Origin: Bacteroidaceae bacterium
Lineage (GTDB): Bacteria; Bacteroidota; Bacteroidia; Bacteroidales; Bacteroidaceae
Direction: 5' to 3'
Assembly: GCA_017965425.1 (NCBI GenBank)
Contig: JAGCPY010000003.1
Coordinates: forward strand, 36,160 to 100,159
DNA: 64,000 nt
Position numbers and translations under genes: made by a program
The notes under the pieces: generated by a model
Told to the model about the DNA's origin: nothing
Database searches by the model: none
The model's input: only the letters and a program-made list of their open reading frames with translations
Shown: positions 1 through 64,000 of the stretch, piece after piece
Layout of the letters: each line of letters starts with the position of its first letter
Numbering within the stretch: the first letter of the stretch is position 1

Positions 1-10
1 TTGCGTAAGT

Positions 11-253
11 ATGAGTAATACATTGAATACTTACAATGCTGTCTTCCGAAAAACTTTTGGTTTGTCGGAAGAGCAGTTGTCCCAATTGGAGTATAAGGTA
101 TACCCAGAATGGAACTCCATGGCACACCTTGCACTGATCTCGGCTTTGGAAGAGGAACTGGACATCAATTTTGAAGCAGATGACATTTTCGCCTTTAAGT
201 CCTATGATCAGGGTAAGGACTTGTTACACGAACGTTTCGGACTAAACTTCTGA
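11..253 (+). CDS. Acyl carrier protein of a glycan acyl-modification module
   Basis: An 80-residue protein with the size and four-helix pattern of an acyl carrier protein. The usual DSL phosphopantetheine site appears as NSM (Ser36 in EWNSMAHLALIS), followed by the acidic helix II and III residues (EEELDINFEADDI) that normally contact partner enzymes. It would carry an acyl group as a thioester in the cytoplasm. Its stop is one base from the next start, so it is almost certainly co-transcribed with the ligase, KASIII and SDR that follow. The divergent NSM motif and the context suggest a dedicated ACP for one specialised acyl group rather than the housekeeping fatty-acid ACP; that role is inference. 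Confidence 0.85.
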   Translation: MSNTLNTYNAVFRKTFGLSEEQLSQLEYKVYPEWNSMAHLALISALEEELDINFEADDIFAFKSYDQGKDLLHERFGLNF

Positions 254-254
254 T

Positions 255-1655
255 ATGTTTAATCTCCAATCTTTCGCGGACCACATTGTTTCCGTCCATC
301 CTGATGGCACCCATCATACATATGGTGAATTAGCTCAAGATACACAAGAGCTAAATGGTCACTTGCAGGCTCATGCACTTGTTTTTTGCTTGTGCGAGAA
401 CAACTACGAGTCGCTTGTCGGCTACGTGGCTATGGTTAATCATGGCAATGTAGCCCTGATGTTGGATGCTCACATTGAGGAATCTGCATTTGACACGTTG
501 TGCCGTACTTATCGTCCTCCATATATTTGGAGACCTGTAAATGGAATCAGGGAAGATAAAGATGGCAAGGTCGTTTACAGGTTGGGAAGTTATGCGCTGA
601 TATCCACTGGCGAGGTGCAGAACAAGCCTCTGCCAGATGAATTGTCCGTGCTGTTGACCACATCGGGAAGTACAGGTTCACCTAAGTTGGTACGTCTTTC
701 GAAGAAAAATTTATTGAGTAATGCCCAATCTATTGTCGAGTATTTGCACATTACAGCAGACGAACGGCCTATCACGGGACTACCTATGTACTATTCGTTC
801 GGATTATCGATCATCAATTCACATCTGCTGGTAGGTGCCACGTTACTCATGACATCAGACTCTTACGTCCAACGAGAGTTTTGGGTGTTTGCTAATGAAC
901 AGGGATTCACCTCTTTCTCCGGTATACCATACACCTTCGAGATCCTGAAGAAACTGAGATTTTGGTCGATGAAGTGTCCCACCCTAAAAACGCTGACTCA
1001 GGCAGGAGGAAAGCTGAACAACGAATTATTACAGTTTTTTATTGAGAATGGGCGTGAGAAAGGTGTTACCTTCTATCTCATGTACGGACAGACTGAGGCC
1101 ACGGCGCGTATGAGCTATTTGCCACCAGAACAGTCTCTCTCCAAATTAGGCAGCATCGGCAAAGGCATTCCTGGCGGACACTTCTATTTGCAGGACGATG
1201 ATGGTAGCATCATAGATGTTCCGAACGTCGTAGGCGAGTTGGTTTACGAAGGAGACAACGTGAGTCTTGGATATGCAGAAAATCCAGAAGACCTCTACAA
1301 GCAGGATGAGAACCATGGGATTTTACATACTGGCGATTTGGCCTACAGGGATGATGACGGATTCTATTACATCGCAGGGCGGAAAAAGAGATTCCTCAAG
1401 CTGTTCGGAAACCGCGTTAGTCTGGACTACATAGAGACACTGTTAAAGGCATACCTTAAGGAGTGCGTTTGTGTGGGCAATGATTCCCAACTCATTGTAT
1501 ATACGACAGACGATGAATTTAATGCTGACATGATTATTGACTTCCTTGTCAATAGAACAAAAATCTTGCGCTCTGTATTCAGCGTTAGGCATATCAACCA
1601 GATCCCACGCTCAGATACAGGAAAAATCCTTTATAAAGAATTACCTATAGAATAA
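255..1655 (+). CDS. AMP-dependent acyl-CoA/acyl-ACP synthetase (ANL superfamily)
   Basis: A 466-residue ANL adenylating enzyme, expected to activate a carboxylic acid with ATP and pass it to CoA or to the ACP encoded just upstream. Visible motifs: the P-loop-like A3 core LLTTSGSTGSPKL (about residues 133-145), the A5 core YGQTEATARMSYLPP, the A7/A8 core HTGDLAYRDDDGFYYIAGRKKR, and the C-terminal catalytic lysine in SDTGKILYKEL (about K457). The length is short for the family and there is no fused carrier domain, which fits use of a free-standing ACP. It starts one base after the ACP stop and ends three bases before the KASIII start. The acid substrate cannot be read from sequence. Confidence 0.85.
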   Translation: MFNLQSFADHIVSVHPDGTHHTYGELAQDTQELNGHLQAHALVFCLCENNYESLVGYVAMVNHGNVALMLDAHIEESAFDTLCRTYRPPYIWRPVNGIREDKDGKVVYRLGSYALISTGEVQNKPLPDELSVLLTTSGSTGSPKLVRLSKKNLLSNAQSIVEYLHITADERPITGLPMYYSFGLSIINSHLLVGATLLMTSDSYVQREFWVFANEQGFTSFSGIPYTFEILKKLRFWSMKCPTLKTLTQAGGKLNNELLQFFIENGREKGVTFYLMYGQTEATARMSYLPPEQSLSKLGSIGKGIPGGHFYLQDDDGSIIDVPNVVGELVYEGDNVSLGYAENPEDLYKQDENHGILHTGDLAYRDDDGFYYIAGRKKRFLKLFGNRVSLDYIETLLKAYLKECVCVGNDSQLIVYTTDDEFNADMIIDFLVNRTKILRSVFSVRHINQIPRSDTGKILYKELPIE

Positions 1656-1658
1656 AAT

Positions 1659-2729
1659 ATGGCACATCAAATCATTCGAAATGTGGCAACCGTTGGTATC
1701 ACGACGTGCGTGCCATCTGCTATTGAGGAGAACATCAGCCAGCCTTTCTTCAAGGAAGGGGAGGCAGAAAAAGTCATCGCTTCCACGGGTATTGAAAGAC
1801 GTCGTATCGCTCCCCCTAACGTTACAGCAAGTGATCTTTGTTTCAAGGCTGCAGAAAAACTCCTTGAGGAAATAGGATGGGCACGCGAAGATATCGACGG
1901 CCTCATTTTTGTTAGTCAGTCGCAGGATTATCTGATGCCTGCTACCTCATGTATCCTCCAGCATCGGTTGGGCTTGCCCGTGAGTTGTTGTACCTTTGAC
2001 ATCTCTTATGGTTGCTCAGGATGGGTATACGGTATGAGCGTCGCCTCCTCTATGTTGGCTGCAGGAACGATGAAAAAAGTGTTGCTGCTGGTAGGAGACA
2101 CGCCTTCCAAGTTCAAGTCACGCAAGGACAAGACAGCTTGGCCGCTCTTTGGAGATGCTGGTACGGCAACAGCATTGGAATACCAACAGGGAGCACCTGA
2201 GATGTTTTTCTCTCTCTTTGTTGATGGTTCAAAATTTGATTCCATCATTATCCGTGATGGAGGATGTCGTCATCCGTTTTCTACCAGTTCGTTGGAGGAA
2301 AAAGAGATAGAAGAAGGAGTCGTCCGACGTCCGCTTGACTCCGTGATGAATGGCATGAATGTTTTTTCTTTCGGCTTAAAACGTGCTCCAGAAGTGGTTA
2401 ACGATGTCTTAGCTCTTTCGCAGCATCAAGTTGACGATCCCGACTATTACATCTTCCATCAAGCCAATATGTTCATGAATGAGAAAATACGCAAAAAGTT
2501 GGGCATCCCCGCAGAGAAAGTTCCATACTCGATGAAAGACTATGGCAATACCAGCTGTGCAACCATTCCTCTCACCATCAATACGACCTTTGGTACGGCA
2601 GACATGCTACGTGGGAAAACTGTTGTTGGCACAGCTTTTGGCGTAGGACTGTCATGGGGTAGTGTGTTACTTACATTGGATAACTTAAAACACTTATCAC
2701 TCATAGAATACAATGAAGAATCCATTTAG
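1659..2729 (+). CDS. 3-oxoacyl-ACP synthase III (FabH-like)
   Basis: A 356-residue KASIII-family thiolase-fold enzyme. The triad is intact: Cys119 in TFDISYGCSGW, His267 in IFHQANMFM and Asn297 in YGNTSC. KASIII enzymes condense an acyl-CoA starter with malonyl-ACP. Next to an ACP, an acid-activating ligase and a keto-reductase, a plausible output is a short 3-ketoacyl-ACP for decorating a sugar; this is inference. The length is slightly above housekeeping FabH (about 320-335), as in many pathway-specific KASIII proteins. The end overlaps the SDR start by 17 bp, which implies translational coupling. Confidence 0.87.
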   Translation: MAHQIIRNVATVGITTCVPSAIEENISQPFFKEGEAEKVIASTGIERRRIAPPNVTASDLCFKAAEKLLEEIGWAREDIDGLIFVSQSQDYLMPATSCILQHRLGLPVSCCTFDISYGCSGWVYGMSVASSMLAAGTMKKVLLLVGDTPSKFKSRKDKTAWPLFGDAGTATALEYQQGAPEMFFSLFVDGSKFDSIIIRDGGCRHPFSTSSLEEKEIEEGVVRRPLDSVMNGMNVFSFGLKRAPEVVNDVLALSQHQVDDPDYYIFHQANMFMNEKIRKKLGIPAEKVPYSMKDYGNTSCATIPLTINTTFGTADMLRGKTVVGTAFGVGLSWGSVLLTLDNLKHLSLIEYNEESI

Positions 2730-3462
2730 CCTTGAAGGCAAGAGAATATTAGTCACCGGCGCTGCATCAGGCATCGGACGGTGTACAGCCATTAAAGCAT
2801 CCGAAATGGGAGCAACCCTTGTCCTTGTGGATCTTAATGAAGAGCGAATGCAAGAAACGTTGGGAATGTTGGCTTCTGGCGACCATAGCATGTTCGCAGC
2901 CGATCTCACACAGACAGAAAACTTGGAAAAACTGGCCGCCAGTATAGAACCCTTGGACGGGTTGGTCAACTGTGCGGGCATCGGATTGACCCTTCCTTTC
3001 AAGTTTTGTGGGGAGGACGAACTGAAGCGTATCATGGCTATCAACTTTTTCGCTCCTGTACTGCTCACACAGACGCTCGTCAAGAAGAAAAAGATAAACA
3101 AGGGAGCTTCCATCGTTTACATGGCTTCCATTGACGGAACCGTCACAGGTCATATTGGGAATTCCATGTACTCTGCTACAAAGGGAGCCATTCTTGGATC
3201 CGTTCGTTCGCAAGCGCTGGAGATGGCCGCTCGTGGCATACGTGTCAACTGTGTGTCACCTGCCCGAGTCAATACTCCTCTTATCCAAAATCGCAACAAC
3301 ATCTCTGCCGAGCAGGTAAAAGCCAATATGGAACTCTACCCCATGAAACGCTATGCTGAACCGGAAGAGATCGCTTACTATATTATCTATCTACTCTCAG
3401 ACACCAGTACGTATACGACAGGTTCCAACCTCGTCATAGACGGAGGCTTCACGATAGCTTGA
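2713..3462 (+). CDS. Short-chain dehydrogenase/reductase (FabG-like)
   Basis: A 249-residue classical SDR. It has the Rossmann motif TGAASGIG (15-22), NCAG (86-89), catalytic Ser139, Tyr153 and Lys157 in YSATK, and a C-terminal GSNLVIDGG segment typical of FabG-like enzymes. It probably reduces a 3-ketoacyl thioester made by the upstream KASIII to the 3-hydroxyacyl form with NAD(P)H. The start lies inside the 3' end of the KASIII gene in another frame. Other SDR substrates, such as a sugar keto group, cannot be excluded, but the operon favours an acyl-ACP. Confidence 0.85.
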   Translation: MKNPFSLEGKRILVTGAASGIGRCTAIKASEMGATLVLVDLNEERMQETLGMLASGDHSMFAADLTQTENLEKLAASIEPLDGLVNCAGIGLTLPFKFCGEDELKRIMAINFFAPVLLTQTLVKKKKINKGASIVYMASIDGTVTGHIGNSMYSATKGAILGSVRSQALEMAARGIRVNCVSPARVNTPLIQNRNNISAEQVKANMELYPMKRYAEPEEIAYYIIYLLSDTSTYTTGSNLVIDGGFTIA

Positions 3463-3525
3463 TATACTTCGCACTAATTGCAAATGATAATAAAACATTA
3501 ATAATCATCTAAATAGTTTCTTCGT

Positions 3526-3981
3526 ATGAAAAGGACACTACGTCAACACATTAGTAGATTTGTAAGAGGTTTCTATACCTATGGATATTTGAAATACTTG
3601 AAAGGTATGGATATCGGTAAAAATGTATCTGTCTCAAAATCCGCCACGATGGAGAGGGCTTATCCAAAATCTGTACATATAGGTGATAACACCCGTATTT
3701 CAATAGAGGCAATGGTCTTGGGGCATGACTATTTTCGTGGTAAGGAGCAATCTGATACCTATATTGGACATAACACTTCCATTGGGGGCAGAGCAATCAT
3801 TCTACCTGGTCTAAAAATTGGGAATCATTGTTTTGTTGGCGCAGGATCTGTTGTAACAAAAGATGTTCCTGATCATTGTCTTGTGGCTGGAAATCCTGCA
3901 AAGATAGTTCGTGTAGGCATAGAACTTAATGACCACTATCAAATAATTAATCACGGACATAAGCCAGAGATAGATAAATAA
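3526..3981 (+). CDS. Left-handed beta-helix acyltransferase (hexapeptide repeat)
   Basis: A 151-residue LbH acyltransferase. Imperfect hexapeptide repeats run from about residue 40 to 125 (IGDNTRI, IGHNTSIGGRAIILPG, IGNHCFVGAGSVVTKDV), followed by the CAT/NodL-type ending LVAGNPAKIVR. The family moves acetyl or other acyl groups from CoA or ACP to sugar hydroxyl or amino groups. Following the ACP/KASIII/SDR genes after 63 bp, it is the natural candidate for transferring their product to a sugar. It is the last gene before a long non-coding stretch. Confidence 0.82.
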   Translation: MKRTLRQHISRFVRGFYTYGYLKYLKGMDIGKNVSVSKSATMERAYPKSVHIGDNTRISIEAMVLGHDYFRGKEQSDTYIGHNTSIGGRAIILPGLKIGNHCFVGAGSVVTKDVPDHCLVAGNPAKIVRVGIELNDHYQIINHGHKPEIDK

Positions 3982-4064
3982 TTCAACTTCTCCTGTAATG
4001 GAAGTGGAAGAAGTTAAGGGGTTAAATAGTTAAGGAAGCTGTGCTTGTGAAACTTGGGCTCTGC

Positions 4065-4169
4065 GTCAATTCTATCGGTAAGTAGCCAAGCAATATGATT
4101 GAAAGATTGACGAATAGATTGACGTAGGTTCTTGAAGTGTCAGGCGTCGCAAGCGCCGAGCGGGCGTCT
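4065..4169 (+). repeat. Left arm of ~100-bp imperfect inverted repeat
   Basis: Aligned by eye to the reverse complement of 4631-4728. Shared blocks include GATTGACGTAG, TTCTTGAAGT and AAGCGCCGAGCGG. The left arm carries a 6-nt insertion relative to the right arm near 4145-4150. Identity is roughly 80 percent. Confidence 0.8.
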
Positions 4170-4259
4170 AATATAAACATAGGAAAGAGTATGGTTTAGA
4201 CTTCAATCCCTGTCAATCGGCACGTCAATCTTCTGGAATCAGTCATTTGCAGGGGGCGA

Positions 4260-4347
4260 ACGTATATGCGTGTTGCGAGATAGGGATATACGTGTTGGCT
4301 GATAGGGATATAGGCTCGAGGGAACAGGGATATAGGTCTTGGCTTTT
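4260..4347. repeat. 22-bp ladder, four imperfect units
   Basis: AGGGATATA begins at 4282, 4304 and 4326, exactly 22 bp apart, and a degenerate unit at 4260 shares the TATnCGTGTTG part. The spacing equals that of the GGAAGGT arrays elsewhere in the window, but the sequence is different enough that common origin is only a suggestion. Confidence 0.65.
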
Positions 4348-4630
4348 GCTCCTATGTCATACGCTCTCGCACGCGCGTGAGAGTTTTGTGAGCTCTCCTA
4401 CACTGTTTTCTCCTTTCTGCTTGATAACTAACGGATAAGCTTGGAATAAATACCGAATAAATGCCGCTTTTCGGGTCTTTTTATGCTCCTAAATGCCCAT
4501 ATTTCCGTTTAAATGCCCCTCTTTTAACACTTTTTATGCCCTTTTTTGCCACCTTTCTGCCTTTTTCAGGTAAAAACGAGGCTATTTTTGAACAAAAAGA
4601 GGGTTCTGCATCAATTTAATAGTGATAAAA

Positions 4631-4728
4631 GACGTCCGCTCGGCGCTTGATACTTCAAGAAGCTACGTCAATCTAATCGTCAATCTTTAACTCATATTGT
4701 CCGGCTGCTTACCACCCTAATTGAAGCT
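4631..4728 (-). repeat. Right arm of ~100-bp imperfect inverted repeat
   Basis: Reverse-complement partner of 4065-4169, with 461 bp between the arms. The spacer has no transposase or recombinase gene, so this is either a non-autonomous element or a degenerate remnant. Confidence 0.8.
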
Positions 4729-4897
4729 GAACTGATAATTGAGTGAAAATTGCCGGTTTCGTCACTCTTTATGGCGATGCATCAAAGGCTGAAATGGAGA
4801 GTGATGGTGTTGAAGGAAAAAGATGATGGTTGTGGAGCCGGTGAATAGGATATGGCACCTTTTCACTCGAAAAAAGAGCAGAATTTCGGTAAAATTC

Positions 4898-4928
4898 TTG
4901 GATATTAAGATTCCAATCACTACCTTTG
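4898..4928 (+). promoter_or_regulatory. Bacteroidota promoter for the MNT/HEPN pair
   Basis: TTG at 4898-4900 and TACCTTTG at 4921-4928 with a 20-bp spacer match the sigma-ABfr consensus. The promoter overlaps a possible TTG start at 4926, which argues for ATG at 4959 as the real start of the next gene. Confidence 0.75.
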
Positions 4929-4958
4929 CAAGGCGAAACTCTGAAAAAACTGTCGGGT

Positions 4959-5276
4959 ATGAGAAAAAAAGGAACGTTGGAAAGCATAAAGCGAACAGCA
5001 AAGGCTGTCGTTCCCAAAGGAGCCACCATCTATCTTTTTGGTTCACGTGCACGTGGTGATGAGCGAAGTGATTCAGACTGGGATATTTTGATTATATTAC
5101 CAAAGGAACGATTGAACCAATCAGACTACGATCAGGTGAGCTATCCTTTTGTGGAATTAGGCTGGATGTTAGGTGAGAGGATTAATCCTATTGTATATAC
5201 AAATCAGGAATGGGAGGCAAATAGCATTACCCCATTCTACGATAATGTCCGTCGTGATGCGGTTAGTCTCCTTTAG
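4959..5276 (+). CDS. MNT-family nucleotidyltransferase (antitoxin-type)
   Basis: A 105-residue minimal nucleotidyltransferase. It shows FGSRARGDERSDSDWDILI (residues 27-45): the GS motif at G28-S29 and metal-binding D40 and D42. MNT proteins of this type pair with HEPN proteins; in studied type VII systems the MNT protein modifies the HEPN toxin by adding AMP. ATG 4959 is preferred because a promoter -7 box sits at 4921-4928 and the alternative TTG start falls inside it. The gene ends two bases before the HEPN start, the standard layout of the pair. That it neutralises its partner here is inference. Confidence 0.82.
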   Translation: MRKKGTLESIKRTAKAVVPKGATIYLFGSRARGDERSDSDWDILIILPKERLNQSDYDQVSYPFVELGWMLGERINPIVYTNQEWEANSITPFYDNVRRDAVSLL

Positions 5277-5278
5277 AT

Positions 5279-5656
5279 ATGGATATTGAATTGTTAGTAA
5301 AACTCCAGAAGGAGAAGGCATACCGTTTCCTTCAAGAGGCTGACGATATGGTAGAACAAGGCAGGTGGAATCTCGCTTCCAATCGCTATTATTATGCTTG
5401 TTATCATATCATTCAAGCAGCTTTCATCAAAAATGGTGTGTCAGCAAAGAGTCATGATGGCACTCTGACAGAACTTGGCAGACATTTCATATTGAGAGGA
5501 CTGATAGACAAGAAATATGGACGTTTCTTTGCGCGAATTATTCAACTTCGTCTTAAAGCCGATTACAATAGTATTGCCGAAGTCTCTGAGTCTGAAGTCT
5601 TGGAGATGTCACCACTCTCTCATGATTTCGTGAAATGCATAGCTGCTATGCAGTAA
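5279..5656 (+). CDS. HEPN domain protein (toxin-type partner of MNT)
   Basis: A 125-residue, mostly helical HEPN protein. RYYYACYH (36-43) gives an R-x6-H arrangement and is followed by the later helix LRLKADYN usual for this family. HEPN proteins of MNT pairs are often ribonucleases held in check by the partner, though some are inactive. It follows the MNT gene after two bases. The pair lies between two glycan-synthesis blocks beside inverted repeats, a typical position for an inserted toxin-antitoxin unit. Toxicity and RNase activity are not provable from sequence. Confidence 0.82.
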   Translation: MDIELLVKLQKEKAYRFLQEADDMVEQGRWNLASNRYYYACYHIIQAAFIKNGVSAKSHDGTLTELGRHFILRGLIDKKYGRFFARIIQLRLKADYNSIAEVSESEVLEMSPLSHDFVKCIAAMQ

Positions 5657-5707
5657 CAAGAGATGGGGTGAATAGAATTATAGGGAAATTACTATAAACG
5701 ATATTAA

Positions 5708-6316
5708 ATGTATAAGCTTTTTTTCAAGCGCTTTCTGGATTTTTGGATTGCGCTCATTGCGTTGATATGCATCAGTCCCATCCTGTTGGTGGTGACTGTG
5801 TGGTTGCATTTCGCGAACAAGGGGGCGGGTGCTTTCTTTTTTCAGGAGCGCCCTGGTAAGGATGCCAAGGTCTTCCGTGTTATTAAGTTTAAGACGATGA
5901 CGGATGAACGGGGGGCGGATGGCGAGTTGTTGCCAGACGCTGAACGTCTGACGAAAGTCGGGCAATTGGTTCGTTCGTTGAGTATCGACGAGTTGCCGCA
6001 GCTCATCAATGTGTTGAAGGGTGATATGGCACTCATTGGCCCCCGTCCTTTGCTGGTGAAGTACCTTCCGCTGTATAGTCCAGAACAAATGCGGCGGCAC
6101 GAAGTGCGTCCAGGTATTAGTGGTTGGGCCCAGTGTCATGGACGCAACGCTATTTCTTGGACGGAAAAGTTCAAGCTGGACGTATGGTATGTCGATCATT
6201 GTACCTTATGGACAGATCTTCAGGTCATTTGGATTACAGTTTTGAAGGTTTTGAAACGTGCAGATATTTCTGAAGAAGGACAGGCGACAATGGAGCCTTT
6301 CACAGGAAATAATTAG
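5708..6316 (+). CDS. Initiating sugar-phosphate transferase (PglC/WcaJ family)
   Basis: A 202-residue monotopic phosphoglycosyl transferase of the small PglC type. It has an N-terminal re-entrant membrane helix (about 10-35), the FKTMTDERGADG segment, the catalytic Asp94-Glu95 dyad in LSIDELPQL, and the GPRPLL and RPGISGWAQ blocks. It transfers a sugar-1-phosphate from a UDP-sugar to undecaprenyl phosphate at the inner membrane, the first step of a lipid-linked glycan. A DegT aminotransferase follows, as in bacillosamine-type pathways, so the substrate may be an amino-sugar nucleotide. Confidence 0.88.
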   Translation: MYKLFFKRFLDFWIALIALICISPILLVVTVWLHFANKGAGAFFFQERPGKDAKVFRVIKFKTMTDERGADGELLPDAERLTKVGQLVRSLSIDELPQLINVLKGDMALIGPRPLLVKYLPLYSPEQMRRHEVRPGISGWAQCHGRNAISWTEKFKLDVWYVDHCTLWTDLQVIWITVLKVLKRADISEEGQATMEPFTGNN

Positions 6317-6455
6317 TATGGAAAATGTGTTTGAGGCCAGGCGGCTTATTTTCCAGATAAAAGGTTTTCAGAAAAAAGGCTTTCTGTGAACATGTGTTTA
6401 TTGGACGATTTTGCAAAAAAGTGAAAAAAGGTGAGACAGTTCGGAGGAAAAGTGT

Positions 6456-6463
6456 TACCTTTG
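6456..6463 (+). promoter_or_regulatory. Promoter -7 box before the aminotransferase
   Basis: TACCTTTG matches the Bacteroidota -7 element. No clear TTG is found 20 bp upstream. It implies a leader of roughly 70 nt before ATG 6539, and a second transcription start inside the glycan locus. Confidence 0.55.
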
Positions 6464-6538
6464 CAGCCGAAAATGAAAATAATTAACCGTTGGCATGAAA
6501 AAAATGCCCGACAGTTATAAAGATATTCCTAAACGATA

Positions 6539-7786
6539 ATGTCTAAACGTATCTATTTATGTCTGGCCCACATGAGTGAAGAGGGCTGGGAACAGAAGTA
6601 CATCAAAGAAGCCTTCGATACCAATTGGGTGGTGCCCTTGGGACCGAACGTGAATGCCTTTGAAAAGGAATTGGAAATGTATGTTGGTCACAACAAAAGA
6701 GTTGTGGCGCTTAGTTCCGGTACGGCGGCGGTGCATCTGTCGTTGATCGCGAGTGGTGTGGGTCCTGGTGACGAGGTGATGGTGCAGAGCTTTACGTTCT
6801 GTGCATCAAGCCACCCGATTACTTATGTAGGTGCTACGCCAGTCTTCGTGGATTCGGAGCGCGACACGTGGAATATGGATCCCGAATTGTTGGACAAGGC
6901 TATTCAAGATCGCATCAACAAGACAGGTAAGAAGCCCAAGGCCATCATGACCGTTTACCTCTATGGAATGCCCGCTAAGATAGACGAGTTGATGGCTGTG
7001 GCTGAAAAGTATGACATTCCCGTGATTGAGGATGCCGCCGAGGGCTTCGGTTCGAAATACAAGGGTGAAATTGTCGGAACAAGAGGAGTCTTTGGCATCC
7101 TTTCGTTCAATGGCAACAAGCTTATCACGACCTCTGGAGGCGGAGCCTTGATTTGCCCCAATGAGGAGATGCGTAACCGCATCATGTGGTATGCCACACA
7201 GGCACGCGAGGCTTATCCTTACTATCAGCATGAAGCAATCGGATACAACTATCGCATGTCGAACATCTGCGCGGGAATTGGTCGTGGTCAGATGACGGTC
7301 GTGGCAGACCATTTGGCTCATCACCGTCACATCCGTGACATGTACCGCGATGCTTTCCGCGATGTGGAGGGTATCACTTTCCATGACGAGCTACCGGAAA
7401 TGGAAAGCAACTTCTGGCTGAATACCATCACGCTTGATCCCAAGCTGAAGGTAAAGGGCGAGGAGAATGCTTACAAGGAAGCCGTGCAGGGTGCCATCGG
7501 TGGTGCGGCAGGCGTCGTTCACGGTGGCGGCAGTATCCATACCGACTGTGAACCTCATGTGAATGTGGAAGCTATGCGCCTTGCGTTGGATGCAGCAGAC
7601 ATAGAGAGTCGTCCGCTTTGGAAACCGATGCACTTGCAACCTGTGTACAAGAACGCGCCTGCTTACGTGAACGGCGTGAGCGAGGAACTCTTCAAGTGTG
7701 GCCTGTGCCTGCCCAGTGGTCCGATGGTGACCGACGACGATGTCAAGCGCATCATCGCAACTATTCTTGAAAATATTGTCAGATAA
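6539..7786 (+). CDS. DegT/DnrJ/EryC1-family PLP aminotransferase
   Basis: A 415-residue sugar aminotransferase of the DegT/AHBA family. The PLP-binding lysine is Lys194 in SFNGNKLITTSGGG, Asp165 is in VIEDAAEGFG, and SSGTAAVHLSL is at about 59-69. These enzymes convert a keto group of a nucleotide-linked sugar to an amine using glutamate. Relative to short family members there is an extra stretch at about residues 305-340, rich in Gly and His (GGAAGVVHGGGSIH). It lies between two lipid-linked sugar transferase genes. Its amine product is a natural acceptor for the acyl module at the start of the window (inference). Confidence 0.87.
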   Translation: MSKRIYLCLAHMSEEGWEQKYIKEAFDTNWVVPLGPNVNAFEKELEMYVGHNKRVVALSSGTAAVHLSLIASGVGPGDEVMVQSFTFCASSHPITYVGATPVFVDSERDTWNMDPELLDKAIQDRINKTGKKPKAIMTVYLYGMPAKIDELMAVAEKYDIPVIEDAAEGFGSKYKGEIVGTRGVFGILSFNGNKLITTSGGGALICPNEEMRNRIMWYATQAREAYPYYQHEAIGYNYRMSNICAGIGRGQMTVVADHLAHHRHIRDMYRDAFRDVEGITFHDELPEMESNFWLNTITLDPKLKVKGEENAYKEAVQGAIGGAAGVVHGGGSIHTDCEPHVNVEAMRLALDAADIESRPLWKPMHLQPVYKNAPAYVNGVSEELFKCGLCLPSGPMVTDDDVKRIIATILENIVR

Positions 7787-7796
7787 AATCTTCTAA

Positions 7797-8804
7797 ATGC
7801 GTATGATTACCTATTTGGCAATCTTTGCATTATTGTTTGTCCTGGAGCTGATCTACATGAGGCTTGCCCTGCGTCTTCATATCGTGGACAGGCCGAATGA
7901 GCGAAGCTCCCACTCCCATATTGTGCTGCGTGGAGGCGGAATTGTCTTTCTGCTTGGCGTCTGGTTGTGGGCTGCTTTCTTTGGCTTTCACTATCCGTGG
8001 TTCCTGGCGGGTATGGCGCTCATAGCAGTGGTCAGCTTCGTGGATGACGTCCACAGCCTGCCCGATTCATGGCGACTGGTCGTTCAGTTTGCCTCCATGA
8101 TATTGGCATTCGTCGATTTGGCTCCAATGGGGCTGGATTGGTGGTGGGAAGTGGCGGCTCTTATCGTCTGCGTAGGCATTCTCAATGCCTATAACTTTAT
8201 GGACGGCATCAACGGCATCACGGGCGGCTATTCCTTGGCGGTACTGCTGCCGTTGTTGTACTTGGACACTTGTGGCCTTGAACGTCTGGGGCTGTCGGCT
8301 CCTTTCATAGAGCCCTCGTTCCTGCTTGTTGCCACGTTGTCTGCCCTCGTCCTCTGCTTCTTCAACTTCCGGACGAAGGCCAAATGTTTTGCGGGCGACG
8401 TGGGCAGCATTGGCGTGGCGTTCATCATCGTCTTTGCGCTGGCACGCCTGATGGTGGCCACGCAGGATGTCAGCTACATTGCCTTCCTGTTGCTCTATGG
8501 TGTGGATTCCGTCCTGACGATTTGCCATCGCATCCTGTTGCATGAGAATTTGGGCGTAGCGCACAGAAAGCACGCCTTCCAACTGATGACCAATGAGCTG
8601 AAGATGCCACACCTGGTGGTGTCTTCCATCTATATGAGCCTGCAACTTGTGGTGTCCTTCGGGATGATTTTCCTGTCGGTGAACAATTACGTGTATTGCC
8701 TCATCGTCGGATTGATAGTTGCTGCCGCCTATCTGTTGTTCATGAAGAAGTACTATCATCTGCACGAAGAATACCTGGCCTCTTTGCCGGGGAACGAAAA
8801 GTGA
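7797..8804 (+). CDS. Undecaprenyl-phosphate sugar-1-phosphate transferase (WecA/MraY family)
   Basis: A 335-residue polytopic membrane protein with about 9-11 hydrophobic segments. Family motifs are VDDVHSLPDSWRL, NAYNFMDGINGITGG (Asp-rich catalytic loop), FAGDVGSIGVAF and the cytoplasmic RILLHENLGVAHRKHAFQ loop with basic/His residues. The family joins GlcNAc-1-P or a related sugar phosphate to undecaprenyl phosphate. It starts 10 bp after the aminotransferase and its stop overlaps the next start (ATGA). A second initiating transferase next to a PglC-like enzyme is common in Bacteroidales polysaccharide loci. Confidence 0.86.
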   Translation: MRMITYLAIFALLFVLELIYMRLALRLHIVDRPNERSSHSHIVLRGGGIVFLLGVWLWAAFFGFHYPWFLAGMALIAVVSFVDDVHSLPDSWRLVVQFASMILAFVDLAPMGLDWWWEVAALIVCVGILNAYNFMDGINGITGGYSLAVLLPLLYLDTCGLERLGLSAPFIEPSFLLVATLSALVLCFFNFRTKAKCFAGDVGSIGVAFIIVFALARLMVATQDVSYIAFLLLYGVDSVLTICHRILLHENLGVAHRKHAFQLMTNELKMPHLVVSSIYMSLQLVVSFGMIFLSVNNYVYCLIVGLIVAAAYLLFMKKYYHLHEEYLASLPGNEK

Positions 8805-9931
8805 TGACCAAACCCGTAGAACATCTATTATCTCTCTTGCGCTCCTCTTTATGGGGAGCGCCTTTTGATTTACGTGGACAGGTGTGGACGCACGCCCAGT
8901 ACCTCCCTGTCATGCAGCTTGCCAAGCAGCAGGCGGTGGCAGGACTGGTGGCACAAGCACTCATGGCCTCTGGCGTGAAGCTGGAGCGGCAGGATGCGCT
9001 GGAAGTGTACACCTTGACGAGGAATATCCGCCAGCGTAACGAGCAGATGGATGATGCTGTCGTTCAGCTCTGTCAGCTGTTAGAGGGTCAGGGCATCCGC
9101 TTCCTCGTCTTCAAGGGCCAGACGCTTTCCGCACTCTATCCCGACGGTGGTCTTCGCCAGAGCGGCGACATCGATTTCATCTGCCACCCCGACGACTGGT
9201 CGCGTGCTGCGGCATTCTTTTGCCAGAAGTGGGGCGTGACTCTCGACGATTCGACGACCGAGAAGGACGTGCAGTTCCAATATGAAGGCGTCGTGTATGA
9301 GTTGCACAAAAAGCTGACCGTCTTCACCTATCCGTCCCACCAGCGCTATTGGGACGAGGTGGTGATGCCCGAAATTTGGTCGAACCCCTATTCCTTGACC
9401 ATCAAGGGGCAGGACGTTCCCACGCTGTCGCCCACCTATAATATTCTCTACGTTTTTGTCCACATCTTCCACCACTTGATATCAGACGGCATCGGGTTGC
9501 GGCAGTTCTGTGACTGGGCCATCCTGTTGACGAGTTGTGTGGGATGGCCTCACGATAAGAAACTGAACGGCTTTGCTCCGACGCTGCTGCAGAAGCACTT
9601 GGAGGGCATCGGACTGACGCGGGCTTACACAGGGTTGGGGGCCATCCTGACCCTGTATTTGCAAGTGCCGTCGTTCGTCTTGAAAGTGACCGATGACGAC
9701 TGCCGCCGCGCTCCGTCATTGTTTCAGAACATGCTGGAGATGGGCAATTTCGGACACAATAAGAGCTACAGCCAGGAGCGGGGCGTTCTTCATGGTGTGC
9801 AGCATTTGCGCAGAATCACCCTTCAGGCTCGCCGCTTCTACCACTATGCGCCGGCGGAGGCGTTGTGGCATGTTCCCTACATGTTCCGCTGGTGGTGCAA
9901 GAAGTTGTGGAAGCTAATTTCAAGACGATGA
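8804..9931 (+). CDS. Nucleotidyltransferase-family protein (NTP_transf_5-like)
   Basis: A 375-residue protein. The start at ATG 8804 overlaps the previous stop by 4 bp, so an upstream in-frame extension is rejected. Residues 100-130 hold FLVFKGQTLSALYP and then GLRQSGDIDFICHPDDW, the KG...R..DID pattern of uncharacterised nucleotidyltransferases common in polysaccharide loci. The rest is mostly helical, with aromatic- and His-rich segments (YVFVHIFHHL). A role in synthesis or export of the glycan is inferred only from position. It ends overlapping the YjbH-like start by 4 bp. Confidence 0.72.
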   Translation: MTKPVEHLLSLLRSSLWGAPFDLRGQVWTHAQYLPVMQLAKQQAVAGLVAQALMASGVKLERQDALEVYTLTRNIRQRNEQMDDAVVQLCQLLEGQGIRFLVFKGQTLSALYPDGGLRQSGDIDFICHPDDWSRAAAFFCQKWGVTLDDSTTEKDVQFQYEGVVYELHKKLTVFTYPSHQRYWDEVVMPEIWSNPYSLTIKGQDVPTLSPTYNILYVFVHIFHHLISDGIGLRQFCDWAILLTSCVGWPHDKKLNGFAPTLLQKHLEGIGLTRAYTGLGAILTLYLQVPSFVLKVTDDDCRRAPSLFQNMLEMGNFGHNKSYSQERGVLHGVQHLRRITLQARRFYHYAPAEALWHVPYMFRWWCKKLWKLISRR

Positions 9932-10677
9932 GAGTCTGGTGGGTGGCGTTGCTGTGTTGTTGGGCAGTCTCAGTCAGCGCTCAGGAATATACGGGTACGA
10001 CGGGTTTGTTGCAGGTTCCGTCGGCAGAAATGGACAGTGCAGGAGCTTTCCGCGTTGGTGGATGGTTCCTGCACCGTCGTTTTCTGCCCGAGACGCTGCA
10101 CGGCACCCGAGAGCCGTACAATAGTTTCGGCTATACGGCTGGACTGACGGTGTTCCGTTGGCTGGAGATTTCCTATTCAGGTGTGCTGCTGAAGATGCAC
10201 CCGAACAGAGACCCCTCCCGTCCGCTTCGATACTGCAACGAGGACCGGCACGTCAGCCTGAAGGTTCGTCCCTTGAAGGAGGGCCGTTGGTGGCCGTCGG
10301 TGGCGGTGGGCATCGACGATGTGGGCGACTTCTCGCTCTTCCGCGAGGCGGACGCGCAGGAATACAACAACTACTTCGAGTCTTACTATATCGCCGCTTC
10401 CAAGCACGTGGAGACAGATTGGGGACTGTTGGGCCTGCATCTGACGTATCGCCATTATCCCTATGCCGCCAACCGCAACCGCGAGGGGCTGGCAGGCGGT
10501 ATCACGTTGCGCCCCAGATTCTTCCGTCCCTTGCGCTTCATCCTTGAGTGGGACGGGGCATACTCCAGCGTGGGAGCTGACGTCCTGCTGTGGCGTCACC
10601 TCTTCGCACAAGTGTGTCTGACCGACGGCTATTGGCCAACGGTCGGATTGTCCTATCATTATCAGATTCCTTTGTAA
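9928..10677 (+). CDS. YjbH-like outer-membrane beta-barrel protein
   Basis: A 249-residue secreted protein with signal peptide MRVWWVALLCCWAVSVSAQ. The mature start YTGTTGLLQVPSAEMDSAGAFRVGG resembles the GLxQxPTA start of YjbH-family proteins, followed by alternating-hydrophobicity strands ending in an aromatic-rich C-terminus (YWPTVGLSYHYQIPL), as in barrel proteins. YjbH proteins are linked to exopolysaccharide production. ATG 9928 overlaps the previous stop (ATGA). It is much shorter than proteobacterial YjbH (about 700 residues). It closes the glycan block and converges with the next gene. Confidence 0.72.
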   Translation: MRVWWVALLCCWAVSVSAQEYTGTTGLLQVPSAEMDSAGAFRVGGWFLHRRFLPETLHGTREPYNSFGYTAGLTVFRWLEISYSGVLLKMHPNRDPSRPLRYCNEDRHVSLKVRPLKEGRWWPSVAVGIDDVGDFSLFREADAQEYNNYFESYYIAASKHVETDWGLLGLHLTYRHYPYAANRNREGLAGGITLRPRFFRPLRFILEWDGAYSSVGADVLLWRHLFAQVCLTDGYWPTVGLSYHYQIPL

Positions 10678-10818
10678 GGCTGTCGCTCGTTTTTTTCTTT
10701 GGCCTCAGCTGTTTGACGGTGTTGGTGTTCGCGTCAGCCCGTTGCTCCCCTGCGCGCTGTCGGCTTGCATCTCCAGGCGTTGCTGCCGTTGCCGTCGTGG
10801 ATTCGGTCCGGGCGGTTC

Positions 10819-11433
10819 TTACTTGACCCTTGTCAGTTTGAACTTTTGCTTTTCGTCCAGTTTCCCGCTGAGGAACCTGCCGTCGTTCGAGAGCGTCATG
10901 GTGTCTTTCTCTTCACCATCGTCCATGATGATGCGGTTGCCTTGGACGACATAGGTGCTCTTTTGCGATTTGGGCGCTATGGCCAAGGCCGCTTTTATGG
11001 CTTTGCGCTTGAGCCAACTGACGCCGGCGGCTTTCAGAGCGTCTTCGCTGATCTTCATGTCCGCTTGCATCACCAGGTTCTTTTCGTCTTTGAATTCCAC
11101 GATCACGGCTGTCTTCATGCCCGTCTTCATGGCTTGCGCCATCTGGACAGCTTCTTCCAGATGCTTGTCCAGCTCTTTTAGTTCCTTCTCGTTCAGCTTG
11201 CGGCCTTTCTTCTTTTCTGCCTTGCTGATGGCTTCCTGGCGTGCATCTTTTATCTTTTTGTCAACTTCCTTCAGCTGCTCGTTCAGTTCGTCGGCGAGGA
11301 TGTTGTCATGCTTGTAGATGCGTCCGGCCATATTTGTCTGTGCGTTCGCCAAGAGGGCCGCAAAGAACAAGATGCATACGGCCGTTGCGCGGTGAAGGTG
11401 CGCGGAGCGAGAGGTAAATGTGTTTGTTTTCAT
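10819..11433 (-). CDS. Secreted protein of unknown function with charged helix
   Basis: A 204-residue protein with a signal peptide ending near LLANAQ. Residues about 45-105 are a highly charged, probably coiled-coil region (ELNEQLKEVDKKIKDARQ, KAEKKKGRKLNEKELKEL). The C-terminal half alternates strands (TYVVQGNRIIMDDGEEKDT), like small lipocalin- or DUF-type secreted proteins that report on a stored value. I do not recognise the family. A promoter -7 box lies 35 bp upstream, and a hairpin isolates it from the TonB receptor gene. Confidence 0.7.
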   Translation of the reverse strand: MKTNTFTSRSAHLHRATAVCILFFAALLANAQTNMAGRIYKHDNILADELNEQLKEVDKKIKDARQEAISKAEKKKGRKLNEKELKELDKHLEEAVQMAQAMKTGMKTAVIVEFKDEKNLVMQADMKISEDALKAAGVSWLKRKAIKAALAIAPKSQKSTYVVQGNRIIMDDGEEKDTMTLSNDGRFLSGKLDEKQKFKLTRVK

Positions 11434-11467
11434 CGTGTTGATGTTGTTATGGGTTTGAATTTGGACG

Positions 11468-11475
11468 CAAAGTTA
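11468..11475 (-). promoter_or_regulatory. Promoter -7 box for the 204-residue secreted protein
   Basis: TAACTTTG on the minus strand, 35 bp before the start codon. No convincing -33 TTG was seen. Confidence 0.6.
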
Positions 11476-11575
11476 CGGATTCCTTCGTGAAATGCCATCG
11501 ATTTATATGGGATAATTCACTCGTTCCTTCGTTTCCCCTCTTTTTTGAGACAGTTTTTTGCTGAAAGACAAAACC

Positions 11576-11609
11576 AGAAGCCCTGCAAGTTCACGCTTGC
11601 AGGGCTTCT
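11576..11609 (-). terminator. Hairpin downstream of TonB receptor
   Basis: A perfect 14-bp stem (AGAAGCCCTGCAAG and its complement) with a 6-nt loop. On the minus strand it is followed by GGTTTTGTCTTT, a weak U-tract, so it probably ends the trkA/TonB transcript. Confidence 0.7.
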
Positions 11610-11627
11610 GGCGTTTTGCAGGGTGGC

Positions 11628-11715
11628 ATCGCGTGTACACCTTCGGCTCGGAAGGTGTACACTTTCGGCCTGGAACGTGTACACCTTCTGTCAGGAACGT
11701 ACGGACGTTCAGAGG
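11628..11715. repeat. 22-bp quasi-palindromic array A (4 units)
   Basis: Units begin at 11628, 11650, 11672 and 11694. The best are GGAAGGTGTACACTTTCGG and GGAACGTGTACACCTTCTG. The last unit overlaps the stop codon of the TonB receptor gene. Same family as arrays B to F. Confidence 0.88.
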
Positions 11716-13928
11716 CGGACGCGCACACCTGCGAGGACGAAGATGCCGGGCTGGGGGATGTTGCCGAGGTCGAAGTAGCGCTTGTTGAAAAGGTTGGTGG
11801 CTTCGGCCCACAGTTCGTAGCGGCGTGCCGTCCAGCGGAGTTTCAGGTCGAGGGTGGCGTAGGGGTCGTAGGGGACCAGACGTCCAGTGGATTGCGCGTT
11901 CTCGTAGAGGAGGTAGGCGCCCATGCGGTCCTGCCAGCGCAGCGTCCATGCGGCGGAGAGGCGGCTGACGATGGGGTGGGAGAGGGTGGCCACGAGCTTG
12001 TGGCGTAAATACTCCATCGCGTAGTTCGACTTATAGATGACGACTTCGTCGTGGCGCTGTTGGTGGATGAAGGCGTAGGCGAGGTCGAGGGCGATTGGCG
12101 ATGGCTTGTGCGAGGTCAAAGCGCGGGGGCAGACAGGCGAAATCTGGAAATGGGCCTGGGCCTGAAAGCCCATGTTGTCGAGATTGAAGTTGGCGCTGTG
12201 GAAGACGTCGTCGGCGCTGTACATGACCCAGTCTATCATGTTGTTCCCGCGATGGTAGAAGGCTTTGAGGGTGAGCGAGAGGGCAGAGCTCGGTTCCGGC
12301 ATCGAGCTGAGCCGTCGGGCGCAGTGGAGGGTTGTCCCAAGCTGCACGCTGTGACTCTCTTCGGCTTGCATCCCCTGGTTGCCTTCGTGGGTGGGCGATT
12401 TGTAATAGAGGTCGGTGAAGGTGGGCAGACGAAAGCCTTTGTTGTAGCTGGCAAAGAGCCGCCAATGGGCGTTGGGCGTGTAGGCGATGTCAATGCCTGG
12501 ATAGAGTCGGAAGTGGTGGTCGAAGCGCGAGTTTCTGTTGGCCAGCAGGCCAGCGCTCACTGTCCAGTGTGTCAGGGTGAGCGTGTGCTCGGCGTTGAAA
12601 CTGAGGTTGGTGCGCGAGTCGGCTTTGGTGTAGGTGCCTCCCATGTATCCGTCTCGGGGTTGCAGGGTTGCCCGTCCGAGGCTTGAGCTGTGTATGTTCT
12701 CCTCCCTCACTTCGGTGCCGATGGCAGTGCGGCCTGCAGCCCAGGCGAGGCTGGCGCTGACGCGGGCTCCGTGGACGTCGCTCTGGTGGAAGTTCTCGCC
12801 TGTGGCGGTGTGGCGGATGAGCTGGAAATTGTCGAGGAGGCGGTTCCAGTAAATCTCCGGACGCACACGCACGCGTCCCTTGGTCTCTGCCCCTGCGCTG
12901 AGAATGAACCGACGGTTGTGCTCCCACTGATTCGGGTAGGCGGCGGAATAGAAAGTGTTGGCGCCGTAGGCCTTTTCGCTGTAACCTGCTTGCAGGTCGA
13001 GGCGGAAGTCCGTGGCGTCGTACTCGCCGTACAGGAAGACTTGCCCTTTCCGGAAGTCGCTGTTCGCCGTGGCACCGTCGGAACGGAGGTAGGAGGCAGA
13101 CAGTGAAGACGAAAACACCTCGGAAGACCCTCCCCCCGCCCTCTCCGTCAAGGAACGGGCGGTGTGTGCCAGACTGGTTGAAAGGCGTATGTCTGCCCCG
13201 AAGGTGGCGTAGCTGCCTCCTTGCGCTCCGCCTTCAACAGACAAAAGCCTTGAAGGGATTTTGGAATTTGCTCCCTCCCTAAAAGAGAGGGCGGGGGGAG
13301 GGTCTTCCGAAGGGCTGCTCGTGCTTTGTCTGTTTCTTGTCACGATATTGATGGCTCCTCCGAAAGCCGAGGCTCCGTAAACGCGCGAGGCTGCGCCTTC
13401 GAGGATTTCGATGCGCTCGATGTCTGCAAGGCCGACAGGGAAGTCGGCGGCAAGGTGTCCGGTGTGTGGGGAAGAGATGTTGACGCCGTTCAGGAGGATG
13501 ATGATCTGGTCGAACGTGCCGCCATTGATGCTGATGTCCGATTGAATACCAAAGCCGCCACGTTGTCGGACGTCCACGCCGACGGCTGTTTTCAGGAGGT
13601 CAGTGACGCTTTGCGCCGCCGATGCCTCGATTTGCTGGCGGGAGATGATGCCCACGATGCGTGCCGATTGCAGCGCCGTGAGCGGCGACATGGTTCCCGA
13701 GACGGTCACTTCGGAAAGTTCGGTCTCGTCGTCCTCGTCGTCAATGCTGCGGTTGACGGTCGGCTGCATGGCCTCTACCTTGGGGATGATCATGCTGGCC
13801 ATCATTCCAACAGTGAGGACGCCAATGCGCACTTCCCGGTGCAGGCTCGCGAAGACGGCATAGCCTTTGCGGCAAAACCGACGGAAGGTGACCGGCGCGT
13901 TTGCGCGTGAAAAGTGTTTACGTTTCAT
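11709..13928 (-). CDS. TonB-dependent outer-membrane receptor (BtuB-like size)
   Basis: A 739-residue receptor. After a long basic N-terminus and hydrophobic segment comes a TonB-box-like LSEVTVSG (about 71-78), then the plug domain (RQQIEASAAQSVTDLLK, GVDVRQRGG, ADIERIEILEG-type region, YGASAFGGAINIVTRN) and a barrel ending in aromatic-rich strands (NLFNKRYFDLGNIPQPG, GVRVRL). It imports a ligand across the outer membrane with TonB energy; the small size resembles cobalamin or metal-chelate receptors, but the ligand is unknown. Two Pro- or Gly-rich loops after the plug are encoded by arms of a perfect inverted repeat (13121-13309). Downstream of trkA by 55 bp, probably in the same transcript. 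Confidence 0.87.
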   Translation of the reverse strand: MKRKHFSRANAPVTFRRFCRKGYAVFASLHREVRIGVLTVGMMASMIIPKVEAMQPTVNRSIDDEDDETELSEVTVSGTMSPLTALQSARIVGIISRQQIEASAAQSVTDLLKTAVGVDVRQRGGFGIQSDISINGGTFDQIIILLNGVNISSPHTGHLAADFPVGLADIERIEILEGAASRVYGASAFGGAINIVTRNRQSTSSPSEDPPPALSFREGANSKIPSRLLSVEGGAQGGSYATFGADIRLSTSLAHTARSLTERAGGGSSEVFSSSLSASYLRSDGATANSDFRKGQVFLYGEYDATDFRLDLQAGYSEKAYGANTFYSAAYPNQWEHNRRFILSAGAETKGRVRVRPEIYWNRLLDNFQLIRHTATGENFHQSDVHGARVSASLAWAAGRTAIGTEVREENIHSSSLGRATLQPRDGYMGGTYTKADSRTNLSFNAEHTLTLTHWTVSAGLLANRNSRFDHHFRLYPGIDIAYTPNAHWRLFASYNKGFRLPTFTDLYYKSPTHEGNQGMQAEESHSVQLGTTLHCARRLSSMPEPSSALSLTLKAFYHRGNNMIDWVMYSADDVFHSANFNLDNMGFQAQAHFQISPVCPRALTSHKPSPIALDLAYAFIHQQRHDEVVIYKSNYAMEYLRHKLVATLSHPIVSRLSAAWTLRWQDRMGAYLLYENAQSTGRLVPYDPYATLDLKLRWTARRYELWAEATNLFNKRYFDLGNIPQPGIFVLAGVRVRL
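13121..13309. repeat. 25-bp perfect inverted repeat inside the TonB receptor gene
   Basis: 13121-13145 and 13285-13309 are exact reverse complements (core GACCCTCCCCCCGCCCTC), 139 bp apart. Both arms are in frame without stops, and encode SEDPPPALSF on one side and ERAGGGSSEV on the other, in the region just after the plug domain. Confidence 0.92.
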
Positions 13929-13983
13929 CGATAAGGAATCAAAAGAGTTAAGAAAAGGTATAAAAGAAAGAGGCGTTTCTTTC

Positions 13984-15363
13984 TTAGTGGAACATGCTGA
14001 AGAGTCCGCCTTGCGGCTTCTTGAAGAAGTGGTCGAGCTGTTTGAACAAGGCCGTTCGCGAGAAGACGACTACAAGGTCGCCGGGCAAGATTTGTGTGTG
14101 GCCGTTCACGAGCTGGCCGACACCGTCGCGAACTATGCCGCCGATGGTGATGCCCTTTGGCAGTCCGAGCTTCATCACGGGTGCCTTCGTGACGGGTGAG
14201 CCTTCCACGGCCACGAACTCGGCCACGTCGGCGTCGGCGATGGTGAGGCTCTTCACGCTGGTGACGTCGGCGTCGAGCATCATCTGGTAGATGTGGCTGG
14301 CGGCGATGGCCTTCTTGTTGATGATGGTGCCGATGTCCAGCTTCTCGGCCATCGTAATATATTCCATGTTCTCCACCAAGGCGACGGTCTTTCGGATGCC
14401 CATGCGCTTGGCAGCCAGGCACGCCAGTATGTTGGTCTCGGTCTCTGCGGTGAGGGCGCAGAAGGCTTGCGTCTGGCGGATGCCCTCTTCCTGCAAGAGC
14501 TGCGTGTCCCTGCCGTCGCCATTGATGATGAGCACATCGTCGTTGTCCAGGATGTCCGTCAGCTGCTGACAGCGCACAGGATCCTGCTCGATGACCTTGG
14601 CTTCCATGTAGTCGGGTAAGAGGTGGCAGGTCTGCACGGCAATACGTCCGCCGCCCATGATGATGAGCTTGCGCACGTCGGGGTAGCCGTCCTTGCCCAC
14701 CAGCTTCCGAATGGTCGGCACGAACTTCTTGGTGGTCATGAAGTAGGCGATGTCGTTGAGCTTCAGTTCGTCAAAACCGCCGGGGATGATGGTGTCGTCG
14801 TCGCGCTTGATGGCCACGATGTGGTAGGGCGAAGCGGGTGGACACAGGTCCTTCAGCTGTTGACCGAAGAGGGCGGTGGCTTCTTCGCGGAGCTTGATGC
14901 CGAGAATCGTCAGGGCGCCATTGTGCACATCCCACCACAGGCGGGCCCACGAGCGGCGCACGCCCTCGACAATCTCCTGGGCGGCAAGGACTTCAGGATA
15001 GATCAGCGACTCGATGCCCATCGAGGTGAAAAATTCACGGTTGCGCTCCTGCAGGTATTCTGCATTGTCGATGCGGGCGACGGTCTTGCGGGCGCCAAGG
15101 CTATGGGCCAGCATACAACACGTCATGTTCTTTGTCTCGGAAGGTGTGACGGCGATGAAGAGGTCGGCCTGCGGAGTTCCAGCCTCCTTGAGGCCGCTGA
15201 TGCTGGTGGGCGAAACGCAGAGGGTCATCAGGTCCAGACCGTCGGTGGCTCGCGCCAGCTTGTCGCCATCGGGGTCGATGAGCACGATGTCGTGGTTCTC
15301 TTTTGAGAGGAGTCCTGCCAAGTGGCTGCCTACGGCGCCGGCGCCGGCGATGATGATTTTCAT
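13984..15363 (-). CDS. trkA: Trk potassium uptake regulator TrkA
   Basis: A 459-residue protein made of two tandem RCK units, the full length of TrkA. The first NAD-binding motif is IIAGAGAVGSHLAGLL at the N-terminus and the second is LIIMGGGRIAVQTCHLL at about residue 233; each is followed by a RCK_C domain (ATALFGQQL, VAVEGSPVTKAPVMKLGLP). TrkA sits on the cytoplasmic face of the TrkH K+ channel and gates it in response to nucleotides. It follows dxs after 75 bp, a linkage known in Bacteroides, but no trkH is next to it here; a TonB receptor gene takes that place. Confidence 0.92.
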   Translation of the reverse strand: MKIIIAGAGAVGSHLAGLLSKENHDIVLIDPDGDKLARATDGLDLMTLCVSPTSISGLKEAGTPQADLFIAVTPSETKNMTCCMLAHSLGARKTVARIDNAEYLQERNREFFTSMGIESLIYPEVLAAQEIVEGVRRSWARLWWDVHNGALTILGIKLREEATALFGQQLKDLCPPASPYHIVAIKRDDDTIIPGGFDELKLNDIAYFMTTKKFVPTIRKLVGKDGYPDVRKLIIMGGGRIAVQTCHLLPDYMEAKVIEQDPVRCQQLTDILDNDDVLIINGDGRDTQLLQEEGIRQTQAFCALTAETETNILACLAAKRMGIRKTVALVENMEYITMAEKLDIGTIINKKAIAASHIYQMMLDADVTSVKSLTIADADVAEFVAVEGSPVTKAPVMKLGLPKGITIGGIVRDGVGQLVNGHTQILPGDLVVVFSRTALFKQLDHFFKKPQGGLFSMFH

Positions 15364-15438
15364 GTCTTGAGGGTGAGTGTTTGGGGCTTTTACGGCTCAC
15401 GGGACGCTGGCGTCTCATGAGTGTCAAAGGTATTCAGG

Positions 15439-17340
15439 TTAGCAGAGTGCTTTCTTGATGCCTTCCACGTCGATGCCACAGAGATGGTGGAGTTCTTTGA
15501 GCGAACCGTGTTCCACGAACTGATCTGGCAGGCCGAGGCGGATGACGCGTGGCGTGGCACCGTGGTCGGCCATCCACTCCAGCACCGCACTTCCGAGGCC
15601 GCCCGTGCGGACGCCGTCTTCGAGGGTGACGATGCGGCGGAACTTGGCGGCCACTTCTGTCAGCAGCCGCTCGTCAAGGGGCTTGAGGAAACGCATGTCG
15701 TAGTGGGCGATGGAGAGTCCGGGATGCTCGGCTTCGGCTTGCCGGATGGCCTCTGCGGCAGCGGTGCCGAGGGGGCCAATGGACAGCAGGGCCACGTCGC
15801 TCCCGTCCTTGAGGCGGCGTCCGCGTCCAATCGGAATCTCCTGCATCGGGCAACGCCAGTTCACTTGGGAACCTCGTCCGCGTGGGTAGCGGATGACGAA
15901 GGGACCCGTGTCGCGCAACTGGGCCGTGTACATCAGGTGGCGCAGCTCGTGCTCGTCCATGGGGGAGGCAATGGTCAGGTTGGGAATGGGGCGCAGGTAG
16001 GCCAGGTCGAAAGCTCCATGATGCGTGGGGCCGTCCTCGCCGACGAGTCCGGCACGATCCAGGCACAGGATGATGTGGAGGCGTGAGATGCAGACGTCGT
16101 GGATGAGATTGTCATAGGCGCGCTGCGCAAAGCTTGAATAGATGTTGCAGAAGGGCAACAGGCCGTCCTTGGCCATGCCAGCCGAGAAGGTCACGGCGTG
16201 TCCCTCTGCGATGCCAACGTCATAGGCGCGGTGGGGTAACGCCTGCATCATAATGTTCATCGAACAGCCCGTAGGCATGGCAGGCGTGACGCCCACGATG
16301 CGTTCGTTTTCGCGTGCCAGCTCAAGCAACGTATGTCCGAAGACATCCTGGAACTTGGGGGCAAGGCCGGTTTCGTCGGTGTGCTGAATCTCCCCTGTCT
16401 GTGGGTCGAACTTCCCAGGTGCGTGCCAGATGGCACCGCCGTTCTCGGCTGGTTCGAAGCCTTTTCCCTTGATGGTGTGGATGTGCAGCAGTTTGGGGCC
16501 GCGCATGTCCTTGATGGTCCGTAGTGTACGCACCAGCTCGATGACGTCATGACCATCGGTGGGGCCGAAGTAGCGGATATTCATTCCCTCGAAGATGTTC
16601 TGCTGGCGGTTGATAAGGCTCTTGACGGAATTGTTAAAGCGCAGGATGACCTGCTTGCGTCCCTCGGTGAGCCATCCCAAAGAGAACATCTTCCGGGCTG
16701 TGCGGTCGCGGAGGCGATTGTATGTCGAACTCGTCTGCAAGCGGTGCAGCAAGTGTTTCATGCCGCCAACGCTTCGGTCGATTGACATATTATTGTCGTT
16801 CAGGATGATGAGCACGTCGTTGGGCGTGTTGGCGGCGTTGTTGAGTCCTTCGTAAGCCAGTCCGCCGCTCATCGAACCGTCGCCGATGACGGCCACAACA
16901 TGCCTCCGCGTTTCCTTCTTTGCTTTCGCGGCCAGTGCCATGCCCAGGGCAGCCGAGATGCTGTTGGACGCGTGGCCGGAGGTGAACGCGTCATACTCGC
17001 TTTCCTCGGGCGAGGGGAAGGGCTTGATGCCGTGGAAGTGGCGGTTGGTGGAAAAAGCTTCGCGGCGACCCGTGAGGATCTTGTGGCCGTAGGCTTGATG
17101 CCCTACGTCCCAGAGGATGCGGTCGTAGGGCGTATTGTAAACATAATGCAAGGCCACGGTCAGCTCCACGACGCCGAGGCTCGAAGCGAAGTGCCCGGGA
17201 TTGCCAGCCACCTCGTCAATGATGTCCTGTCGCAACTCGCGGCAAACTTCGGGCAGTTGCTCGATGGGCAGTTTGCGCAAGTCCTCCGGCAGATTGATTT
17301 GTTTCAGTAGAGGATAGTCTGTGTGCTTGGTTTCGCTCAT
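15439..17340 (-). CDS. dxs: 1-deoxy-D-xylulose-5-phosphate synthase
   Basis: A 633-residue DXS from ATG 17340 ([18 protein letters not shown]); the longer open frame upstream is rejected because a promoter lies between. Thiamine-diphosphate motifs: [31 protein letters not shown], the central [12 protein letters not shown] with catalytic Glu, and the transketolase-type [18 protein letters not shown]. It condenses pyruvate and glyceraldehyde 3-phosphate to DXP, the first step of the MEP isoprenoid pathway. First gene of a dxs-trkA-TonB receptor set with a -7 box 18 bp upstream. Confidence 0.96.
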
Positions 17341-17357
17341 GACAATAAATTTCGGGG

Positions 17358-17365
17358 CAAAGATA
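17358..17365 (-). promoter_or_regulatory. Promoter -7 box for dxs
   Basis: TATCTTTG on the minus strand ends 18 bp before the dxs start, giving a leader of only about 10 nt. Confidence 0.65.
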
Positions 17366-17472
17366 AGGAAAAATAGAACGCAACGTCTCAAAGAAGGCGG
17401 GTTTTTATGCAAAGAAGCCATGAAATGATGATTTTTCGCCTCTCCCGTGTACCTTCGCGTGTAAGAATTGTG

Positions 17473-17480
17473 TAACTTTG
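17473..17480 (+). promoter_or_regulatory. Promoter -7 box abutting the GSCFA start codon
   Basis: TAACTTTG followed by CCCC and then the ATG at 17485. With the usual distance from -7 box to transcription start, the mRNA would begin at or within a few bases of the start codon. No clear -33 TTG is seen. Confidence 0.6.
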
Positions 17481-17484
17481 CCCC

Positions 17485-18435
17485 ATGAAACTGCAAACAA
17501 CCATCGAAATTACACAGCCTAACCGGCTCATCGGCATACGCAGCCGCGTAGCATTCATCGGTTCCTGCTTTGCCGCATACATCGGTACGCGGATGCGTCA
17601 AAGCGGACTTCCCGCACTGGTCAATCCCTTCGGTGTCCTCTATAACCCGCTCAGCATCCTGCAAGTGATGATGCAGAACCCCATGCAAGAGCATCTCTAC
17701 TTCGAGGACAACGACCATCGCTGGCATTGCTGGCTCACTGACAGTTCGAAGAACGCCTCTTCCCTCGAAGCCTGCCAGGCGGGAGTGCTCTCGGCAAGAG
17801 GCCGACTCTTCGAATGGAACCCCGACACCCTGGTCCTCACCTTGGGCACCAACCGCTACTACGCCAGACCTAACCCCGCCGACATCAAGGGGTTGAAGGG
17901 CGAAGCAACGTTGGTGGTCGGCAACTGTCATAAGCAACCCCAGGCCGAATTTGTGGAGAAAGAGCTCTCCGTGGCCGAGGCTGTGGAGGCGCTGGACAGC
18001 GTGTGCCGCCTCTTCCCAAAAGCGCAAATCATTCTCACGGTTTCGCCCTACCGCTATGCCAAGTATGGCTTCCACGAGAGCCGCCTCAGCAAAGCCGTCC
18101 TCTTGCTGGCCGTGGACGAGGTCATCCGCAAGCGTCCCGAACAGGTCTGCTATTTCCCCGCCTACGAGATTCAACTCGACGAGCTGCGCGACTATAGATT
18201 CTACGCCCCCGACATGTTGCATCCTTCCGAGCAAGCGATTGACTACATCTGGGAACGCTTCGTCGAACGATGGCTCGACTCCGAGACCCACCGCTACCTG
18301 ATGGATTACGAACCCATCCGACGCGCACTCCAGCATCGGCCCGAAGACCCAGACTCGCCGGCCAGCATCCGTTTCCGTGAGAAAACACAGGAGCAACTGA
18401 ACCTGCTCCTTGCAAAATACAATATCGAACCCTAA
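17485..18435 (+). CDS. GSCFA family protein
   Basis: A 316-residue protein with the family's defining [14 protein letters not shown] (about 24-37) and the SGNH-hydrolase-like blocks [11 protein letters not shown] and [22 protein letters not shown] (D..H pair). GSCFA proteins are predicted esterases or hydrolases of unknown substrate, common in Bacteroidota. It lies 52 bp upstream of the murF-alr fusion, the usual arrangement in the group, so a role connected with the cell wall is possible. The start codon lies against the promoter, suggesting a leaderless transcript. Confidence 0.85.
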
Positions 18436-18444
18436 TCTTTCCGT

Positions 18445-18467
18445 AAGCTGAGGCACCGCCTCAGCTT
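18445..18467. terminator. Short hairpin between GSCFA and murF-alr
   Basis: A perfect 9-bp stem AAGCTGAGG/CCTCAGCTT with a 5-nt loop and only a short pyrimidine tail. It could reduce read-through rather than stop it fully. Confidence 0.5.
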
Positions 18468-18487
18468 CCTTCATCCATCACCCTTCC

Positions 18488-20869
18488 ATGACTTATTCCA
18501 TCGAAACCATCACCACCCTCATCGGTGCTCATCGCACGGGCACCGTCAACACCCTCATAGACTGGCTGCTGACCGACAGCCGTTCCCTTGTTTTCCCCGA
18601 GACGACCCTCTTCTTCGCCATCCGCACCCAAAAGAACGACGGACACCGCTATATCCCTGAACTCTACCGCCGTGGCGTCCGCGCCTTTGTCGTCAGCCAA
18701 CTGCCCGAACATCCCCAGCCCGATGCCAACTATCTCCTGGTGCCTTCGCCCATGAAGGCTCTTCAGCGCCTGGCCGAGCGGCATCGCGAAGAGTTCGACA
18801 TCCCCGTCATTGGCATCACTGGCAGCAACGGAAAGACCATCGTCAAGGAATGGCTCTACCAGTTGCTCTCGCCCGACTTCAACATCACCCGTTCACCGAG
18901 GTCTTGGAACTCACAGATTGGCGTTCCTCTCTCGGTTTGGCGACTCACGGGGCAGACACAGGTCGGCATCTTCGAGGCCGGCATCAGCGAGCCGGGAGAG
19001 ATGGATGCTCTGGAGGCCATCATCCAACCCACCATCGGCGTGCTCACTCACCTCGGTTCCGCACACGACGAGAATTTTGGCAACAGACGCGAAAAGTGTA
19101 TGGAAAAGCTGAGACTCTTCAGACACGCGCGCGTTCTTATATTTAATGCAGACGACGAACTGACTTGCGAGTGCATCGAAGCCAGTGGCTTCAAGGGGCA
19201 ACGCATCGGTTGGAAAGCTGGCGAAGGCTTGGAGGAGAACATCCAGTCGTGTGTCGCTGTCTGCCGCTACCTGGGTCTCTCAGACGACATCATACAGGAG
19301 CGCATCGCCCGACTGGAACCCGTGGCCATGCGCCTGGAAGTAAAAGAAGGCCGCAACGGCTGCACCCTCATCACCGACACCTGCAACAGCGACCTCGGTT
19401 CTCTGGAGATTGCCCTCGATTTCATGCGCCGCCGACCCGACACGCAAGGACGTCGCCGCACGCTCATCCTCTCAGACATCAAGCAGACGGGACTCACGCT
19501 GACCGAGCTCTACGCACAGGTGGCCACCCTCGTCAGCCAGTATGGCGTGGACGAGTTCATCGGCATCGGGCAAGAGGTCAGTGCAGGAATGGCCAACGTG
19601 GAGACCACGTCCTCTTCTTGTTTTCCCACCGTCGATGCCTTCCTCGCCTCTTCTGCCTTTGCCCAACTCAGCGACCGCGTCATTCTCATTAAGGGCGCCC
19701 GCATGGCGCGTTTCGACCGCATCGCCGACGCCCTCATCCAGAAAGTCCACGAGACGGTGCTGGAGGTGAACCTCTCTGCCGTCGTCCAGAACCTCAACTA
19801 CTACCGCTCCTTCATGCGTCCAGAGACGAAGATGATTTGCATGGTCAAGGCATCGGCCTACGGCGCCGGTGCCGTGGAAATTGCCAAGACGTTGCAGGAT
19901 CACCGTGTAGATTATCTGGCCGTGGCCGTGGCCGATGAAGGCGTGGAGCTCAGACGTGCTGGCATCACCGCCAACATCATGGTCATGAATCCCGAGATGT
20001 CGTCCTTCCGCACGCTTTTCGAGTACCAGCTCGAACCAGAAGTCTATAGCTTCCGACTTTTGGACGCGCTCATCCACGCCGCTGAACGCGAGGGCATCAC
20101 GGCCTTCCCCATCCACGTGAAGCTCGATACGGGAATGCACCGCCTCGGATTCGATGCCTGCGGACGGCCAAACGACAACGGTGCCTTGCCTGAAGTCGGC
20201 GAGCTCATCCGCCGCCTCTCGGCTCAGAAGGCGCTCATCGCACGTTCCGTCTTCTCGCACTTCGTGGGTTCAGACAGCGATGAATTCGACCAGTTCTCGC
20301 TTCTCCAATGGCAACGCTTCACAGCCGCTGCCGACCTGTTGCAAGCCGCTTTCCCCCACCACATCCTCAGACACATCTGCAACTCGGCTGGCATCGTGCA
20401 CTTCCCGGAAAGACATTGCGACATGGTGCGGCTGGGATTGGGACTCTACGGAGTGGATCCCTGTGGCGGAACCGCTCTCTCTGTCATCTCCACCCTCAAG
20501 ACCACCATCTTGCAGATTCATGACGTGCCCGCCTCCGACACCGTAGGCTACTCGCGCCGCGGTCGCCTCACACGCGACAGTCGCATTGCCGCCCTGCCCA
20601 TCGGCTATGCCGACGGACTCGACCGCCATCTCGGCAACGGACATGCCTATTGTCTCGTCAATGGCCAGCGGGCTCCCTACATCGGCAACATCTGTATGGA
20701 TGTCTGCATGATTGACGTCACGGACATCCCCTGCCGCGAAGGCGACACCGCCGTCATCTTCGGCCCCGAGCTGCCACCCACCTTGCTCTCCGACGTCATC
20801 GGCACCATCCCCTACGAGATCCTCACCTCCGTCTCGCCCCGTGTCCGCCGCATCTACTACGTTGACTGA
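18488..20869 (+). CDS. Bifunctional MurF ligase / alanine racemase
   Basis: A 793-residue fusion. The MurF half (1-420) has the Mur ATP-binding motif GITGSNGKTIVK (109-120) and the substrate region PRSWNSQIGVPLS; it would add D-Ala-D-Ala to the UDP-MurNAc-tripeptide. The Alr half starts near 425 (VLEVNLSAVVQNLNYY), with the PLP lysine Lys454 in MVKASAYGAG and the second catalytic region near GYSRRGRLTRDS and PIGYADGLDR. It makes the D-alanine needed for the dipeptide. This fusion is typical of Bacteroidota. The P-loop is intact; whether ligase activity is retained was not tested. Confidence 0.95.
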   Translation: MTYSIETITTLIGAHRTGTVNTLIDWLLTDSRSLVFPETTLFFAIRTQKNDGHRYIPELYRRGVRAFVVSQLPEHPQPDANYLLVPSPMKALQRLAERHREEFDIPVIGITGSNGKTIVKEWLYQLLSPDFNITRSPRSWNSQIGVPLSVWRLTGQTQVGIFEAGISEPGEMDALEAIIQPTIGVLTHLGSAHDENFGNRREKCMEKLRLFRHARVLIFNADDELTCECIEASGFKGQRIGWKAGEGLEENIQSCVAVCRYLGLSDDIIQERIARLEPVAMRLEVKEGRNGCTLITDTCNSDLGSLEIALDFMRRRPDTQGRRRTLILSDIKQTGLTLTELYAQVATLVSQYGVDEFIGIGQEVSAGMANVETTSSSCFPTVDAFLASSAFAQLSDRVILIKGARMARFDRIADALIQKVHETVLEVNLSAVVQNLNYYRSFMRPETKMICMVKASAYGAGAVEIAKTLQDHRVDYLAVAVADEGVELRRAGITANIMVMNPEMSSFRTLFEYQLEPEVYSFRLLDALIHAAEREGITAFPIHVKLDTGMHRLGFDACGRPNDNGALPEVGELIRRLSAQKALIARSVFSHFVGSDSDEFDQFSLLQWQRFTAAADLLQAAFPHHILRHICNSAGIVHFPERHCDMVRLGLGLYGVDPCGGTALSVISTLKTTILQIHDVPASDTVGYSRRGRLTRDSRIAALPIGYADGLDRHLGNGHAYCLVNGQRAPYIGNICMDVCMIDVTDIPCREGDTAVIFGPELPPTLLSDVIGTIPYEILTSVSPRVRRIYYVD

Positions 20870-21153
20870 GCTTGCTGCGGGAAACTGTCATTCAAAAAGA
20901 ACGGCGTTCAAATCAACCACTAACGGGCTGGCTCCCTGGCCATGCTGCTGTTTGACATTGTTGGTCATCGGGAATACCAGCAATGATATACGGAATCACC
21001 GTTATGGGTAATCGGCTTCGCGTCTTTACGTCACACAAGTAAGGAACGTCGGCGAAGGGTTGAAGGTATTGACCTTCCAGCCTTCGCCGACGTTCCTTCA
21101 GCGGTTCACGTATTGACCCGTCTTGGTGACGATGTGTACGTGTTTGGGCCGAC
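20870..21153. other. Intergenic region between convergent murF-alr and kbl
   Basis: Non-coding. Besides the long hairpin at 21041-21098 nothing recognisable was seen; short open frames here are extensions of neighbouring shadow frames. Confidence 0.6.
21041..21098. terminator. Long hairpin, probable bidirectional terminator
   Basis: Arms of 27 bp (starting AAGGAACGTCGGCGAAGG) with two non-Watson-Crick positions and a 4-nt loop ATTG. It lies between two convergent genes and has no strong U-tract on either side. The stem is unusually long for a terminator. Confidence 0.6.
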
Positions 21154-22341
21154 TTATTTCAGCACGCCGAGTTCCTTGCCGACCTTGATGAAGGCAGCGA
21201 TGCACTTGTCGAGGTGTGCGCGTTCGTGTCCGGCGGAAATCTGAACACGGATGCGGGCTTGTCCCTTGGGCACGACGGGGTAGTAGAAGCCGGTGACATA
21301 GATGCCTTCTTCCTGCAAGCGGGCGGCGAAGCGCTGGCTGAGGGGAGCATCGTAAAGCATGACGGCGCAGATGGCACTTTGTGTGGGCTTGATGTCGAAT
21401 CCGCTGGCCATCATCTTGTCGCGGAAGTAGTTGACGTTCTCCACGAGACGGTCGTGTAGGTCATTGCTCTCGTCGAGCATCTTGAAGACCTCGAGGGCGG
21501 CACCGACGATGCCGGGAGCGAGGCTGTTTGAGAACAGATAGGGGCGAGAACGCTGGCGCAGCAGGTCGATGATTTCCTTGCGGCCAGTGGTGAATCCTCC
21601 CATGGCACCGCCGAAGGCTTTGCCGAGGGTGCCGGTGTAAATATCCACGCGGCCGTAGGTCTGGAAGAATTCGCTGACGCCACGACCTGTTGGGCCGACC
21701 ACGCCTGCACTGTGACTCTCATCGACCATGACGAGGGCATCGTATTTCTCGGCCAGGTCACAGATCTTGTCCATGGGTGCGACGTTGCCGTCCATGGAGA
21801 AGACGCCGTCGGTGACGACGATGCGGAAGCGTTGCTCTTGTGCTGCCTGCAGCTGGCGCTCCAGGTCTTCCATGTCGGCATTGGCGTAGCGGTAGCGTTT
21901 GGCTTTACAGAGCCGCACTCCGTCAATGATGCTGGCGTGGTTGAGGGCGTCGGAGATGATAGCATCGTCTTCGGTGAGCAGCGGCTCGAACACACCTCCG
22001 TTGGCATCGAAGCAGGCGGCATAGAGGATGGTGTCTTCGGTCTTGAAGAAACGGCTAATGGCTTCCTCCAGTTCCTTGTGGACGTCCTGTGTGCCACAGA
22101 TGAAGCGAACGCTGGACATGCCATAGCCTCGGCGGTCCATCATTTTCTTTGCGCCTTCGATGAGGCGGGGATGGTTGCTGAGTCCGAGATAGTTGTTGGC
22201 GCAGAAGTTAAGAACTTCCTTGCCTGCCACCTGAATGGCGGCGGCCTGCGGACTCTGGATGAGGCGTTCCTCTTTGTAGAGGCCGGCCTCGCGGATTTCC
22301 TTCAGCGTCTGCTGGAGGTGTTCTTTCATTTTTCCGTACAT
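21154..22341 (-). CDS. kbl: Glycine C-acetyltransferase (2-amino-3-ketobutyrate CoA ligase)
   Basis: A 395-residue alpha-oxoamine synthase of full length. The PLP lysine is Lys241 in [16 protein letters not shown]; Asp207 and the following ESH lie in [10 protein letters not shown], and NNYLGL is near residue 49-54. It splits 2-amino-3-ketobutyrate with CoA into glycine and acetyl-CoA. It is divergent from tdh, which makes that substrate from threonine, so the 244-bp gap holds both promoters of the threonine-to-glycine pathway. Confidence 0.94.
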
Positions 22342-22392
22342 GGATCTTGGTTTTGAGGTGAGTGTATAAGGTTTAAAGATTCATTTCGGGTA

Positions 22393-22400
22393 CAAAGGTA
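22393..22400 (-). promoter_or_regulatory. Promoter -7 box for kbl
   Basis: TACCTTTG on the minus strand, about 50 bp before the kbl start. A TTTG lies about 23 bp upstream, slightly further than usual. Confidence 0.6.
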
Positions 22401-22506
22401 ATGCTTTTTGCCGCTCGAGCGCACAAAGTAGAGGGGAAAATGAAAGTTTTTGCACCTTTTAAGTAAAAAAGTTGGCGATGAACGTCTCAGGGAATAAACT
22501 TTTCCC

Positions 22507-22514
22507 TATCTTTG
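22507..22514 (+). promoter_or_regulatory. Promoter -7 box for tdh
   Basis: TATCTTTG followed by GCACC, with a leader of about 65 nt before ATG 22586. No clear -33 TTG at 20 bp. Confidence 0.6.
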
Positions 22515-22585
22515 CACCCACATAGAGGTGAAAACCTCTTAACTAACCTAATCCAGTCATCAAGTATTAACACATTATTTTCCAA

Positions 22586-23542
22586 ATGAAGAACATCCTG
22601 GTTATTGGTTCAACGGGCCAGATCGGCTCGGAACTCACTACCGCTCTGCGTGCGTGCTATGGCGGCGATCATGTCGTTGCAGGTTACATCCCTGGTGCTG
22701 AGCCCAAAGGCGAACTGGCCGAAAGCGGTCCCTCGGCAATCGCCGACGTGACGAACGGCGAACAGCTGGCATCCATCGTGCGCGAACATCAGATAGATAC
22801 TATTTACAATCTGGCTGCATTGCTGAGCGTGGTGGCCGAACAGAAACCACGTCTGGCGTGGAAGATAGGCATTGACGGCCTCTGGAATGTGCTTGAGGTG
22901 GCCCGCGAGAACAAATGTGCCGTCTTCACGCCTTCAAGCATCGGCAGTTTCGGACCCAGCACACCGCACGAACTGACGCCGCAGGACACCATTCAGCGTC
23001 CAAAAACCATCTATGGCGTCTCTAAGGTGGCGACCGAACTTCTGTCCGATTACTACTACACTAAATACGGCGTGGACACGCGCTCCGTACGTTTCCCGGG
23101 TCTCATCAGTTACGTGACACCTCCGGGTGGAGGCACGACGGACTATGCTGTTGACATCTTCTACGCTGCGGTCAGGGGCGAGAAGTTCCACTGCCCCATC
23201 GCCAAGGGAACGCGCATGGACATGATGTACATGCCCGACGGACTGCGCGCCGCCATGGATTTGATGGAAGCCAATCCCGACAAGCTCATCCACCGCAACG
23301 GTTTTAACGTGACGGCCATGAGCTTCCCGCCCGAGAAAATCTACGCAGAAATCCGCAAGCGTGTTCCTGAATTTGAAATGGACTATCAGGTGGATCCGCT
23401 GAAACAGTCGATTGCCGAAAGCTGGCCCGACAGCCTCGACGATACTGCTGCACGTGAAGAGTGGGGCTGGCATCCGAACTTCGGCCTGGCCAGCATGACG
23501 CGCGACATGCTGGAGAAACTGAGCCAGAAACTCCTGGGCTGA
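22586..23542 (+). CDS. L-threonine 3-dehydrogenase (epimerase-type SDR)
   Basis: A 318-residue extended SDR resembling UDP-galactose epimerases, the short-chain type of threonine dehydrogenase. It has ILVIGSTGQIGSEL (4-17), Thr115/Ser118 in FTPSSIGSFG, and Tyr143 and Lys147 in YGVSKVATELL. The PGLISYVTPPGGGTTDYAVD block is characteristic of this enzyme type. It oxidises threonine to 2-amino-3-ketobutyrate with NAD+, feeding the divergent kbl product. A good terminator follows the gene. Confidence 0.93.
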   Translation: MKNILVIGSTGQIGSELTTALRACYGGDHVVAGYIPGAEPKGELAESGPSAIADVTNGEQLASIVREHQIDTIYNLAALLSVVAEQKPRLAWKIGIDGLWNVLEVARENKCAVFTPSSIGSFGPSTPHELTPQDTIQRPKTIYGVSKVATELLSDYYYTKYGVDTRSVRFPGLISYVTPPGGGTTDYAVDIFYAAVRGEKFHCPIAKGTRMDMMYMPDGLRAAMDLMEANPDKLIHRNGFNVTAMSFPPEKIYAEIRKRVPEFEMDYQVDPLKQSIAESWPDSLDDTAAREEWGWHPNFGLASMTRDMLEKLSQKLLG

Positions 23543-23593
23543 CCAGACGTGGCGGCGGTCGCCGTCAAGGGACGTGCCGCACATCAAAAGACA

Positions 23594-23638
23594 GGGAGCA
23601 CATGATGCACTTAGCGTGTGTCATGTGCTCCCTTTTTT
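23594..23638 (+). terminator. Rho-independent terminator of tdh
   Basis: A 17-bp stem beginning GGGAGCACATGATGCAC, with two mismatches and a 5-nt loop, followed by six T. It also separates tdh from the convergent nitroreductase. The stem sequence is nearly shared with the hairpin at 52780-52822. Confidence 0.88.
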
Positions 23639-23658
23639 GATGCCTTTCAGGAATGCTG

Positions 23659-24189
23659 TTAGTGGAAGGTGGCGATTTCGGCCAGCTCCTTGCGGGGTGG
23701 ACGCTGGGCGTCTTCGATGCGGTGGCCGACGGCGATGACGGCGCCGATGGTCTCGTCGTCGGGAATGGCGAGCAGATGCCGGAGCTGGTCGGCATGGCGG
23801 ATGCCGATGACGAGGGTGTCGATGTCGAGTTCAGCTGCCTTGAGCAAGAGATAGGCGTTTTGGAGTCCGAGGTCATACCATCCCCATCCGTTGCCTGCCT
23901 CGTTGTCGGGTTGTCCGTGGGTGTGGCCGACGATGTCGTGCTTGAAGGAAGTTACGATGATGGCGCCCACGCCTTCCGTCTTCTGTGGGTTGCTGCCTCC
24001 GAGGCAGGCGCGTGTGGCGGCAAGGGTGTCGGGCCGTGTGACGACGTGATAGCGCGATGTCTGTTGGTTCTTCCACGAAGGCGCTTCTTGTGCAAAGCGG
24101 ATGAGCGTGAGGAGTTCATCCTGGGTCACAGGCTGCCCGTTGTAGCGGCGGATGCTGCGTCGATGCAGCGCGATGTCATTGAGTGTCAT
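23659..24189 (-). CDS. Nitroreductase-family flavoprotein
   Basis: A 176-residue NAD(P)H-dependent FMN oxidoreductase. The N-terminal RRSIRRYNGQPV is the FMN-phosphate-binding arginine motif of the family; SWKNQQTSRYHVV and the C-terminal GAVIAVGHRIEDAQRPPRKEL are also typical. The physiological substrate of such enzymes is rarely known. It is convergent with tdh, and the GH43 gene lies 41 bp upstream in the same direction. Confidence 0.88.
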   Translation of the reverse strand: MTLNDIALHRRSIRRYNGQPVTQDELLTLIRFAQEAPSWKNQQTSRYHVVTRPDTLAATRACLGGSNPQKTEGVGAIIVTSFKHDIVGHTHGQPDNEAGNGWGWYDLGLQNAYLLLKAAELDIDTLVIGIRHADQLRHLLAIPDDETIGAVIAVGHRIEDAQRPPRKELAEIATFH

Positions 24190-24230
24190 GGCAGGGGGGC
24201 TTTGATGTATCGGTTTTTAGTTTTTCAGTT

Positions 24231-26318
24231 TCAGGGTTCCACCTCTTCCCATTGCATCACGGAGCCGTTGCGGCGTGCAGGGTCGGGTCCGGCAAAGTCC
24301 ATGCTGTAGGGGCTTCCCGTCGTGGGCGACTTGCCGATGTAGCGGTGGTTGCGTAAGGAGAGGAGCATGAAGTCGTGTTCGAGATAATCTTGCCAGAGGA
24401 AGACCTCGGCTTCCTGCGGGTCGGTGGTGAAGCGGACGTCGCCTGGCAGTCCGTCGCCGTAGGTCTTGACGTAGCGGCCATCGACGCATTGCAGTACCAC
24501 GCGTCCCGAGTTGCGGTCGATGATGCGGAACTGTGTAAGTTTGCTGCGATCGGCGGGATGGCTGTCATGCAGGAGTCCATGGGGCAGTGCGATGGCGGGT
24601 CGTCCTGTGGCCTTGTTGATGAGGCGGATGGTCTTGCCGTAGGGGATGTTGTGGCTGCGGTCGGCCATAGGCTCCTCGACGGAGAAGTTGTCGAACTCGG
24701 CATAGCCGCCGTTCTTCCCCTTGACGTTGAACGCAAAGAGGGCGTGTCGCGAGCCTTGGAAGCTGATGAGCTGGTAGGAGAGGGGCATCATGCGGCCCAG
24801 CGTCTGGAAGGTGGTTCCGTTGGTGCTGTAGGCATATTGTGCTTGGTCGTGGTCGTAGTCGCCAATGCAACGGAGGTAGATTTTCCCGTCGGGTAAACCG
24901 ACGGGCACGGTGATGGTGTCGTTGGTCAGCTGTTCGAAGCAGCGGAGGGTGAAGGCGTTGCCTTCCTTGACGATGCCGATCCACGAGCAGGGGACGTTGA
25001 TGTTGCCCAGACCGGCCACGTCGCCGTCTTTCATTCCCTTGACGTAGAGCTCGACGGTGGCGACGGACTGGGGTCCGATGACGCGCTGGGTGAGGGTGTT
25101 GCGAGCCCACATCAGCTGCTCGGCGGGCTGTGCTTGCAGGCGCAGGCGACCGCCCTTGAGGCTCCAGAGCTTGTCGTCGGGGTTGTGGTTCCATTGCCAT
25201 ACGCGGCCCAGCTGTTTGGCGTCGAAGGTCTCGGAGCGCAGGTAGGGAGCGTGGGCGCTTTCCCCTTGCGGGGTCGCGTCTGGTTTGTACCACGTCCTCG
25301 GTGCACGGCCAAGGTTGCCGGGCAAGCCCACCATAGGCCAGCCGTCCACCCATGTCATGGGCATCAGGCAGACGGTGCGGCCAATGCTGTGGAAGTCCTG
25401 CATGAACAGCGCCCACCACGAGCCGTTCTTGGCCTGTACGATGCCGCCCTGATGGGCATTGGAGCAGGCGGTGGCGTCCTTGTCGAGCGGACCGAGGCCG
25501 AATTTGGTGCCGTCCTCGCCAATGCGGTATTTGGTGCCTCGGGGCACCTGTGTCAGCGAGGCGGCGTGGTAGCCGTAGGTCTCGTCGGCGGTGATGACGC
25601 GTGTCTCGTAGGGTCCCCAGATGCTCTTCGAGCGTGAGCAGAGCGTGCGTCCGTTGGGCATGTAGTCGGTGGAGATGAGGTAGTACATGCCGTTGATTTT
25701 GTACATGTGGTGTCCCTCGCCCACGCCGTTGCCTTCGGGGATGATGACGCGTTCGGTGCCTTCGACGGGCCCGCTCATGTCGGGCTTCAGCTCTGTGCAC
25801 TTGACTGTGCCGTAGCCGTGGATGGCATATATTTTGCCGTCGTCGTCGAAGTGTACGCCCAGGTCGTAGATGTTGCCCTGCATGTTATGGTGTTGCCAAG
25901 GGCCTCGGATGTCCTTGGCCGTGTAGCATTGCAGCCCCTTCCCGTTGACATTGGAGAAGACATAGAACGTGCCGTTGTGGTGGCGAATGCAGGGTGCCCA
26001 GATGCCTTGGCCGTAGATTTCCTGATGGTTGCGGAGGGCGAAGCGGTCATCTTGGAAGTCGAAGCGGTCGAAGCAGTAGCTGACGTTCTCCCAGTTGACC
26101 AGGTCGCGGGAATGGAGTATGACCAAGCCCGGTACGGCGTGCATGGTGGTTCCGGCGAGGTAATAGTCGTCGCCCACACGTAAGACGTCGGGGTCGGAAA
26201 ACTCATCGTAGAAGAGGGGGTTGGTGAAGGTGCCGTTGCCGTTGTCGGCGGTCCAAGACTGTGCTTGCGTTGCACCCATGAATAAGAAGGTGCAGAGGAG
26301 GGTGAAGAGCCGTTGCAT
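24231..26318 (-). CDS. Secreted glycoside hydrolase family 43 protein
   Basis: A 695-residue protein from ATG 26318 with signal peptide MQRLFTLLCTFLFMGATQAQ. The five-bladed GH43 catalytic domain occupies roughly 25-320: FSDPDVLRVGDDYYLAG holds the catalytic base Asp and GVGEGHHMYKINGMYYL the probable acid Glu. A beta-sandwich (GH43_C2-like) follows at about 345-560 and a C-terminal domain of about 120 residues ends the protein. GH43 enzymes are mainly beta-xylosidases and alpha-L-arabinofuranosidases. The signal peptide and the nearby PL11, GH97 and GH127 genes point to plant glycan use. Confidence 0.88.
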   Translation of the reverse strand: MQRLFTLLCTFLFMGATQAQSWTADNGNGTFTNPLFYDEFSDPDVLRVGDDYYLAGTTMHAVPGLVILHSRDLVNWENVSYCFDRFDFQDDRFALRNHQEIYGQGIWAPCIRHHNGTFYVFSNVNGKGLQCYTAKDIRGPWQHHNMQGNIYDLGVHFDDDGKIYAIHGYGTVKCTELKPDMSGPVEGTERVIIPEGNGVGEGHHMYKINGMYYLISTDYMPNGRTLCSRSKSIWGPYETRVITADETYGYHAASLTQVPRGTKYRIGEDGTKFGLGPLDKDATACSNAHQGGIVQAKNGSWWALFMQDFHSIGRTVCLMPMTWVDGWPMVGLPGNLGRAPRTWYKPDATPQGESAHAPYLRSETFDAKQLGRVWQWNHNPDDKLWSLKGGRLRLQAQPAEQLMWARNTLTQRVIGPQSVATVELYVKGMKDGDVAGLGNINVPCSWIGIVKEGNAFTLRCFEQLTNDTITVPVGLPDGKIYLRCIGDYDHDQAQYAYSTNGTTFQTLGRMMPLSYQLISFQGSRHALFAFNVKGKNGGYAEFDNFSVEEPMADRSHNIPYGKTIRLINKATGRPAIALPHGLLHDSHPADRSKLTQFRIIDRNSGRVVLQCVDGRYVKTYGDGLPGDVRFTTDPQEAEVFLWQDYLEHDFMLLSLRNHRYIGKSPTTGSPYSMDFAGPDPARRNGSVMQWEEVEP

Positions 26319-26370
26319 GTGGGACGTGGAAAGGTTGAAACGTGAAAGGGTTAAGGTGTTGAAAACACTG

Positions 26371-26419
26371 AAAGGTTGAACTGGAAAGCCTGTTTCAACA
26401 TTTCGACCGTTCAACCTTT
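26371..26419 (-). terminator. Hairpin downstream of tRNA-Arg
   Basis: An 11-bp perfect stem AAAGGTTGAAC/GTTCAACCTTT with a 27-nt loop, just past the 3' end of the tRNA on the minus strand. There is no strong U-tract, so its termination role is tentative. Confidence 0.45.
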
Positions 26420-26428
26420 TCTTCTGCC

Positions 26429-26505
26429 TGGTGACTCCGGCGGGATTCTAACCCGCGACCTTCGGAACCGGAATCCGACGCTCTATACAGCTAAGCTACG
26501 GAGCC
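26429..26505 (-). tRNA. tRNA-Arg (anticodon CCG), CCA encoded
   Basis: A 77-nt cloverleaf on the minus strand. Acceptor stem GGCTCCG pairs with CGGAGTC (one G-U); anticodon stem TCGGA/TCCGA encloses the 7-nt loop TTCCGGT, giving anticodon CCG; T-stem GCGGG/CCCGC has a TTAGAAT loop; 3' CCA is encoded. It lies between the asnA promoter region and the GH43 gene. Confidence 0.95.
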
Positions 26506-26516
26506 TTTAGCGGGCA

Positions 26517-26547
26517 CAAAGGTACGCTTTTCCGTGGACGCGGCCAA
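26517..26547 (-). promoter_or_regulatory. Promoter for tRNA-Arg
   Basis: On the minus strand TTG (26547-26545) and TACCTTTG (26524-26517) are 20 bp apart, placing the start a few bases before the tRNA 5' end. Confidence 0.75.
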
Positions 26548-26592
26548 GTTTTTCGGCGAAAAAAACTGCGTGAAGGCCAGAAGAGAGGCGAA

Positions 26593-26702
26593 ATAAGGTG
26601 CAGACGCGATGTGCGGAAGGTGCAGACGTTCGGGGCGGAAGGTGTTTACGTTCCGACGGGAAGGTGTTTACGTTCTGTAGGGAAGGGCTGTCGGTGGGAA
26701 CG
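26593..26702. repeat. 22-bp quasi-palindromic array B (about 5 units)
   Basis: Units begin at 26593, 26615, 26637, 26659 and 26681. The clearest are GGAAGGTGCAGACGTTCGG and two copies of GGAAGGTGTTTACGTTC. It ends about 50 bp upstream of the asnA -33 element; with the promoters it fills the 308-bp gap between tRNA and asnA. Confidence 0.88.
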
Positions 26703-26751
26703 TGGACGGCTGCGGGTTCTTGTGATTATGACAATAAAAATCGCACTTTTT

Positions 26752-26782
26752 TTGTCAATGTGAAAGAAAAGGCGTACCTTTG
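26752..26782 (+). promoter_or_regulatory. Promoter for asnA
   Basis: TTG at 26752-26754, 20-bp spacer, TACCTTTG at 26775-26782, then a leader of about 25 nt to ATG 26814. Confidence 0.78.
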
Positions 26783-26813
26783 CGCCGCAAAAAGACAATA
26801 AACGCGCTAATCT

Positions 26814-27851
26814 ATGAGCAAACTTCTTAAGCCCGAGGGCTATCAACCTGCGCTCGACCTTCAGCAGACCGAGCTTGCCATCAAGAAAATAAAGGACTTC
26901 TTCCTCAGTTCACTCAGTAGCGAACTGCGCTTGCGCCGCGTCACGGCACCCTTGTTCGTGCTGAAGGGTCTCGGCTTGAACGATGACCTCAACGGTGTGG
27001 AGCGTGCCGTCACCTTCCCAATAAAAGACATGGGCGACGCGCCCGCGGAGATCGTGCATTCTCTGGCCAAGTGGAAGCGCAACACTTTGGCCGAGTACCA
27101 TGTCCAACCCGGCTTCGGCGTCATCACCGATATGAATGCCGTGCGCGCGGACGAAGAGCTGGACAATATTCACAGCATCTATGTGGACCAATGGGATTGG
27201 GAACGGACGATGACGCGTGAGGACCGCACGCTGAAGTACCTGCGTCGGACGGTCAACCGCATTTACGGTTGCATCCTGCGCACCGAATATTACCTCAGCG
27301 AGATGTATCCTCAGCTGAAGCCATTCTTGCCGGAGGAGGTGCATTTCATCCACTCGGAGGAGCTGCGCCGTCAATATCCCGACCTGACGCCGAAACAGCG
27401 TGAGGATGCCATCTGCAAGGCCTACGGCGCGGTGTTCATTATCGGCATCGGCGGCAAGCTTGGCGACGGACACGAACACGACATGCGCGCTCCCGACTAC
27501 GATGACTGGTCAACGCCCAACGAGGACGGCTTCTGTGGCCTGAACGGCGACCTGCTCGTGTGGTATCCGCTGTTGAACCGCTCCATCGAGCTTTCATCGA
27601 TGGGCATCCGCGTGGACAAGGATGCGCTGGAGCGCCAGCTGGCCCTGCAAGGCAAGGAAGAGCGCAAACAGCTCTTCTTCCACCAGCGACTGCTCAAGGG
27701 CGAACTGCCGCTGAGCATCGGCGGCGGATTGGGTCAGAGCCGTCTCTGTATGATCCTGCTCCACAAGGCACACATCGGCGAGACTCAGTCAAGCATTTGG
27801 CCCGACACGATGCGGGCCGAATGCCGTGCAGCGGGAATCCCGCTGATTTAG
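26814..27851 (+). CDS. asnA: Aspartate-ammonia ligase (asparagine synthetase A)
   Basis: A 345-residue AsnA, related to class II aminoacyl-tRNA synthetases. It makes asparagine from aspartate, ammonia and ATP. Diagnostic segments: SSELRLRRVTAPLFV near the start, AEIVHSLAKWKR, VDQWDWERTM, HDMRAPDYDDW, and SIGGGLGQSRLCMILL near the C-terminus. Length is normal. Its stop overlaps the stop of the convergent GH97 gene by 4 bp, so the two transcripts must run into each other. Confidence 0.95.
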   Translation: MSKLLKPEGYQPALDLQQTELAIKKIKDFFLSSLSSELRLRRVTAPLFVLKGLGLNDDLNGVERAVTFPIKDMGDAPAEIVHSLAKWKRNTLAEYHVQPGFGVITDMNAVRADEELDNIHSIYVDQWDWERTMTREDRTLKYLRRTVNRIYGCILRTEYYLSEMYPQLKPFLPEEVHFIHSEELRRQYPDLTPKQREDAICKAYGAVFIIGIGGKLGDGHEHDMRAPDYDDWSTPNEDGFCGLNGDLLVWYPLLNRSIELSSMGIRVDKDALERQLALQGKEERKQLFFHQRLLKGELPLSIGGGLGQSRLCMILLHKAHIGETQSSIWPDTMRAECRAAGIPLI

Positions 27852-29914
27852 GGGACAGCAGATATCAGTATTCCTGCGCACTGCGGCTGTATGGTCAGCA
27901 GTGCGCATCCTTTTTTGTCGGTCTTGAGGGTCGATTGCTGAGGGCTTTTCCCGTCCTTGCCGTCGTGAAGATAGGTGAACGTCGCCCCCAATGCGGCATC
28001 GCCGAGGGCGCTTTTGAGGTCGATGTTCAGTTGTTTGGCTTTCTCCTCAGCGTTCATGGCTACGATGTACCAGCGGTCGGCGTGGCGGCGGGCAAGGACG
28101 ATGTACTTGCCGGGAAAGCCTTCGATGAAGCGCGTGTCGTCCCACGTGGTAGGCACCTGACGCATGAATTCGATCTCGAACGCCGGTTGCTCTTCGAGGT
28201 CACGGGGCGTGAGGGCGAAGTTCTGCCCGCAGCTCTGGAAGGCAACAGCCGTGGCCAGCTCAAAGACATCCGACGTGCGTCGCGTGCTGCCCCCGTCATT
28301 GCCTTTGTTCAGTCGTTTTTGCAGGACCGTGCCACCGTATTCCATCGAGGCGACCGTGTTGCGGACGAAGGGATGGAGGCAGGCGTGCCGGGCCTCCATC
28401 TCGCAGAAGCCTTGGCTGAAGACCAGGTTCTCGCTGGCCAGCACGGCTTCGGAGCTGCAATAGTTGGGGTACATGCGTTCCCATCCACGCGGCAGGGTGC
28501 AACCGTGGAAGATGACTTGGATGCCGAAGTCGTTGGCATCGGAGAGGATGCCTTCGTAAAGGCGCATGGTCTCCTGCTTGTCGCCGGCGAAGAAGTCAAC
28601 TTTGATGCCTGCCACGCCATGTCTTTGCAACCAGCGCATCTCGTGTTTGCGGACGATGGGATTGTGCATGGACTGCCGGGCACATTGCGGGGCGTCGTTC
28701 CAGCCGCCGTTTGAATTGTACCACACCCACGGATTGACACCCTTCTTCTTGGCATAGGCGAAGAGCTTCTCCATGCGTTCGCGCCCGATGTTCTGGAGCC
28801 AGCCGCCGTCGATGAGACATCCTTCCCATCCGAGGGAAGCTGCAAGGTCGATGAACTTCACCTGGTCATCATAGTTGATGCTGGGGTCTTGCCAGATGAT
28901 CCAAGACCAAGTGTTGCGCGAGCCCTGGTATTCCTTGCTGGGCTCGTAGAGCTGTGGGACGACGTCCCAGGCAATGGTGGTTTCGACGATGGGCTTGAGC
29001 GTTCGGCCCATCGTGATAGTGCGATAGGGCGTGCGCCCGAACATGTTGCCTCGGTGGGCTGTCTTGCCTCCCTGTGCCAGGCCAATCTGTGCGCCGGTGG
29101 AGCCGAAGCCGTTGTTCTCGCCTTGCATGGGGAAGGCAATCTGGAAGAGTCCGTCTTCGGTGGCATCGGCCAGGTGACAGGCGCAGTACTCGCTCGTGAC
29201 ACCGGTCTCGCTGACAAGCACCCAGCCTTTGTCGCCTTCATGGAACAGGCAAGGGAACGTCCAACCCTGTCCGTAGCGACTGCGGGTGGTGATGGGTTCG
29301 TCCCAGATGTACTCCTCCTCGTATGACGGTTTGCTGCGTTTCCATCCAATCATCGGGTCACTTTGCGGACAGATGAAGGCCGTGGTGCCTTTCGGGAAAC
29401 GGAACCCGGTGGCTTCGCTCTGGACGACAAGGGCAGACGTCTCGCCCGTCTGCACAAAATTGTAGTTGAAGGCGATGTTGTCGTTGGACACACGGAATAT
29501 GATGCGCATCTGCACACCGCTTTTCGCCGCATCGGGTTGCGAGAAGGTGAGGACGAGCATGTTCTCGGTGTAGTCGATGTGGCTGCGCTTGCCCTGCCGC
29601 AGGTTATAGCTGTTGCCGATGGCTTGGTGCGATGGCTCTGCCTTTTCGAGCTTCAGTTTCTGCGAGAAGTCGGCCACGTCGGTGACGATGCCGAGGGGCG
29701 ACGGTTCGAGCATCTGGATGTCCGTGGTGTCCTTCTTTCCTTTTGGCACGCGGTAACCGGCTGTGTATGTGGCGCGTCCGTTGGCAACGGTGATGTCAGC
29801 GTAGGTCAGTCCGTCGGGGCTTTTCACGCGGAAGGTGGCGGGCGCATTCTCTTGCGCGCCGAGGGGCACGGTCATTGCTGCGACGAGGGCAGCGAACAGG
29901 AGATGGTGTTTCAT
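27848..29914 (-). CDS. Glycoside hydrolase family 97 (alpha-glucosidase/galactosidase type)
   Basis: A 688-residue secreted enzyme with signal peptide MKHHLLFAALVAAMTVPLGAQ. It has the three-part GH97 layout: N-terminal beta-super-sandwich (about 25-290), a (beta/alpha)8 barrel (IIWQDPSINYDDQVKFIDL, CLIDGGW, GIKVDFFAGDKQETM, IFHGCTLPRGWERMYPN), and a C-terminal beta-domain. The family includes inverting alpha-glucosidases (SusB) and retaining alpha-galactosidases, which differ in catalytic residues; an Asp within GIKVDFFAGD would fit the retaining type. It follows the PL11 gene by 16 bp, suggesting joint attack on rhamnogalacturonan-type pectin. Confidence 0.92.
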   Translation of the reverse strand: MKHHLLFAALVAAMTVPLGAQENAPATFRVKSPDGLTYADITVANGRATYTAGYRVPKGKKDTTDIQMLEPSPLGIVTDVADFSQKLKLEKAEPSHQAIGNSYNLRQGKRSHIDYTENMLVLTFSQPDAAKSGVQMRIIFRVSNDNIAFNYNFVQTGETSALVVQSEATGFRFPKGTTAFICPQSDPMIGWKRSKPSYEEEYIWDEPITTRSRYGQGWTFPCLFHEGDKGWVLVSETGVTSEYCACHLADATEDGLFQIAFPMQGENNGFGSTGAQIGLAQGGKTAHRGNMFGRTPYRTITMGRTLKPIVETTIAWDVVPQLYEPSKEYQGSRNTWSWIIWQDPSINYDDQVKFIDLAASLGWEGCLIDGGWLQNIGRERMEKLFAYAKKKGVNPWVWYNSNGGWNDAPQCARQSMHNPIVRKHEMRWLQRHGVAGIKVDFFAGDKQETMRLYEGILSDANDFGIQVIFHGCTLPRGWERMYPNYCSSEAVLASENLVFSQGFCEMEARHACLHPFVRNTVASMEYGGTVLQKRLNKGNDGGSTRRTSDVFELATAVAFQSCGQNFALTPRDLEEQPAFEIEFMRQVPTTWDDTRFIEGFPGKYIVLARRHADRWYIVAMNAEEKAKQLNIDLKSALGDAALGATFTYLHDGKDGKSPQQSTLKTDKKGCALLTIQPQCAGILISAVP

Positions 29915-29930
29915 ATTGTATGTTTGTTGG

Positions 29931-31970
29931 TTATTTCTTGGTGAACTGCCAGCCCCGGAACAGACGTCCGCTGCCTTCGAGCTCGGCGCCGAAGTAGAAG
30001 CCGACGTTCGTGGGCTGGTTGTAGCCTACGTTCTGCATCACGACGCTGTGGCGATAGACGGGGTCGGCCAGGAACGTGTGGAAGCGGTACGGGGTTGGCA
30101 GGGGCGAAACGTAAAGACGCAGATGGCGGTTGTCGCTGGTGCGGGCGAGGATTTCCTCACGCCAGTCACCTATCATGTCGGCACAGAGCGCAGGGTTCGA
30201 CTTCGTGCCGTTGTTGAAGGCGCAACCCTCCAATTTAATAAGGTTCACGTGCGCGCGTGAGTTGGAAAAGTCGAAGGGGGTGCCACCGTCACGCTCTTCC
30301 TCCTGGGGGCTTGGAGACGAGCTTCTCTGGTATTTACTGACCGCTTCATGGTCCAGGAACTCACGAAGCAGGTCGCCGTCCCACCAGATGCCGAAGTTAA
30401 TGGGAATGCGGGCTGTCGAGTCGATGACTTCGCCGCGCGTATTGCAGATGCCGCCGGAGGCCGACGACCACATCTCCAGACCTGGATTCGCGGGGTCGAT
30501 GTCGGCGGCCATGCATCGGCCCACATCTTTGGCCGAAAGAATCTGGAAGAGCACACGTCCCGTGCGGGCGTCGCGGAAGTCGCTGCCGTCACGTTTGTTC
30601 TCGTGGCAGTCCCAGACTTGAAGCTGGTCGTCGTTCGGGAAGAAGGCGGTCAGGTGGAGGGCGTCTCCGTGGCCGAAACCTGTATTGTAGAGCCCCCGAC
30701 CGTCATGATCTACGGCCATAGACCCGTAGGTGATCTCGTCGCAACCGTCGCCATCCACATCGCCCACGCGCAGATTGTGGTTGCCCTGTCCGGCATAGCT
30801 GGCCCATTCAGGGGTGTTGGTGTCGAAGACCCAGCGTGCGGAGAGCTCCTTGCCGTTGAAATCGTAGGCGGCGATGACTGTGCGCGTGTAGTAGCCACGG
30901 CAAAAGAGCGCGCTCAGGTGCTGCCCGTCGAGGTAGCCGCAAGCGGCAAGGAAACGGTCGCTGCGGTTGGCATAGTTGTCGCCCCAGGTTTTGAGTTCGC
31001 CGCGTTCGGGGATGTAGTCAACGGTGCTGATGGCTTTGCCTGTCTTGCCGTCGAAGCAGGTGACCCATTCGGGACCTTTGTAGATGAAGCCGCCGCGTCT
31101 GGCCTTGCGGTCCATGTTGTTAGGCCATCCGGGTCCCCGGAATTGCTCGCCTGGATTGTTGTTGGCTTGGTAGGGTGTGGCGTCGGGTTGACGTCGATGG
31201 TCTGCTTGTGGGTCGCCGAGGACTTGTCCTGTGCCGTCGATGGTGCCGTCGCTGGTTCGCACGAGGAGTTCGGCACACCCGTCGCCGTCGAGGTCGGCAA
31301 CGATGAAGGGGGTGTAGTGTGCACCGCTGCGGATATTCTGTCCGAGGTTGATGCGCCAGAGGCTGGTGCCGTCGAGGCGGAGGGCTTCAAAGATGGTGGG
31401 GGAGGTGAGTCCGCTCTGGCTGTTGTCGCGGGAGTTGGAGGGGTCCCACTTCAGGACAATCTCCAGTTGTCCGTCTCCGTCGAGGTCGGCAGCGGTGGCG
31501 TCGTTGGCGGAATAGGTGGCGGCGGCGGAGCTGTTGTCTTCGGGCGGGGTGAGGGGGATGTCGATGTAGCCGATGGGAGCATTGGCGGGAAGCGTCCACT
31601 TGCCTGTCTGCAACTGCGCTTTCGTCTGGTTCTTGCGAAAGTGGAAGGGATGCGACTTGCTGTCACCGACTGGCCACACGGAGTAGTTGGCAGGGGCGTT
31701 CTCGGCATAGGCTTCGACGAAGTAGGTGGGTTCGTTGGCATTGCGGTGGCCGATGATATGTCCGTCGCGCAGGATGTCGAAAGCCACGTCGAGCGGGTCG
31801 GTTTCGAGATAGCGCCAGGAGATGAGCACGGAATCGGGCGAGATGCGCAGGGCGACGACGCCACGGTCGAGGCGTTCGCGCTGAAGGCGTGTGAAATCGT
31901 AGGCCGTCTGTGCAGAAGCGGTCAGAACAGTTAAGATAAACAGAACGAAAGGAATTGCACGTTTCATCAT
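29931..31970 (-). CDS. Rhamnogalacturonan lyase, polysaccharide lyase family 11
   Basis: A 679-residue secreted lyase, starting ATGATGA with signal peptide MMKRAIPFVLFILTVLTASAQ. After an FN3-like N-terminal part comes the beta-propeller with calcium-binding DxDGDG repeats (AADLDGDGQLEIVLKWDPSN, VADLDGDGCAELLVRTSDG, VGDVDGDGCDEITYG) and NNGTKSNPALCADMIGDWREEI, a PL11 hallmark. It cleaves the rhamnogalacturonan I backbone. An in-frame Ser/Pro/Glu-rich stretch (about residues 545-565, SSSPSPQEEERDGGTPF) interrupts a normally short loop. The start codon overlaps the DUF4435 gene stop, so it is probably translationally coupled to it. Confidence 0.92.
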   Translation of the reverse strand: MMKRAIPFVLFILTVLTASAQTAYDFTRLQRERLDRGVVALRISPDSVLISWRYLETDPLDVAFDILRDGHIIGHRNANEPTYFVEAYAENAPANYSVWPVGDSKSHPFHFRKNQTKAQLQTGKWTLPANAPIGYIDIPLTPPEDNSSAAATYSANDATAADLDGDGQLEIVLKWDPSNSRDNSQSGLTSPTIFEALRLDGTSLWRINLGQNIRSGAHYTPFIVADLDGDGCAELLVRTSDGTIDGTGQVLGDPQADHRRQPDATPYQANNNPGEQFRGPGWPNNMDRKARRGGFIYKGPEWVTCFDGKTGKAISTVDYIPERGELKTWGDNYANRSDRFLAACGYLDGQHLSALFCRGYYTRTVIAAYDFNGKELSARWVFDTNTPEWASYAGQGNHNLRVGDVDGDGCDEITYGSMAVDHDGRGLYNTGFGHGDALHLTAFFPNDDQLQVWDCHENKRDGSDFRDARTGRVLFQILSAKDVGRCMAADIDPANPGLEMWSSASGGICNTRGEVIDSTARIPINFGIWWDGDLLREFLDHEAVSKYQRSSSPSPQEEERDGGTPFDFSNSRAHVNLIKLEGCAFNNGTKSNPALCADMIGDWREEILARTSDNRHLRLYVSPLPTPYRFHTFLADPVYRHSVVMQNVGYNQPTNVGFYFGAELEGSGRLFRGWQFTKK

Positions 31971-33055
31971 GAGGTTTGTTGTGATGGGTCGTTTGTGATA
32001 GGAGTGGAGGCTTCCGGGGCAGGTTGCGTGCCCGCCGGCGGATTCGCCTGAACGGAAGCTTGTCTTTCTATGATGCGCTGGATGGCTTCGCGGATGAGCT
32101 GGAAGGGTTTTGAGTTCTTGAAATCGGTGTTCTTCTTGAGGACGGTGTCGATGGGCATGACGGCGTGTTGGTATGCCGATAGCTCGCACTGCCGCTGTTT
32201 TGCGTGGACCGCCAGTCTTTTGATTTCTCGTTCGCGCTCTTTGCGAAGTTGTGCGCAGATGGGTTCGAGCAGGGGCATGACGACGTTCTCGAACAGCGTG
32301 TGGCCTTGAATATAGAGGTAGGTGGTCTCCGGGGTGACGCCCAGCGTTTTCATCTCCTCTTTCAGATGTCCATAGGATTTCTTTGCTTCGGGAAAATGAT
32401 GCTGCATCCACGCCATCTTCTGATTGACGCGCCTGCGCAGCTGGGCCAGGGCTTGTTCAGGCTGCGAGGGGCTGACGTTTCTCAGTTGCACGAACCCGCA
32501 GAAGTCCATCATCGTGAAATGTTTGTAGCTTTCGTGCCGATAGCACCAGATATTCCAGAGAAAGAGTGGCCAGATGATTTGGCTGTATTGGCCGAGGAAG
32601 GCTTCATAGTCAAGCACGGGGCGGTCGTTGAGTGTTGCTGTGACGACAGCCCTGTGCAGGCTGGGTGCGAAGCACTGGAAGTTCTCGATGGCATAGACAA
32701 CCGTGTGGACGATGTAGGGTGAATGATTGAGCAGACGGCTTTCTTCTGTGAGGTCTTGCAGGAGGTAGTCGTAGTCGGCATCCACACAGGCAATCATGGC
32801 TTGGCCCAGTTGGCTGGCAGAGAGGATGTTCATGAGCGCCTGCCGCTTGCCTTTCATGAGGTTGTTGCGCCCTGGCAGTTTGACCTCGAAGTACAACTCG
32901 GGTGTCTCGAATTCATCGAGGATGGCCCTCCAGAAGGCCACGTCGTCGTAGCTCTCGACGTAGGCGACGATGCGCCGGCGTGCGTTGGAGGGCCGGAGAC
33001 GGTTGGCCGCTTCGATGTAGGCCGAATTGAGGTTCTGTGTCAGGCGCTTGGACAT
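31967..33055 (-). CDS. DUF4435 (TOPRIM-like) protein
   Basis: A 362-residue protein from ATG 33055; the longer upstream frame is rejected because it runs into the AAA gene. It shows a TOPRIM-like acidic pattern: Glu34 in AYVESYDDVAFW, and Asp92, Asp94 and Asp96 in ACVDADYDYLL. A helical middle, a basic segment (RKEREREIKRLAVHAKQRQ) and a Pro-rich tail follow. DUF4435 proteins accompany AAA ATPases; in the PARIS anti-phage system AriB is a DUF4435 effector released by the ATPase AriA. Function here is unproven. It is 29 bp after the AAA gene. Confidence 0.83.
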   Translation of the reverse strand: MSKRLTQNLNSAYIEAANRLRPSNARRRIVAYVESYDDVAFWRAILDEFETPELYFEVKLPGRNNLMKGKRQALMNILSASQLGQAMIACVDADYDYLLQDLTEESRLLNHSPYIVHTVVYAIENFQCFAPSLHRAVVTATLNDRPVLDYEAFLGQYSQIIWPLFLWNIWCYRHESYKHFTMMDFCGFVQLRNVSPSQPEQALAQLRRRVNQKMAWMQHHFPEAKKSYGHLKEEMKTLGVTPETTYLYIQGHTLFENVVMPLLEPICAQLRKEREREIKRLAVHAKQRQCELSAYQHAVMPIDTVLKKNTDFKNSKPFQLIREAIQRIIERQASVQANPPAGTQPAPEASTPITNDPSQQTS

Positions 33056-33084
33056 GTGTGAGAGGTTGAAAAGGGTCGGATGAC

Positions 33085-33906
33085 TTAGGGGACAATGATG
33101 TCTTCGACATCGGTCACTCGATCCATCCATCCGTTCATGATGACAGCGGGAGAATGGGTGGTGAGGATGATTTGCGCGTTTGGGTTGAGGTCGAGGATCA
33201 GCTCCAGCAGTCGCTGCTGCCATTCGATGTGGAGGCTGACTTCGGGTTCGTCCATGAGCAGGACGGTGTGCTGGCGGTTCTCGACGAGTACGGTGAGGAG
33301 GATGATGAGCATTTGCTTTTCTCCGCTGGAGAGCAGATAGGGCGTGATGCGCTCTTCCAGGTGGAAGAAGTAGAGTTCATTGGCCTTGCGGTCGATCTTC
33401 TTGCCTGTGGGCTCGAAGAGCTGGTCCACGAGATCCTGGAAGTGACTCTTTTCTGCAGCAATGGCCGCCGCTTTCTGCTGTGCCTCGGGGTCGGCCGCCG
33501 TGAAAAGTGCTACGATGCGGTTCGACTGGTTCACCTGATAGTCGAGGTAGCGTCGCTGCAACTGGTAGAGCTGCCAGTCGAGCTCTGTGGTCAGGCGTGC
33601 TTCCGTGACCTTGCTCATGATGTCGGCACTGAGCAGTGGTCTGTCGATGCCCCGGATGGAGTCAAACCGCACGCAGTCTGCCTCTTCCGGCTCGAAGGTC
33701 AGGTGGACGCCCATTCCGGAATAATCTCTGGAGAGTTCTTCCTTGCCCTGCGTGAGTCGCCGCAACACCTTACGGAGGATGGTGCTCTTGCCGACGCCGT
33801 TGATGCCGCTGAGGACATTAACTCCCGGCAGCAGGTCCCAGACGATATGCCGTGTCCCCCGCCAGAGCGATTCAATTTCTATTCGTTTGATATATTGCCC
33901 GGTCAT
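33085..33906 (-). CDS. ABC/SMC-type AAA ATPase paired with DUF4435
   Basis: A 273-residue ATPase complete in itself: Walker A GINGVGKST (34-42), signature LSSGEKQ (192-198), Walker B VLLMDEPEVSLH (Asp219, Glu220) and switch His251 in LTTHSPAV. There is only a short insert between Walker A and signature, without a long coiled coil. This AAA_15/21 type joined to DUF4435 resembles the AriA/AriB pair of PARIS, but similar pairs also occur as stable chromosomal genes in Bacteroidales. It is first in an operon leading to DUF4435, PL11 and GH97, with its own promoter divergent from the amidase. Confidence 0.85.
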   Translation of the reverse strand: MTGQYIKRIEIESLWRGTRHIVWDLLPGVNVLSGINGVGKSTILRKVLRRLTQGKEELSRDYSGMGVHLTFEPEEADCVRFDSIRGIDRPLLSADIMSKVTEARLTTELDWQLYQLQRRYLDYQVNQSNRIVALFTAADPEAQQKAAAIAAEKSHFQDLVDQLFEPTGKKIDRKANELYFFHLEERITPYLLSSGEKQMLIILLTVLVENRQHTVLLMDEPEVSLHIEWQQRLLELILDLNPNAQIILTTHSPAVIMNGWMDRVTDVEDIIVP

Positions 33907-33935
33907 AGCACAAGGTTTTTTGTTCTTTTCCGTGG

Positions 33936-33965
33936 CAAAGATAGCTTAAAATGACGTGCACGCAA
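33936..33965 (-). promoter_or_regulatory. Promoter for the AAA-DUF4435-PL11-GH97 operon
   Basis: On the minus strand TTG (33965-33963), 19-bp spacer and TATCTTTG (33943-33936), 30 bp before the AAA start. Confidence 0.72.
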
Positions 33966-33984
33966 AAAAAAGAAGCGTTTATTT

Positions 33985-34015
33985 TTGTGTCTGCCTCGGT
34001 TTTGTACTATCTTTG
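33985..34015 (+). promoter_or_regulatory. Promoter for the amidase-MCE pair
   Basis: TTG at 33985-33987, 20-bp spacer, TATCTTTG at 34008-34015, 24 bp before ATG 34039. Confidence 0.75.
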
Positions 34016-34038
34016 CGGCCAAGAAAACGAGAGTAAGC

Positions 34039-34833
34039 ATGAATAGGAGTATAATTGTAGCCGTTTGTGCACTTTGCGGCGCATTTCTTTTGCCTGCTGT
34101 GTTGAGGGCTTCGGGTGGAAGTGCAGCGGAAGCTTCTTCCACGTTCACACTGGTGCTTGATGCGGGTCATGGCGGCAAGGACCCAGGTGCGCTGGGGCGC
34201 GGCAAAGGGCGTGAGAAGGACATTAACCTGGCGGTCACGTTGGCCGTGGGAAAGCTGGTCGAGCAGAACCTGAAGGACGTGAAAGTCGTCTATACGCGCA
34301 AGACCGACACCTTCGTGGAACTGGACGAGCGCGCCAACATCGCCAACCGTGCCAAGGCAGACCTCTTCGTGAGCATACACACCAATGCGCTCCCGAACAA
34401 GAAAGTCTATACCGGCAGCGAGACCTACACGCTGGGAATGCACCGCGCAGCCGATAACCTGGACGTCGCTAAGCGTGAGAACGAGGCCATCATGCTGGAG
34501 AAGGACTACCAGAGTCGTTATGAGGGTTTCGACCCCAAGAGTGCCGAGAGCTACATTATCTTCGAGTTCATGCAGGACAAGAATATGGAGCGCAGCATCC
34601 GAATGGCCACACTCGTGCAGCAGCAACTGCGCTCGGCAGGCCGTCCCGACAAAGGCGTGCACCAGGCCGGGTTCCTCGTGCTCAGGGCCACGTCCATGCC
34701 CTCGTGCCTGATTGAACTGGGCTACATCACCACGGCTTCCGAGGAGACCTACCTCACCAGCAGCCGAGGCGTCAATGAGCTTTCGACGGCCATCTACAAG
34801 GCCATTCGCAAATATAAGGAAACCAATAAGTAA
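34039..34833 (+). CDS. N-acetylmuramoyl-L-alanine amidase (AmiC family)
   Basis: A 264-residue secreted Amidase_3 enzyme from ATG 34039, with signal peptide MNRSIIVAVCALCGAFLLPAVLRA. The zinc ligands are His44 in LDAGHGGKDPGA, Glu59 in GREKDINL and His114 in FVSIHTNA; the catalytic Glu is in SCLIELGYITT. It cuts the bond between MurNAc and the stem peptide in the periplasm, used in daughter-cell separation. The MCE gene follows after 7 bp, a recurrent pairing in Bacteroidota. Confidence 0.93.
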   Translation: MNRSIIVAVCALCGAFLLPAVLRASGGSAAEASSTFTLVLDAGHGGKDPGALGRGKGREKDINLAVTLAVGKLVEQNLKDVKVVYTRKTDTFVELDERANIANRAKADLFVSIHTNALPNKKVYTGSETYTLGMHRAADNLDVAKRENEAIMLEKDYQSRYEGFDPKSAESYIIFEFMQDKNMERSIRMATLVQQQLRSAGRPDKGVHQAGFLVLRATSMPSCLIELGYITTASEETYLTSSRGVNELSTAIYKAIRKYKETNK

Positions 34834-34840
34834 GACGATA

Positions 34841-35734
34841 ATGACAATTTCTCGCGAAGTGAAGATCGGATTGACGGGCATCGTGGCCCTCGTGCTCCTT
34901 TTCTTCACCATCAAGTTCCTGCAGGGCGTCAGCCTTTTCTCTGTGCAGGATACTTATTACATTAAATTCAAGAACGCCAAAGCCCTGGCGAAGAGCAGCC
35001 CTGTCTATGCAGACGGTTACAACGTGGGCATTGTGTCGTCACTCTTTTACGACTACGAACATCCGGGCAGCGGCGTCGTCGTCGAGATTTCCGTGGAACA
35101 CGGGATGCGCGTGCCCGTGGGCACGGTGGCCGTCTTGGACGAAGCCATGTTGGGCGGCTGCACACTGAACCTGCTCATGGGCCACAACCCCTCCGAGCGT
35201 CTTGCTCCGGGCGACACCATCCCCAGCGAAGCCAACAACGGTCTGATGGCCAAGGCCGCCTCCGTCGTGCCCAAGCTGGAGCAGACCTTGGCCAAGGTGG
35301 ACACGCTCCTGACCACGCTCAACACCTTGGCTGCCGACCCCAACATCCGCGCCATCCTCCAGAACGCCAATGCCCTGACCGCCAACCTCGACCAGAGCTC
35401 ACGCGACCTCAACCGCCTCTTGGAGAAGGACGTGCCGCAGATGACCCAGACCTTCACCACGGCTGGACAGAATGTCGTGGCGCTCACCGACAGCCTGCGC
35501 CGCCTAGACCTCCAGGGCACGCTGTCCAAGGTGGACGGAGCCGTGGCCGGCGTCGAGCAGATGACCAAGCAACTGAACTCTACGGACAACAATGTGGGCC
35601 TGCTGCTCAACGACACAGCCCTCTATGGGAACATCAATCGCACTGTCTATGACGCAGGTGCACTCCTGGAGGACATCAAGGCCAATCCTCGACGCTACAT
35701 CAACGTATCTGTCTTCGGGAGGAAACAAAAGTGA
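34841..35734 (+). CDS. MCE/MlaD-family lipid-transport protein
   Basis: A 297-residue protein from ATG 34841. The N-terminal anchor helix (about 10-27, IGLTGIVALVLLFFTIKFL) is followed by one MCE domain at about 35-115 (YYIKFKNAKALAKSSPVYADG, VGIVSS). The long helical tail (TLAKVDTLLTTLNTLAADP, LTANLDQSSRDLNRLL) probably forms the hexameric tunnel barrel of MlaD-like proteins. It would bind lipids between inner and outer membranes with an MlaE/MlaF transporter that is not encoded nearby. Confidence 0.88.
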   Translation: MTISREVKIGLTGIVALVLLFFTIKFLQGVSLFSVQDTYYIKFKNAKALAKSSPVYADGYNVGIVSSLFYDYEHPGSGVVVEISVEHGMRVPVGTVAVLDEAMLGGCTLNLLMGHNPSERLAPGDTIPSEANNGLMAKAASVVPKLEQTLAKVDTLLTTLNTLAADPNIRAILQNANALTANLDQSSRDLNRLLEKDVPQMTQTFTTAGQNVVALTDSLRRLDLQGTLSKVDGAVAGVEQMTKQLNSTDNNVGLLLNDTALYGNINRTVYDAGALLEDIKANPRRYINVSVFGRKQK

Positions 35735-36011
35735 CCGCCTGAAAGTTTTTGCGATAAAAAGAAATTTTCTAAATAAAGAGCTTTCAGGGGACAGACCGAC
35801 GACGCCCGTTGTAAACGGCTAAAATAAGGAACTTTAGCAGCAGAAGAAAAAATGGCGGAGCCATCGACGATGGTTTGGCCATTTCTTTGTCAAACAATGA
35901 GTTACTATTTTGCAAGAGATTAGAAAGCATTATTTATCCCCTCTGCTTACACCCTCTTGAAAACGTGTAAATTATAGCCCTGTTTCCCGTGCTTTTGTGG
36001 AAGGGGTCATT
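35735..36011. other. Intergenic region upstream of dnaA
   Basis: AT-rich and without a gene. A compound hairpin (35850-35884) lies near its middle. I looked for TTATCCACA-type DnaA boxes and found no good match, so an origin here is not supported by what I can see. Confidence 0.6.
35850..35884 (+). terminator. Compound hairpin after the MCE gene
   Basis: Outer stem AAATGGC/GCCATTT with inner stem CCATC/GATGG, followed by TCTTTGTC. A plausible weak terminator of the amidase-MCE transcript. Confidence 0.5.
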
Positions 36012-36041
36012 TTGCCGTTTCAAAATTTTGCTCTACCTTTG
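36012..36041 (+). promoter_or_regulatory. Promoter for dnaA
   Basis: TTG at 36012-36014, 19-bp spacer, TACCTTTG at 36034-36041, about 40 bp before ATG 36082. Confidence 0.75.
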
Positions 36042-36081
36042 CACCGCAATTCGCCCCTTGGCGATTCGCTTACCAAAAAGA

Positions 36082-37488
36082 ATGGAAACCCAGGAAATGC
36101 ACATCCAAGACAGATGGGGTCTTTGTCTGCAGCTGATACGTAATAACGTCACGCCGCAACAGTTTAGCACTTGGTTTGCCCCCATCAGCTTCTCTCAGTT
36201 CGACGAGGCACTCGGCGAGCTGACCTTGTGTGTGCCCAGCCCCTTCATCGTCGAATACGTCGAGGAGCATTTCCTTAAACTTCTGCGCGCGGTGCTCATG
36301 CGTGCCTACGGAGAGGGCGTACGTCTGCGCTGGACGGTCACCATCGATGCCACCCACCATCAGACCGAAACCGTCGAGGCCACCGACCGCAGCACCGCCA
36401 CGGGTCAAGCCGCGAAGACCGAGGACGGGAACAAGAGCCCTCAGCTGCTTCAGGCTTTGGACTCGCAGCTGAATCCCCGCTACACGTTCGATAACTTCGT
36501 GGAAGGCGCCCAGAACAAACTCCCGCGCACCGTCGGATTGGCCATCGCCCAGAACCCCCAACAGGTGACTTTCAACCCGCTTTTTGTCTATGGCCCGTCG
36601 GGTTGCGGCAAGACCCACCTCGTCAATGCCATCGGCACGCGACTGAAAGAGCTGCACCCCGGCAAGCGCGTCCTCTATGTGTCGGCCCACTTGTTCCAAG
36701 TGCAGTACACCGATGCCGTCCGCCAGAACAAGGTCAACGACTTCATCGCCTTCTATCAAAGCATCGACGTCCTGATCATCGACGACGTGCAGGAGTTCGC
36801 CACGCTGCAAAAGACCCAGCTGGCATTCTTCCATATCTTCAACCATTTGCATCAGAACCAGCGCCAGCTCATCCTGACCAGCGACCGTCCGCCCGTGGCC
36901 TTGCAGGGCATGGAGGAGCGGCTGCTGACGCGCTTCAAGTGGGGCCTGTTGGCTGAGTTGGAACGCCCCGGCGAGGAAATGCGCCGCGACATCCTGCGCA
37001 GCAAGATCCGCCACGACGGCCTGCAGATTCCCGAGGAGGTGGTCGCCTACATCGCCCGCACTGTCGATACCAGCGTGCGTGACCTCGAAGGCGTGCTCAA
37101 CGCCTTGTTGGCCTATTCCGTCGTGTGGGCACGCGACATCGACCTCCAGCTGGCAGAGCAGGTCATCCTGCGCACCGTCGGACAAGCCCGGAAGGAGCGC
37201 CCGCAGCTGACGGCAGAGCTTATCCTCGAACGCACGTGCGAGTACTTCCAGATCGATCCGCAGGAAGTCCTGTCGAGTTCGCGCAAGGCTTCTGTCGTGC
37301 AGGCTCGCCAAGTGGCGATGTACCTGACGCAAAAGCTGACCACGCTCTCGACCACGCGCATCGGCATGGCCATCGGTCGGCGCAACCACGCAACGGTGGT
37401 CCACTCGTGCCAGAGCGTCACACAGCGCATGGCCAGCGACCCGGCCTTCGGCGAGCGCGTCAAAGAGCTGGAGCAGATGATGAGCTGA
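36082..37488 (+). CDS. dnaA: Chromosomal replication initiator DnaA
   Basis: A 468-residue DnaA from ATG 36082, chosen because the promoter lies just upstream; a longer frame from 35989 would include it. Domain I is at about 5-90 (WFAPISFSQFDEALGELTLCVPS), a linker with acidic/Thr residues follows, then the AAA+ domain with Walker A GPSGCGKTHL, Walker B VLIIDDVQEF and sensor LTSDRPP, and domain IV with SSRKASVVQARQVAMYL and GRRNHATVVHSC that reads DnaA boxes. It opens the origin for replication. It converges on the giant surface-protein gene. Confidence 0.96.
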   Translation: METQEMHIQDRWGLCLQLIRNNVTPQQFSTWFAPISFSQFDEALGELTLCVPSPFIVEYVEEHFLKLLRAVLMRAYGEGVRLRWTVTIDATHHQTETVEATDRSTATGQAAKTEDGNKSPQLLQALDSQLNPRYTFDNFVEGAQNKLPRTVGLAIAQNPQQVTFNPLFVYGPSGCGKTHLVNAIGTRLKELHPGKRVLYVSAHLFQVQYTDAVRQNKVNDFIAFYQSIDVLIIDDVQEFATLQKTQLAFFHIFNHLHQNQRQLILTSDRPPVALQGMEERLLTRFKWGLLAELERPGEEMRRDILRSKIRHDGLQIPEEVVAYIARTVDTSVRDLEGVLNALLAYSVVWARDIDLQLAEQVILRTVGQARKERPQLTAELILERTCEYFQIDPQEVLSSSRKASVVQARQVAMYLTQKLTTLSTTRIGMAIGRRNHATVVHSCQSVTQRMASDPAFGERVKELEQMMS

Positions 37489-37542
37489 GAAGGCAGCGAG
37501 AAGGGGCTGACGATGCGACGATGCCGCATCTTGCACAAAGAG

Positions 37543-37630
37543 AGAAGGTGCACACTTTCCACGTGGAAGGTGTGCACCTTTTGCTTGTAGGGTGTGGACG
37601 TTCTGCCCCGAAGGTGTGGCCGTTACCTGA
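37543..37630. repeat. 22-bp quasi-palindromic array C (4 units)
   Basis: Units begin at 37543, 37565, 37587 and 37609; the first two are AGAAGGTGCACACTTTCC and GGAAGGTGTGCACCTTTTG. The first two together form a 16-bp hairpin with one mismatch, which may terminate dnaA and the convergent gene. The last unit overlaps the stop of the giant gene. Confidence 0.86.
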
Positions 37631-40600
37631 TGACCCGCTTGCGGTTGCGAGTGACATAGACACCCTTCTGGCGCGGCTGGCTGACACGCTGGCCTGCAAT
37701 GTTGAACCATTCTTCGCGGAGGGGCAGGAGGATGGTCTGCACGTCGTCGGGAACGCCAAGCTGCACGCGCAGTTGCTGCACCGTCGCGGGCAGCGGCAGC
37801 GAGAGGTAGGCACAGCCTGCGGGCAGGACACGGTCGGCGATGGGCTGGAAGAGGTCTGCTTGCAGCGTGAGGTTGACACGTCCGTCATCGGTCATGGGCG
37901 CAACAGGCGTGGGCGCAAGGATGCCTACGAGTAGGTTGGCAGGCGCATGGAAATTGACACGAACGGGGAAAGTGTAGGTGCCTGGCACGCCGTGGAAGAG
38001 CAGTCCGGTTCCGCCCCGTGCGGCAAAGACCTCTTCACAGATGGCGACATCGCCCTCCACGCGGCTGACGACATAGGCACGGCAGTCGTCGGTGGCGTCG
38101 CTGAAGTCCAGGTCATAGGCATGGCAGAAGGTGACCATCGTCTGTCCCTCCGGGATGGTGACGTCGGCGCTTGTCGGCGATTCGTCTGGCGCTTCGAAGC
38201 GCAGGAGGTAGCGCTCACCCGTGGCCGCCATGCTGTCGGCGAAGTGGATGCGTGCCTCGCGGAGCGGATCTTTCCCGTCGCGCAGGGTGACGTCGGTTTG
38301 CCAGAAATGGTCGGCCTGAAGAGCTGTGCCGTCGCTCTGCCGGATGACTTCGGTGAGACGCAGGTGCCCGGCAGTCGGGTCGGTAAGGCTTCCGTAGTTC
38401 CATCCAGCGTTGGCGGGCACGACGTCGAGCTGCCATGAGGTGCCGTCGGTGTGGAAGAGGGAGGTTTCCCTGGCAAGGGCGACCTCGGTCTCGGTTCCGT
38501 CTGTGAGGAAGATGGCGTCGGGCAGGTCGTCGTTGTCGGGCAGATCGTTGACGAGGAAGGCGCGGCGGCGCGAACCGTCGGGGCTGACGAGGTCGAAGCC
38601 GTGGATAAGCTCATGGATGGTGGCCCTCTCTACGAGCGAGAGGTTCTCGTTGCCCCGGCTGGTGACGTGGTTCACGCTGACGTCGTACTTGGTGAAGTGT
38701 CCGAGGTAACTGCTCTGCATCCACCACTGTGCGTATGCTGTGGTGTGTGCCGGAATGTTTCCGAAGTCGGTGGCCACGGTGTTGTCGAGCAGCAGGTTAC
38801 GCTCTTCCCCGTTGAGGGTGGCGCCTGTAATGCGTAAGTCGTTGACGAGTCCCTTGCGGTTGACGGTGACTTGCGGCTGCCGTGTGGCGAGGGCAAGGTT
38901 GGTGGCATCGCCATATCCCCGGTTGCGTATAAGGATGGCGAACTCAGCCGGCAGCGAAGCCTCGACGGTGTCGGCGGTCAATGGGTCGTCTCCGATGACG
39001 TCGCGCTGTAGGAAGTAGTCGAGTGCAAGCACTGGTGAGGGTTTCACGCCGATGGTGAAGCTGGCGAGTTCACGTGTGAGCTTGGTGCCTGAGAAGGGAT
39101 CGTTGTAGGCCAGACTCCCTGCAAACGTGTAGGGCGTTTCTGTGACGGGTGCGGCCTGCTTGGTGGGGATGAAGAGCACAGTGGCTACGCCCTGCTTCTG
39201 TGGGGCAAGTGTCCAGGCTGTATTGAGGTCAGCTTGTCCGTCGAAGCCGTCGAGCGACTCAGCTTCTATCTGCACGAGATCGCTCCCTGCAAGGTTACCC
39301 TCGGCATTGAGGACGCTGAGGTTGAGGCGGATGTCGGTCATCGGGAGGCTCTTGTGGCCGTTCTTGACGGTGAGCGTGCCGCGCACGGCCTGCCGCGTCA
39401 TGGTCATGGTCTGCGAGAGTTGTAGGGTGATGCTGGCACAGACAGATCTTTCGGCCTCGGTGAGTCGTTCCAGAACGTCCTTTGTCTTCTCCTTGAACTT
39501 GTCGGACGTGGAGGTATAACCCTCCTTGACCGCCTTTTCCTCTATCTCGTGAATGATGTAGGAATAGCGGGCAATCACATCGGGATGCACGCGGTTGTCC
39601 CCTTCGACGGGCAGCCCTAATGCATTGCGGTTGGTGTTGTTGACGCGTTCGATGAAGTGCTCGAACTGCGGCCACGTAAGCTGTTCGGGCTTCCAATGTC
39701 GCACCTCTTCAGGATCAATCGGTTCGAAATCCGAGGCGGGTGGCAGGGGATAGGGGCATCCGCTGAAGCGCAGGCTGTCGAGGATGTTCTTCCAGTCGTC
39801 GAAGGGCACTTTGTGCCAGTCATCGTCGCCGAAGATTTCGGTGAGCTTGTCCTTGGCGGCTTGCAGCTCTTCGGCCACGTCCTTGGCGGTCTCGCGGTGG
39901 GTGCCTATGATGTCGTCGGCTTCGCGGCGGTTGTCGTCGTTCTCGGACTCACATGGCTCCACCAGCTTGAGGACGCAGTTCAGGGCATCGAGAAGGGTGT
40001 GGGCGTTGTCGCAGGCAGTATGGAGTTCTGTGCTGCTGCCGACGAGGCCGAGGTTGCCTGATACAAATCCGAGCACTTGTCCGGCTCGTGCTATTGCCTC
40101 GCAGGCGGTGGCACCGCATTCGGCATAGGCACTGGCACACCTCGCGAAGCCGAGGAAGCCCTCGGTGTCGTCCTGGTGGCAGTCGCCCACATCGTGAGCG
40201 CAGTCGATGGCGTGGCTGATGACACCGTTACCGCCCAGCGCCGTCTGCACCATGCATTCATTGATGTCATTGAGGTACTTCTTCACACAGGGGTTGCACA
40301 GGGTGGCGTTGATGGCCTCGGTCAGCCATTCGGGGATCTCGAACCACGTGGTCGGGTCGGGACCGGGAGGCGAAGGCGGCAACGGCGGCAACACTGGAGA
40401 GGGATTCGGCGGTGTGGGTCGGGGGTCGGGGACAATAAAGGGCGGGCGCTCGATGTGGATGCTGTCGGTGAAATCGCCAATGATGGTAGGCTCCACGTGC
40501 GGCAGGTTCAACCCTACGAGAGCTATCCCGCAGTTCTTCACCTGTACGGTTTTCTGGTAGAAGCGCGGTATGTTGTCCTCGCCGCAGATGTACTGCCAGG

Positions 40601-43600
40601 TGGTGACGGGCGTGAAATAGCACTGTTCCTCGAAATGGGGCAGGCGGCGCGGTTTTTTCATTGGGGCTTCTACGTTGGTCTTGCGGGTGACTTTCACGGG
40701 GATGGTCACGCTCTGACCGGCTTCCAGCACATCGTAGGTTGTCGTTCCCAGCGGCTCAATGCGTAGATCGTTGATACCCGTTGGCAGGATGAACTGCGCC
40801 TGTTGGGCGGCGATGAGGCCCTTGTTGGACAGCGTGGCCAGGAAAACCAGTGACTGTCCTGGCTGCAACTCGTCGGCGGCAATGCGTGCAGGCACGTCGG
40901 TCACGACGACCGGCTCCAGAACATTCTCGGCAAAGGTCATGGTGGTGGTGATGCCATAGACGTCGGGTATCTCGGTGGGCGTGTACTGCATATCTATCGA
41001 GATACCGCTGGACACGATGTTCACGGTACGGAAGGTATCCTTCCCTGGATTGACGAGAAGGTTGCCGCTCCAAGACTCGTGGTCGGGATGGGTGACGGCG
41101 ACGAAGTAGTAGCCTTCGGGGAGCGTGAACGAGCAGCGTCCGTCGGTTCCGGTGGCGGCAGATTGGATGACAGCCTTGGTCGTGGGATGTTGTACGGTCA
41201 CGTGGGCATTCCCGACGTGAGGATGGGCCTCACTGTGGTAGGTGGCCATGTCGCAGACATCCACGGTCAGGGTGCCCGTGGCCTCGGATACAGGCTCCAC
41301 GCTCATGGGCAAAGTCAGTCCCGTGCCGTTCTCGCAGCTGATGACGAGCTGTCCCTTGATGGGATTGTTGAGTTGCATTTCATCGGTAGGTGTCATGCGC
41401 AGGACGATGGTGGTTGATTCGCCGCTCTTGAGCGAAGGCATGACCGACGGCGTGGCTGTGGAGAGCCAGTGGGTAGCGCCCGTAGTGACAGAGATGCGTC
41501 CCGTCTCGCCCTGCCCGGCATTGGCAATGGTGAGGCTATAGTCGCGCGTCTGTCCCTTGATCATGGTGGTATTGATATGGTCGATACCCGCTGTGAGCTT
41601 GCCGCGCAGGGTGCGTACATAATAGTAGATGTGGAAGGTCTGCGTCAGTCCCTCAGCGGTCGTCAGCCGGATGTCGGCCTGTTCGTAGTCGGTGCCGGTC
41701 GAAGGATGTTTGGCCGTGAGGCGGAAGGGGATGGTCACTTGGCTTCTTGCATTGACGATGGCGGGAATGTCGGCCACGAGAGAGGCATTCTCTGTCTGTC
41801 CGTCGATGACCGCTTTCAAACCCGTAACGGGCAGGCGGCTTGGATTGGATAGGGTGAAGCTGCCGTTGAAAGTCTCCTCCTCGTTCAGCTGTATGGTTTG
41901 GTAGAAACTGCCGAGCTTGATGCCCTGCACGTCGAAGGATGCCATCTCGGTAGCCAGATTCTCGCCTGGGAAACAGGCACCGACAGAGAAACTGCCCAGC
42001 TGGCGGGCGTAGGGGGCAAAACGCGCCGTGAAGCGTCCGTTGGCATCGGCCACGGCGGGCAAGACCTGTCGCAGACCGTCGTTGATGACATAGACCTCCA
42101 CGACCGTTCCCTGGCCGACGCGCCCCGTGGCTTGTCCGCTGATGAGGACGGTGTCACCAGGCATGTATGTTTGCTTGTCGGTGGCCACGGTGGCGGCGAA
42201 GCTGGGTCGAATGGTCACGCTCGTGCGTCCGGAGGCGTTGTTGGCATAGAGCAGTTCGGCGTTGGCGCGGTTCTCGTTGGCCGTAGCCGAGAAGGCGTAG
42301 GTGCCCGTCATGGCTGGCAACTGAACGGCGGTGGTGAGGCGGAGGCTTTCACCGACGGCGATGGGCTCTTGGGTGTAAGTCAGTTTGCGTCCGTCGGCTC
42401 CGCTAAGATAGATACTTACCTGTGTCTGTGGCGGCAAGGGGCTGGTGCCGATATTAGTAAGCGTGACTGTCACCATCACCGTATCACCTGCCAGGGCCTG
42501 TGCAGGCGAAACGGAAATCTGGCTTACAATGACATCGGGCAGCGTGTGGTCGGTCAGTTGCACCCAACAGGTGCCCAAGGTGGCACCCTCTGCCTGGGCC
42601 GTGAAAGTGACCAGGCGATCGTCGCCCTCGGTGCTATTGGTTTTCACGCTCACGGGCACACTGACGGAGCTTTCTCCTGCGGGAATGGTGACGACCGGGT
42701 TGTAGGTCACTCGCTCGTCAGCATTGCTGCTCAGGCGCACGGTCACATCCTTGGCATCCTTGATATTATGGCTGACGGTGATACGTCCGTTCGTCGAGCC
42801 TTCGAGCCATGCCGAGGCATTGGCTGACAACTTCAGAGCCGGGCCGTCGTCGTCCAGCAGAAGCAAGTCGGCTGTGACCGCTCCCCGGCTTTCGCCTTGG
42901 GCTGAACAGTTGCAGGAAGAGGCATAGACGGCTGCTGTCACGTGGATGGTGCGCACGCCATCTACATGATTGTTATCTACCGTGCCGATGCAGAACTGCG
43001 CTTCGGCAATGCCAGCTTCCATCACCAACATATTCGTGCTCAGGTAGATGCTTCCCTCGGAATCCTCTGTGAGACGCACGGTCACGCGCTTGTCCAGATG
43101 ATCGCTTCGGCGGATGGTGCCCACAACGGTCGCAGGGCCAGCCGCTTCGCTCACTTGCTCAGGCGAGAGATCGAGGGAGAGGGAAGGCATGTCGTTGTCG
43201 GTAAGCACGACGATGGCTGTTCCGCTGATGAATCCCGGTGCAGAGGCTTGGAATGCCACGCCTGTCGCCAGTTCCACCTCATCGTTGTCCGTGGCTGTAA
43301 CGTTGACCGTGGCCGTCCGTTCTCCCGCAGGGATGATGACACTGGCGGGAAGGGAAAAGCGGGCGGGAAGCTCTGTGGACAGTGACACCAGCAGGGCCGT
43401 CTCTACGGCACGCTCGGCACCAACGGTCAGGGTGAAGCTCGTGCCTTCAGTGACTTCGTCCGTGGAAACATGCAGGTTCAGGTGGGGGAGCTCGTCGTCA
43501 CGCACACAAAGGGTGGCAGTGGCGGGTTCGTAGGAATCTCCCTCGGCGGTCAGCAAGAACAGAGAGTCCTCGTCCAAGCTGTCATTGTCCTTCAGGGTCA

Positions 43601-44648
43601 AATAGACCCGTGTGCTCGACTGTCCGGCAGGGATCGTGACGGCATCGGGGGCAACCAGGCGGTCATCACCTTTCAGCCTCAGGGTGAAGGTCTCGGCTTC
43701 CGCGCGCTGTCCGCTGCGGGTCAGTTGTCCCTGCACCACGCCCGACGCGCTTTCGTCCATGCTCTCCGTCGGGAACGCTATCCAGAGACGGCGTCCGACG
43801 TGCAGGCCATATCCTTCTGTCGTCGCCGTGTTGTTTGCTTGCAGGGCACGTCCCTCACCGGCATCGGTATCGGGGATGAGCGTCACACGCACGGCCACCT
43901 GGCCGTCAATGCCCAACGCCGCAGGAACGGCCACGCTGACCTGTCGCAGTACAACATCGCCCACAGCCAGTGCAGAAGCATCCGGCAAAGTGGTAATCAA
44001 GTGGCTCTCGCTGCCGTCCGTTCCGACGAAAGCAATGCGCTCGCTCCAACTGCCCGTAGCAGGGGCTGTCCCGACGTTCCGCACCGTCCATCGGATGTCG
44101 ATGGTGTCGCCGGGCATCAGGCGTGAGGGCGTCACTTCGACCGCCTTCACTTCGAAATCTGGCGTGGGCTTCGGGCGCATCGTCCCGTCGTGCGTGCCGG
44201 TGACTACGTTGTCACCCCTCGGCGTGGACAGGATGACGCGCGAGAGCTGCAGGGCGTATGTCGAGTCGGCTTCCAGCACCGATGGCAGGGTCACGGGAAT
44301 CTGCAACAGCTCGCCGTCCGTGCCCCGGATGGGGGTCTGCGAAAGGGAGAACAGCATGAAGGTGTAGTGGCCTTCACCCCGCGCATTGGCCGTCACCGTG
44401 TAACCCCGTGTGCGTTCCGTCAGACGTGCGGCATCGGCATCCACCTTCATCGACGCAGGCACCGTCAAGTCGAACTGCACGCCCACGATGTCGGTGCTGG
44501 TGTTTCGCAGGCTGACGGGCAATGTAACGGTACTGCCCTCGCTGACCGTCAGTTCCGGAACGGACAGCTCGTTGACCACCTGGGCTTGCGCTCCGGCCAT
44601 CAGCCAGCCGATGAGGAGCACAGCGTATATTGTTCTTCGAATCATCAT
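37623..44648 (-). CDS. Giant secreted multi-domain protein (Calx-beta/CARDB repeats)
   Basis: A 2341-residue protein with signal peptide MMIRRTIYAVLLIGWLMAGAQA. Reading from the N-terminus: a cohesin-like sandwich (about 25-150), a CARDB-type domain (165-280), about four Calx-beta-like repeats (285-700; VTIPAGQSSTRVYLTLKDNDS, VIIPAGERTATVNVTATDND, VVTIPAGESSVSVPV), another CARDB domain, Ig-like domains, a carboxypeptidase-regulatory-like domain (GRCSFTLPEGYYFVAVTHPDHE), a Pro-rich linker (about 1420-1440), a Cys-rich helical region, further beta-sandwiches, and a C-terminal sorting-type end (WFNIAGQRVSQPRQKGVYV). Probably exported through the type IX or a related route and displayed on the surface as an adhesin or scaffold; function unknown. 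Third gene of an operon. Confidence 0.85.
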   Translation of the reverse strand: MMIRRTIYAVLLIGWLMAGAQAQVVNELSVPELTVSEGSTVTLPVSLRNTSTDIVGVQFDLTVPASMKVDADAARLTERTRGYTVTANARGEGHYTFMLFSLSQTPIRGTDGELLQIPVTLPSVLEADSTYALQLSRVILSTPRGDNVVTGTHDGTMRPKPTPDFEVKAVEVTPSRLMPGDTIDIRWTVRNVGTAPATGSWSERIAFVGTDGSESHLITTLPDASALAVGDVVLRQVSVAVPAALGIDGQVAVRVTLIPDTDAGEGRALQANNTATTEGYGLHVGRRLWIAFPTESMDESASGVVQGQLTRSGQRAEAETFTLRLKGDDRLVAPDAVTIPAGQSSTRVYLTLKDNDSLDEDSLFLLTAEGDSYEPATATLCVRDDELPHLNLHVSTDEVTEGTSFTLTVGAERAVETALLVSLSTELPARFSLPASVIIPAGERTATVNVTATDNDEVELATGVAFQASAPGFISGTAIVVLTDNDMPSLSLDLSPEQVSEAAGPATVVGTIRRSDHLDKRVTVRLTEDSEGSIYLSTNMLVMEAGIAEAQFCIGTVDNNHVDGVRTIHVTAAVYASSCNCSAQGESRGAVTADLLLLDDDGPALKLSANASAWLEGSTNGRITVSHNIKDAKDVTVRLSSNADERVTYNPVVTIPAGESSVSVPVSVKTNSTEGDDRLVTFTAQAEGATLGTCWVQLTDHTLPDVIVSQISVSPAQALAGDTVMVTVTLTNIGTSPLPPQTQVSIYLSGADGRKLTYTQEPIAVGESLRLTTAVQLPAMTGTYAFSATANENRANAELLYANNASGRTSVTIRPSFAATVATDKQTYMPGDTVLISGQATGRVGQGTVVEVYVINDGLRQVLPAVADANGRFTARFAPYARQLGSFSVGACFPGENLATEMASFDVQGIKLGSFYQTIQLNEEETFNGSFTLSNPSRLPVTGLKAVIDGQTENASLVADIPAIVNARSQVTIPFRLTAKHPSTGTDYEQADIRLTTAEGLTQTFHIYYYVRTLRGKLTAGIDHINTTMIKGQTRDYSLTIANAGQGETGRISVTTGATHWLSTATPSVMPSLKSGESTTIVLRMTPTDEMQLNNPIKGQLVISCENGTGLTLPMSVEPVSEATGTLTVDVCDMATYHSEAHPHVGNAHVTVQHPTTKAVIQSAATGTDGRCSFTLPEGYYFVAVTHPDHESWSGNLLVNPGKDTFRTVNIVSSGISIDMQYTPTEIPDVYGITTTMTFAENVLEPVVVTDVPARIAADELQPGQSLVFLATLSNKGLIAAQQAQFILPTGINDLRIEPLGTTTYDVLEAGQSVTIPVKVTRKTNVEAPMKKPRRLPHFEEQCYFTPVTTWQYICGEDNIPRFYQKTVQVKNCGIALVGLNLPHVEPTIIGDFTDSIHIERPPFIVPDPRPTPPNPSPVLPPLPPSPPGPDPTTWFEIPEWLTEAINATLCNPCVKKYLNDINECMVQTALGGNGVISHAIDCAHDVGDCHQDDTEGFLGFARCASAYAECGATACEAIARAGQVLGFVSGNLGLVGSSTELHTACDNAHTLLDALNCVLKLVEPCESENDDNRREADDIIGTHRETAKDVAEELQAAKDKLTEIFGDDDWHKVPFDDWKNILDSLRFSGCPYPLPPASDFEPIDPEEVRHWKPEQLTWPQFEHFIERVNNTNRNALGLPVEGDNRVHPDVIARYSYIIHEIEEKAVKEGYTSTSDKFKEKTKDVLERLTEAERSVCASITLQLSQTMTMTRQAVRGTLTVKNGHKSLPMTDIRLNLSVLNAEGNLAGSDLVQIEAESLDGFDGQADLNTAWTLAPQKQGVATVLFIPTKQAAPVTETPYTFAGSLAYNDPFSGTKLTRELASFTIGVKPSPVLALDYFLQRDVIGDDPLTADTVEASLPAEFAILIRNRGYGDATNLALATRQPQVTVNRKGLVNDLRITGATLNGEERNLLLDNTVATDFGNIPAHTTAYAQWWMQSSYLGHFTKYDVSVNHVTSRGNENLSLVERATIHELIHGFDLVSPDGSRRRAFLVNDLPDNDDLPDAIFLTDGTETEVALARETSLFHTDGTSWQLDVVPANAGWNYGSLTDPTAGHLRLTEVIRQSDGTALQADHFWQTDVTLRDGKDPLREARIHFADSMAATGERYLLRFEAPDESPTSADVTIPEGQTMVTFCHAYDLDFSDATDDCRAYVVSRVEGDVAICEEVFAARGGTGLLFHGVPGTYTFPVRVNFHAPANLLVGILAPTPVAPMTDDGRVNLTLQADLFQPIADRVLPAGCAYLSLPLPATVQQLRVQLGVPDDVQTILLPLREEWFNIAGQRVSQPRQKGVYVTRNRKRVIR

Positions 44649-44685
44649 AGTTGTAAGTCTTGTTGATAGATGCTATATGAGCGGG

Positions 44686-47013
44686 TTACTTGATGACCAC
44701 CTTCTGCCTGTGTCGTACATAGACTCCGGGCTTTGTGCGGGCACCTTGTGCGGGTCTCCCGCTGAGGTCGTAGAGCGTGGTGTCGTTCCCTCGGCTTCCT
44801 TCCCCTTTGGGAACTACCACGGATGTGGGCAGCTGCGGGTTGTTCAGTGTGGCTGTTAAGGCGTGCGCGCGTGCATCTGCCAGCAGGGCCGTTTTGACGG
44901 AAGCCGTCGTGCCCGTGAGCGTGGCGATGACATGTTCCCCGGCGGGCAAGCTGTCTCCTGAAGGCGCATAGCCAATGATGCGTACGCCCTCCCCGGTCGA
45001 GCGCAAGGCGGTGGCGATGCCTGCCTGGCGCGTGGCCTCTGTCACGGTCGCTGCCGAAGCACCATCCACTACGATGTCGAAGGCTGCCACGGGCTGTGCC
45101 GTGCGGAGGATGAGTCGTCCGTCACGCACATAGATGACAACCGCCTCTGTGCCCTTCTCTCTGCGGGCGGGAGCTGGGCGTATGCCCTCCGAGTGTGCGG
45201 CGCGGTTTCCTTGCGTCGTTTCTAATGGCTGTTCCAGCAACAGGCCCACCAGCCTGACGACGTCCTGAACAGTCATGTCGTCATCCGCATGTTGGTCGGC
45301 GGCGGTGAAGTTGAAGACTTCCTCATCGGACCATTTTCCCAGGCCGTAGTTGGCGGCTGCCTGTATGTCGAGGACGTTGAATGTGGCATCCATGTTGGCA
45401 TCACCGTCGGGGAAGTCCATGCGAACGCGCAGCGTGTGGGCCTGCCTGCCAGTGAAGAGCGAGGCCGTGACGGCGGTGAGCGTGTCGCCTGCCTGTCCAC
45501 GGAAGACGTTGTGATAGGCGCGCGCGGAAGAGTCCCATCGTGGGGTCAGAAGCGACGCTTCGTCGGTCGTGAAGAGCTGGGCGTACCAACTGTGGACGGT
45601 GTCGCCTGTGAGCAGCAGTTGCAGCTCCGGCTCATAGCGCTGCTCTTTGTGGCGGTAGAGGGCGATGGTGGGAACGCGTTCAATCAGTGCGCTGGTGGTG
45701 TCCATCAGAAGGCTGAAAGCATAGACACGGTCAATCTGTTGGGCACCGATCTCCAGTGTCGTCAGCGTCGAGGGCAACATGGGCGAGACGTCTGTCAGGC
45801 GGTTGCCCGTGGCACGGACAGCGGTGAGGGTGGGTATGGTAGCCAGTACGCCGAGGTTGCCCCCTATGGCGTTGTCCGTGAGGTCCAGCTCCTGGAGGGC
45901 AGGCAGGTCGCCGATGACGTCAGGCAGTTCGGCCCTGATGCCTGCGCCGTGCAGGTTCAGCGTGACCGCGTGCCCTCCGTGGCCCACGGTGACACCCTCC
46001 AGCGGAGGCGTCTCTACGGGCGAGTCGCCGAAGGTCCAGTGCCGTGGCCAATGGTCGCCGTCCATGCGAGCATAGGTCTCTTGAAGGATGCGCCAGTCAC
46101 CGATGTCGAGGACACCGTTGTTCCAGTTGTCCGGCGTCAGTTCCACAACGTACGTGGGACCCCATTCGCCTTGGGTGTTCTGGGCGTGCAGACTCAGGGT
46201 GTGGCGTCCTTCGGTGAGCGGGACCGTGGAGAGGTTCAGCTCCACGGCCGTTCCCCTCTCGGCGACGACGGCCTTGTTGACGGTGTCGTTGTCGATCCAG
46301 TATTCATATTGGGCGATTTCCAACGCTGTCACGTTCCATCGCGGGAGGTAGAAGAGGTGTCGGCTGACGTTGCCCACCTGTCTGTCGCCCAGCGCCCGAA
46401 GGTTCAGGAAGTGGATGCCTGTTTCGAGGCGGGTGATGTCGATGCTGGCGAGGGCCGTGCCTGCCGCAGATGCCGTGTAAGTGTGTTCGGTGTCGCTGTC
46501 GAACCAATACTCGTAGGCCGTCAGGACGGGGTCGGCTTCCCGTGTGGGCGGGAGATAGAAGAGGTGACGGCTGACGTTGCCCACCTGTCTGTCGCCCAGC
46601 GCCCGAAGGTTCAGGAAGTGGATGCCTGTTTCGAGGCGGGTGATGTCGATGCTGACGATGGCCGTGCCTGCCGCAGATGCCGTGCAGGTGTGTTCGGTGT
46701 CGCAGTCGAACCAGTACTCATAGGCCGTCAGGACGGGGTCGGCTTCCCGTGCGGGCGGGAGGTAGAAGAGGTGTCGGCTGATGTTGCCCACCTGTCCCTC
46801 CGAGTTCGTGGCGCGGAAGTTCAGGAAATGGATGCCTGTGGAAAGGTCCTCCAGTGGCAGGGTGAAGGAGATGTTTTTCTCTGCCGTTGCCACTACCGTG
46901 CGCGAGCCGTCGTCCGAGTCAAGCCAGTACTCATAGCTCCTGATGTCCTGAGCCTGGAAGGGCATGATGGACAGCAGCAGGAAGGAGAGCAAGGTGATTC
47001 TTAGGCTTTTCAT
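44686..47013 (-). CDS. Secreted repeat protein with LRR and dockerin-like segments
   Basis: A 775-residue protein with signal peptide MKSLRITLLSFLLLSIMPFQAQ. Residues about 25-300 hold four repeats of about 69 residues starting YEYWxDxD and ending GNxSRHLFYLP; copies 2 and 3 are nearly identical. Leucine-rich repeats follow (ALQELDLTDNAIGGNL), then a dockerin-like pair of calcium loops (GDANMDATFNVLDIQAAANYG, DDDMTVQDVVRLVGLLL), a beta-sandwich with VAAFDIVVDG, and a C-terminal sorting-type end (LYDLSGRPAQ, GVYVRHRQKVVIK). Surface protein of unknown role, 37 bp upstream of the giant gene and 9 bp after the 345-residue gene. Confidence 0.83.
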   Translation of the reverse strand: MKSLRITLLSFLLLSIMPFQAQDIRSYEYWLDSDDGSRTVVATAEKNISFTLPLEDLSTGIHFLNFRATNSEGQVGNISRHLFYLPPAREADPVLTAYEYWFDCDTEHTCTASAAGTAIVSIDITRLETGIHFLNLRALGDRQVGNVSRHLFYLPPTREADPVLTAYEYWFDSDTEHTYTASAAGTALASIDITRLETGIHFLNLRALGDRQVGNVSRHLFYLPRWNVTALEIAQYEYWIDNDTVNKAVVAERGTAVELNLSTVPLTEGRHTLSLHAQNTQGEWGPTYVVELTPDNWNNGVLDIGDWRILQETYARMDGDHWPRHWTFGDSPVETPPLEGVTVGHGGHAVTLNLHGAGIRAELPDVIGDLPALQELDLTDNAIGGNLGVLATIPTLTAVRATGNRLTDVSPMLPSTLTTLEIGAQQIDRVYAFSLLMDTTSALIERVPTIALYRHKEQRYEPELQLLLTGDTVHSWYAQLFTTDEASLLTPRWDSSARAYHNVFRGQAGDTLTAVTASLFTGRQAHTLRVRMDFPDGDANMDATFNVLDIQAAANYGLGKWSDEEVFNFTAADQHADDDMTVQDVVRLVGLLLEQPLETTQGNRAAHSEGIRPAPARREKGTEAVVIYVRDGRLILRTAQPVAAFDIVVDGASAATVTEATRQAGIATALRSTGEGVRIIGYAPSGDSLPAGEHVIATLTGTTASVKTALLADARAHALTATLNNPQLPTSVVVPKGEGSRGNDTTLYDLSGRPAQGARTKPGVYVRHRQKVVIK
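46346..46790 (-). repeat. 207-bp tandem repeats inside the 775-residue protein gene
   Basis: The same DNA block (for example CGGCTGACGTTGCCCACCTG) recurs at 207-bp steps from about 46361 and 46568, and less perfectly at 46775. It equals 69 codons. The close match of two copies at DNA level indicates recent duplication or gene conversion. Confidence 0.9.
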
Positions 47014-47022
47014 GGCAGTGGT

Positions 47023-48060
47023 TTATTTGGCGGTGAGGGTCATCTTCACGTTCAGCAGTCGCTTGTCGGGGTCAAGGGTGACGGTGCTCGAAGCCACAGA
47101 GGGCACGCCAGGTCGCAGCGTGAAAGCCGTGGTGCTGCCGTAGATGCCCACGACGGTGCCGTCGTTGCCCACGTAGCCACGGGACAGCAGTTCCTCGGTG
47201 GACAGTGTGCATTCCTGGGTCTCGCCGTCCAGCAGTTCCCCGTCCAAGGTTTCCACGTAGCAGTGTTCCACGGTGGTGCTTTCTTGGTCGATGTTGAGGT
47301 TGCTGGCGTTGACGAGCGTGTTGATGAGGACGCACTGGCTAAAAGCCGGGTTGGCATTGGCGTTTTCGGCCAGGGTGTCCACGATGCAGTTGATGAGTCC
47401 GCCCCTGAAATATGGCGAGCCGATGCTGTGGATGTTGCAGTTGACCAGGTTGATGTTGGCGGACGAATTGTTTTCGGCGGAGAGGGTCTCGATCTTGCTG
47501 TTGTTCACGATGAGGCTGCTGATCTGCCGTCCCAGCTTTAGTTCTTCCGTGATTTGGCAGCGGTCGATCTGGAAGTTCACGAGGCTGTAGTAGTCCCAGT
47601 TGACGGACAGGCTTTTGAACTTGCACGCACGTATCGTGAGGTTCCGGATGTCGCTGTAGTTGGGACTAAAGTTCAGGCTGCCGTCAATGGTCAGGGATTC
47701 CAGGAAGGGAGCCTTGAAGTCCATCGAGTTATATCCTGTGTCGTATTTGCTTTGCAGTTGCAGAATGCCGTTTGGGTTGTAGGTGCTTGTATTGCTGGAG
47801 GGTTTGATGATGGTCTTCTCTCCAGTTCCCCGGATGGTCACCATCTTTATGATGGGGCCGTAGCAGGTAAAGGTGCCTTCGCAGAGGAACAGTGTGTCGC
47901 CGTTCTCCACGTTGTCGCTGTTGATGAGGGCGTAGAGGTTGGTGCCTGTGTGTGTTGTCACCGTGCCTTGATGGTGCACTAAGATGACGTCAGTGGAAAG
48001 GGCCATTGCGCCCGTCGTTATGCCTGCGAGACAGGCGAGGATAAGGAAGATTTTTTTCAT
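47023..48060 (-). CDS. Secreted beta-helix-like protein of unknown function
   Basis: A 345-residue protein with signal peptide MKKIFLILACLAGITTGAMA. The body alternates short strands with Asn/Cys ends (NLTIRACKFKSLSVNW, SLIVNNSKIETLSAENN, INLVNCNIHSIGS, LINCIVDTLAEN), the pattern of a right-handed beta-helix. This fold is common in surface or carbohydrate-binding proteins, but no catalytic motif is visible. First gene of the three-gene surface-protein operon; array D lies just upstream and I see no standard promoter between it and the start. Confidence 0.75.
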   Translation of the reverse strand: MKKIFLILACLAGITTGAMALSTDVILVHHQGTVTTHTGTNLYALINSDNVENGDTLFLCEGTFTCYGPIIKMVTIRGTGEKTIIKPSSNTSTYNPNGILQLQSKYDTGYNSMDFKAPFLESLTIDGSLNFSPNYSDIRNLTIRACKFKSLSVNWDYYSLVNFQIDRCQITEELKLGRQISSLIVNNSKIETLSAENNSSANINLVNCNIHSIGSPYFRGGLINCIVDTLAENANANPAFSQCVLINTLVNASNLNIDQESTTVEHCYVETLDGELLDGETQECTLSTEELLSRGYVGNDGTVVGIYGSTTAFTLRPGVPSVASSTVTLDPDKRLLNVKMTLTAK

Positions 48061-48099
48061 AGTTGTATAGGGTTTAGGTGTTGTTTGGATGCAGGTGCT

Positions 48100-48165
48100 G
48101 TCACGTCTATACGTTCCGTCGGGAAGGTCTATACGTTCCTGTGGGAAGGTCTATACGTTCCGTCG
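48100..48165. repeat. 22-bp quasi-palindromic array D (3 units)
   Basis: Units begin at 48100, 48122 and 48144, with core GGAAGGTCTATACGTTCC. The centre CTATAC differs from the GTGTAC of other arrays but is constant within this one. It fills the gap between a nitroreductase stop and the start of the next gene. Confidence 0.88.
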
Positions 48166-48176
48166 GTCATGTGTGG

Positions 48177-48917
48177 TCAGGAGAGGAAGCCTTGGTGCCG
48201 GAGGGCGTCGAGGAGGGTGGTGGAGAGGGCTTCGTTGTCCTTGCGCGTGTAGCGGATGTCGGTGAAGATCTGGGCGAGGGTTTCTTTCTTGTTGATGCGC
48301 ACGAATTCACGATTGGCCTCGAGGGCCTCTTTCTCGGCGTAGAAACGGTCGATGTCGGCAGGCGACGGGTCTTTGTAGGTCTCGTCGTGGACGAAGGCTT
48401 CGAGGGGCAGTCGGTCGCTCAACGGGGGCTCTTCGGCAGGCCATCCGACGGTCAGCGTGGCTACGGGGAAGACGAGTCGCGGGAGCTGGAGGGCGTCGAT
48501 GATGGGCTGTGGCTGGTAGAGGGTCGTGCCGAGGTAGCAGAGCCCCAATCCCTCTTCTTCGGCAAGGTTGCAGAAGGTCTGCGTGAAGAGCAGGGCATCT
48601 GTGGCGGCGTTCAGGAAGCTCAGGAAGTTGTCGTAGCCCGGGTCGGCCTTGCGGCAAAGCGCCCACGACGTCGTGCGACGGAAGTCGGCGCAGATGGTCA
48701 GCACGACCGGGGCCTGCACGACCATCGGCTGGTTGAAATGGGCTGGCGACAGGGCGGCTTTGCGCTGCGCGTCGCGCGTCACGACGACACTGTAGAGTTG
48801 CAGGTTGCCCATTGTCTGGGTGCGGGCGGCTTGACGCAGCAGGCGCTCCAGCAAGGCGGGTTCTATGTCGCGGCCGCTGTACTGGCGGATGGTGCGGCGG
48901 GAGAGGATGGTGTTCAT
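48177..48917 (-). CDS. Nitroreductase-family protein (NfsA-like length)
   Basis: A 246-residue flavin oxidoreductase from ATG 48917, chosen because a promoter lies 34 bp upstream; a longer frame exists but crosses that promoter and the divergent gene. It has SRRTIRQYSGRDIEPALLERLL for FMN binding, and ATRTQTMGNLQLYSVVV-type and LGLCYLGTTLYQP segments as in NfsA/Frp enzymes. It reduces nitro, quinone or related compounds with NAD(P)H; the natural substrate is unknown. Divergent from the small secreted protein gene. Confidence 0.88.
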   Translation of the reverse strand: MNTILSRRTIRQYSGRDIEPALLERLLRQAARTQTMGNLQLYSVVVTRDAQRKAALSPAHFNQPMVVQAPVVLTICADFRRTTSWALCRKADPGYDNFLSFLNAATDALLFTQTFCNLAEEEGLGLCYLGTTLYQPQPIIDALQLPRLVFPVATLTVGWPAEEPPLSDRLPLEAFVHDETYKDPSPADIDRFYAEKEALEANREFVRINKKETLAQIFTDIRYTRKDNEALSTTLLDALRHQGFLS

Positions 48918-48950
48918 TTGTCTGTGAAGAAATTGATGCGTTTGCGCGGG

Positions 48951-48958
48951 CAAAGATA
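48951..48958 (-). promoter_or_regulatory. Promoter -7 box for the nitroreductase
   Basis: TATCTTTG on the minus strand, 34 bp before ATG 48917. No TTG seen at the -33 position. Confidence 0.6.
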
Positions 48959-48977
48959 TAAAAATATGTTGAAACTT

Positions 48978-49008
48978 TTGGCTGCGTGCGGGAATAATTC
49001 TAATTTTG
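48978..49008 (+). promoter_or_regulatory. Promoter for the 162-residue secreted protein
   Basis: TTG at 48978-48980, 20-bp spacer, TAATTTTG at 49001-49008, 36 bp before ATG 49044. Confidence 0.72.
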
Positions 49009-49043
49009 CAGCAGAATACTTGCAAATTCAAACCAAAAAGACG

Positions 49044-49532
49044 ATGAAAAGACTCATTGGCATTCTCCTCTGCATGGGGCTTTGCCTCCCCCTTTGGTCG
49101 CAGGAAGCGACTGAACAGACGGCACATATCCTCTTTGAAGGCGTCGAGGTCAAGGGCGACATCTATGAGTTTTCCGAGATGTTGCAGAAGCGCGGCTACA
49201 AGCTTGAACGTCGCGACAATAACGTCCGCAACTTCGTGTTCAAGGGCAACATCTGCGGCCATCCGACGCAATTCATGGTCAGCTTCACGCGCCACTCCAA
49301 GACCGTCTATCGCTTGATGGCACAGATGAAACGGGTGCCACTCGACGTGCTCGTCGATTCGCTCACCGTACGCTATGGCGAACCCTACGACGTCACACAG
49401 AAAGGCTATCAATGGCAGTCGGCCACCGGAGCCGTCATGCTGGCCACGCCAGAAGGCTATGACCCCACACTCGTTGTCATGGACGGGGCTGGCGTGGCTG
49501 CCTTCAAGGAAGAAGAAAACCGTCAGCACTAA
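49044..49532 (+). CDS. Small secreted protein of unknown function
   Basis: A 162-residue protein from ATG 49044 with signal peptide MKRLIGILLCMGLCLPLWSQ. The mature part has no motif I recognise; it reads as an alpha/beta domain (FEGVEVKGDIYEFSEMLQKRG, VRNFVFKGNICGHPTQFMVSF) ending in a short acidic tail. A frame open further upstream overlaps the divergent nitroreductase and is rejected. It is 44 bp upstream of the GH127 gene and may share its transcript. Confidence 0.75.
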   Translation: MKRLIGILLCMGLCLPLWSQEATEQTAHILFEGVEVKGDIYEFSEMLQKRGYKLERRDNNVRNFVFKGNICGHPTQFMVSFTRHSKTVYRLMAQMKRVPLDVLVDSLTVRYGEPYDVTQKGYQWQSATGAVMLATPEGYDPTLVVMDGAGVAAFKEEENRQH

Positions 49533-49576
49533 CAGCCACGGATGCGGAAAGACTCATACACAATGACTTGCTCATC

Positions 49577-52500
49577 ATGAAAAGACTCCTTCTCTTGCTG
49601 CTGGCAGCCTTGCCAGCGGTCGCTCGGCCACAGCACCAGCTTTATCCCCAACACTTCGACCTCTCGGAAGTGACCCTCCTCGAGAGTGCCTACAGCGAGG
49701 CCCTGGAAGGCAACGCACGCCTGTTGCTGCAATACGATGCCCAGCGCCTGCTCACTCCTTTCCTGCGACAGGCGGGCCTGCTCACCCGTGCCGGCAGTCA
49801 GTATGCCGGGTGGGGCGAAGCCCATCCCACGTTCCCGAACTGGGGACTCTCTGACTGGAGCCTCGAGGGACACGTCGGAGGTCACTATCTCTCGGCCTTG
49901 GCGATGACCTATGCCGCCACGCGCGATGAGACGCTGCGCACCCAGCTCCTGGAGCGTCTGAACTACTGCCTTGCCGTGCTCAAGGATTGCCAGAAGGCCT
50001 ACGAGGCGGACACGCAAGGCTTGCGCGGCTTCATCGGCGGACAACCCATCAACCAGGTGTGGACGGGACTCTACGCAGGCAATCTCACCGAGTTCCGCAA
50101 GTATGGCGGCTGGGTGCCTTTCTACTGTCAGCACAAGGTGCTGGCCGGGTTGCGCGATGCCTGGGTCTATGCCGGCAGCGAGACGGCCCGCGACTGCTTC
50201 CGTGGGCTGGCTGAATGGGCTGTCAACGTCGTCTCCAACCTTTCCGAAGCCGACATGCAGACCGTCCTGGGATGGGAACACGGCGGCATGAACGAGGTGC
50301 TGGCCGACGCCTTCTGCCTCTTTGGTGACGAGCGCTTCCTCAAAGGGGCACGCCGATTCAGCCATCAATACGAGATCAACGGCATGGAAGCCGACAACTA
50401 TAACCCTCATTTTCTCGACAACCAGCACGCCAACACACAGGTGCCCAAGTTCATAGGCTTCGAACGCGTCTGGAAGCAATATGTCAAGAGCGGAGCCAAA
50501 GACGACCTCTCGGCCTATCACCGTGCCGCCCTCCACTTCTGGGAAGACGTGACGGCCCACAGGACGGTGTGCATCGGAGGAAACTCCACATCCGAGCACT
50601 TCTTCGACCCCGCCAACGGACAACGATATATCAACGACGTGGACGGCCCGGAAAGCTGCAACACCAACAACATGCTGAAGCTCTCGGAACTGCTCTTTGA
50701 CGACACCCACGACGCGTGCTACGCCGACTTCTATGAGGCCGCCACGCTCAACCATATTCTCTCAACCCGTGACCCTGCCACGGGCGGATATGTCTATTTC
50801 ACCACCTTGCGCCCACAGGGCTACCGCATTTACTCGACGGTCAACAAGGGCATGTGGTGTTGCGTCGGCACGGGCATGGAGAACCACGCGAAGTATGCCC
50901 ATTTCGCCTACACGCACGAAGGCTCCGCCGCCCTCTACGTGAACCTCTTCGTGCCCAGTGAGCTGGACAACGAGGTCTTCGGCATCCGTCAGCAGACCAA
51001 CTTCCCTTTCATCGAGCCCCAGCAAAGTAACCTTCCTACCCCGCAGACGGCCGTCACCGAGCTGACCATCACGCGCGCGGGTACATATATATTATATGTG
51101 CGTCATCCGGCATGGGCGGGCAAGGAGTTCCAGGTCTTCGTGAACAACACCCGCGTGCAGACCGACGTGCGCGAGGGCGTGGCCTCCTACGTCGCCATCG
51201 ACCGCCAATGGCAGGTGGGCGACCGCATCACCGTGTGGCTGCCAATGACCCTGCGCACCGAGGCTTGTCCCGGCAACAAGGACTACGTCAGCTTCAAGTT
51301 CGGTCCCGTCTTGCTGGCTGCCAAGACCACCGCCTCCTCCAAGGAAGAAGCCCGGGAGACGGGGCTCGCCTACGAACAGCTCCAGAACGAATATGCGGGC
51401 GAGGGACGCATGGATCACGCACCGGGCAGCCGGGCCACCGTCAGAGACCTCAGCAGCGCCGCGCTTCTCATTGGCGACCCGAAGGACGTGCTGCAACGCG
51501 TGAAACCGCTGGATCTCAATCATCTGCGGTTCGCCATCGACGCCCAGAGCGAACAGTCGAAAGGCGCGTGGACGACACTCACGCTTGAACCCTTCTACGC
51601 CATCCACCACGCTCGTTATCAATGCTATTGGTATGCCGCCACCAAGGAAGACTATGAACAGAGCGACATGGGACGTGCCGACGCCGAAGCCGCGGCCCTG
51701 GCTGCGCGAACACTGGACTTCGTGGCCACAGGCGAGCAACAGAGTGAAGCGGGACACCGATACAAGTACAGCAGCGACTCAGGCACGGGAAGCTTCAACG
51801 GCGAGACCTACCGAGATGCACAGGCGAACGGCTACATTCAATACGTGCTCTCCAATCCCGACGGCCTGACCGAGGGACTGGCCATCATGTTGCGACTGAC
51901 CACGGCAGACAAAGGGCGCATGGGATATGTCACCATCGACGGCAAGCGCATCGCGGACATCACCGTGGCGGCCAGCGTGAAGGGGCAGGACGCCAGGGGA
52001 TTCTATCACCTCGAACTGCCCATCCCGGAGGAAATGATGCGCAAGGCCGACGGCACGCCCAAGCGAGAGATCACTTTCCGGCTGACGGCTTCGGCCACCA
52101 CGCCCATCCCCGGACTCTACTATGTGCGCCTGGTCAAGGACTATGACAATCACAGCTACACCTTTCGTGCACGCGACTGGCGCACAGGCGACCCGAACCG
52201 CGTCTCGCAGGACAATATCAGCTACGACGACGAGGCAAACACGCTGACCGTCAGTGCCACGGGAAACAACAACGTCGCTTTGTCACTGGACTGGCAGGGA
52301 CGTGACTATGAGCTGGATGGTGCACAGAAATTCCTCATCGTCAAAGGCAGCGACCTCTCACGCACCACAGGTGCCAGCTATCTCTGGTGGCTGAATGGCG
52401 TCAACCACGGGTCGCAGGTGGCGCCCACATCTACAAAGAAGGCTTCCGACGGCGACATCATCATCGCGTGGGACATGACCAAGAGCGGGCTCGACGCCAA

Positions 52501-52756
52501 TAATTCCGGCGATCGCTTCTCAATCTGTCAGGGGCAGACCATTTTCGGCCTCACCAGCACGAAAAGCGCATCCGTCATCCGCCATATCGGCTTCTATGAG
52601 AGCGTGGCATCCTTCGAGCGCCTCACCGCCATCCGTGAGGTGGATGAGCGGCGGTCTTCTGCCTTGGCCTACCGCTTGGATGGGATGCCCGCGACGGCGA
52701 ACGACCGTGGCATCATCGTCAGCAAAGGACGCAAGCTACTCGGCAAAGGCCATTGA
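49577..52756 (+). CDS. Beta-L-arabinofuranosidase-type glycoside hydrolase (GH127/GH146)
   Basis: A 1059-residue secreted protein from ATG 49577, signal peptide MKRLLLLLLAALPAVARPQ. The (alpha/alpha)6 catalytic domain covers about 30-470: EGHVGGHYLSALAMTYA, GWEHGGMNEVLADAF, HRTVCIGGNSTSEHF and GMWCCVGTGMENHAKY, with the Cys pair and Glu/Cys residues that bind zinc and perform catalysis in this clan. Beta-domains follow (about 480-1000; DUF4986- and malectin-like), and the end lacks a sorting motif. It probably removes beta-L-arabinofuranose from pectin side chains or plant glycoproteins. Confidence 0.88.
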   Translation: MKRLLLLLLAALPAVARPQHQLYPQHFDLSEVTLLESAYSEALEGNARLLLQYDAQRLLTPFLRQAGLLTRAGSQYAGWGEAHPTFPNWGLSDWSLEGHVGGHYLSALAMTYAATRDETLRTQLLERLNYCLAVLKDCQKAYEADTQGLRGFIGGQPINQVWTGLYAGNLTEFRKYGGWVPFYCQHKVLAGLRDAWVYAGSETARDCFRGLAEWAVNVVSNLSEADMQTVLGWEHGGMNEVLADAFCLFGDERFLKGARRFSHQYEINGMEADNYNPHFLDNQHANTQVPKFIGFERVWKQYVKSGAKDDLSAYHRAALHFWEDVTAHRTVCIGGNSTSEHFFDPANGQRYINDVDGPESCNTNNMLKLSELLFDDTHDACYADFYEAATLNHILSTRDPATGGYVYFTTLRPQGYRIYSTVNKGMWCCVGTGMENHAKYAHFAYTHEGSAALYVNLFVPSELDNEVFGIRQQTNFPFIEPQQSNLPTPQTAVTELTITRAGTYILYVRHPAWAGKEFQVFVNNTRVQTDVREGVASYVAIDRQWQVGDRITVWLPMTLRTEACPGNKDYVSFKFGPVLLAAKTTASSKEEARETGLAYEQLQNEYAGEGRMDHAPGSRATVRDLSSAALLIGDPKDVLQRVKPLDLNHLRFAIDAQSEQSKGAWTTLTLEPFYAIHHARYQCYWYAATKEDYEQSDMGRADAEAAALAARTLDFVATGEQQSEAGHRYKYSSDSGTGSFNGETYRDAQANGYIQYVLSNPDGLTEGLAIMLRLTTADKGRMGYVTIDGKRIADITVAASVKGQDARGFYHLELPIPEEMMRKADGTPKREITFRLTASATTPIPGLYYVRLVKDYDNHSYTFRARDWRTGDPNRVSQDNISYDDEANTLTVSATGNNNVALSLDWQGRDYELDGAQKFLIVKGSDLSRTTGASYLWWLNGVNHGSQVAPTSTKKASDGDIIIAWDMTKSGLDANNSGDRFSICQGQTIFGLTSTKSASVIRHIGFYESVASFERLTAIREVDERRSSALAYRLDGMPATANDRGIIVSKGRKLLGKGH

Positions 52757-52779
52757 GGCCTGACCACAGAACCCATCTG

Positions 52780-52822
52780 GAACGGAGCACATGATTCACT
52801 TTCGCGGTCATGTGCCCCGTTC
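52780..52822. terminator. Hairpin after the GH127/146 gene
   Basis: A 15-bp stem GAACGGAGCACATGA with one mismatch and a 13-nt loop, no U-tract. It shares GGAGCACATGAT and a similar loop with the tdh terminator at 23594. Confidence 0.6.
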
Positions 52823-52840
52823 TGTGTGCCCTCGAGGCTG

Positions 52841-52950
52841 GGAAGGTCTTTATTTTCAGTGCGGAAGGTGTGCACGTTCACGGTGGAAGGTGTGCACGTT
52901 CACGGTGGAAGGTGAACACGTTCGGCGAAAGAGGTGAATGCGTTCAGTGG
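52841..52950. repeat. 22-bp quasi-palindromic array E (5 units)
   Basis: Units begin at 52841, 52863, 52885, 52907 and 52929; two consecutive units are identical (GGAAGGTGTGCACGTTCACG). It lies between the GH127/146 gene and the nrdJ promoter, ending 40 bp before the -33 element. This and the hairpin fill the 344-bp gap. Confidence 0.92.
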
Positions 52951-52990
52951 TTCAAAAGAGAAAATTCTTTGAAAAATAATTGTACATAAG

Positions 52991-53021
52991 TTGTACGAAA
53001 CGGAAAAGTTCTGTAACTTTG
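52991..53021 (+). promoter_or_regulatory. Promoter for nrdJ with repeated flanking motif
   Basis: TTG at 52991-52993, 20-bp spacer and TAACTTTG at 53014-53021. ACGAAACGGAAAAGTTCTG inside the spacer recurs as CCGAAACGGAACATTCTG at about 53038-53055, just downstream of the transcription start. Confidence 0.75.
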
Positions 53022-53100
53022 CAGCGCAAAGAGTGGTCCGAAACGGAACATTCTGCGTCGGGGACGTAAAAAGAAACATTCACTTTTACCATATCATATT

Positions 53101-55695
53101 GTGGAACAGACTTATACCTACGATGAGGCTTTTGCAGCCTCACTTGCCTATTTTGAAGGCGACGAACTGGCCGCCCGCGTATGGGTGAACAAGTACGCCA
53201 TGAAAGATTCCTTTGGGAATATTTATGAAAAGAGTCCTGCCGACATGCATTGGCGCATCGCGATGGAGGTGGCGCGCATCGAGCGCAAGTATGCCAACCC
53301 GATGTCGTCTCAGGAAGTGTTTGATTTGCTGGACCATTTCCGCTACATCATTCCGGCGGGCTCGCCCATGACGGGCATCGGCAACCACTTCCAGGTGGCT
53401 TCCTTGTCGAACTGCTTTGTGGTGGGCTTGGACGGCGACAGCGACAGCTACGGCGCCATCATCCGCATCGACGAGGAACAGGTGCAACTGATGAAGCGTC
53501 GCGGCGGCGTGGGACACGACCTCTCGCACTTGCGCCCGGCAGGGTCGCCCGTGAAGAACTCGGCGCTGACGTCAACAGGTCTCGTACCTTTCATGGAGCG
53601 CTACAGCAACAGCACACGCGAGGTGGCGCAGGATGGCAGACGCGGGGCGCTGATGCTCTCTGTCAGTATCAAGCATCCGGACGCCGAAGCGTTCATCGAC
53701 GCGAAGATGACCGAGGGCAAGGTGACTGGCGCCAACGTCAGCGTGAAAATCGACGATGCCTTCATGCAGGCTGCCTCTGAAGGGAAACCTTATGTGCAAC
53801 AGTTCCCCATCGACAGCCCTGAACCTATTGTCTCGAAAGAGATTGATGCTTCGGCTTTGTGGAAGAAGATCGTGCACAATGCCTGGCAGAGTGCCGAGCC
53901 GGGCGTGCTGTTCTGGGATACAATACTGCGTGAGAGCGTGCCCGACTGCTATGCCGACCTGGGCTTCCGCACCGTATCGACGAACCCCTGCGGAGAAATA
54001 CCTCTCTGTCCTTACGATAGCTGCCGACTGCTGGCCGTCAACCTCTACAGCTATGTCCGCGATCCCTTCACGGCGAAAGCCAGCTTCGACTTCGACTTGT
54101 TCCGTGAGCACGTGCGTAAAGCCCAGCGCATCATGGACGACATCATCGACCTGGAGCTGGAAAAGATCGAACTCATCTTGCAGAAAATCGAGTCAGATCC
54201 GCAGAGCGAAGAAGTGAAGTTCAGCGAACGCAACCTGTGGAAGAAGATCTTGCGCAAGAGCTCGATGGGCCGACGCACGGGCGTGGGCATCACTGCCGAA
54301 GGCGACATGCTGGCGGCTCTGGGACTGCGCTATGGCACACAGGAGGCCACCGACTTCGCCGTCGAAGTGCAGAAGACGGTCTGCCTCTCGGCCTATGCCA
54401 GCAGTGTGCAGATGGCACGGGAGCGTGGCGCTTTCGAGATGTACAACAGCCAGCGCGAGGAGAAGAATCCGTTCATCCAGCGCATCAAGGATGCCGACCC
54501 GCAGCTCTACGAAGACATGGTGAAGTATGGACGTCGGAACGTGGCCTGCCTCACCATCGCACCCACCGGCACCACTTCCTTGATGACACAGACCACCAGC
54601 GGCATAGAACCGGTCTTCCTGCCTGTCTATAAACGCCGTCGCAAGGTGAACCCCAACGACCCGGAAGTGCACGTGGATTTCGTGGACGAAACGGGCGACG
54701 CCTTCGAGGAATACATCGTCTATCACCACAAGTTCCTCAAGTGGATGCAGGTGTGTGGACTCGATACCGACCGGCGCTACACGCAGGAGGAAATCGACGA
54801 ACTCGTTGAACAGTCGCCCTATTACAAAGCCACGGCCAACGACGTCGATTGGCTGATGAAGGTGAGGATGCAGGGTGCCATACAGAAATGGGTGGACCAC
54901 AGCATCAGCGTGACCGTGAACCTGCCGAACAGCGTCGATGAGCAGCTCGTGAACGACCTCTACATGGAAGCATGGCGCAGCGGCTGCAAAGGGTGTACTA
55001 TTTACCGCGATGGCTCGCGTAGCGGGGTGATGATCAGCGTCAGCAAGAAGAAGGAGAAGAAGAACACCGACGAGGAGGAACATCCAGACACGCCCGCTCT
55101 GGAGGACGGACATGAGCACGCCGTGCCCGAATGTCGCCCGCCCGAAGTCGTGGAGAAACGCCCGGAAGTGCTTGAATGTGACGTCGTTCGCTTCCAGAAC
55201 AATAAGGAGAAATGGGTGGCCTTCGTGGGCTTGCTCGACGGACGCCCCTACGAGATTTTCACGGGCTTGCAGGACGACGAGGAAGGCATCATGCTGCCCA
55301 AGAGCGTCACCAAAGGGCGCATCATCAAGCAGATGAACGCCGACGGCACAAAGCGCTACGACTTCCAGTTTGAGAACAAACGCGGTTACAAGACCACGGT
55401 CGAGGGCTTGAGTGAAAAGTTCAACCCCGAGTACTGGAACTATGCCAAGCTGCTCTCAGGCGTGCTTCGCTATCGGATGCCACTCGATCACGTCATTCGC
55501 CTTGTCGGTCAGCTCTCTTTCCAAAGCGAGACCATCAACACCTGGAAAGCCGGTGTCGAGCGTGCCCTGAAGAAGTACATCCAGGACGGCACAATCGCCA
55601 AAGGCCAGACCTGTCCCAACTGCGGACAAGAGACCCTCGTCTATCAGGAAGGTTGCCTGATCTGCACCAACTGCGGCGCCAGCCGTTGCGGGTAG
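53101..55695 (+). CDS. nrdJ: Adenosylcobalamin-dependent ribonucleotide reductase (class II)
   Basis: An 864-residue class II enzyme. GTG at 53101 is the start: there is no ATG before residue 32, and the promoter is 80 bp upstream. Catalytic cysteines lie in LSNCFVVG and NPCGEIPL; GGVGHDLSHLRPAGSPV and APTGTTSLMTQTTSGIEP are class II hallmarks. The C-terminus ends in a two-CxxC zinc-finger-like tail (CPNCG, CTNCG). It converts ribonucleotides to deoxyribonucleotides using B12, without oxygen dependence. No cobalamin riboswitch is recognisable in the short leader. Confidence 0.93.
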   Translation: MEQTYTYDEAFAASLAYFEGDELAARVWVNKYAMKDSFGNIYEKSPADMHWRIAMEVARIERKYANPMSSQEVFDLLDHFRYIIPAGSPMTGIGNHFQVASLSNCFVVGLDGDSDSYGAIIRIDEEQVQLMKRRGGVGHDLSHLRPAGSPVKNSALTSTGLVPFMERYSNSTREVAQDGRRGALMLSVSIKHPDAEAFIDAKMTEGKVTGANVSVKIDDAFMQAASEGKPYVQQFPIDSPEPIVSKEIDASALWKKIVHNAWQSAEPGVLFWDTILRESVPDCYADLGFRTVSTNPCGEIPLCPYDSCRLLAVNLYSYVRDPFTAKASFDFDLFREHVRKAQRIMDDIIDLELEKIELILQKIESDPQSEEVKFSERNLWKKILRKSSMGRRTGVGITAEGDMLAALGLRYGTQEATDFAVEVQKTVCLSAYASSVQMARERGAFEMYNSQREEKNPFIQRIKDADPQLYEDMVKYGRRNVACLTIAPTGTTSLMTQTTSGIEPVFLPVYKRRRKVNPNDPEVHVDFVDETGDAFEEYIVYHHKFLKWMQVCGLDTDRRYTQEEIDELVEQSPYYKATANDVDWLMKVRMQGAIQKWVDHSISVTVNLPNSVDEQLVNDLYMEAWRSGCKGCTIYRDGSRSGVMISVSKKKEKKNTDEEEHPDTPALEDGHEHAVPECRPPEVVEKRPEVLECDVVRFQNNKEKWVAFVGLLDGRPYEIFTGLQDDEEGIMLPKSVTKGRIIKQMNADGTKRYDFQFENKRGYKTTVEGLSEKFNPEYWNYAKLLSGVLRYRMPLDHVIRLVGQLSFQSETINTWKAGVERALKKYIQDGTIAKGQTCPNCGQETLVYQEGCLICTNCGASRCG

Positions 55696-55715
55696 AGGGT
55701 AAAGATAATCATTCC

Positions 55716-55759
55716 GGAAGGTGTACACGTTCCCGTTGGAAAGTGTACACCTTTCCGGC
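55716..55759. repeat. 22-bp quasi-palindromic array F (2 units)
   Basis: GGAAGGTGTACACGTTCCC at 55716 and GGAAAGTGTACACCTTTCC at 55738. The second unit is a near-perfect palindrome. It lies between nrdJ and folB and could fold into a terminator-like hairpin. Confidence 0.88.
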
Positions 55760-55801
55760 CTTTCATTCCTATAAAAAAGTATAAAAGATAGCGGTTTCCC
55801 G

Positions 55802-56182
55802 ATGCAAGTTCTACTGCGTAACCTTCGGCTCTTTGCCCATCATGGCGTGCTCCCGCAAGAGCAGGCCGTAGGGGCTTATTTTATGTTGAACCTTGCCATC
55901 GACACCGACTTCAGTCAGGCTATGAACACCGACGAGCTCACGGGTACTATTTCCTACGCTGAGGTGTTCGAGGTGGTGAAGGCAGAGATGTCGATACCTT
56001 CCAAGTTGCTTGAACATGTGGCCTGCCGCATCTGCCGTGCACTCCTTTCTCGTTTTCCCGCAGCAGATGCCGTCCACATAGAAATCCTCAAAGAAAACCC
56101 GCCCATAGGTGCCGATTGCACAGGGGCGGGTATTCAGATGAGTATGCGTCGCAACGACCTTATTTTCCCAGAATCACATTAA
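55802..56182 (+). CDS. folB: Dihydroneopterin aldolase
   Basis: A 126-residue FolB. It has the N-terminal LFAHHGVLPQEQAVG (catalytic/binding Glu), SYAEVFEVVK, SKLLEHVACRICRALL and the C-terminal VHIEILKENPPIGAD with the conserved Lys. It converts dihydroneopterin to 6-hydroxymethyl-dihydropterin in folate synthesis. Its 3' end overlaps the convergent BspA-like gene by 23 bp. Confidence 0.92.
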   Translation: MQVLLRNLRLFAHHGVLPQEQAVGAYFMLNLAIDTDFSQAMNTDELTGTISYAEVFEVVKAEMSIPSKLLEHVACRICRALLSRFPAADAVHIEILKENPPIGADCTGAGIQMSMRRNDLIFPESH

Positions 56183-58313
56183 CAAGCGATGTGACGTCAG
56201 CGATTGTGACTTGTCCGTCGCCGTTGAGGTCGCCCAAGGAGGATACGGCAATTGTCTTTGTGGCCGTCTCTGAATCCAGATAACCCTCGCGACGTGCAAA
56301 GACGCTGACCGTGAAGGTCGCACCGAGGCTGATACCATTGCCCACTTGTTCATCCTGTGGTCCGCCCAAACTGACCCTGGACACGAATTCCACATCTTCT
56401 GTTTCACAGTTGAACCACACCTTGCCGCCTTTGAACGTAATGGTTGGTTTGGCACACACATCTTCAATGGTTACTATACTTCCGAATCCGCTCCATGGCT
56501 CGGTGTTCCTGTAATCTGCAATGGCAGAGGCAGGAACGTGAAGAGTGGCGTCGCTGAGATTGCACCCTCCAAATATATCTTCCTCGGCGGAAGGAACGTT
56601 CGTCGCTTCACACCAGAAGTCTTTCAAACGGTAACAATCCCCAAAAGCGTGACTGTCTATCTGAGTCACTTTATCAGGAAGCGTGATGGATGTTAATTTG
56701 TTGCAACCATAGAAAGCGCCATAACCGATAGAGGTCACGCTCTCTGGAATGGTCACAGAGGTTAGGTTACTGCAACTATTGAACGTGGCGTCGCTTATAG
56801 CCGTTACGCCTTCAGAAATGACGACAGAAGTTAGTCCACTTAATGCAAAGGCTGATTTTGCGATGGACGTAAGACTTTGGGGTAGATGAACAGTTCTTAA
56901 GTTAGTACAACCGTTGAATGCGGCACTGCCGATGCTTGTAACTCCGTCCACGATCTTGGCTTCTTGGATGGAAGTAAGGCCACATACATTCCATGGGATA
57001 TTCGTTTGATTTCCCATCTTGTAGTAGTCGTTCATGGCTCCCTTTCCCCAGATGAGCAATGAGCCGTCTTTGTATCCCCAAGACAAATCTGTGCCGCAAG
57101 TTCCGCTATGTTCACACTCAACGAGATTCAGCCCTGAATATTGAGTCCAGCCATGCGATATGTATGATGACTGAGAACCGGACGGGATGATGACATCGCA
57201 GTGTACATCATATATATATGGAGGGTCATCATACTCATTACTATCTAAATACAAATAAGGTGCAGCGGTTCCCTTGCAAATGATCCTTTTCAGGTTTTTG
57301 CAACCATTGACATTCCTTCCCCAAAAGGTTGTAACATTCTCATGAAGAACAATCGTCTCAAGCTTTTCGTAGCCTGCAAATGTATAACCGCTTATGCTGC
57401 CAGTAATATCTTCTGGGATAATGACATCCACAACAGGCTTTCCATTCATGTAAAGTGTCATTTGTGGATTAAAAAACCAATGCTCATTGTCAATCCCTTG
57501 AAGAGCTTTGAACCATTGACTCAGGCTGTTAATATGTATCTCATTCAATTTATCACAGAAACCAAAAGCATCACCAATCTTCGTTAAGGAACTTGGCAAA
57601 TGAACTGACTCTAAGGATGAACAAGACTCAAAAGCTCCTGGTCCGATGACCTCAAGACCCTCTGGCAAATCAATCGAAGCAAGTTGACGGCAAGAAGCAA
57701 AAGTCCCACCTTCGATGGTCTTGAGATTCTCTGGTAAGTTGATAGAAGAAAGCTGGCTGCACCCGGAGAAAGCCCCTCCACAGATGGTTTCAATACTGTT
57801 TGGCAGATGGACGTCCGTTAATTGAGAACAGGAGGTAAAAGCCCCACCTCCAATCGTTCGGATCCCCTCAGGCACTGTGTATGAACCTTCGTATGAACGG
57901 GGCAAGAAGGCAAAAAGCTTTGAATTATATATCGGCTCGGTGAGCTTTGGACAGCCTACAAAATTGGATTCCATATATTCCACCTTTTCACTTAAGACAA
58001 CAGAAGTAAGCTTTGGGCAATTATAGAAAGCGCCGTTATAGATACTTTTCACATTGTCACCAATCACTACGGATGTCAGTTCATTGCAAAATGCAAACGC
58101 ATCTTCGCCGATGGCGATGACATCATAGCTGCGACCATCGTAGATAACGGAGTTAGGAATTGTTATATTTCCAGAATAATTGAAAGATCCGCCATCATCC
58201 GTAACTGCGACACCTCCAACGTGGAATTCATAATAAATCCCATTCACTTCGAATGTGTTTGCCTTGGACATAAGTGGAATCAACAAGAGGATTCCCAGGA
58301 TTATCTTTTTCAT
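56160..58313 (-). CDS. BspA-like leucine-rich repeat surface protein with dockerin
   Basis: A 717-residue protein from ATG 58313 with signal peptide MKKIILGILLLIPLMSKA. Most of it is LRR_5 (BspA/Treponema-type) repeats of about 23 residues: IGEDAFAFCNELTSVVIGDN, AFYNCPKLTSVVL, IGPGAFESCSSLESVHLP. A non-LRR region follows near 400-440, then a second LRR block, a domain (PTITFKGGKVWFNCETEDVEF) and a C-terminal dockerin-like loop (GDLNGDGQVTIADVTSLVNVIL). BspA proteins mediate adhesion. Codon use and GC are lower than in the neighbours, suggesting transfer. Confidence 0.9.
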   Translation of the reverse strand: MKKIILGILLLIPLMSKANTFEVNGIYYEFHVGGVAVTDDGGSFNYSGNITIPNSVIYDGRSYDVIAIGEDAFAFCNELTSVVIGDNVKSIYNGAFYNCPKLTSVVLSEKVEYMESNFVGCPKLTEPIYNSKLFAFLPRSYEGSYTVPEGIRTIGGGAFTSCSQLTDVHLPNSIETICGGAFSGCSQLSSINLPENLKTIEGGTFASCRQLASIDLPEGLEVIGPGAFESCSSLESVHLPSSLTKIGDAFGFCDKLNEIHINSLSQWFKALQGIDNEHWFFNPQMTLYMNGKPVVDVIIPEDITGSISGYTFAGYEKLETIVLHENVTTFWGRNVNGCKNLKRIICKGTAAPYLYLDSNEYDDPPYIYDVHCDVIIPSGSQSSYISHGWTQYSGLNLVECEHSGTCGTDLSWGYKDGSLLIWGKGAMNDYYKMGNQTNIPWNVCGLTSIQEAKIVDGVTSIGSAAFNGCTNLRTVHLPQSLTSIAKSAFALSGLTSVVISEGVTAISDATFNSCSNLTSVTIPESVTSIGYGAFYGCNKLTSITLPDKVTQIDSHAFGDCYRLKDFWCEATNVPSAEEDIFGGCNLSDATLHVPASAIADYRNTEPWSGFGSIVTIEDVCAKPTITFKGGKVWFNCETEDVEFVSRVSLGGPQDEQVGNGISLGATFTVSVFARREGYLDSETATKTIAVSSLGDLNGDGQVTIADVTSLVNVILGK

Positions 58314-58343
58314 CTTTTCCTTTGAATTACTGGTTAATGTGGG

Positions 58344-58374
58344 CAAAGATAGCGACGTTTGCTGAAAGAGCCAA
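58344..58374 (-). promoter_or_regulatory. Promoter for the BspA-like gene
   Basis: On the minus strand TTG (58374-58372), 20-bp spacer and TATCTTTG (58351-58344), 30 bp before ATG 58313. Confidence 0.75.
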
Positions 58375-58498
58375 AGATATATGGATTTTTTTCCAAAAAT
58401 GATGATTGCAACATAAGTTATCCGTCTCATAAAGATATCGCAAGGGTAGGCCGAAAACCTTTGGAGATTCCCGACTGAAGCTGTGCTTTTGTCGCAAA

Positions 58499-58554
58499 AT
58501 ACGGAGTTGTACTCCTGATTTTACAGGGAAATACGGAGTTGTACACCTTCACCC
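58499..58554. repeat. Two direct copies of a 32-bp-spaced motif
   Basis: ATACGGAGTTGTAC occurs at 58499 and 58531. It lies just downstream of the symporter gene's stop. Different from the 22-bp family, though the second copy is followed by ACCTTC. Confidence 0.6.
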
Positions 58555-58565
58555 ACTAAGGTGAG

Positions 58566-59723
58566 TTAAGCGGCTTTGCTGTTGATTCGATCGACCACCA
58601 GGGCGATTGCGCCGTCGCCTGTGACGTTGCAGGCGGTGCCAAAGCTGTCCATGGCGATGTAGAGGGCTATCATCAAGGCGCAGTCCTGTTCGCCGAAGCC
58701 GAGCATCGTGGAGAGGACGCCGAGGGAGGCCATGATGGCACCACCTGGCACGCCGGGCGAAGCTACCATCATCACGCCGAGCATGAGGACGAAGCCGATG
58801 AACATAGTCGTGGTGAAGGGTAATCCTTGCATGAGCATGAGGGCGACGGCACAGGCGGTGATCTTCATGCATGAACCGCTCATGTGGATGGTGGCGCAGA
58901 GGGGGATGGCGAAGCCTGCCACATCTTCCGAGACGCCCATCCGCATGACCTGTCGGCGTGTAACGGGGATGGTGGCAGCGCTGGACGAGGTGCCGAGAGC
59001 GGTAAAGTAGGCGGGTAGCATGGTATAAAGCAGCCGCAGGGGATTTCGACGCACGATGATGCCTGCCAACAGATATTGCACCACCAACAGGAGGATGTGC
59101 ATGGCGAAGATGACACCGATGATGGCGGCAAAGGTCTTGATGATGTGCCAGGCTTGTCCCGTGCGGGTCATCTCTAAGAAAATACCGAAGATGTAGAGCG
59201 GCAAGAGGGGAATGACGGCCACGCCAATGGTCTTCTCCACAAGCTGTTTGAAGTCGTCGGCCACGCCTTTAAGACGTGGCAGCCCGATATAGGCCATGCC
59301 CAGCCCGGCTATAAAGGCGAGGACGAGGGCGCTCATGACATCGAGCAACGGAGGAATGGCAAGTGTGAAGTAGGGTGCTACCGTCTGGCTGCCTTCTTCC
59401 ACGGCTGCAAGGGCACCACCGGATGTGATGAGGCTTGGAAAGACATTGGAGGACACGGCGTATGAAAAGAAACCGGAGAGCACCGTACTACCGTAGGCGA
59501 TGCAGACCGTAATAAGAAGTAATCGTCCCGCAGACTTCCCGATGTCCGCAATGGCAGGCGTCACCAATCCCACAATAATCAGCGGGATGAGGAACTTCAG
59601 AAAGACGGCGAAGACAGCGTTGAACGTGGTGAAGACGGCCACTGCCTGTTCAGGCAGCAGCCGTCCGAGTATGATGCCCAGCGCGATGGCCGCGACGATG
59701 CGGGCAAGGAGCGGGATGCGCAT
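58566..59723 (-). CDS. Dicarboxylate/amino acid:cation symporter (DAACS family)
   Basis: A 385-residue membrane protein with about eight transmembrane helices and two re-entrant loops. Family signatures: AYFTALGTSSSAATIPVT (serine-rich HP1), MSGSCMKITACAVALM (TM7 region) and GVPGGAIMASLGV (HP2). It takes up glutamate, aspartate, serine or threonine with Na+ or H+. It follows the tyrosine phenol-lyase-family gene by 15 bp, so both are probably one transcript for amino acid uptake and breakdown. Confidence 0.9.
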   Translation of the reverse strand: MRIPLLARIVAAIALGIILGRLLPEQAVAVFTTFNAVFAVFLKFLIPLIIVGLVTPAIADIGKSAGRLLLITVCIAYGSTVLSGFFSYAVSSNVFPSLITSGGALAAVEEGSQTVAPYFTLAIPPLLDVMSALVLAFIAGLGMAYIGLPRLKGVADDFKQLVEKTIGVAVIPLLPLYIFGIFLEMTRTGQAWHIIKTFAAIIGVIFAMHILLLVVQYLLAGIIVRRNPLRLLYTMLPAYFTALGTSSSAATIPVTRRQVMRMGVSEDVAGFAIPLCATIHMSGSCMKITACAVALMLMQGLPFTTTMFIGFVLMLGVMMVASPGVPGGAIMASLGVLSTMLGFGEQDCALMIALYIAMDSFGTACNVTGDGAIALVVDRINSKAA

Positions 59724-59738
59724 GTTGAAGACGTTTTA

Positions 59739-61190
59739 TTAGAGGGAATCGCCGAAGTCGGCGCGGAACTTCTTGACAAGCTCTTCCTGCCAGTAGCCGA
59801 TTTCCTTCATGCGACCGAAGAAGAAGCGGAGCACCTTTGGTTCGCTGATCCATTCCAGACCGCCGATGAGTTCGCGATTGTCCCACACCCACTTCACGCG
59901 GTCTGCACAGTACTTGATTTGTGAGAGCGTGAAGACGCGACGGGGAACGGCCAGACGCTGCAGTTCCAGTTCGGCGTAGCGTTCGGTGCCGTCTGGCTCA
60001 CGCTGCTCACTGACAGTACCACGTTCCATGCCGCGAATACCACCGGCGATATACACGGCAGCGCCGACGGCGGCAGCGGGGTACTGATCGTGTGGCATCT
60101 GAGGAACAAATTCTGAGCAGTTGAGGTGAACACCCAGACCGCCGGGAGGCAGGATCACGGGCACGCCGTATGCATCCAGTTCCTTGGCCATATAGGCAAT
60201 GAACTCAGGACCTTGGCTGATGTACTCCATGTCCAAGGATTCCAGCAGACCTTGTGCGGCAGCTTCGATGGAACGCACTTCCATACCGCCGTAGGTGAGG
60301 AAACCCTCATAGAGCGGCACGAATTCCATCATCATGTTTGTCCACTTGGGATCGCTGCTGAGGATGAAACCACCGCGTGAGAAGCCGAGCTTGCGGGCAG
60401 AGAAATAGATGATGTCGAAGCGGCTGGCCAGCAGACGATAGATTTCCTTCGTCTCCATGTACTTGCAGCGAGGTTCGCGCGTTTTCATGAAATAGACGTT
60501 GTCCTGCAAGAGCGAGGCATCGAGAACGCTGACGACGCCTTTGTCGTGGCAGATGTCTGTGACGGCCAACATGTTCTCCAGGCTAACGGGCTGTCCTCCG
60601 ATCAGGTTCGTGCCGGACTCGACACGCACGAAGGCCACCTTCTCGGGTGTATATTCGTCGATGGCTTTCTTGAGTGTCTTGAGGTCGAAGTCGCCTTTGA
60701 AGGGGTCGTCGGTCTGAGGCTTCAGTCCCTTCTTGTGTACGAGCTCGACGACTTCGCCTCCGACGCGTGTGATGTGTGCCTTGGCGGTGGTGAAGTGGAA
60801 GTTCATCAGTGTGACCATTCCTGGCTTGACGAATGTCTCGGACAGAATGTTCTCGCAGGCACGTCCCTGGTGGGCGGGCAGCACGTTATCGACGCCGAAT
60901 ACCTCTTTCACGGCAGCTTTTGCGCGGTTCCAGGTCTCGGAGCCAGCATAGCTGTCGTCGGCCACGTGCATGGCGGCGACCTGCTTGTCGGACATGGCGT
61001 TCACGCCTGAGTCGGTGATCATGTCGAGGTAGATGTCCTTGTTCTGGAGCAGGAAGGTGTTGTTGCCGGCTTCCTGAATGGCACGCAGGCGTTCCTCAAC
61101 GGGCAGAAGGGTGAGCTTTTGTACGACACGCACTTTGTGCATCTCAAGAGGCACTTGGTTCTCTTGGTGGTAGAATTTTACTGTGGACAT
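59739..61190 (-). CDS. Tyrosine phenol-lyase/tryptophanase-family PLP enzyme
   Basis: A 483-residue beta-eliminating lyase from ATG 61190, starting MSTVKFYHQENQVPLEMHK. Family signatures are DSGVNAMSD, AHQGRACENILSETF and GTNLIGGQPVSLEN. The PLP-lysine region reads FSARKLGFSRGGF, unlike the GKKDCLVNIGG of characterised phenol-lyases, and keeps one Lys at the expected position. It would release pyruvate and ammonia from tyrosine, tryptophan or a similar amino acid; the substrate is uncertain. A promoter lies about 50 bp upstream. Confidence 0.82.
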   Translation of the reverse strand: MSTVKFYHQENQVPLEMHKVRVVQKLTLLPVEERLRAIQEAGNNTFLLQNKDIYLDMITDSGVNAMSDKQVAAMHVADDSYAGSETWNRAKAAVKEVFGVDNVLPAHQGRACENILSETFVKPGMVTLMNFHFTTAKAHITRVGGEVVELVHKKGLKPQTDDPFKGDFDLKTLKKAIDEYTPEKVAFVRVESGTNLIGGQPVSLENMLAVTDICHDKGVVSVLDASLLQDNVYFMKTREPRCKYMETKEIYRLLASRFDIIYFSARKLGFSRGGFILSSDPKWTNMMMEFVPLYEGFLTYGGMEVRSIEAAAQGLLESLDMEYISQGPEFIAYMAKELDAYGVPVILPPGGLGVHLNCSEFVPQMPHDQYPAAAVGAAVYIAGGIRGMERGTVSEQREPDGTERYAELELQRLAVPRRVFTLSQIKYCADRVKWVWDNRELIGGLEWISEPKVLRFFFGRMKEIGYWQEELVKKFRADFGDSL

Positions 61191-61236
61191 GATTGTGTGA
61201 AAAGGTTTATGATTAAATGTTTGAAGTTTTCGGGCG

Positions 61237-61244
61237 CAAAGGTA
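61237..61244 (-). promoter_or_regulatory. Promoter -7 box for the lyase-symporter operon
   Basis: TACCTTTG on the minus strand; a TTG lies about 22 bp upstream. Confidence 0.62.
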
Positions 61245-61374
61245 ATACTTTCCTCTGAAATGTGTGCAATCAGAGGCGGAAAAATTTAGGAATAGTGGCA
61301 TTTTGTCCTTTCCATGCCCATGAGCACTTTCTTTGTCAGGTCGTCTGGCTTTCCCGCGTGAAAATGAAAAAGAA

Positions 61375-61420
61375 GAAACGTTGAAGTCTTCCCTGTTAGG
61401 GGCATGGACTTCAACGTTTC
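61375..61420 (-). terminator. Hairpin downstream of the HU-smalltalk pair
   Basis: Perfect 14-bp arms GAAACGTTGAAGTC/GACTTCAACGTTTC with an 18-nt loop, 31 bp past the smalltalk stop. On the minus strand the stem is followed by TTCTTTTTCATTTTC, a U-rich tail. Confidence 0.78.
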
Positions 61421-61450
61421 AACAAAGATTACCTGACGAGTCCTGTCTGC

Positions 61451-61555
61451 CTATCCGCGGCAGGAGGCTGTGGTGAGAGCGGTCAAGAGGGCTGTGATGA
61501 TGGTGATGATGATGTCACCCAGCGTTTTCAGCGTGCGTCGTGTCTTGTCTTTCAT
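61451..61555 (-). CDS. Smalltalk-type small protein
   Basis: A 34-residue peptide, MKDKTRRTLKTLGDIIITII and then TALLTALTTASCRG. The basic N-terminus, a single hydrophobic helix and the ending TTASC match the short 'smalltalk' family found downstream of HU-like genes in Bacteroidales. It is too short for ordinary ORF lists. The Cys near the end could be a lipidation-like or surface residue. Its role is unknown. It starts 39 bp after the HU-like gene and a hairpin ends the pair. Confidence 0.78.
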   Translation of the reverse strand: MKDKTRRTLKTLGDIIITIITALLTALTTASCRG

Positions 61556-61594
61556 CTTGTGTCTGTTTGTTTAGGATGGTGAATGTTCCGTTGC

Positions 61595-62086
61595 TTAGTC
61601 GCCGTTGTCGGGATTCTCTTCCTCGTCGGTCAGTTCCTCAGCCACGTCCTTGCCGGCGATTTCGGCGTTGAGGGCCGCCTCCTGGCTTTTGCGCTTGGTG
61701 GTCTTCTCGAAGGTGGCGTCTTTCTTCAGGTTCTGGAGGGCACTGCCGAGGAGGAAGTTGGCCTTCAGTTTGGTGATGTTGTCGGCGTTGAACGAGCCGA
61801 GGTCTGTGGCGCCCTGCTGGATGATGCTGGGATAGAAGGTGCCGAGGTCTCCGATTTCCACCTTCGAGCCTTCGCAGAGGCTCTCGCGGATGCATCCGCT
61901 CATGTCGGTGATCACGCCGACGATGGTGCCTTTGCTGAACGTGGTGCCGTGCTGGCGCATGTGTTCGGCCAAGGTGTCGAGGTTCACGGTGGGGTTAAAC
62001 TGCAAGCTGGCGTAAGCCTTGGCAGGGTCTTCGGGCACCATCTTGTTCTTGCGCATGGTGGTGCTGTACTTGATTGTCTGTTTCAT
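61595..62086 (-). CDS. HU-family DNA-binding protein with acidic tail
   Basis: A 163-residue HU-like protein from ATG 62086. Residues about 20-130 hold the Bacteroidales HU-type fold (TVNLDTLAEHMRQHGTTFSKG, VEIGDLGTFYPSI, LGSALQNLKKDATFEKTTKRK), longer than classical HU (about 90). The C-terminal 20 residues are acidic (AEELTDEEENPDNGD). Such proteins bend or compact DNA. It is transcribed with the smalltalk peptide and divergent from three unknown genes. Confidence 0.88.
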   Translation of the reverse strand: MKQTIKYSTTMRKNKMVPEDPAKAYASLQFNPTVNLDTLAEHMRQHGTTFSKGTIVGVITDMSGCIRESLCEGSKVEIGDLGTFYPSIIQQGATDLGSFNADNITKLKANFLLGSALQNLKKDATFEKTTKRKSQEAALNAEIAGKDVAEELTDEEENPDNGD

Positions 62087-62189
62087 CTTCTTGTGTGTGT
62101 TTAGGTTTTGGTTGTAATGTGTAAAAGATCTCGTTGTCGTCCGAGTTGTTTGTGTTGTGTTTGACCGGTCTTTCTCTCTTTCGACGGTG

Positions 62190-62220
62190 CAAAGGTACGG
62201 CTTTCTCCGATACTGTGCAA
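62190..62220 (-). promoter_or_regulatory. Promoter for the HU-like gene
   Basis: On the minus strand TTG (62220-62218), 20-bp spacer and TACCTTTG (62197-62190), giving a leader of about 100 nt. Confidence 0.76.
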
Positions 62221-62433
62221 GCTTTTTCATCTGCCAGGGCTCAAATTTCTGTTTTCGCATTTTTAATGCACTGATAATCAACAAGTCCGACGATTTGTGT
62301 TTTTTCGGCCACTTTTCTGTAAACCTTCCCCGCATCTCCCTTTTCCATGCTGTTTCAGCCTGCAGGGCTTGTGGTGTCGAGGGGCGTCGAATGTGAAGAA
62401 TTGTAAAAACTTTCAAACAAAATTTTAGAAACT

Positions 62434-62464
62434 TTGGTGGGCTCGCGGAAACACGCTACCTTTG
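62434..62464 (+). promoter_or_regulatory. Promoter for the unknown gene at 62572
   Basis: TTG at 62434-62436, 20-bp spacer, TACCTTTG at 62457-62464, giving a leader of about 100 nt before ATG 62572. Confidence 0.76.
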
Positions 62465-62571
62465 AACCCGAAAAGCATTTCACCCACCTTTTTCATTCCT
62501 TTCCCGTAAAAAAACTTACCCAACGATCATCAGAAACGAAAAGGAAGAAACCACCAACAACTAACGAGAGT

Positions 62572-63234
62572 ATGAACTTTTTATCACAAACTATTCTAAA
62601 AACAATCAGTATTATGACAACGAAAAATTCAAACAACCAGCATCTTCACGCTGTCAGGAAACAGCAGGCGAAGGACATCTACAACCAATCGGGCAATACC
62701 ATCAACAACTATTCCACCTTCATCGTCGCAACGTCAAACACCGACGTGGCAGAAATCCTCAAGGCCGTCAGCCGTGGACAGACCATCGGCGCCGACGACG
62801 AAGATCCCGAGGACATGCCGCCTCCCGCCCCGAGAACCTACACGCTCATCCCGCAGAACCCGCTGCCCGATGACGACCCCGAAGAAGACCACTCCACACT
62901 CTCTCCCCTTGACCGCCGTGTGCTGCGCGCCATCAACGTGCTCAAGAAAGAAAAAGTACTCCACTACGGCTACGACTACGCATGGATCATGCGCACCATG
63001 AACGACCTCGACGACATGCCCCACCACAACTCCGTCCAGGGCTTTCTCGACTACCTGACTTTTCTGGGCCTGAAGAACCTGCCCACAGAAGGAACCCTCA
63101 GCCGCTATCTCCGCTACACCACAGGACCACTGACACAATGGACCTTCGGCGACCAACGTGGCAAGGGAGCCACAGAAGCCGTCAGACGCAACAACGTTGC
63201 ACGACGCTTCATCTCCGCTTTCCGAAAATCATGA
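62572..63234 (+). CDS. Unknown protein, Asn-rich N-terminus and helical C-terminal domain
   Basis: A 220-residue protein if ATG 62572 is used; ATG 62614 (MTTKNSNNQHLH) is an equally possible start. No family recognised. Residues about 35-65 (DIYNQSGNTINNYSTFIVA) look like a short Asn-rich strand region, a Pro/acidic linker follows (DDEDPEDMPPPAPRTYT, NPLPDDDPEEDH), and the last 110 residues form a compact helical domain ending in a basic tail (RRNNVARRFISAFRKS). The layout suggests a linker joining an interaction segment to a nucleic-acid- or protein-binding domain. Confidence 0.65.
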   Translation: MNFLSQTILKTISIMTTKNSNNQHLHAVRKQQAKDIYNQSGNTINNYSTFIVATSNTDVAEILKAVSRGQTIGADDEDPEDMPPPAPRTYTLIPQNPLPDDDPEEDHSTLSPLDRRVLRAINVLKKEKVLHYGYDYAWIMRTMNDLDDMPHHNSVQGFLDYLTFLGLKNLPTEGTLSRYLRYTTGPLTQWTFGDQRGKGATEAVRRNNVARRFISAFRKS

Positions 63235-63284
63235 CGAAAAACATGCCGCCCGTGACGAACGCCTGATAATGCGTGCGCGGGCCC

Positions 63285-63315
63285 TTGCAACATCACCACA
63301 TATCACCTACCTTTG
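63285..63315 (+). promoter_or_regulatory. Promoter for the unknown gene at 63407
   Basis: TTG at 63285-63287, 20-bp spacer, TACCTTTG at 63308-63315. The last base of the -7 box is the first base of a strong hairpin. Confidence 0.76.
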
Positions 63316-63350
63316 CACCGCTGAGAGGACGACGAACCTCTCAGCGGTGC
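63315..63350 (+). promoter_or_regulatory. Hairpin at the predicted transcription start
   Basis: Perfect 14-bp stem GCACCGCTGAGAGG/CCTCTCAGCGGTGC with an 8-nt loop, followed by ACCTTTTCTG. The RNA would start inside the left arm, so the whole stem may not form in RNA; it could be an operator or, with the following T-run, an early terminator. Confidence 0.65.
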
Positions 63351-63406
63351 ACCTTTTCTGACCCGTCATACAACAAAAAACGAACTGCAAAAACATTCAC
63401 AAGCAC

Positions 63407-63877
63407 ATGGGAACCAACAAACAACAACCACTCCTCGACACCCTGCACACCCTCGCGCAGGCCACACAAACCCACCAGCAGCTCGCCGCAGACTGCCAAC
63501 GGCTGCAGGAAACCGAGCGCGCACGCTTTTGCAGGGCACTCATGCACGGCGCCACATGGCACATCAACAGCCAGCCCTTCCGCGTCGGCGCGCTCGAACT
63601 CTGGGTCAGCTCAAACATCGAGTTCTCGAAACCCACTCTCACTCTCGACATCACACTCAGACCCGCCAACGACGAGGACGACTTCTCGCGCATCAGACTC
63701 GAAACAGCCATACCGCTCACACAAATGGACCCGCTGCACCCGCTGCCCACAGAACTCGACCTGCCATGCACACTCCCCCTCACCAACCCCGTCACCCTCT
63801 ACCTCCACCGCCGGGCCGGAAACTGGAAAACATACCCCGAAGTCAACCGTTCCGACCTCACGCGGCAAACGCAATGA
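63407..63877 (+). CDS. Unknown 156-residue protein
   Basis: A 156-residue protein of no family I recognise. The N-terminal half is a predicted helix with Gln/Ala/His (LDTLHTLAQATQTHQQLAA); the C-terminal half has alternating strands (THNSQPFRVGALELWVSS-type, LTLDITLRPANDEDDF) and may be a small beta-domain. No signal peptide or transmembrane segment. Its own promoter and hairpin precede it, and a further gene begins 39 bp after its stop. Confidence 0.62.
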   Translation: MGTNKQQPLLDTLHTLAQATQTHQQLAADCQRLQETERARFCRALMHGATWHINSQPFRVGALELWVSSNIEFSKPTLTLDITLRPANDEDDFSRIRLETAIPLTQMDPLHPLPTELDLPCTLPLTNPVTLYLHRRAGNWKTYPEVNRSDLTRQTQ

Positions 63878-63916
63878 ACAGTCACAACCAAACACCACAC
63901 AAACACCACAAGCAAC

Positions 63917-64000
63917 ATGAAAGAGAACGAAAAACAAGAAACAGAAAACTTCCTCTTCCCTCCACCCTTCACTTTCCAAGAGAAAGAAGAAAAAGAAAGA
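63917..64000 (+). CDS. Start of a further gene, cut by the window edge
   Basis: An ATG at 63917 opens a frame of 28 codons that continues past the window (MKENEKQETENFLFPPPF and then an acidic, Lys/Glu-rich stretch). The placement 39 bp after the previous stop fits an operon. Too little is present to identify it. Confidence 0.5.
   Translation, partial: MKENEKQETENFLFPPPFTFQEKEEKER

Follow-up and report, generated by a model that had tools for sequence, protein, structure and literature searches.

Intergenic arrays of a quasi-palindromic unit, repeated at an exact 22-bp step, are dispersed along the chromosome of a Bacteroidaceae bacterium, of which we analysed a stretch of 64,000 nucleotides (the window). 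The unit turns over between species and the step is kept, also where adjacent units are inverted. The arrays carry no RNA signature, have fewer close neighbours than expected by chance and, in the congener G126, are biased toward the 3' ends of genes. We estimate a probability of about 45% that they are helically phased, putative protein-binding platforms that partition the chromosome.

Arrays in the window and in its genome

All six arrays proposed in the initial annotation were recovered in place (Table 1), with 22 units by loose chaining (5, 3, 4, 3, 5, and 2) where about 23 had been counted. A 17-bp pattern allowing up to 2 mismatches matched 31 times in the window, compared with 0.24 matches expected from shuffling. 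The genes flanking arrays, comprising nine window proteins and nine divergent loci, showed no function in common, and a search of the window against Rfam returned tRNA only, with no other family at the gathering score. The array at 55716 had no counterpart behind the ribonucleotide reductase gene in seven relatives, as judged by reading 330 bases each and by a lag scan, which overlooks two-unit arrays including this one; in two of the seven loci, a lag-22 array was present elsewhere in the locus.

Table 1. Repeat features located in the window
Positions	Feature	Context
4253..4337	Seventh 22-bp array, different unit (ATATACGTGTTGCCAGATAGGG type), absent from the initial annotation	Between called genes
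11628..11715	4-unit array at a 22-bp step (5 units by loose chaining)	Overlaps the stop codon (11709) of a minus-strand TonB-dependent receptor gene
21061..21078	Lone dyad unit	Sits in the loop of a long inverted repeat that resembles a terminator (21040-21100, by eye)
26593..26702	3 good units with degenerate neighbours	Flanked by a GH43 gene with tRNA-Arg (26429-26505) and by asnA
37543..37630	4-unit array	Convergent gap between dnaA (ends 37488, +) and a gene of ~2,340 aa (ends 37623, -)
48100..48165	3-unit array	Array end 11 bp away from the stop codon (48177) of a minus-strand nitroreductase family gene
52841..52950	5-unit array	Follows a GH127-type gene (end 52756) and precedes the gene for ribonucleotide reductase (start 53101)
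55716..55759	2-unit array	20 bp past the stop of the ribonucleotide reductase gene

Hundreds more units were found in the genome, contrary to the annotation's refuting condition of no further arrays. In the 3.73-Mb genome, a pattern of two units at the 22-bp step gave 221 forward matches, compared with 0 in the control. Within a 0.83-Mb sample, unit pairs occurred 97 times at 22 bp, 5 times at 21 bp, and never at 23 bp (2 at 22 bp in the reversed-sequence control). Among neighbouring good units less than 30 bp apart in this sample (n = 74), the distance was 22 bp in 72 cases and 21 bp in 2, which bears out the proposed step. Arrays are typically about 90–120 bp long, equal to four to five 22-bp units. 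When up to 4 mismatches were allowed, the sample contained 1175 unit matches versus 1286 in the reversed control and thus no excess; the excess resides in the good units and their 22-bp step. A CRISPR array consists of repeats split by unique spacers of similar length, and this assignment was rejected given the period of 22 and the approximately 4 variable bases between dyads.

The unit had been described as a nearly perfect dyad. An 18-bp dyad, GGAAsGT-N4-ACsTTCC, followed by 4 variable bases was confirmed, but the two s positions form a hetero-dyad, since in 146 units the combinations C/C (48) and G/G (44) outnumber the pairing ones (41). Dyad symmetry over the whole unit reached p<=0.05 in 20 of 47 arrays in the window's genome and in 11 of 37 arrays in relatives. 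The units of one array often resemble each other, and in this genome a single orientation is shared by 37 of 44 adjacent pairs.

Persistence of the step in relatives

The annotation had asked whether relatives retain the step and the palindrome: the 22-bp step is kept, the unit sequence is lost, and the palindrome is clear in part of the relatives' units. The GGAAsGT-type unit is essentially confined to the species of the window. Its exact two-unit pattern had 0 matches in viral contigs and 0 in a collection of 84,980 species, each represented by one genome, from which the genome of the window and its closest kin may be missing. Period-22 repeats were present in the congeners G126, G134, G016, G129, and G161, with the same step and with units that differ from that of the window, several of them unrelated to it. 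The units of G161, G129, and G003 resemble the window's unit, so not every family is unrelated. G129 and G161 also contain repeats of other periods.

The unit CCGCRYGCGG formed 404 pairs at the 22-bp step in G126, 418 in G027, 197 in G154, and 0 in the window's genome; a triple pattern of this type matched one contig of the viral collection. For these CCGC arrays, chains were built with steps of 21–23 bp allowed and 22 tried first, and an unrestricted count of unit distances likewise peaked at 22. In the three congeners, 56 of 156 adjacent pairs with readable orientation were inverted (units with other centres being omitted from these counts), with a step of 22 in 50 and 21 in 6. Four units were found in 35 of 55 CCGC arrays, and the array span in G126 had a median of 98 bp (quartiles 93–118). 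The exact step, kept across inverted neighbours, supports the earlier suggestion of phasing at the DNA level by two helical turns.

In the cultured Hoylesella loescheii, pairs at the 22-bp step numbered 230/220 compared with 1/1 in the control, and dyad units 597 compared with 16. This species has a second 22-bp family, and Segatella baroniae contained a 22-bp family with 52/42 pairs (control 3/1). A spot check of another 20 genomes from the genus (372,293 bases), in which three stretches (G003, G009, and G022) were picked near earlier pattern matches and one stretch of 2,503 bases was fully masked, revealed lag 22 in 12 and lag 21 nearly as commonly, in 10. At 73 loci of other Bacteroidales the peak was weak (22 bp in 12, 21 bp in 7, and 23 bp in 5). 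TRF detected 0 period-22 repeats in 262,951 bases from four genomes of other families of the order, which are also lower in G+C; a fifth genome, with 816 bases only, is omitted from this control.

Placement between genes and along chromosomes

Genes were called with a home-made finder that missed or truncated some of them, so the context counts are approximate. In the 0.83-Mb sample, 50 of 52 multi-unit arrays were intergenic, and arrays often touch or adjoin stop codons, both in agreement with the initial annotation. Its proposed link to promoters was not supported: of 45 loci lacking a MITE end, 8 fall in divergent gaps, about the share of such gaps in the background (57 of 307). In G126, G134, G016, G129, and G161, all 25 lag-22 arrays were intergenic. 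Within co-directional gaps of G126, 26 of 33 arrays were nearer to the stop, at a median of 26 bp from it; the corresponding 3' bias in the window's genome was not significant (15/23, P=0.21).

Analysis of the spacing between arrays revealed that they avoid one another, clearly so in both H. loescheii and G126, less strongly in the window's genome, and in part in G027. For H. loescheii, the exact-match loci among the matches listed on contigs 1 and 2, a set that appears complete for exact matches, gave 52 intervals with a CV of 0.50, compared with 0.97 by chance under a uniform, not gene-aware null (0/20,000 randomisations), and among these listed matches 0 intervals were shorter than 6.5 kb versus 15.5 expected. 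In G126, 61 arrays of several families had a CV of 0.44 versus 0.80 by chance (0/3,000), with 1 short interval versus 14.5 expected. The CCGC family alone was not regular in G126 (CV 0.94 versus 1.02, P=0.46) or in G027 (0.74 versus 0.84, P=0.36), so the regularity in G126 emerges only when several unit families are considered together. Consistent with this, 1 of 35 non-CCGC arrays in G126 lay within 3 kb of a CCGC array, compared with 6.5 expected (P=0.003). The window's genome had a CV of 0.66–0.76 versus 0.91–0.95, with P from 0.001 to 0.047 depending on the array set, and a weak deficit of short intervals (12 versus 17.3 expected, P=0.047), which was not significant over all family-1 loci (12 versus 14.5, P=0.24). 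In G027 the CV was not low (0.80 versus 0.78, P=0.62), and short intervals were fewer than expected (2 versus 7.1, P=0.006).

Alternative explanations

The protein-platform reading competes mainly with that of a mobile element showing target immunity. In this case the arrays, by themselves or together with a MITE, would be selfish or non-autonomous elements copied by a transposase, with transposition immunity spacing the copies and no function for the cell, which we regard as rather unlikely. The idea of a mobile repeat, already raised in the annotation, fits part of the loci: in the 0.83-Mb sample, 24 of 69 array loci have an intact end of a MITE-like inverted-repeat element (131/126 ends genome-wide) no more than 200 bp away. 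A subset of them appears by eye to share its flank, several MITE copies looking alike on the array side. The other 45 loci have no intact end within this distance, where degenerate ends would escape detection. Of 53 intact MITE ends in the sample, 23 have a unit within 150 bp, 11 of them at 75–78 bp; in other genomes of the genus, MITE ends were matched in 4 of 138 only, each by a single match with 2 mismatches, and this search of the ends yielded no autonomous partner. Mobility would also agree with the inverted caps AACG/CGTT on many CCGC arrays and with an apparently recent gain of arrays, none being seen behind the reductase gene in the seven relatives. However, the families of G126 avoid one another, which sequence-specific immunity does not predict, one 22-bp geometry across unrelated sequences requires another cause, and no transposase was linked to the arrays. 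If the arrays are nevertheless mobile, their spacing would represent an unusual immunity between different families.

The position behind stop codons could also suggest tandemly expanded transcription terminators or RNA hairpins of 3' UTRs. In congener arrays, a T4 run lies to the right in 18 of 37 and to the left in 6, many CCGC arrays open with AAAACG and close with CGTTTT, and the CCGC array of the viral-collection contig follows an apparent tRNA 3' end. In the window's genome, by contrast, T-runs are not in excess (of 29 arrays lacking a MITE end, 3 have T4 to the right), the stem favours C/C and G/G oppositions, and G-U (14) has no advantage over A-C (18) on the sense strand. Among 35 four-unit CCGC arrays, none of 10 folds tested had positive covariation (z -4.2 to 0.7), the negative scores being partly due to uniform unit orientation. 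An RNA hairpin was therefore rejected for both families: in the window's, C/C and G/G are preferred and there is no bias toward G-U, and in CCGC the 10 folds show no covariation. These results likewise do not fit intrinsic terminators, although CCGC ends carry T-runs, and we consider this class of explanation improbable. Slightly more improbable is that the arrays are neutral minisatellites. Slippage at quasi-palindromes would then produce them, duplications of 22 bp being mechanically preferred, and selection would clear them from genes. The likeness and mostly common orientation of units within arrays of the window's genome agree with slippage, but it would not give the opposite-orientation neighbours at the 22-bp step in three congeners, the fairly uniform array length in G126, or the mutual avoidance of arrays along the chromosome. 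An origin as REP/BIME-like extragenic palindromes produced by a RAYT transposase appears very improbable. The arrays are indeed high-copy, extragenic, imperfect palindromes, and Y1-type transposase genes gave 16 matches in 9 of 14 genomes; three of the seven Y1 loci inspected have an array nearby, the first 257 bp from the gene, the second about 450 bp from the match, and the third about 790 bp away. At the loci inspected, however, the palindromes directly beside the RAYT gene differ in sequence from the array units (types GCCCTGAAAGGGC and CCCAGGGC..GCCCTGGG in G027 and the window's genome), and at the remaining four loci the 3.3 kb covered contains no lag-22 array. RAYT/REP was thus rejected as the source, a 22-bp array lying within 300 bp in one of the 7 Y1 matches examined out of 16.

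A protein-platform model

In the protein-platform reading, a dimeric DNA-binding protein would occupy the arrays, with its copies aligned on one face of the helix. Lying between genes, often just behind stops, at intervals averaging about 7–18 kb, the arrays would serve as anchors or boundaries that split the chromosome into nucleoid or supercoil domains, and they may isolate neighbouring transcription units. The lineage would retain the geometry, namely the 22-bp step, the short array, and the genomic spacing, and the recognised sequence would turn over fast between species. The data are in line with a possible domain-organising role, as considered in the annotation, for which the spacing provides new evidence. 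More tentatively, the arrays may represent an organising code of geometry rather than sequence in Bacteroidaceae and Prevotellaceae, in which a dimeric protein whose target changes rapidly, or a separate paralogue for each family, would act on 22-bp-phased arrays every ~5–18 kb, with the families of one genome filling a common spacing pattern. The kept spacing and the mutual avoidance in most tested genomes point to a so far undescribed chromosome-organising signal. If a protein reads the arrays, they would be landmarks by which the chromosome is organised in a major group of gut and oral bacteria, including the type strain H. loescheii DSM 19665.

Comparison with known systems

To our knowledge, known dispersed repeats are all defined by sequence. 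The novelty here is that the unit varies between species and within a genome, whereas the step, the short length, and, in most tested genomes, the avoidance of neighbours persist. The matS/MatP and parS/ParB systems consist of single sites with a conserved sequence and a known protein. Similar to matS and parS, the arrays are dispersed palindromes that would mark chromosome regions; unlike them, they are short and phased, their sequence changes, and their binding protein is putative.

Among repeats, REP/BIME elements with RAYT (PMC3733652) are comparable in being high-copy, extragenic, imperfect palindromes often located at gene 3' ends. The arrays differ in their fixed step, in having several units per genome, and in that the palindromes next to the RAYT genes are of other sequence. 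PINSR of Prevotella intermedia, a 188-bp intergenic repeat with 177–184 copies, shares with the arrays its occurrence in Prevotella relatives, its intergenic and lineage-specific distribution, and, apparently, the lack of terminal inverted repeats; in the available excerpt, it is described as a single 188-bp sequence without a 22-bp step or spacing rule, and the comparison is by description only (PMC4755523). BrickBuilt of Porphyromonas gingivalis likewise belongs to Bacteroidales, is intergenic and species-restricted, involves a MITE, and has a tandem unit of similar length (23 nt), with 19 copies of 1 to 22.8 units, one unit family, and a leader and/or tail in 16 of 19, according to the excerpt available (PMC4596501). 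With regard to such terminal inverted repeats, leaders, or tails, an intact MITE end lies beside 24 of 69 array loci and beside none of the other 45, and CCGC arrays often carry short inverted caps. Compared with BrickBuilt as described in that excerpt, the arrays mostly have no intact MITE end, and they are short, spaced, and built from several units that share one step (PMC4596501).

Results

Analysis of the window placed all six intergenic arrays claimed by the initial annotation at their proposed positions, and a seventh array, at 4253-4337, shares their 22-bp step with a different unit. GGAASGTNTANACSTTC (at most two mismatches) matched 31 times in the window, versus 0.24 expected. The window lies on contig 22 of a genome of 3,728,598 bases in 96 contigs, and the genome search that the annotation had proposed revealed many further arrays: two units at the 22-bp step (at most three mismatches) gave 221 forward and 218 reverse matches (control, 0 and 0), while the single unit (at most two mismatches) gave 364 and 366 (control, 29 and 29). 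Within a sample of 830,829 bases of this genome, window included, 97 unit pairs lay 22 bp apart, 5 lay 21 bp apart and none 23 bp apart, with 2 pairs at 22 bp in the reversed sequence; the unit total at up to four mismatches (1175) showed no excess over the reversed control (1286). Chaining in this sample yielded 69 loci, of which 52 held two or more units, and the intergenic placement described for the window extended to 50 of these 52 and to all 17 single-unit loci.

The window's unit consists of an 18-bp dyad (GGAAsGT-N4-ACsTTCC), whose central 4 bp are free, and a 4-bp spacer. The s positions (C or G) make it a hetero-dyad: 92 of 146 units carry C/C or G/G there and 41 a pairing combination, compared with 68 predicted by independence. 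The sense strand of this family did not favor G-U (14) over A-C (18). Because of the C/C and G/G preference and the absence of G-U favoring, the object seems, as far as sequence can indicate, to be DNA rather than an RNA hairpin. Of 44 neighboring unit pairs in this genome, 37 share an orientation and 7 are opposed, with the step unchanged. The dyad was significant in 11 of 37 arrays of relatives.

Comparison with relatives upheld one part of the expected conservation, in that the 22-bp step was kept in all five congeners sampled, whereas the unit sequence was mostly lost. Of the 138 other genomes in the genus, 5 carried the two-unit pattern (at most three mismatches), never with more than three matches per strand, and the exact pattern had no match elsewhere in the species collection, from which near relatives were possibly left out. 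Period-22 tandem repeats with other units occurred in each of the five congeners (80 kb each), and all 25 lag-scan arrays there were intergenic; units resembled the window's in G161, G129, and also G003, and were unlike it in G126, G134, and G016. In four genomes belonging to other families of the order, 262,951 bases yielded no period-22 repeats. When 20 additional genomes of the genus were spot-checked (up to 20 kb each), 10 had at least one lag-22 array, lag 21 being nearly as frequent as lag 22. The seven nearest named loci by ribonucleotide reductase (89–93% identity; assemblies labeled Bacteroidaceae, Bacteroidales, or Prevotellaceae, several from rumen) showed no array behind that gene, and two carried a lag-22 array elsewhere. 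Among named species, Hoylesella loescheii DSM 19665 carries its own unit paired at the 22-bp step in 230 + 220 matches (control, 1 + 1), along with 597 dyads of GTTCCA-N7-TGGAAC at up to one mismatch (control, 16). The Segatella baroniae unit gave 52 + 42 matches in its own genome (control, 3 + 1) and 12 + 12 in H. loescheii (control, 4 + 4), the latter mostly from a second 22-bp family, and stayed at control level in Bacteroides xylanisolvens (5 + 1 versus 3 + 3) and Phocaeicola vulgatus (2 + 2 versus 6 + 3).

The CCGC family (CCGCRYGCGG at a 22-bp step) numbered 404 in G126, 418 in G027, and 197 in G154, did not exceed 13 in any of ten further congeners, and was absent from the window's genome. 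Four units form 35 of the 55 arrays, five being commoner in G154. Adjacent units of readable orientation are mutually inverted in 56 of 156 pairs, with a step of 22 bp in 50 of these and 21 bp in 6. In a subset of near-perfect cores with distances unrestricted, the peak was at 22 bp (G027, 31; G154, 35; G126, 46), compared with 1, 0, and 9 at 21 bp. A 21-bp step is present in 11 of the 35 four-unit arrays, always as a terminal interval (first or last), and none of ten hypothetical folds of these 35 showed positive covariation (z between −4.2 and 0.7). The caps AAAACG and CGTTTT, present on many CCGC arrays, could additionally make these arrays end transcripts; arrays of the window's family show no excess of such T-runs. 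Arrays in G126 have a median span of 98 bp and are intergenic in 61 of 62 cases; of the 33 in co-directional gaps, 26 lie closer to the stop than to the next start (P = 0.001).

Analysis of chromosomal spacing indicated regularity in several genomes. Among the matches listed for H. loescheii, loci with an exact match on contigs 1 and 2 gave 52 intervals (mean, 17.8 kb; smallest, 6.9 kb) with a coefficient of variation (CV) of 0.50 versus 0.97 by chance (0 of 20,000 trials), none being below 6.5 kb versus 15.5 expected; adding six loci from the unit-pair search lowered the CV to 0.39. In G126, 61 loci pooled from several families (mean interval, 7.3 kb) gave a CV of 0.44 versus 0.80 (0 of 3,000 trials) and 1 short interval versus 14.5 expected, and this held with the null limited to gaps of at least 120 free bases. 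The CCGC family alone was not regularly spaced there, and 1 of 35 non-CCGC arrays lay within 3 kb of a CCGC array, versus 6.5 expected (P = 0.003). The window's genome (65 loci) gave a CV of 0.69 versus 0.95 (P about 0.002; 0.001 to 0.047 under other locus choices) and 12 short intervals versus 17.3 (P = 0.047). G027 showed no regularity (CV, 0.80 versus 0.78) and 2 short intervals versus 7.1 expected (P = 0.006).

A separate MITE-like inverted-repeat element with 11-bp internal repeats has 131 and 126 ends in the window's genome; among the 138 other genomes of the genus, 4 gave a single match each. The element is essentially limited to the window's species. Copies in L039–L078 have inverted arms with about four repeats (GGTGAGGRATW) each. 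In the genome sample, convergent gaps, which make up 39 of the 307 in the background, contain 14 of the 45 array loci that lack a MITE end (P = 0.003). RAYT-type transposases, a Y1 class linked to REP palindromes, were matched 16 times, in 9 of the 14 genomes searched. At the seven loci read, the palindromes directly beside the gene differ from array units; one locus has a 22-bp array 257 bp away, two others have one at about 450 and 790 bp, and the fetched stretches of the remaining four contain none. The REP-like palindromes in L061 and L297 read GCCCTGAAAGGGC, CCCAGGGC..GCCCTGGG, and GCCCCAACGGGGC.

Coordinates of arrays and associated features (L, fetched loci)
Source	Position	Feature	Remark
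Window	4253-4337	22-bp array	
Window	11628-11715	22-bp array	
Window	26593-26702	22-bp array	
Window	37543-37630	22-bp array	
Window	48100-48165	22-bp array	
Window	52841-52950	22-bp array	
Window	55716-55759	22-bp array	
Window	21040-21100	Long terminator-like inverted repeat	Loop holds one array-like dyad
Window	46341-46796	207-bp tandem duplication	2.2 copies, 94% match, within gene called at 44686-47013
L293 (G076)	517-717	Two different 22-bp unit families, back to back	One register; dyad centers appear 11 bp apart, by eye
L247 (viral-collection contig)	4800-4920	CCGC-type 22-bp array directly after apparent tRNA 3' end	Close to an edge of the fetched stretch; may be host DNA adjoining integrated phage
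L049	961-1310	MITE-like element	Arms closely alike, by eye (one copy)
L061	19390-19600	MITE-like element	
L061	18440-19150	RAYT-type Y1 transposase gene	Adjoining REP-like palindromes
L297	around 1538-1759	RAYT-type Y1 transposase gene	Adjoining REP-like palindromes

Discussion

A platform for a phased protein with a chromosome-scale role would fit these sequence patterns better than slippage, RNA, or REP origin, because one step runs through different, partly unrelated sequences and survives the inversion of neighbors, and because the arrays are short and avoid one another along the chromosome. Slippage fits these same features worse. Folding into an RNA hairpin is disfavored by the C/C and G/G preference in the window's family and by the lack of positive covariation in the CCGC family, and descent from REP elements by the unlikeness between array units and the palindromes directly beside RAYT genes. 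The mobile-repeat role suggested by the initial annotation stood in part: 24 of the 69 sampled arrays have an intact MITE end no more than 200 bp away, and the other 45 do not. Since these ends adjoin and 11 of 23 ends with a unit nearby share an offset of 75–78 bp between the end motif and the first unit, some of the arrays may move together with the MITE-like element; the arrays are possibly a mobile element with immunity. Under the phased-platform reading, a putative protein would assemble on the 22-bp-phased arrays.

Searches of the open-access literature brought up no recognized description of such an array class, an absence that is not proof, as most subscription papers fall outside that scope, and passages from PMC5771137 contain nothing on such arrays. 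An earlier account of tandem repeats of 22, 23, and 41 nucleotides in P. gingivalis W83, exact locations not being given, is noted in PMC4596501, and the closest described elements are BrickBuilt (PMC4596501) and PINSR (PMC4755523).
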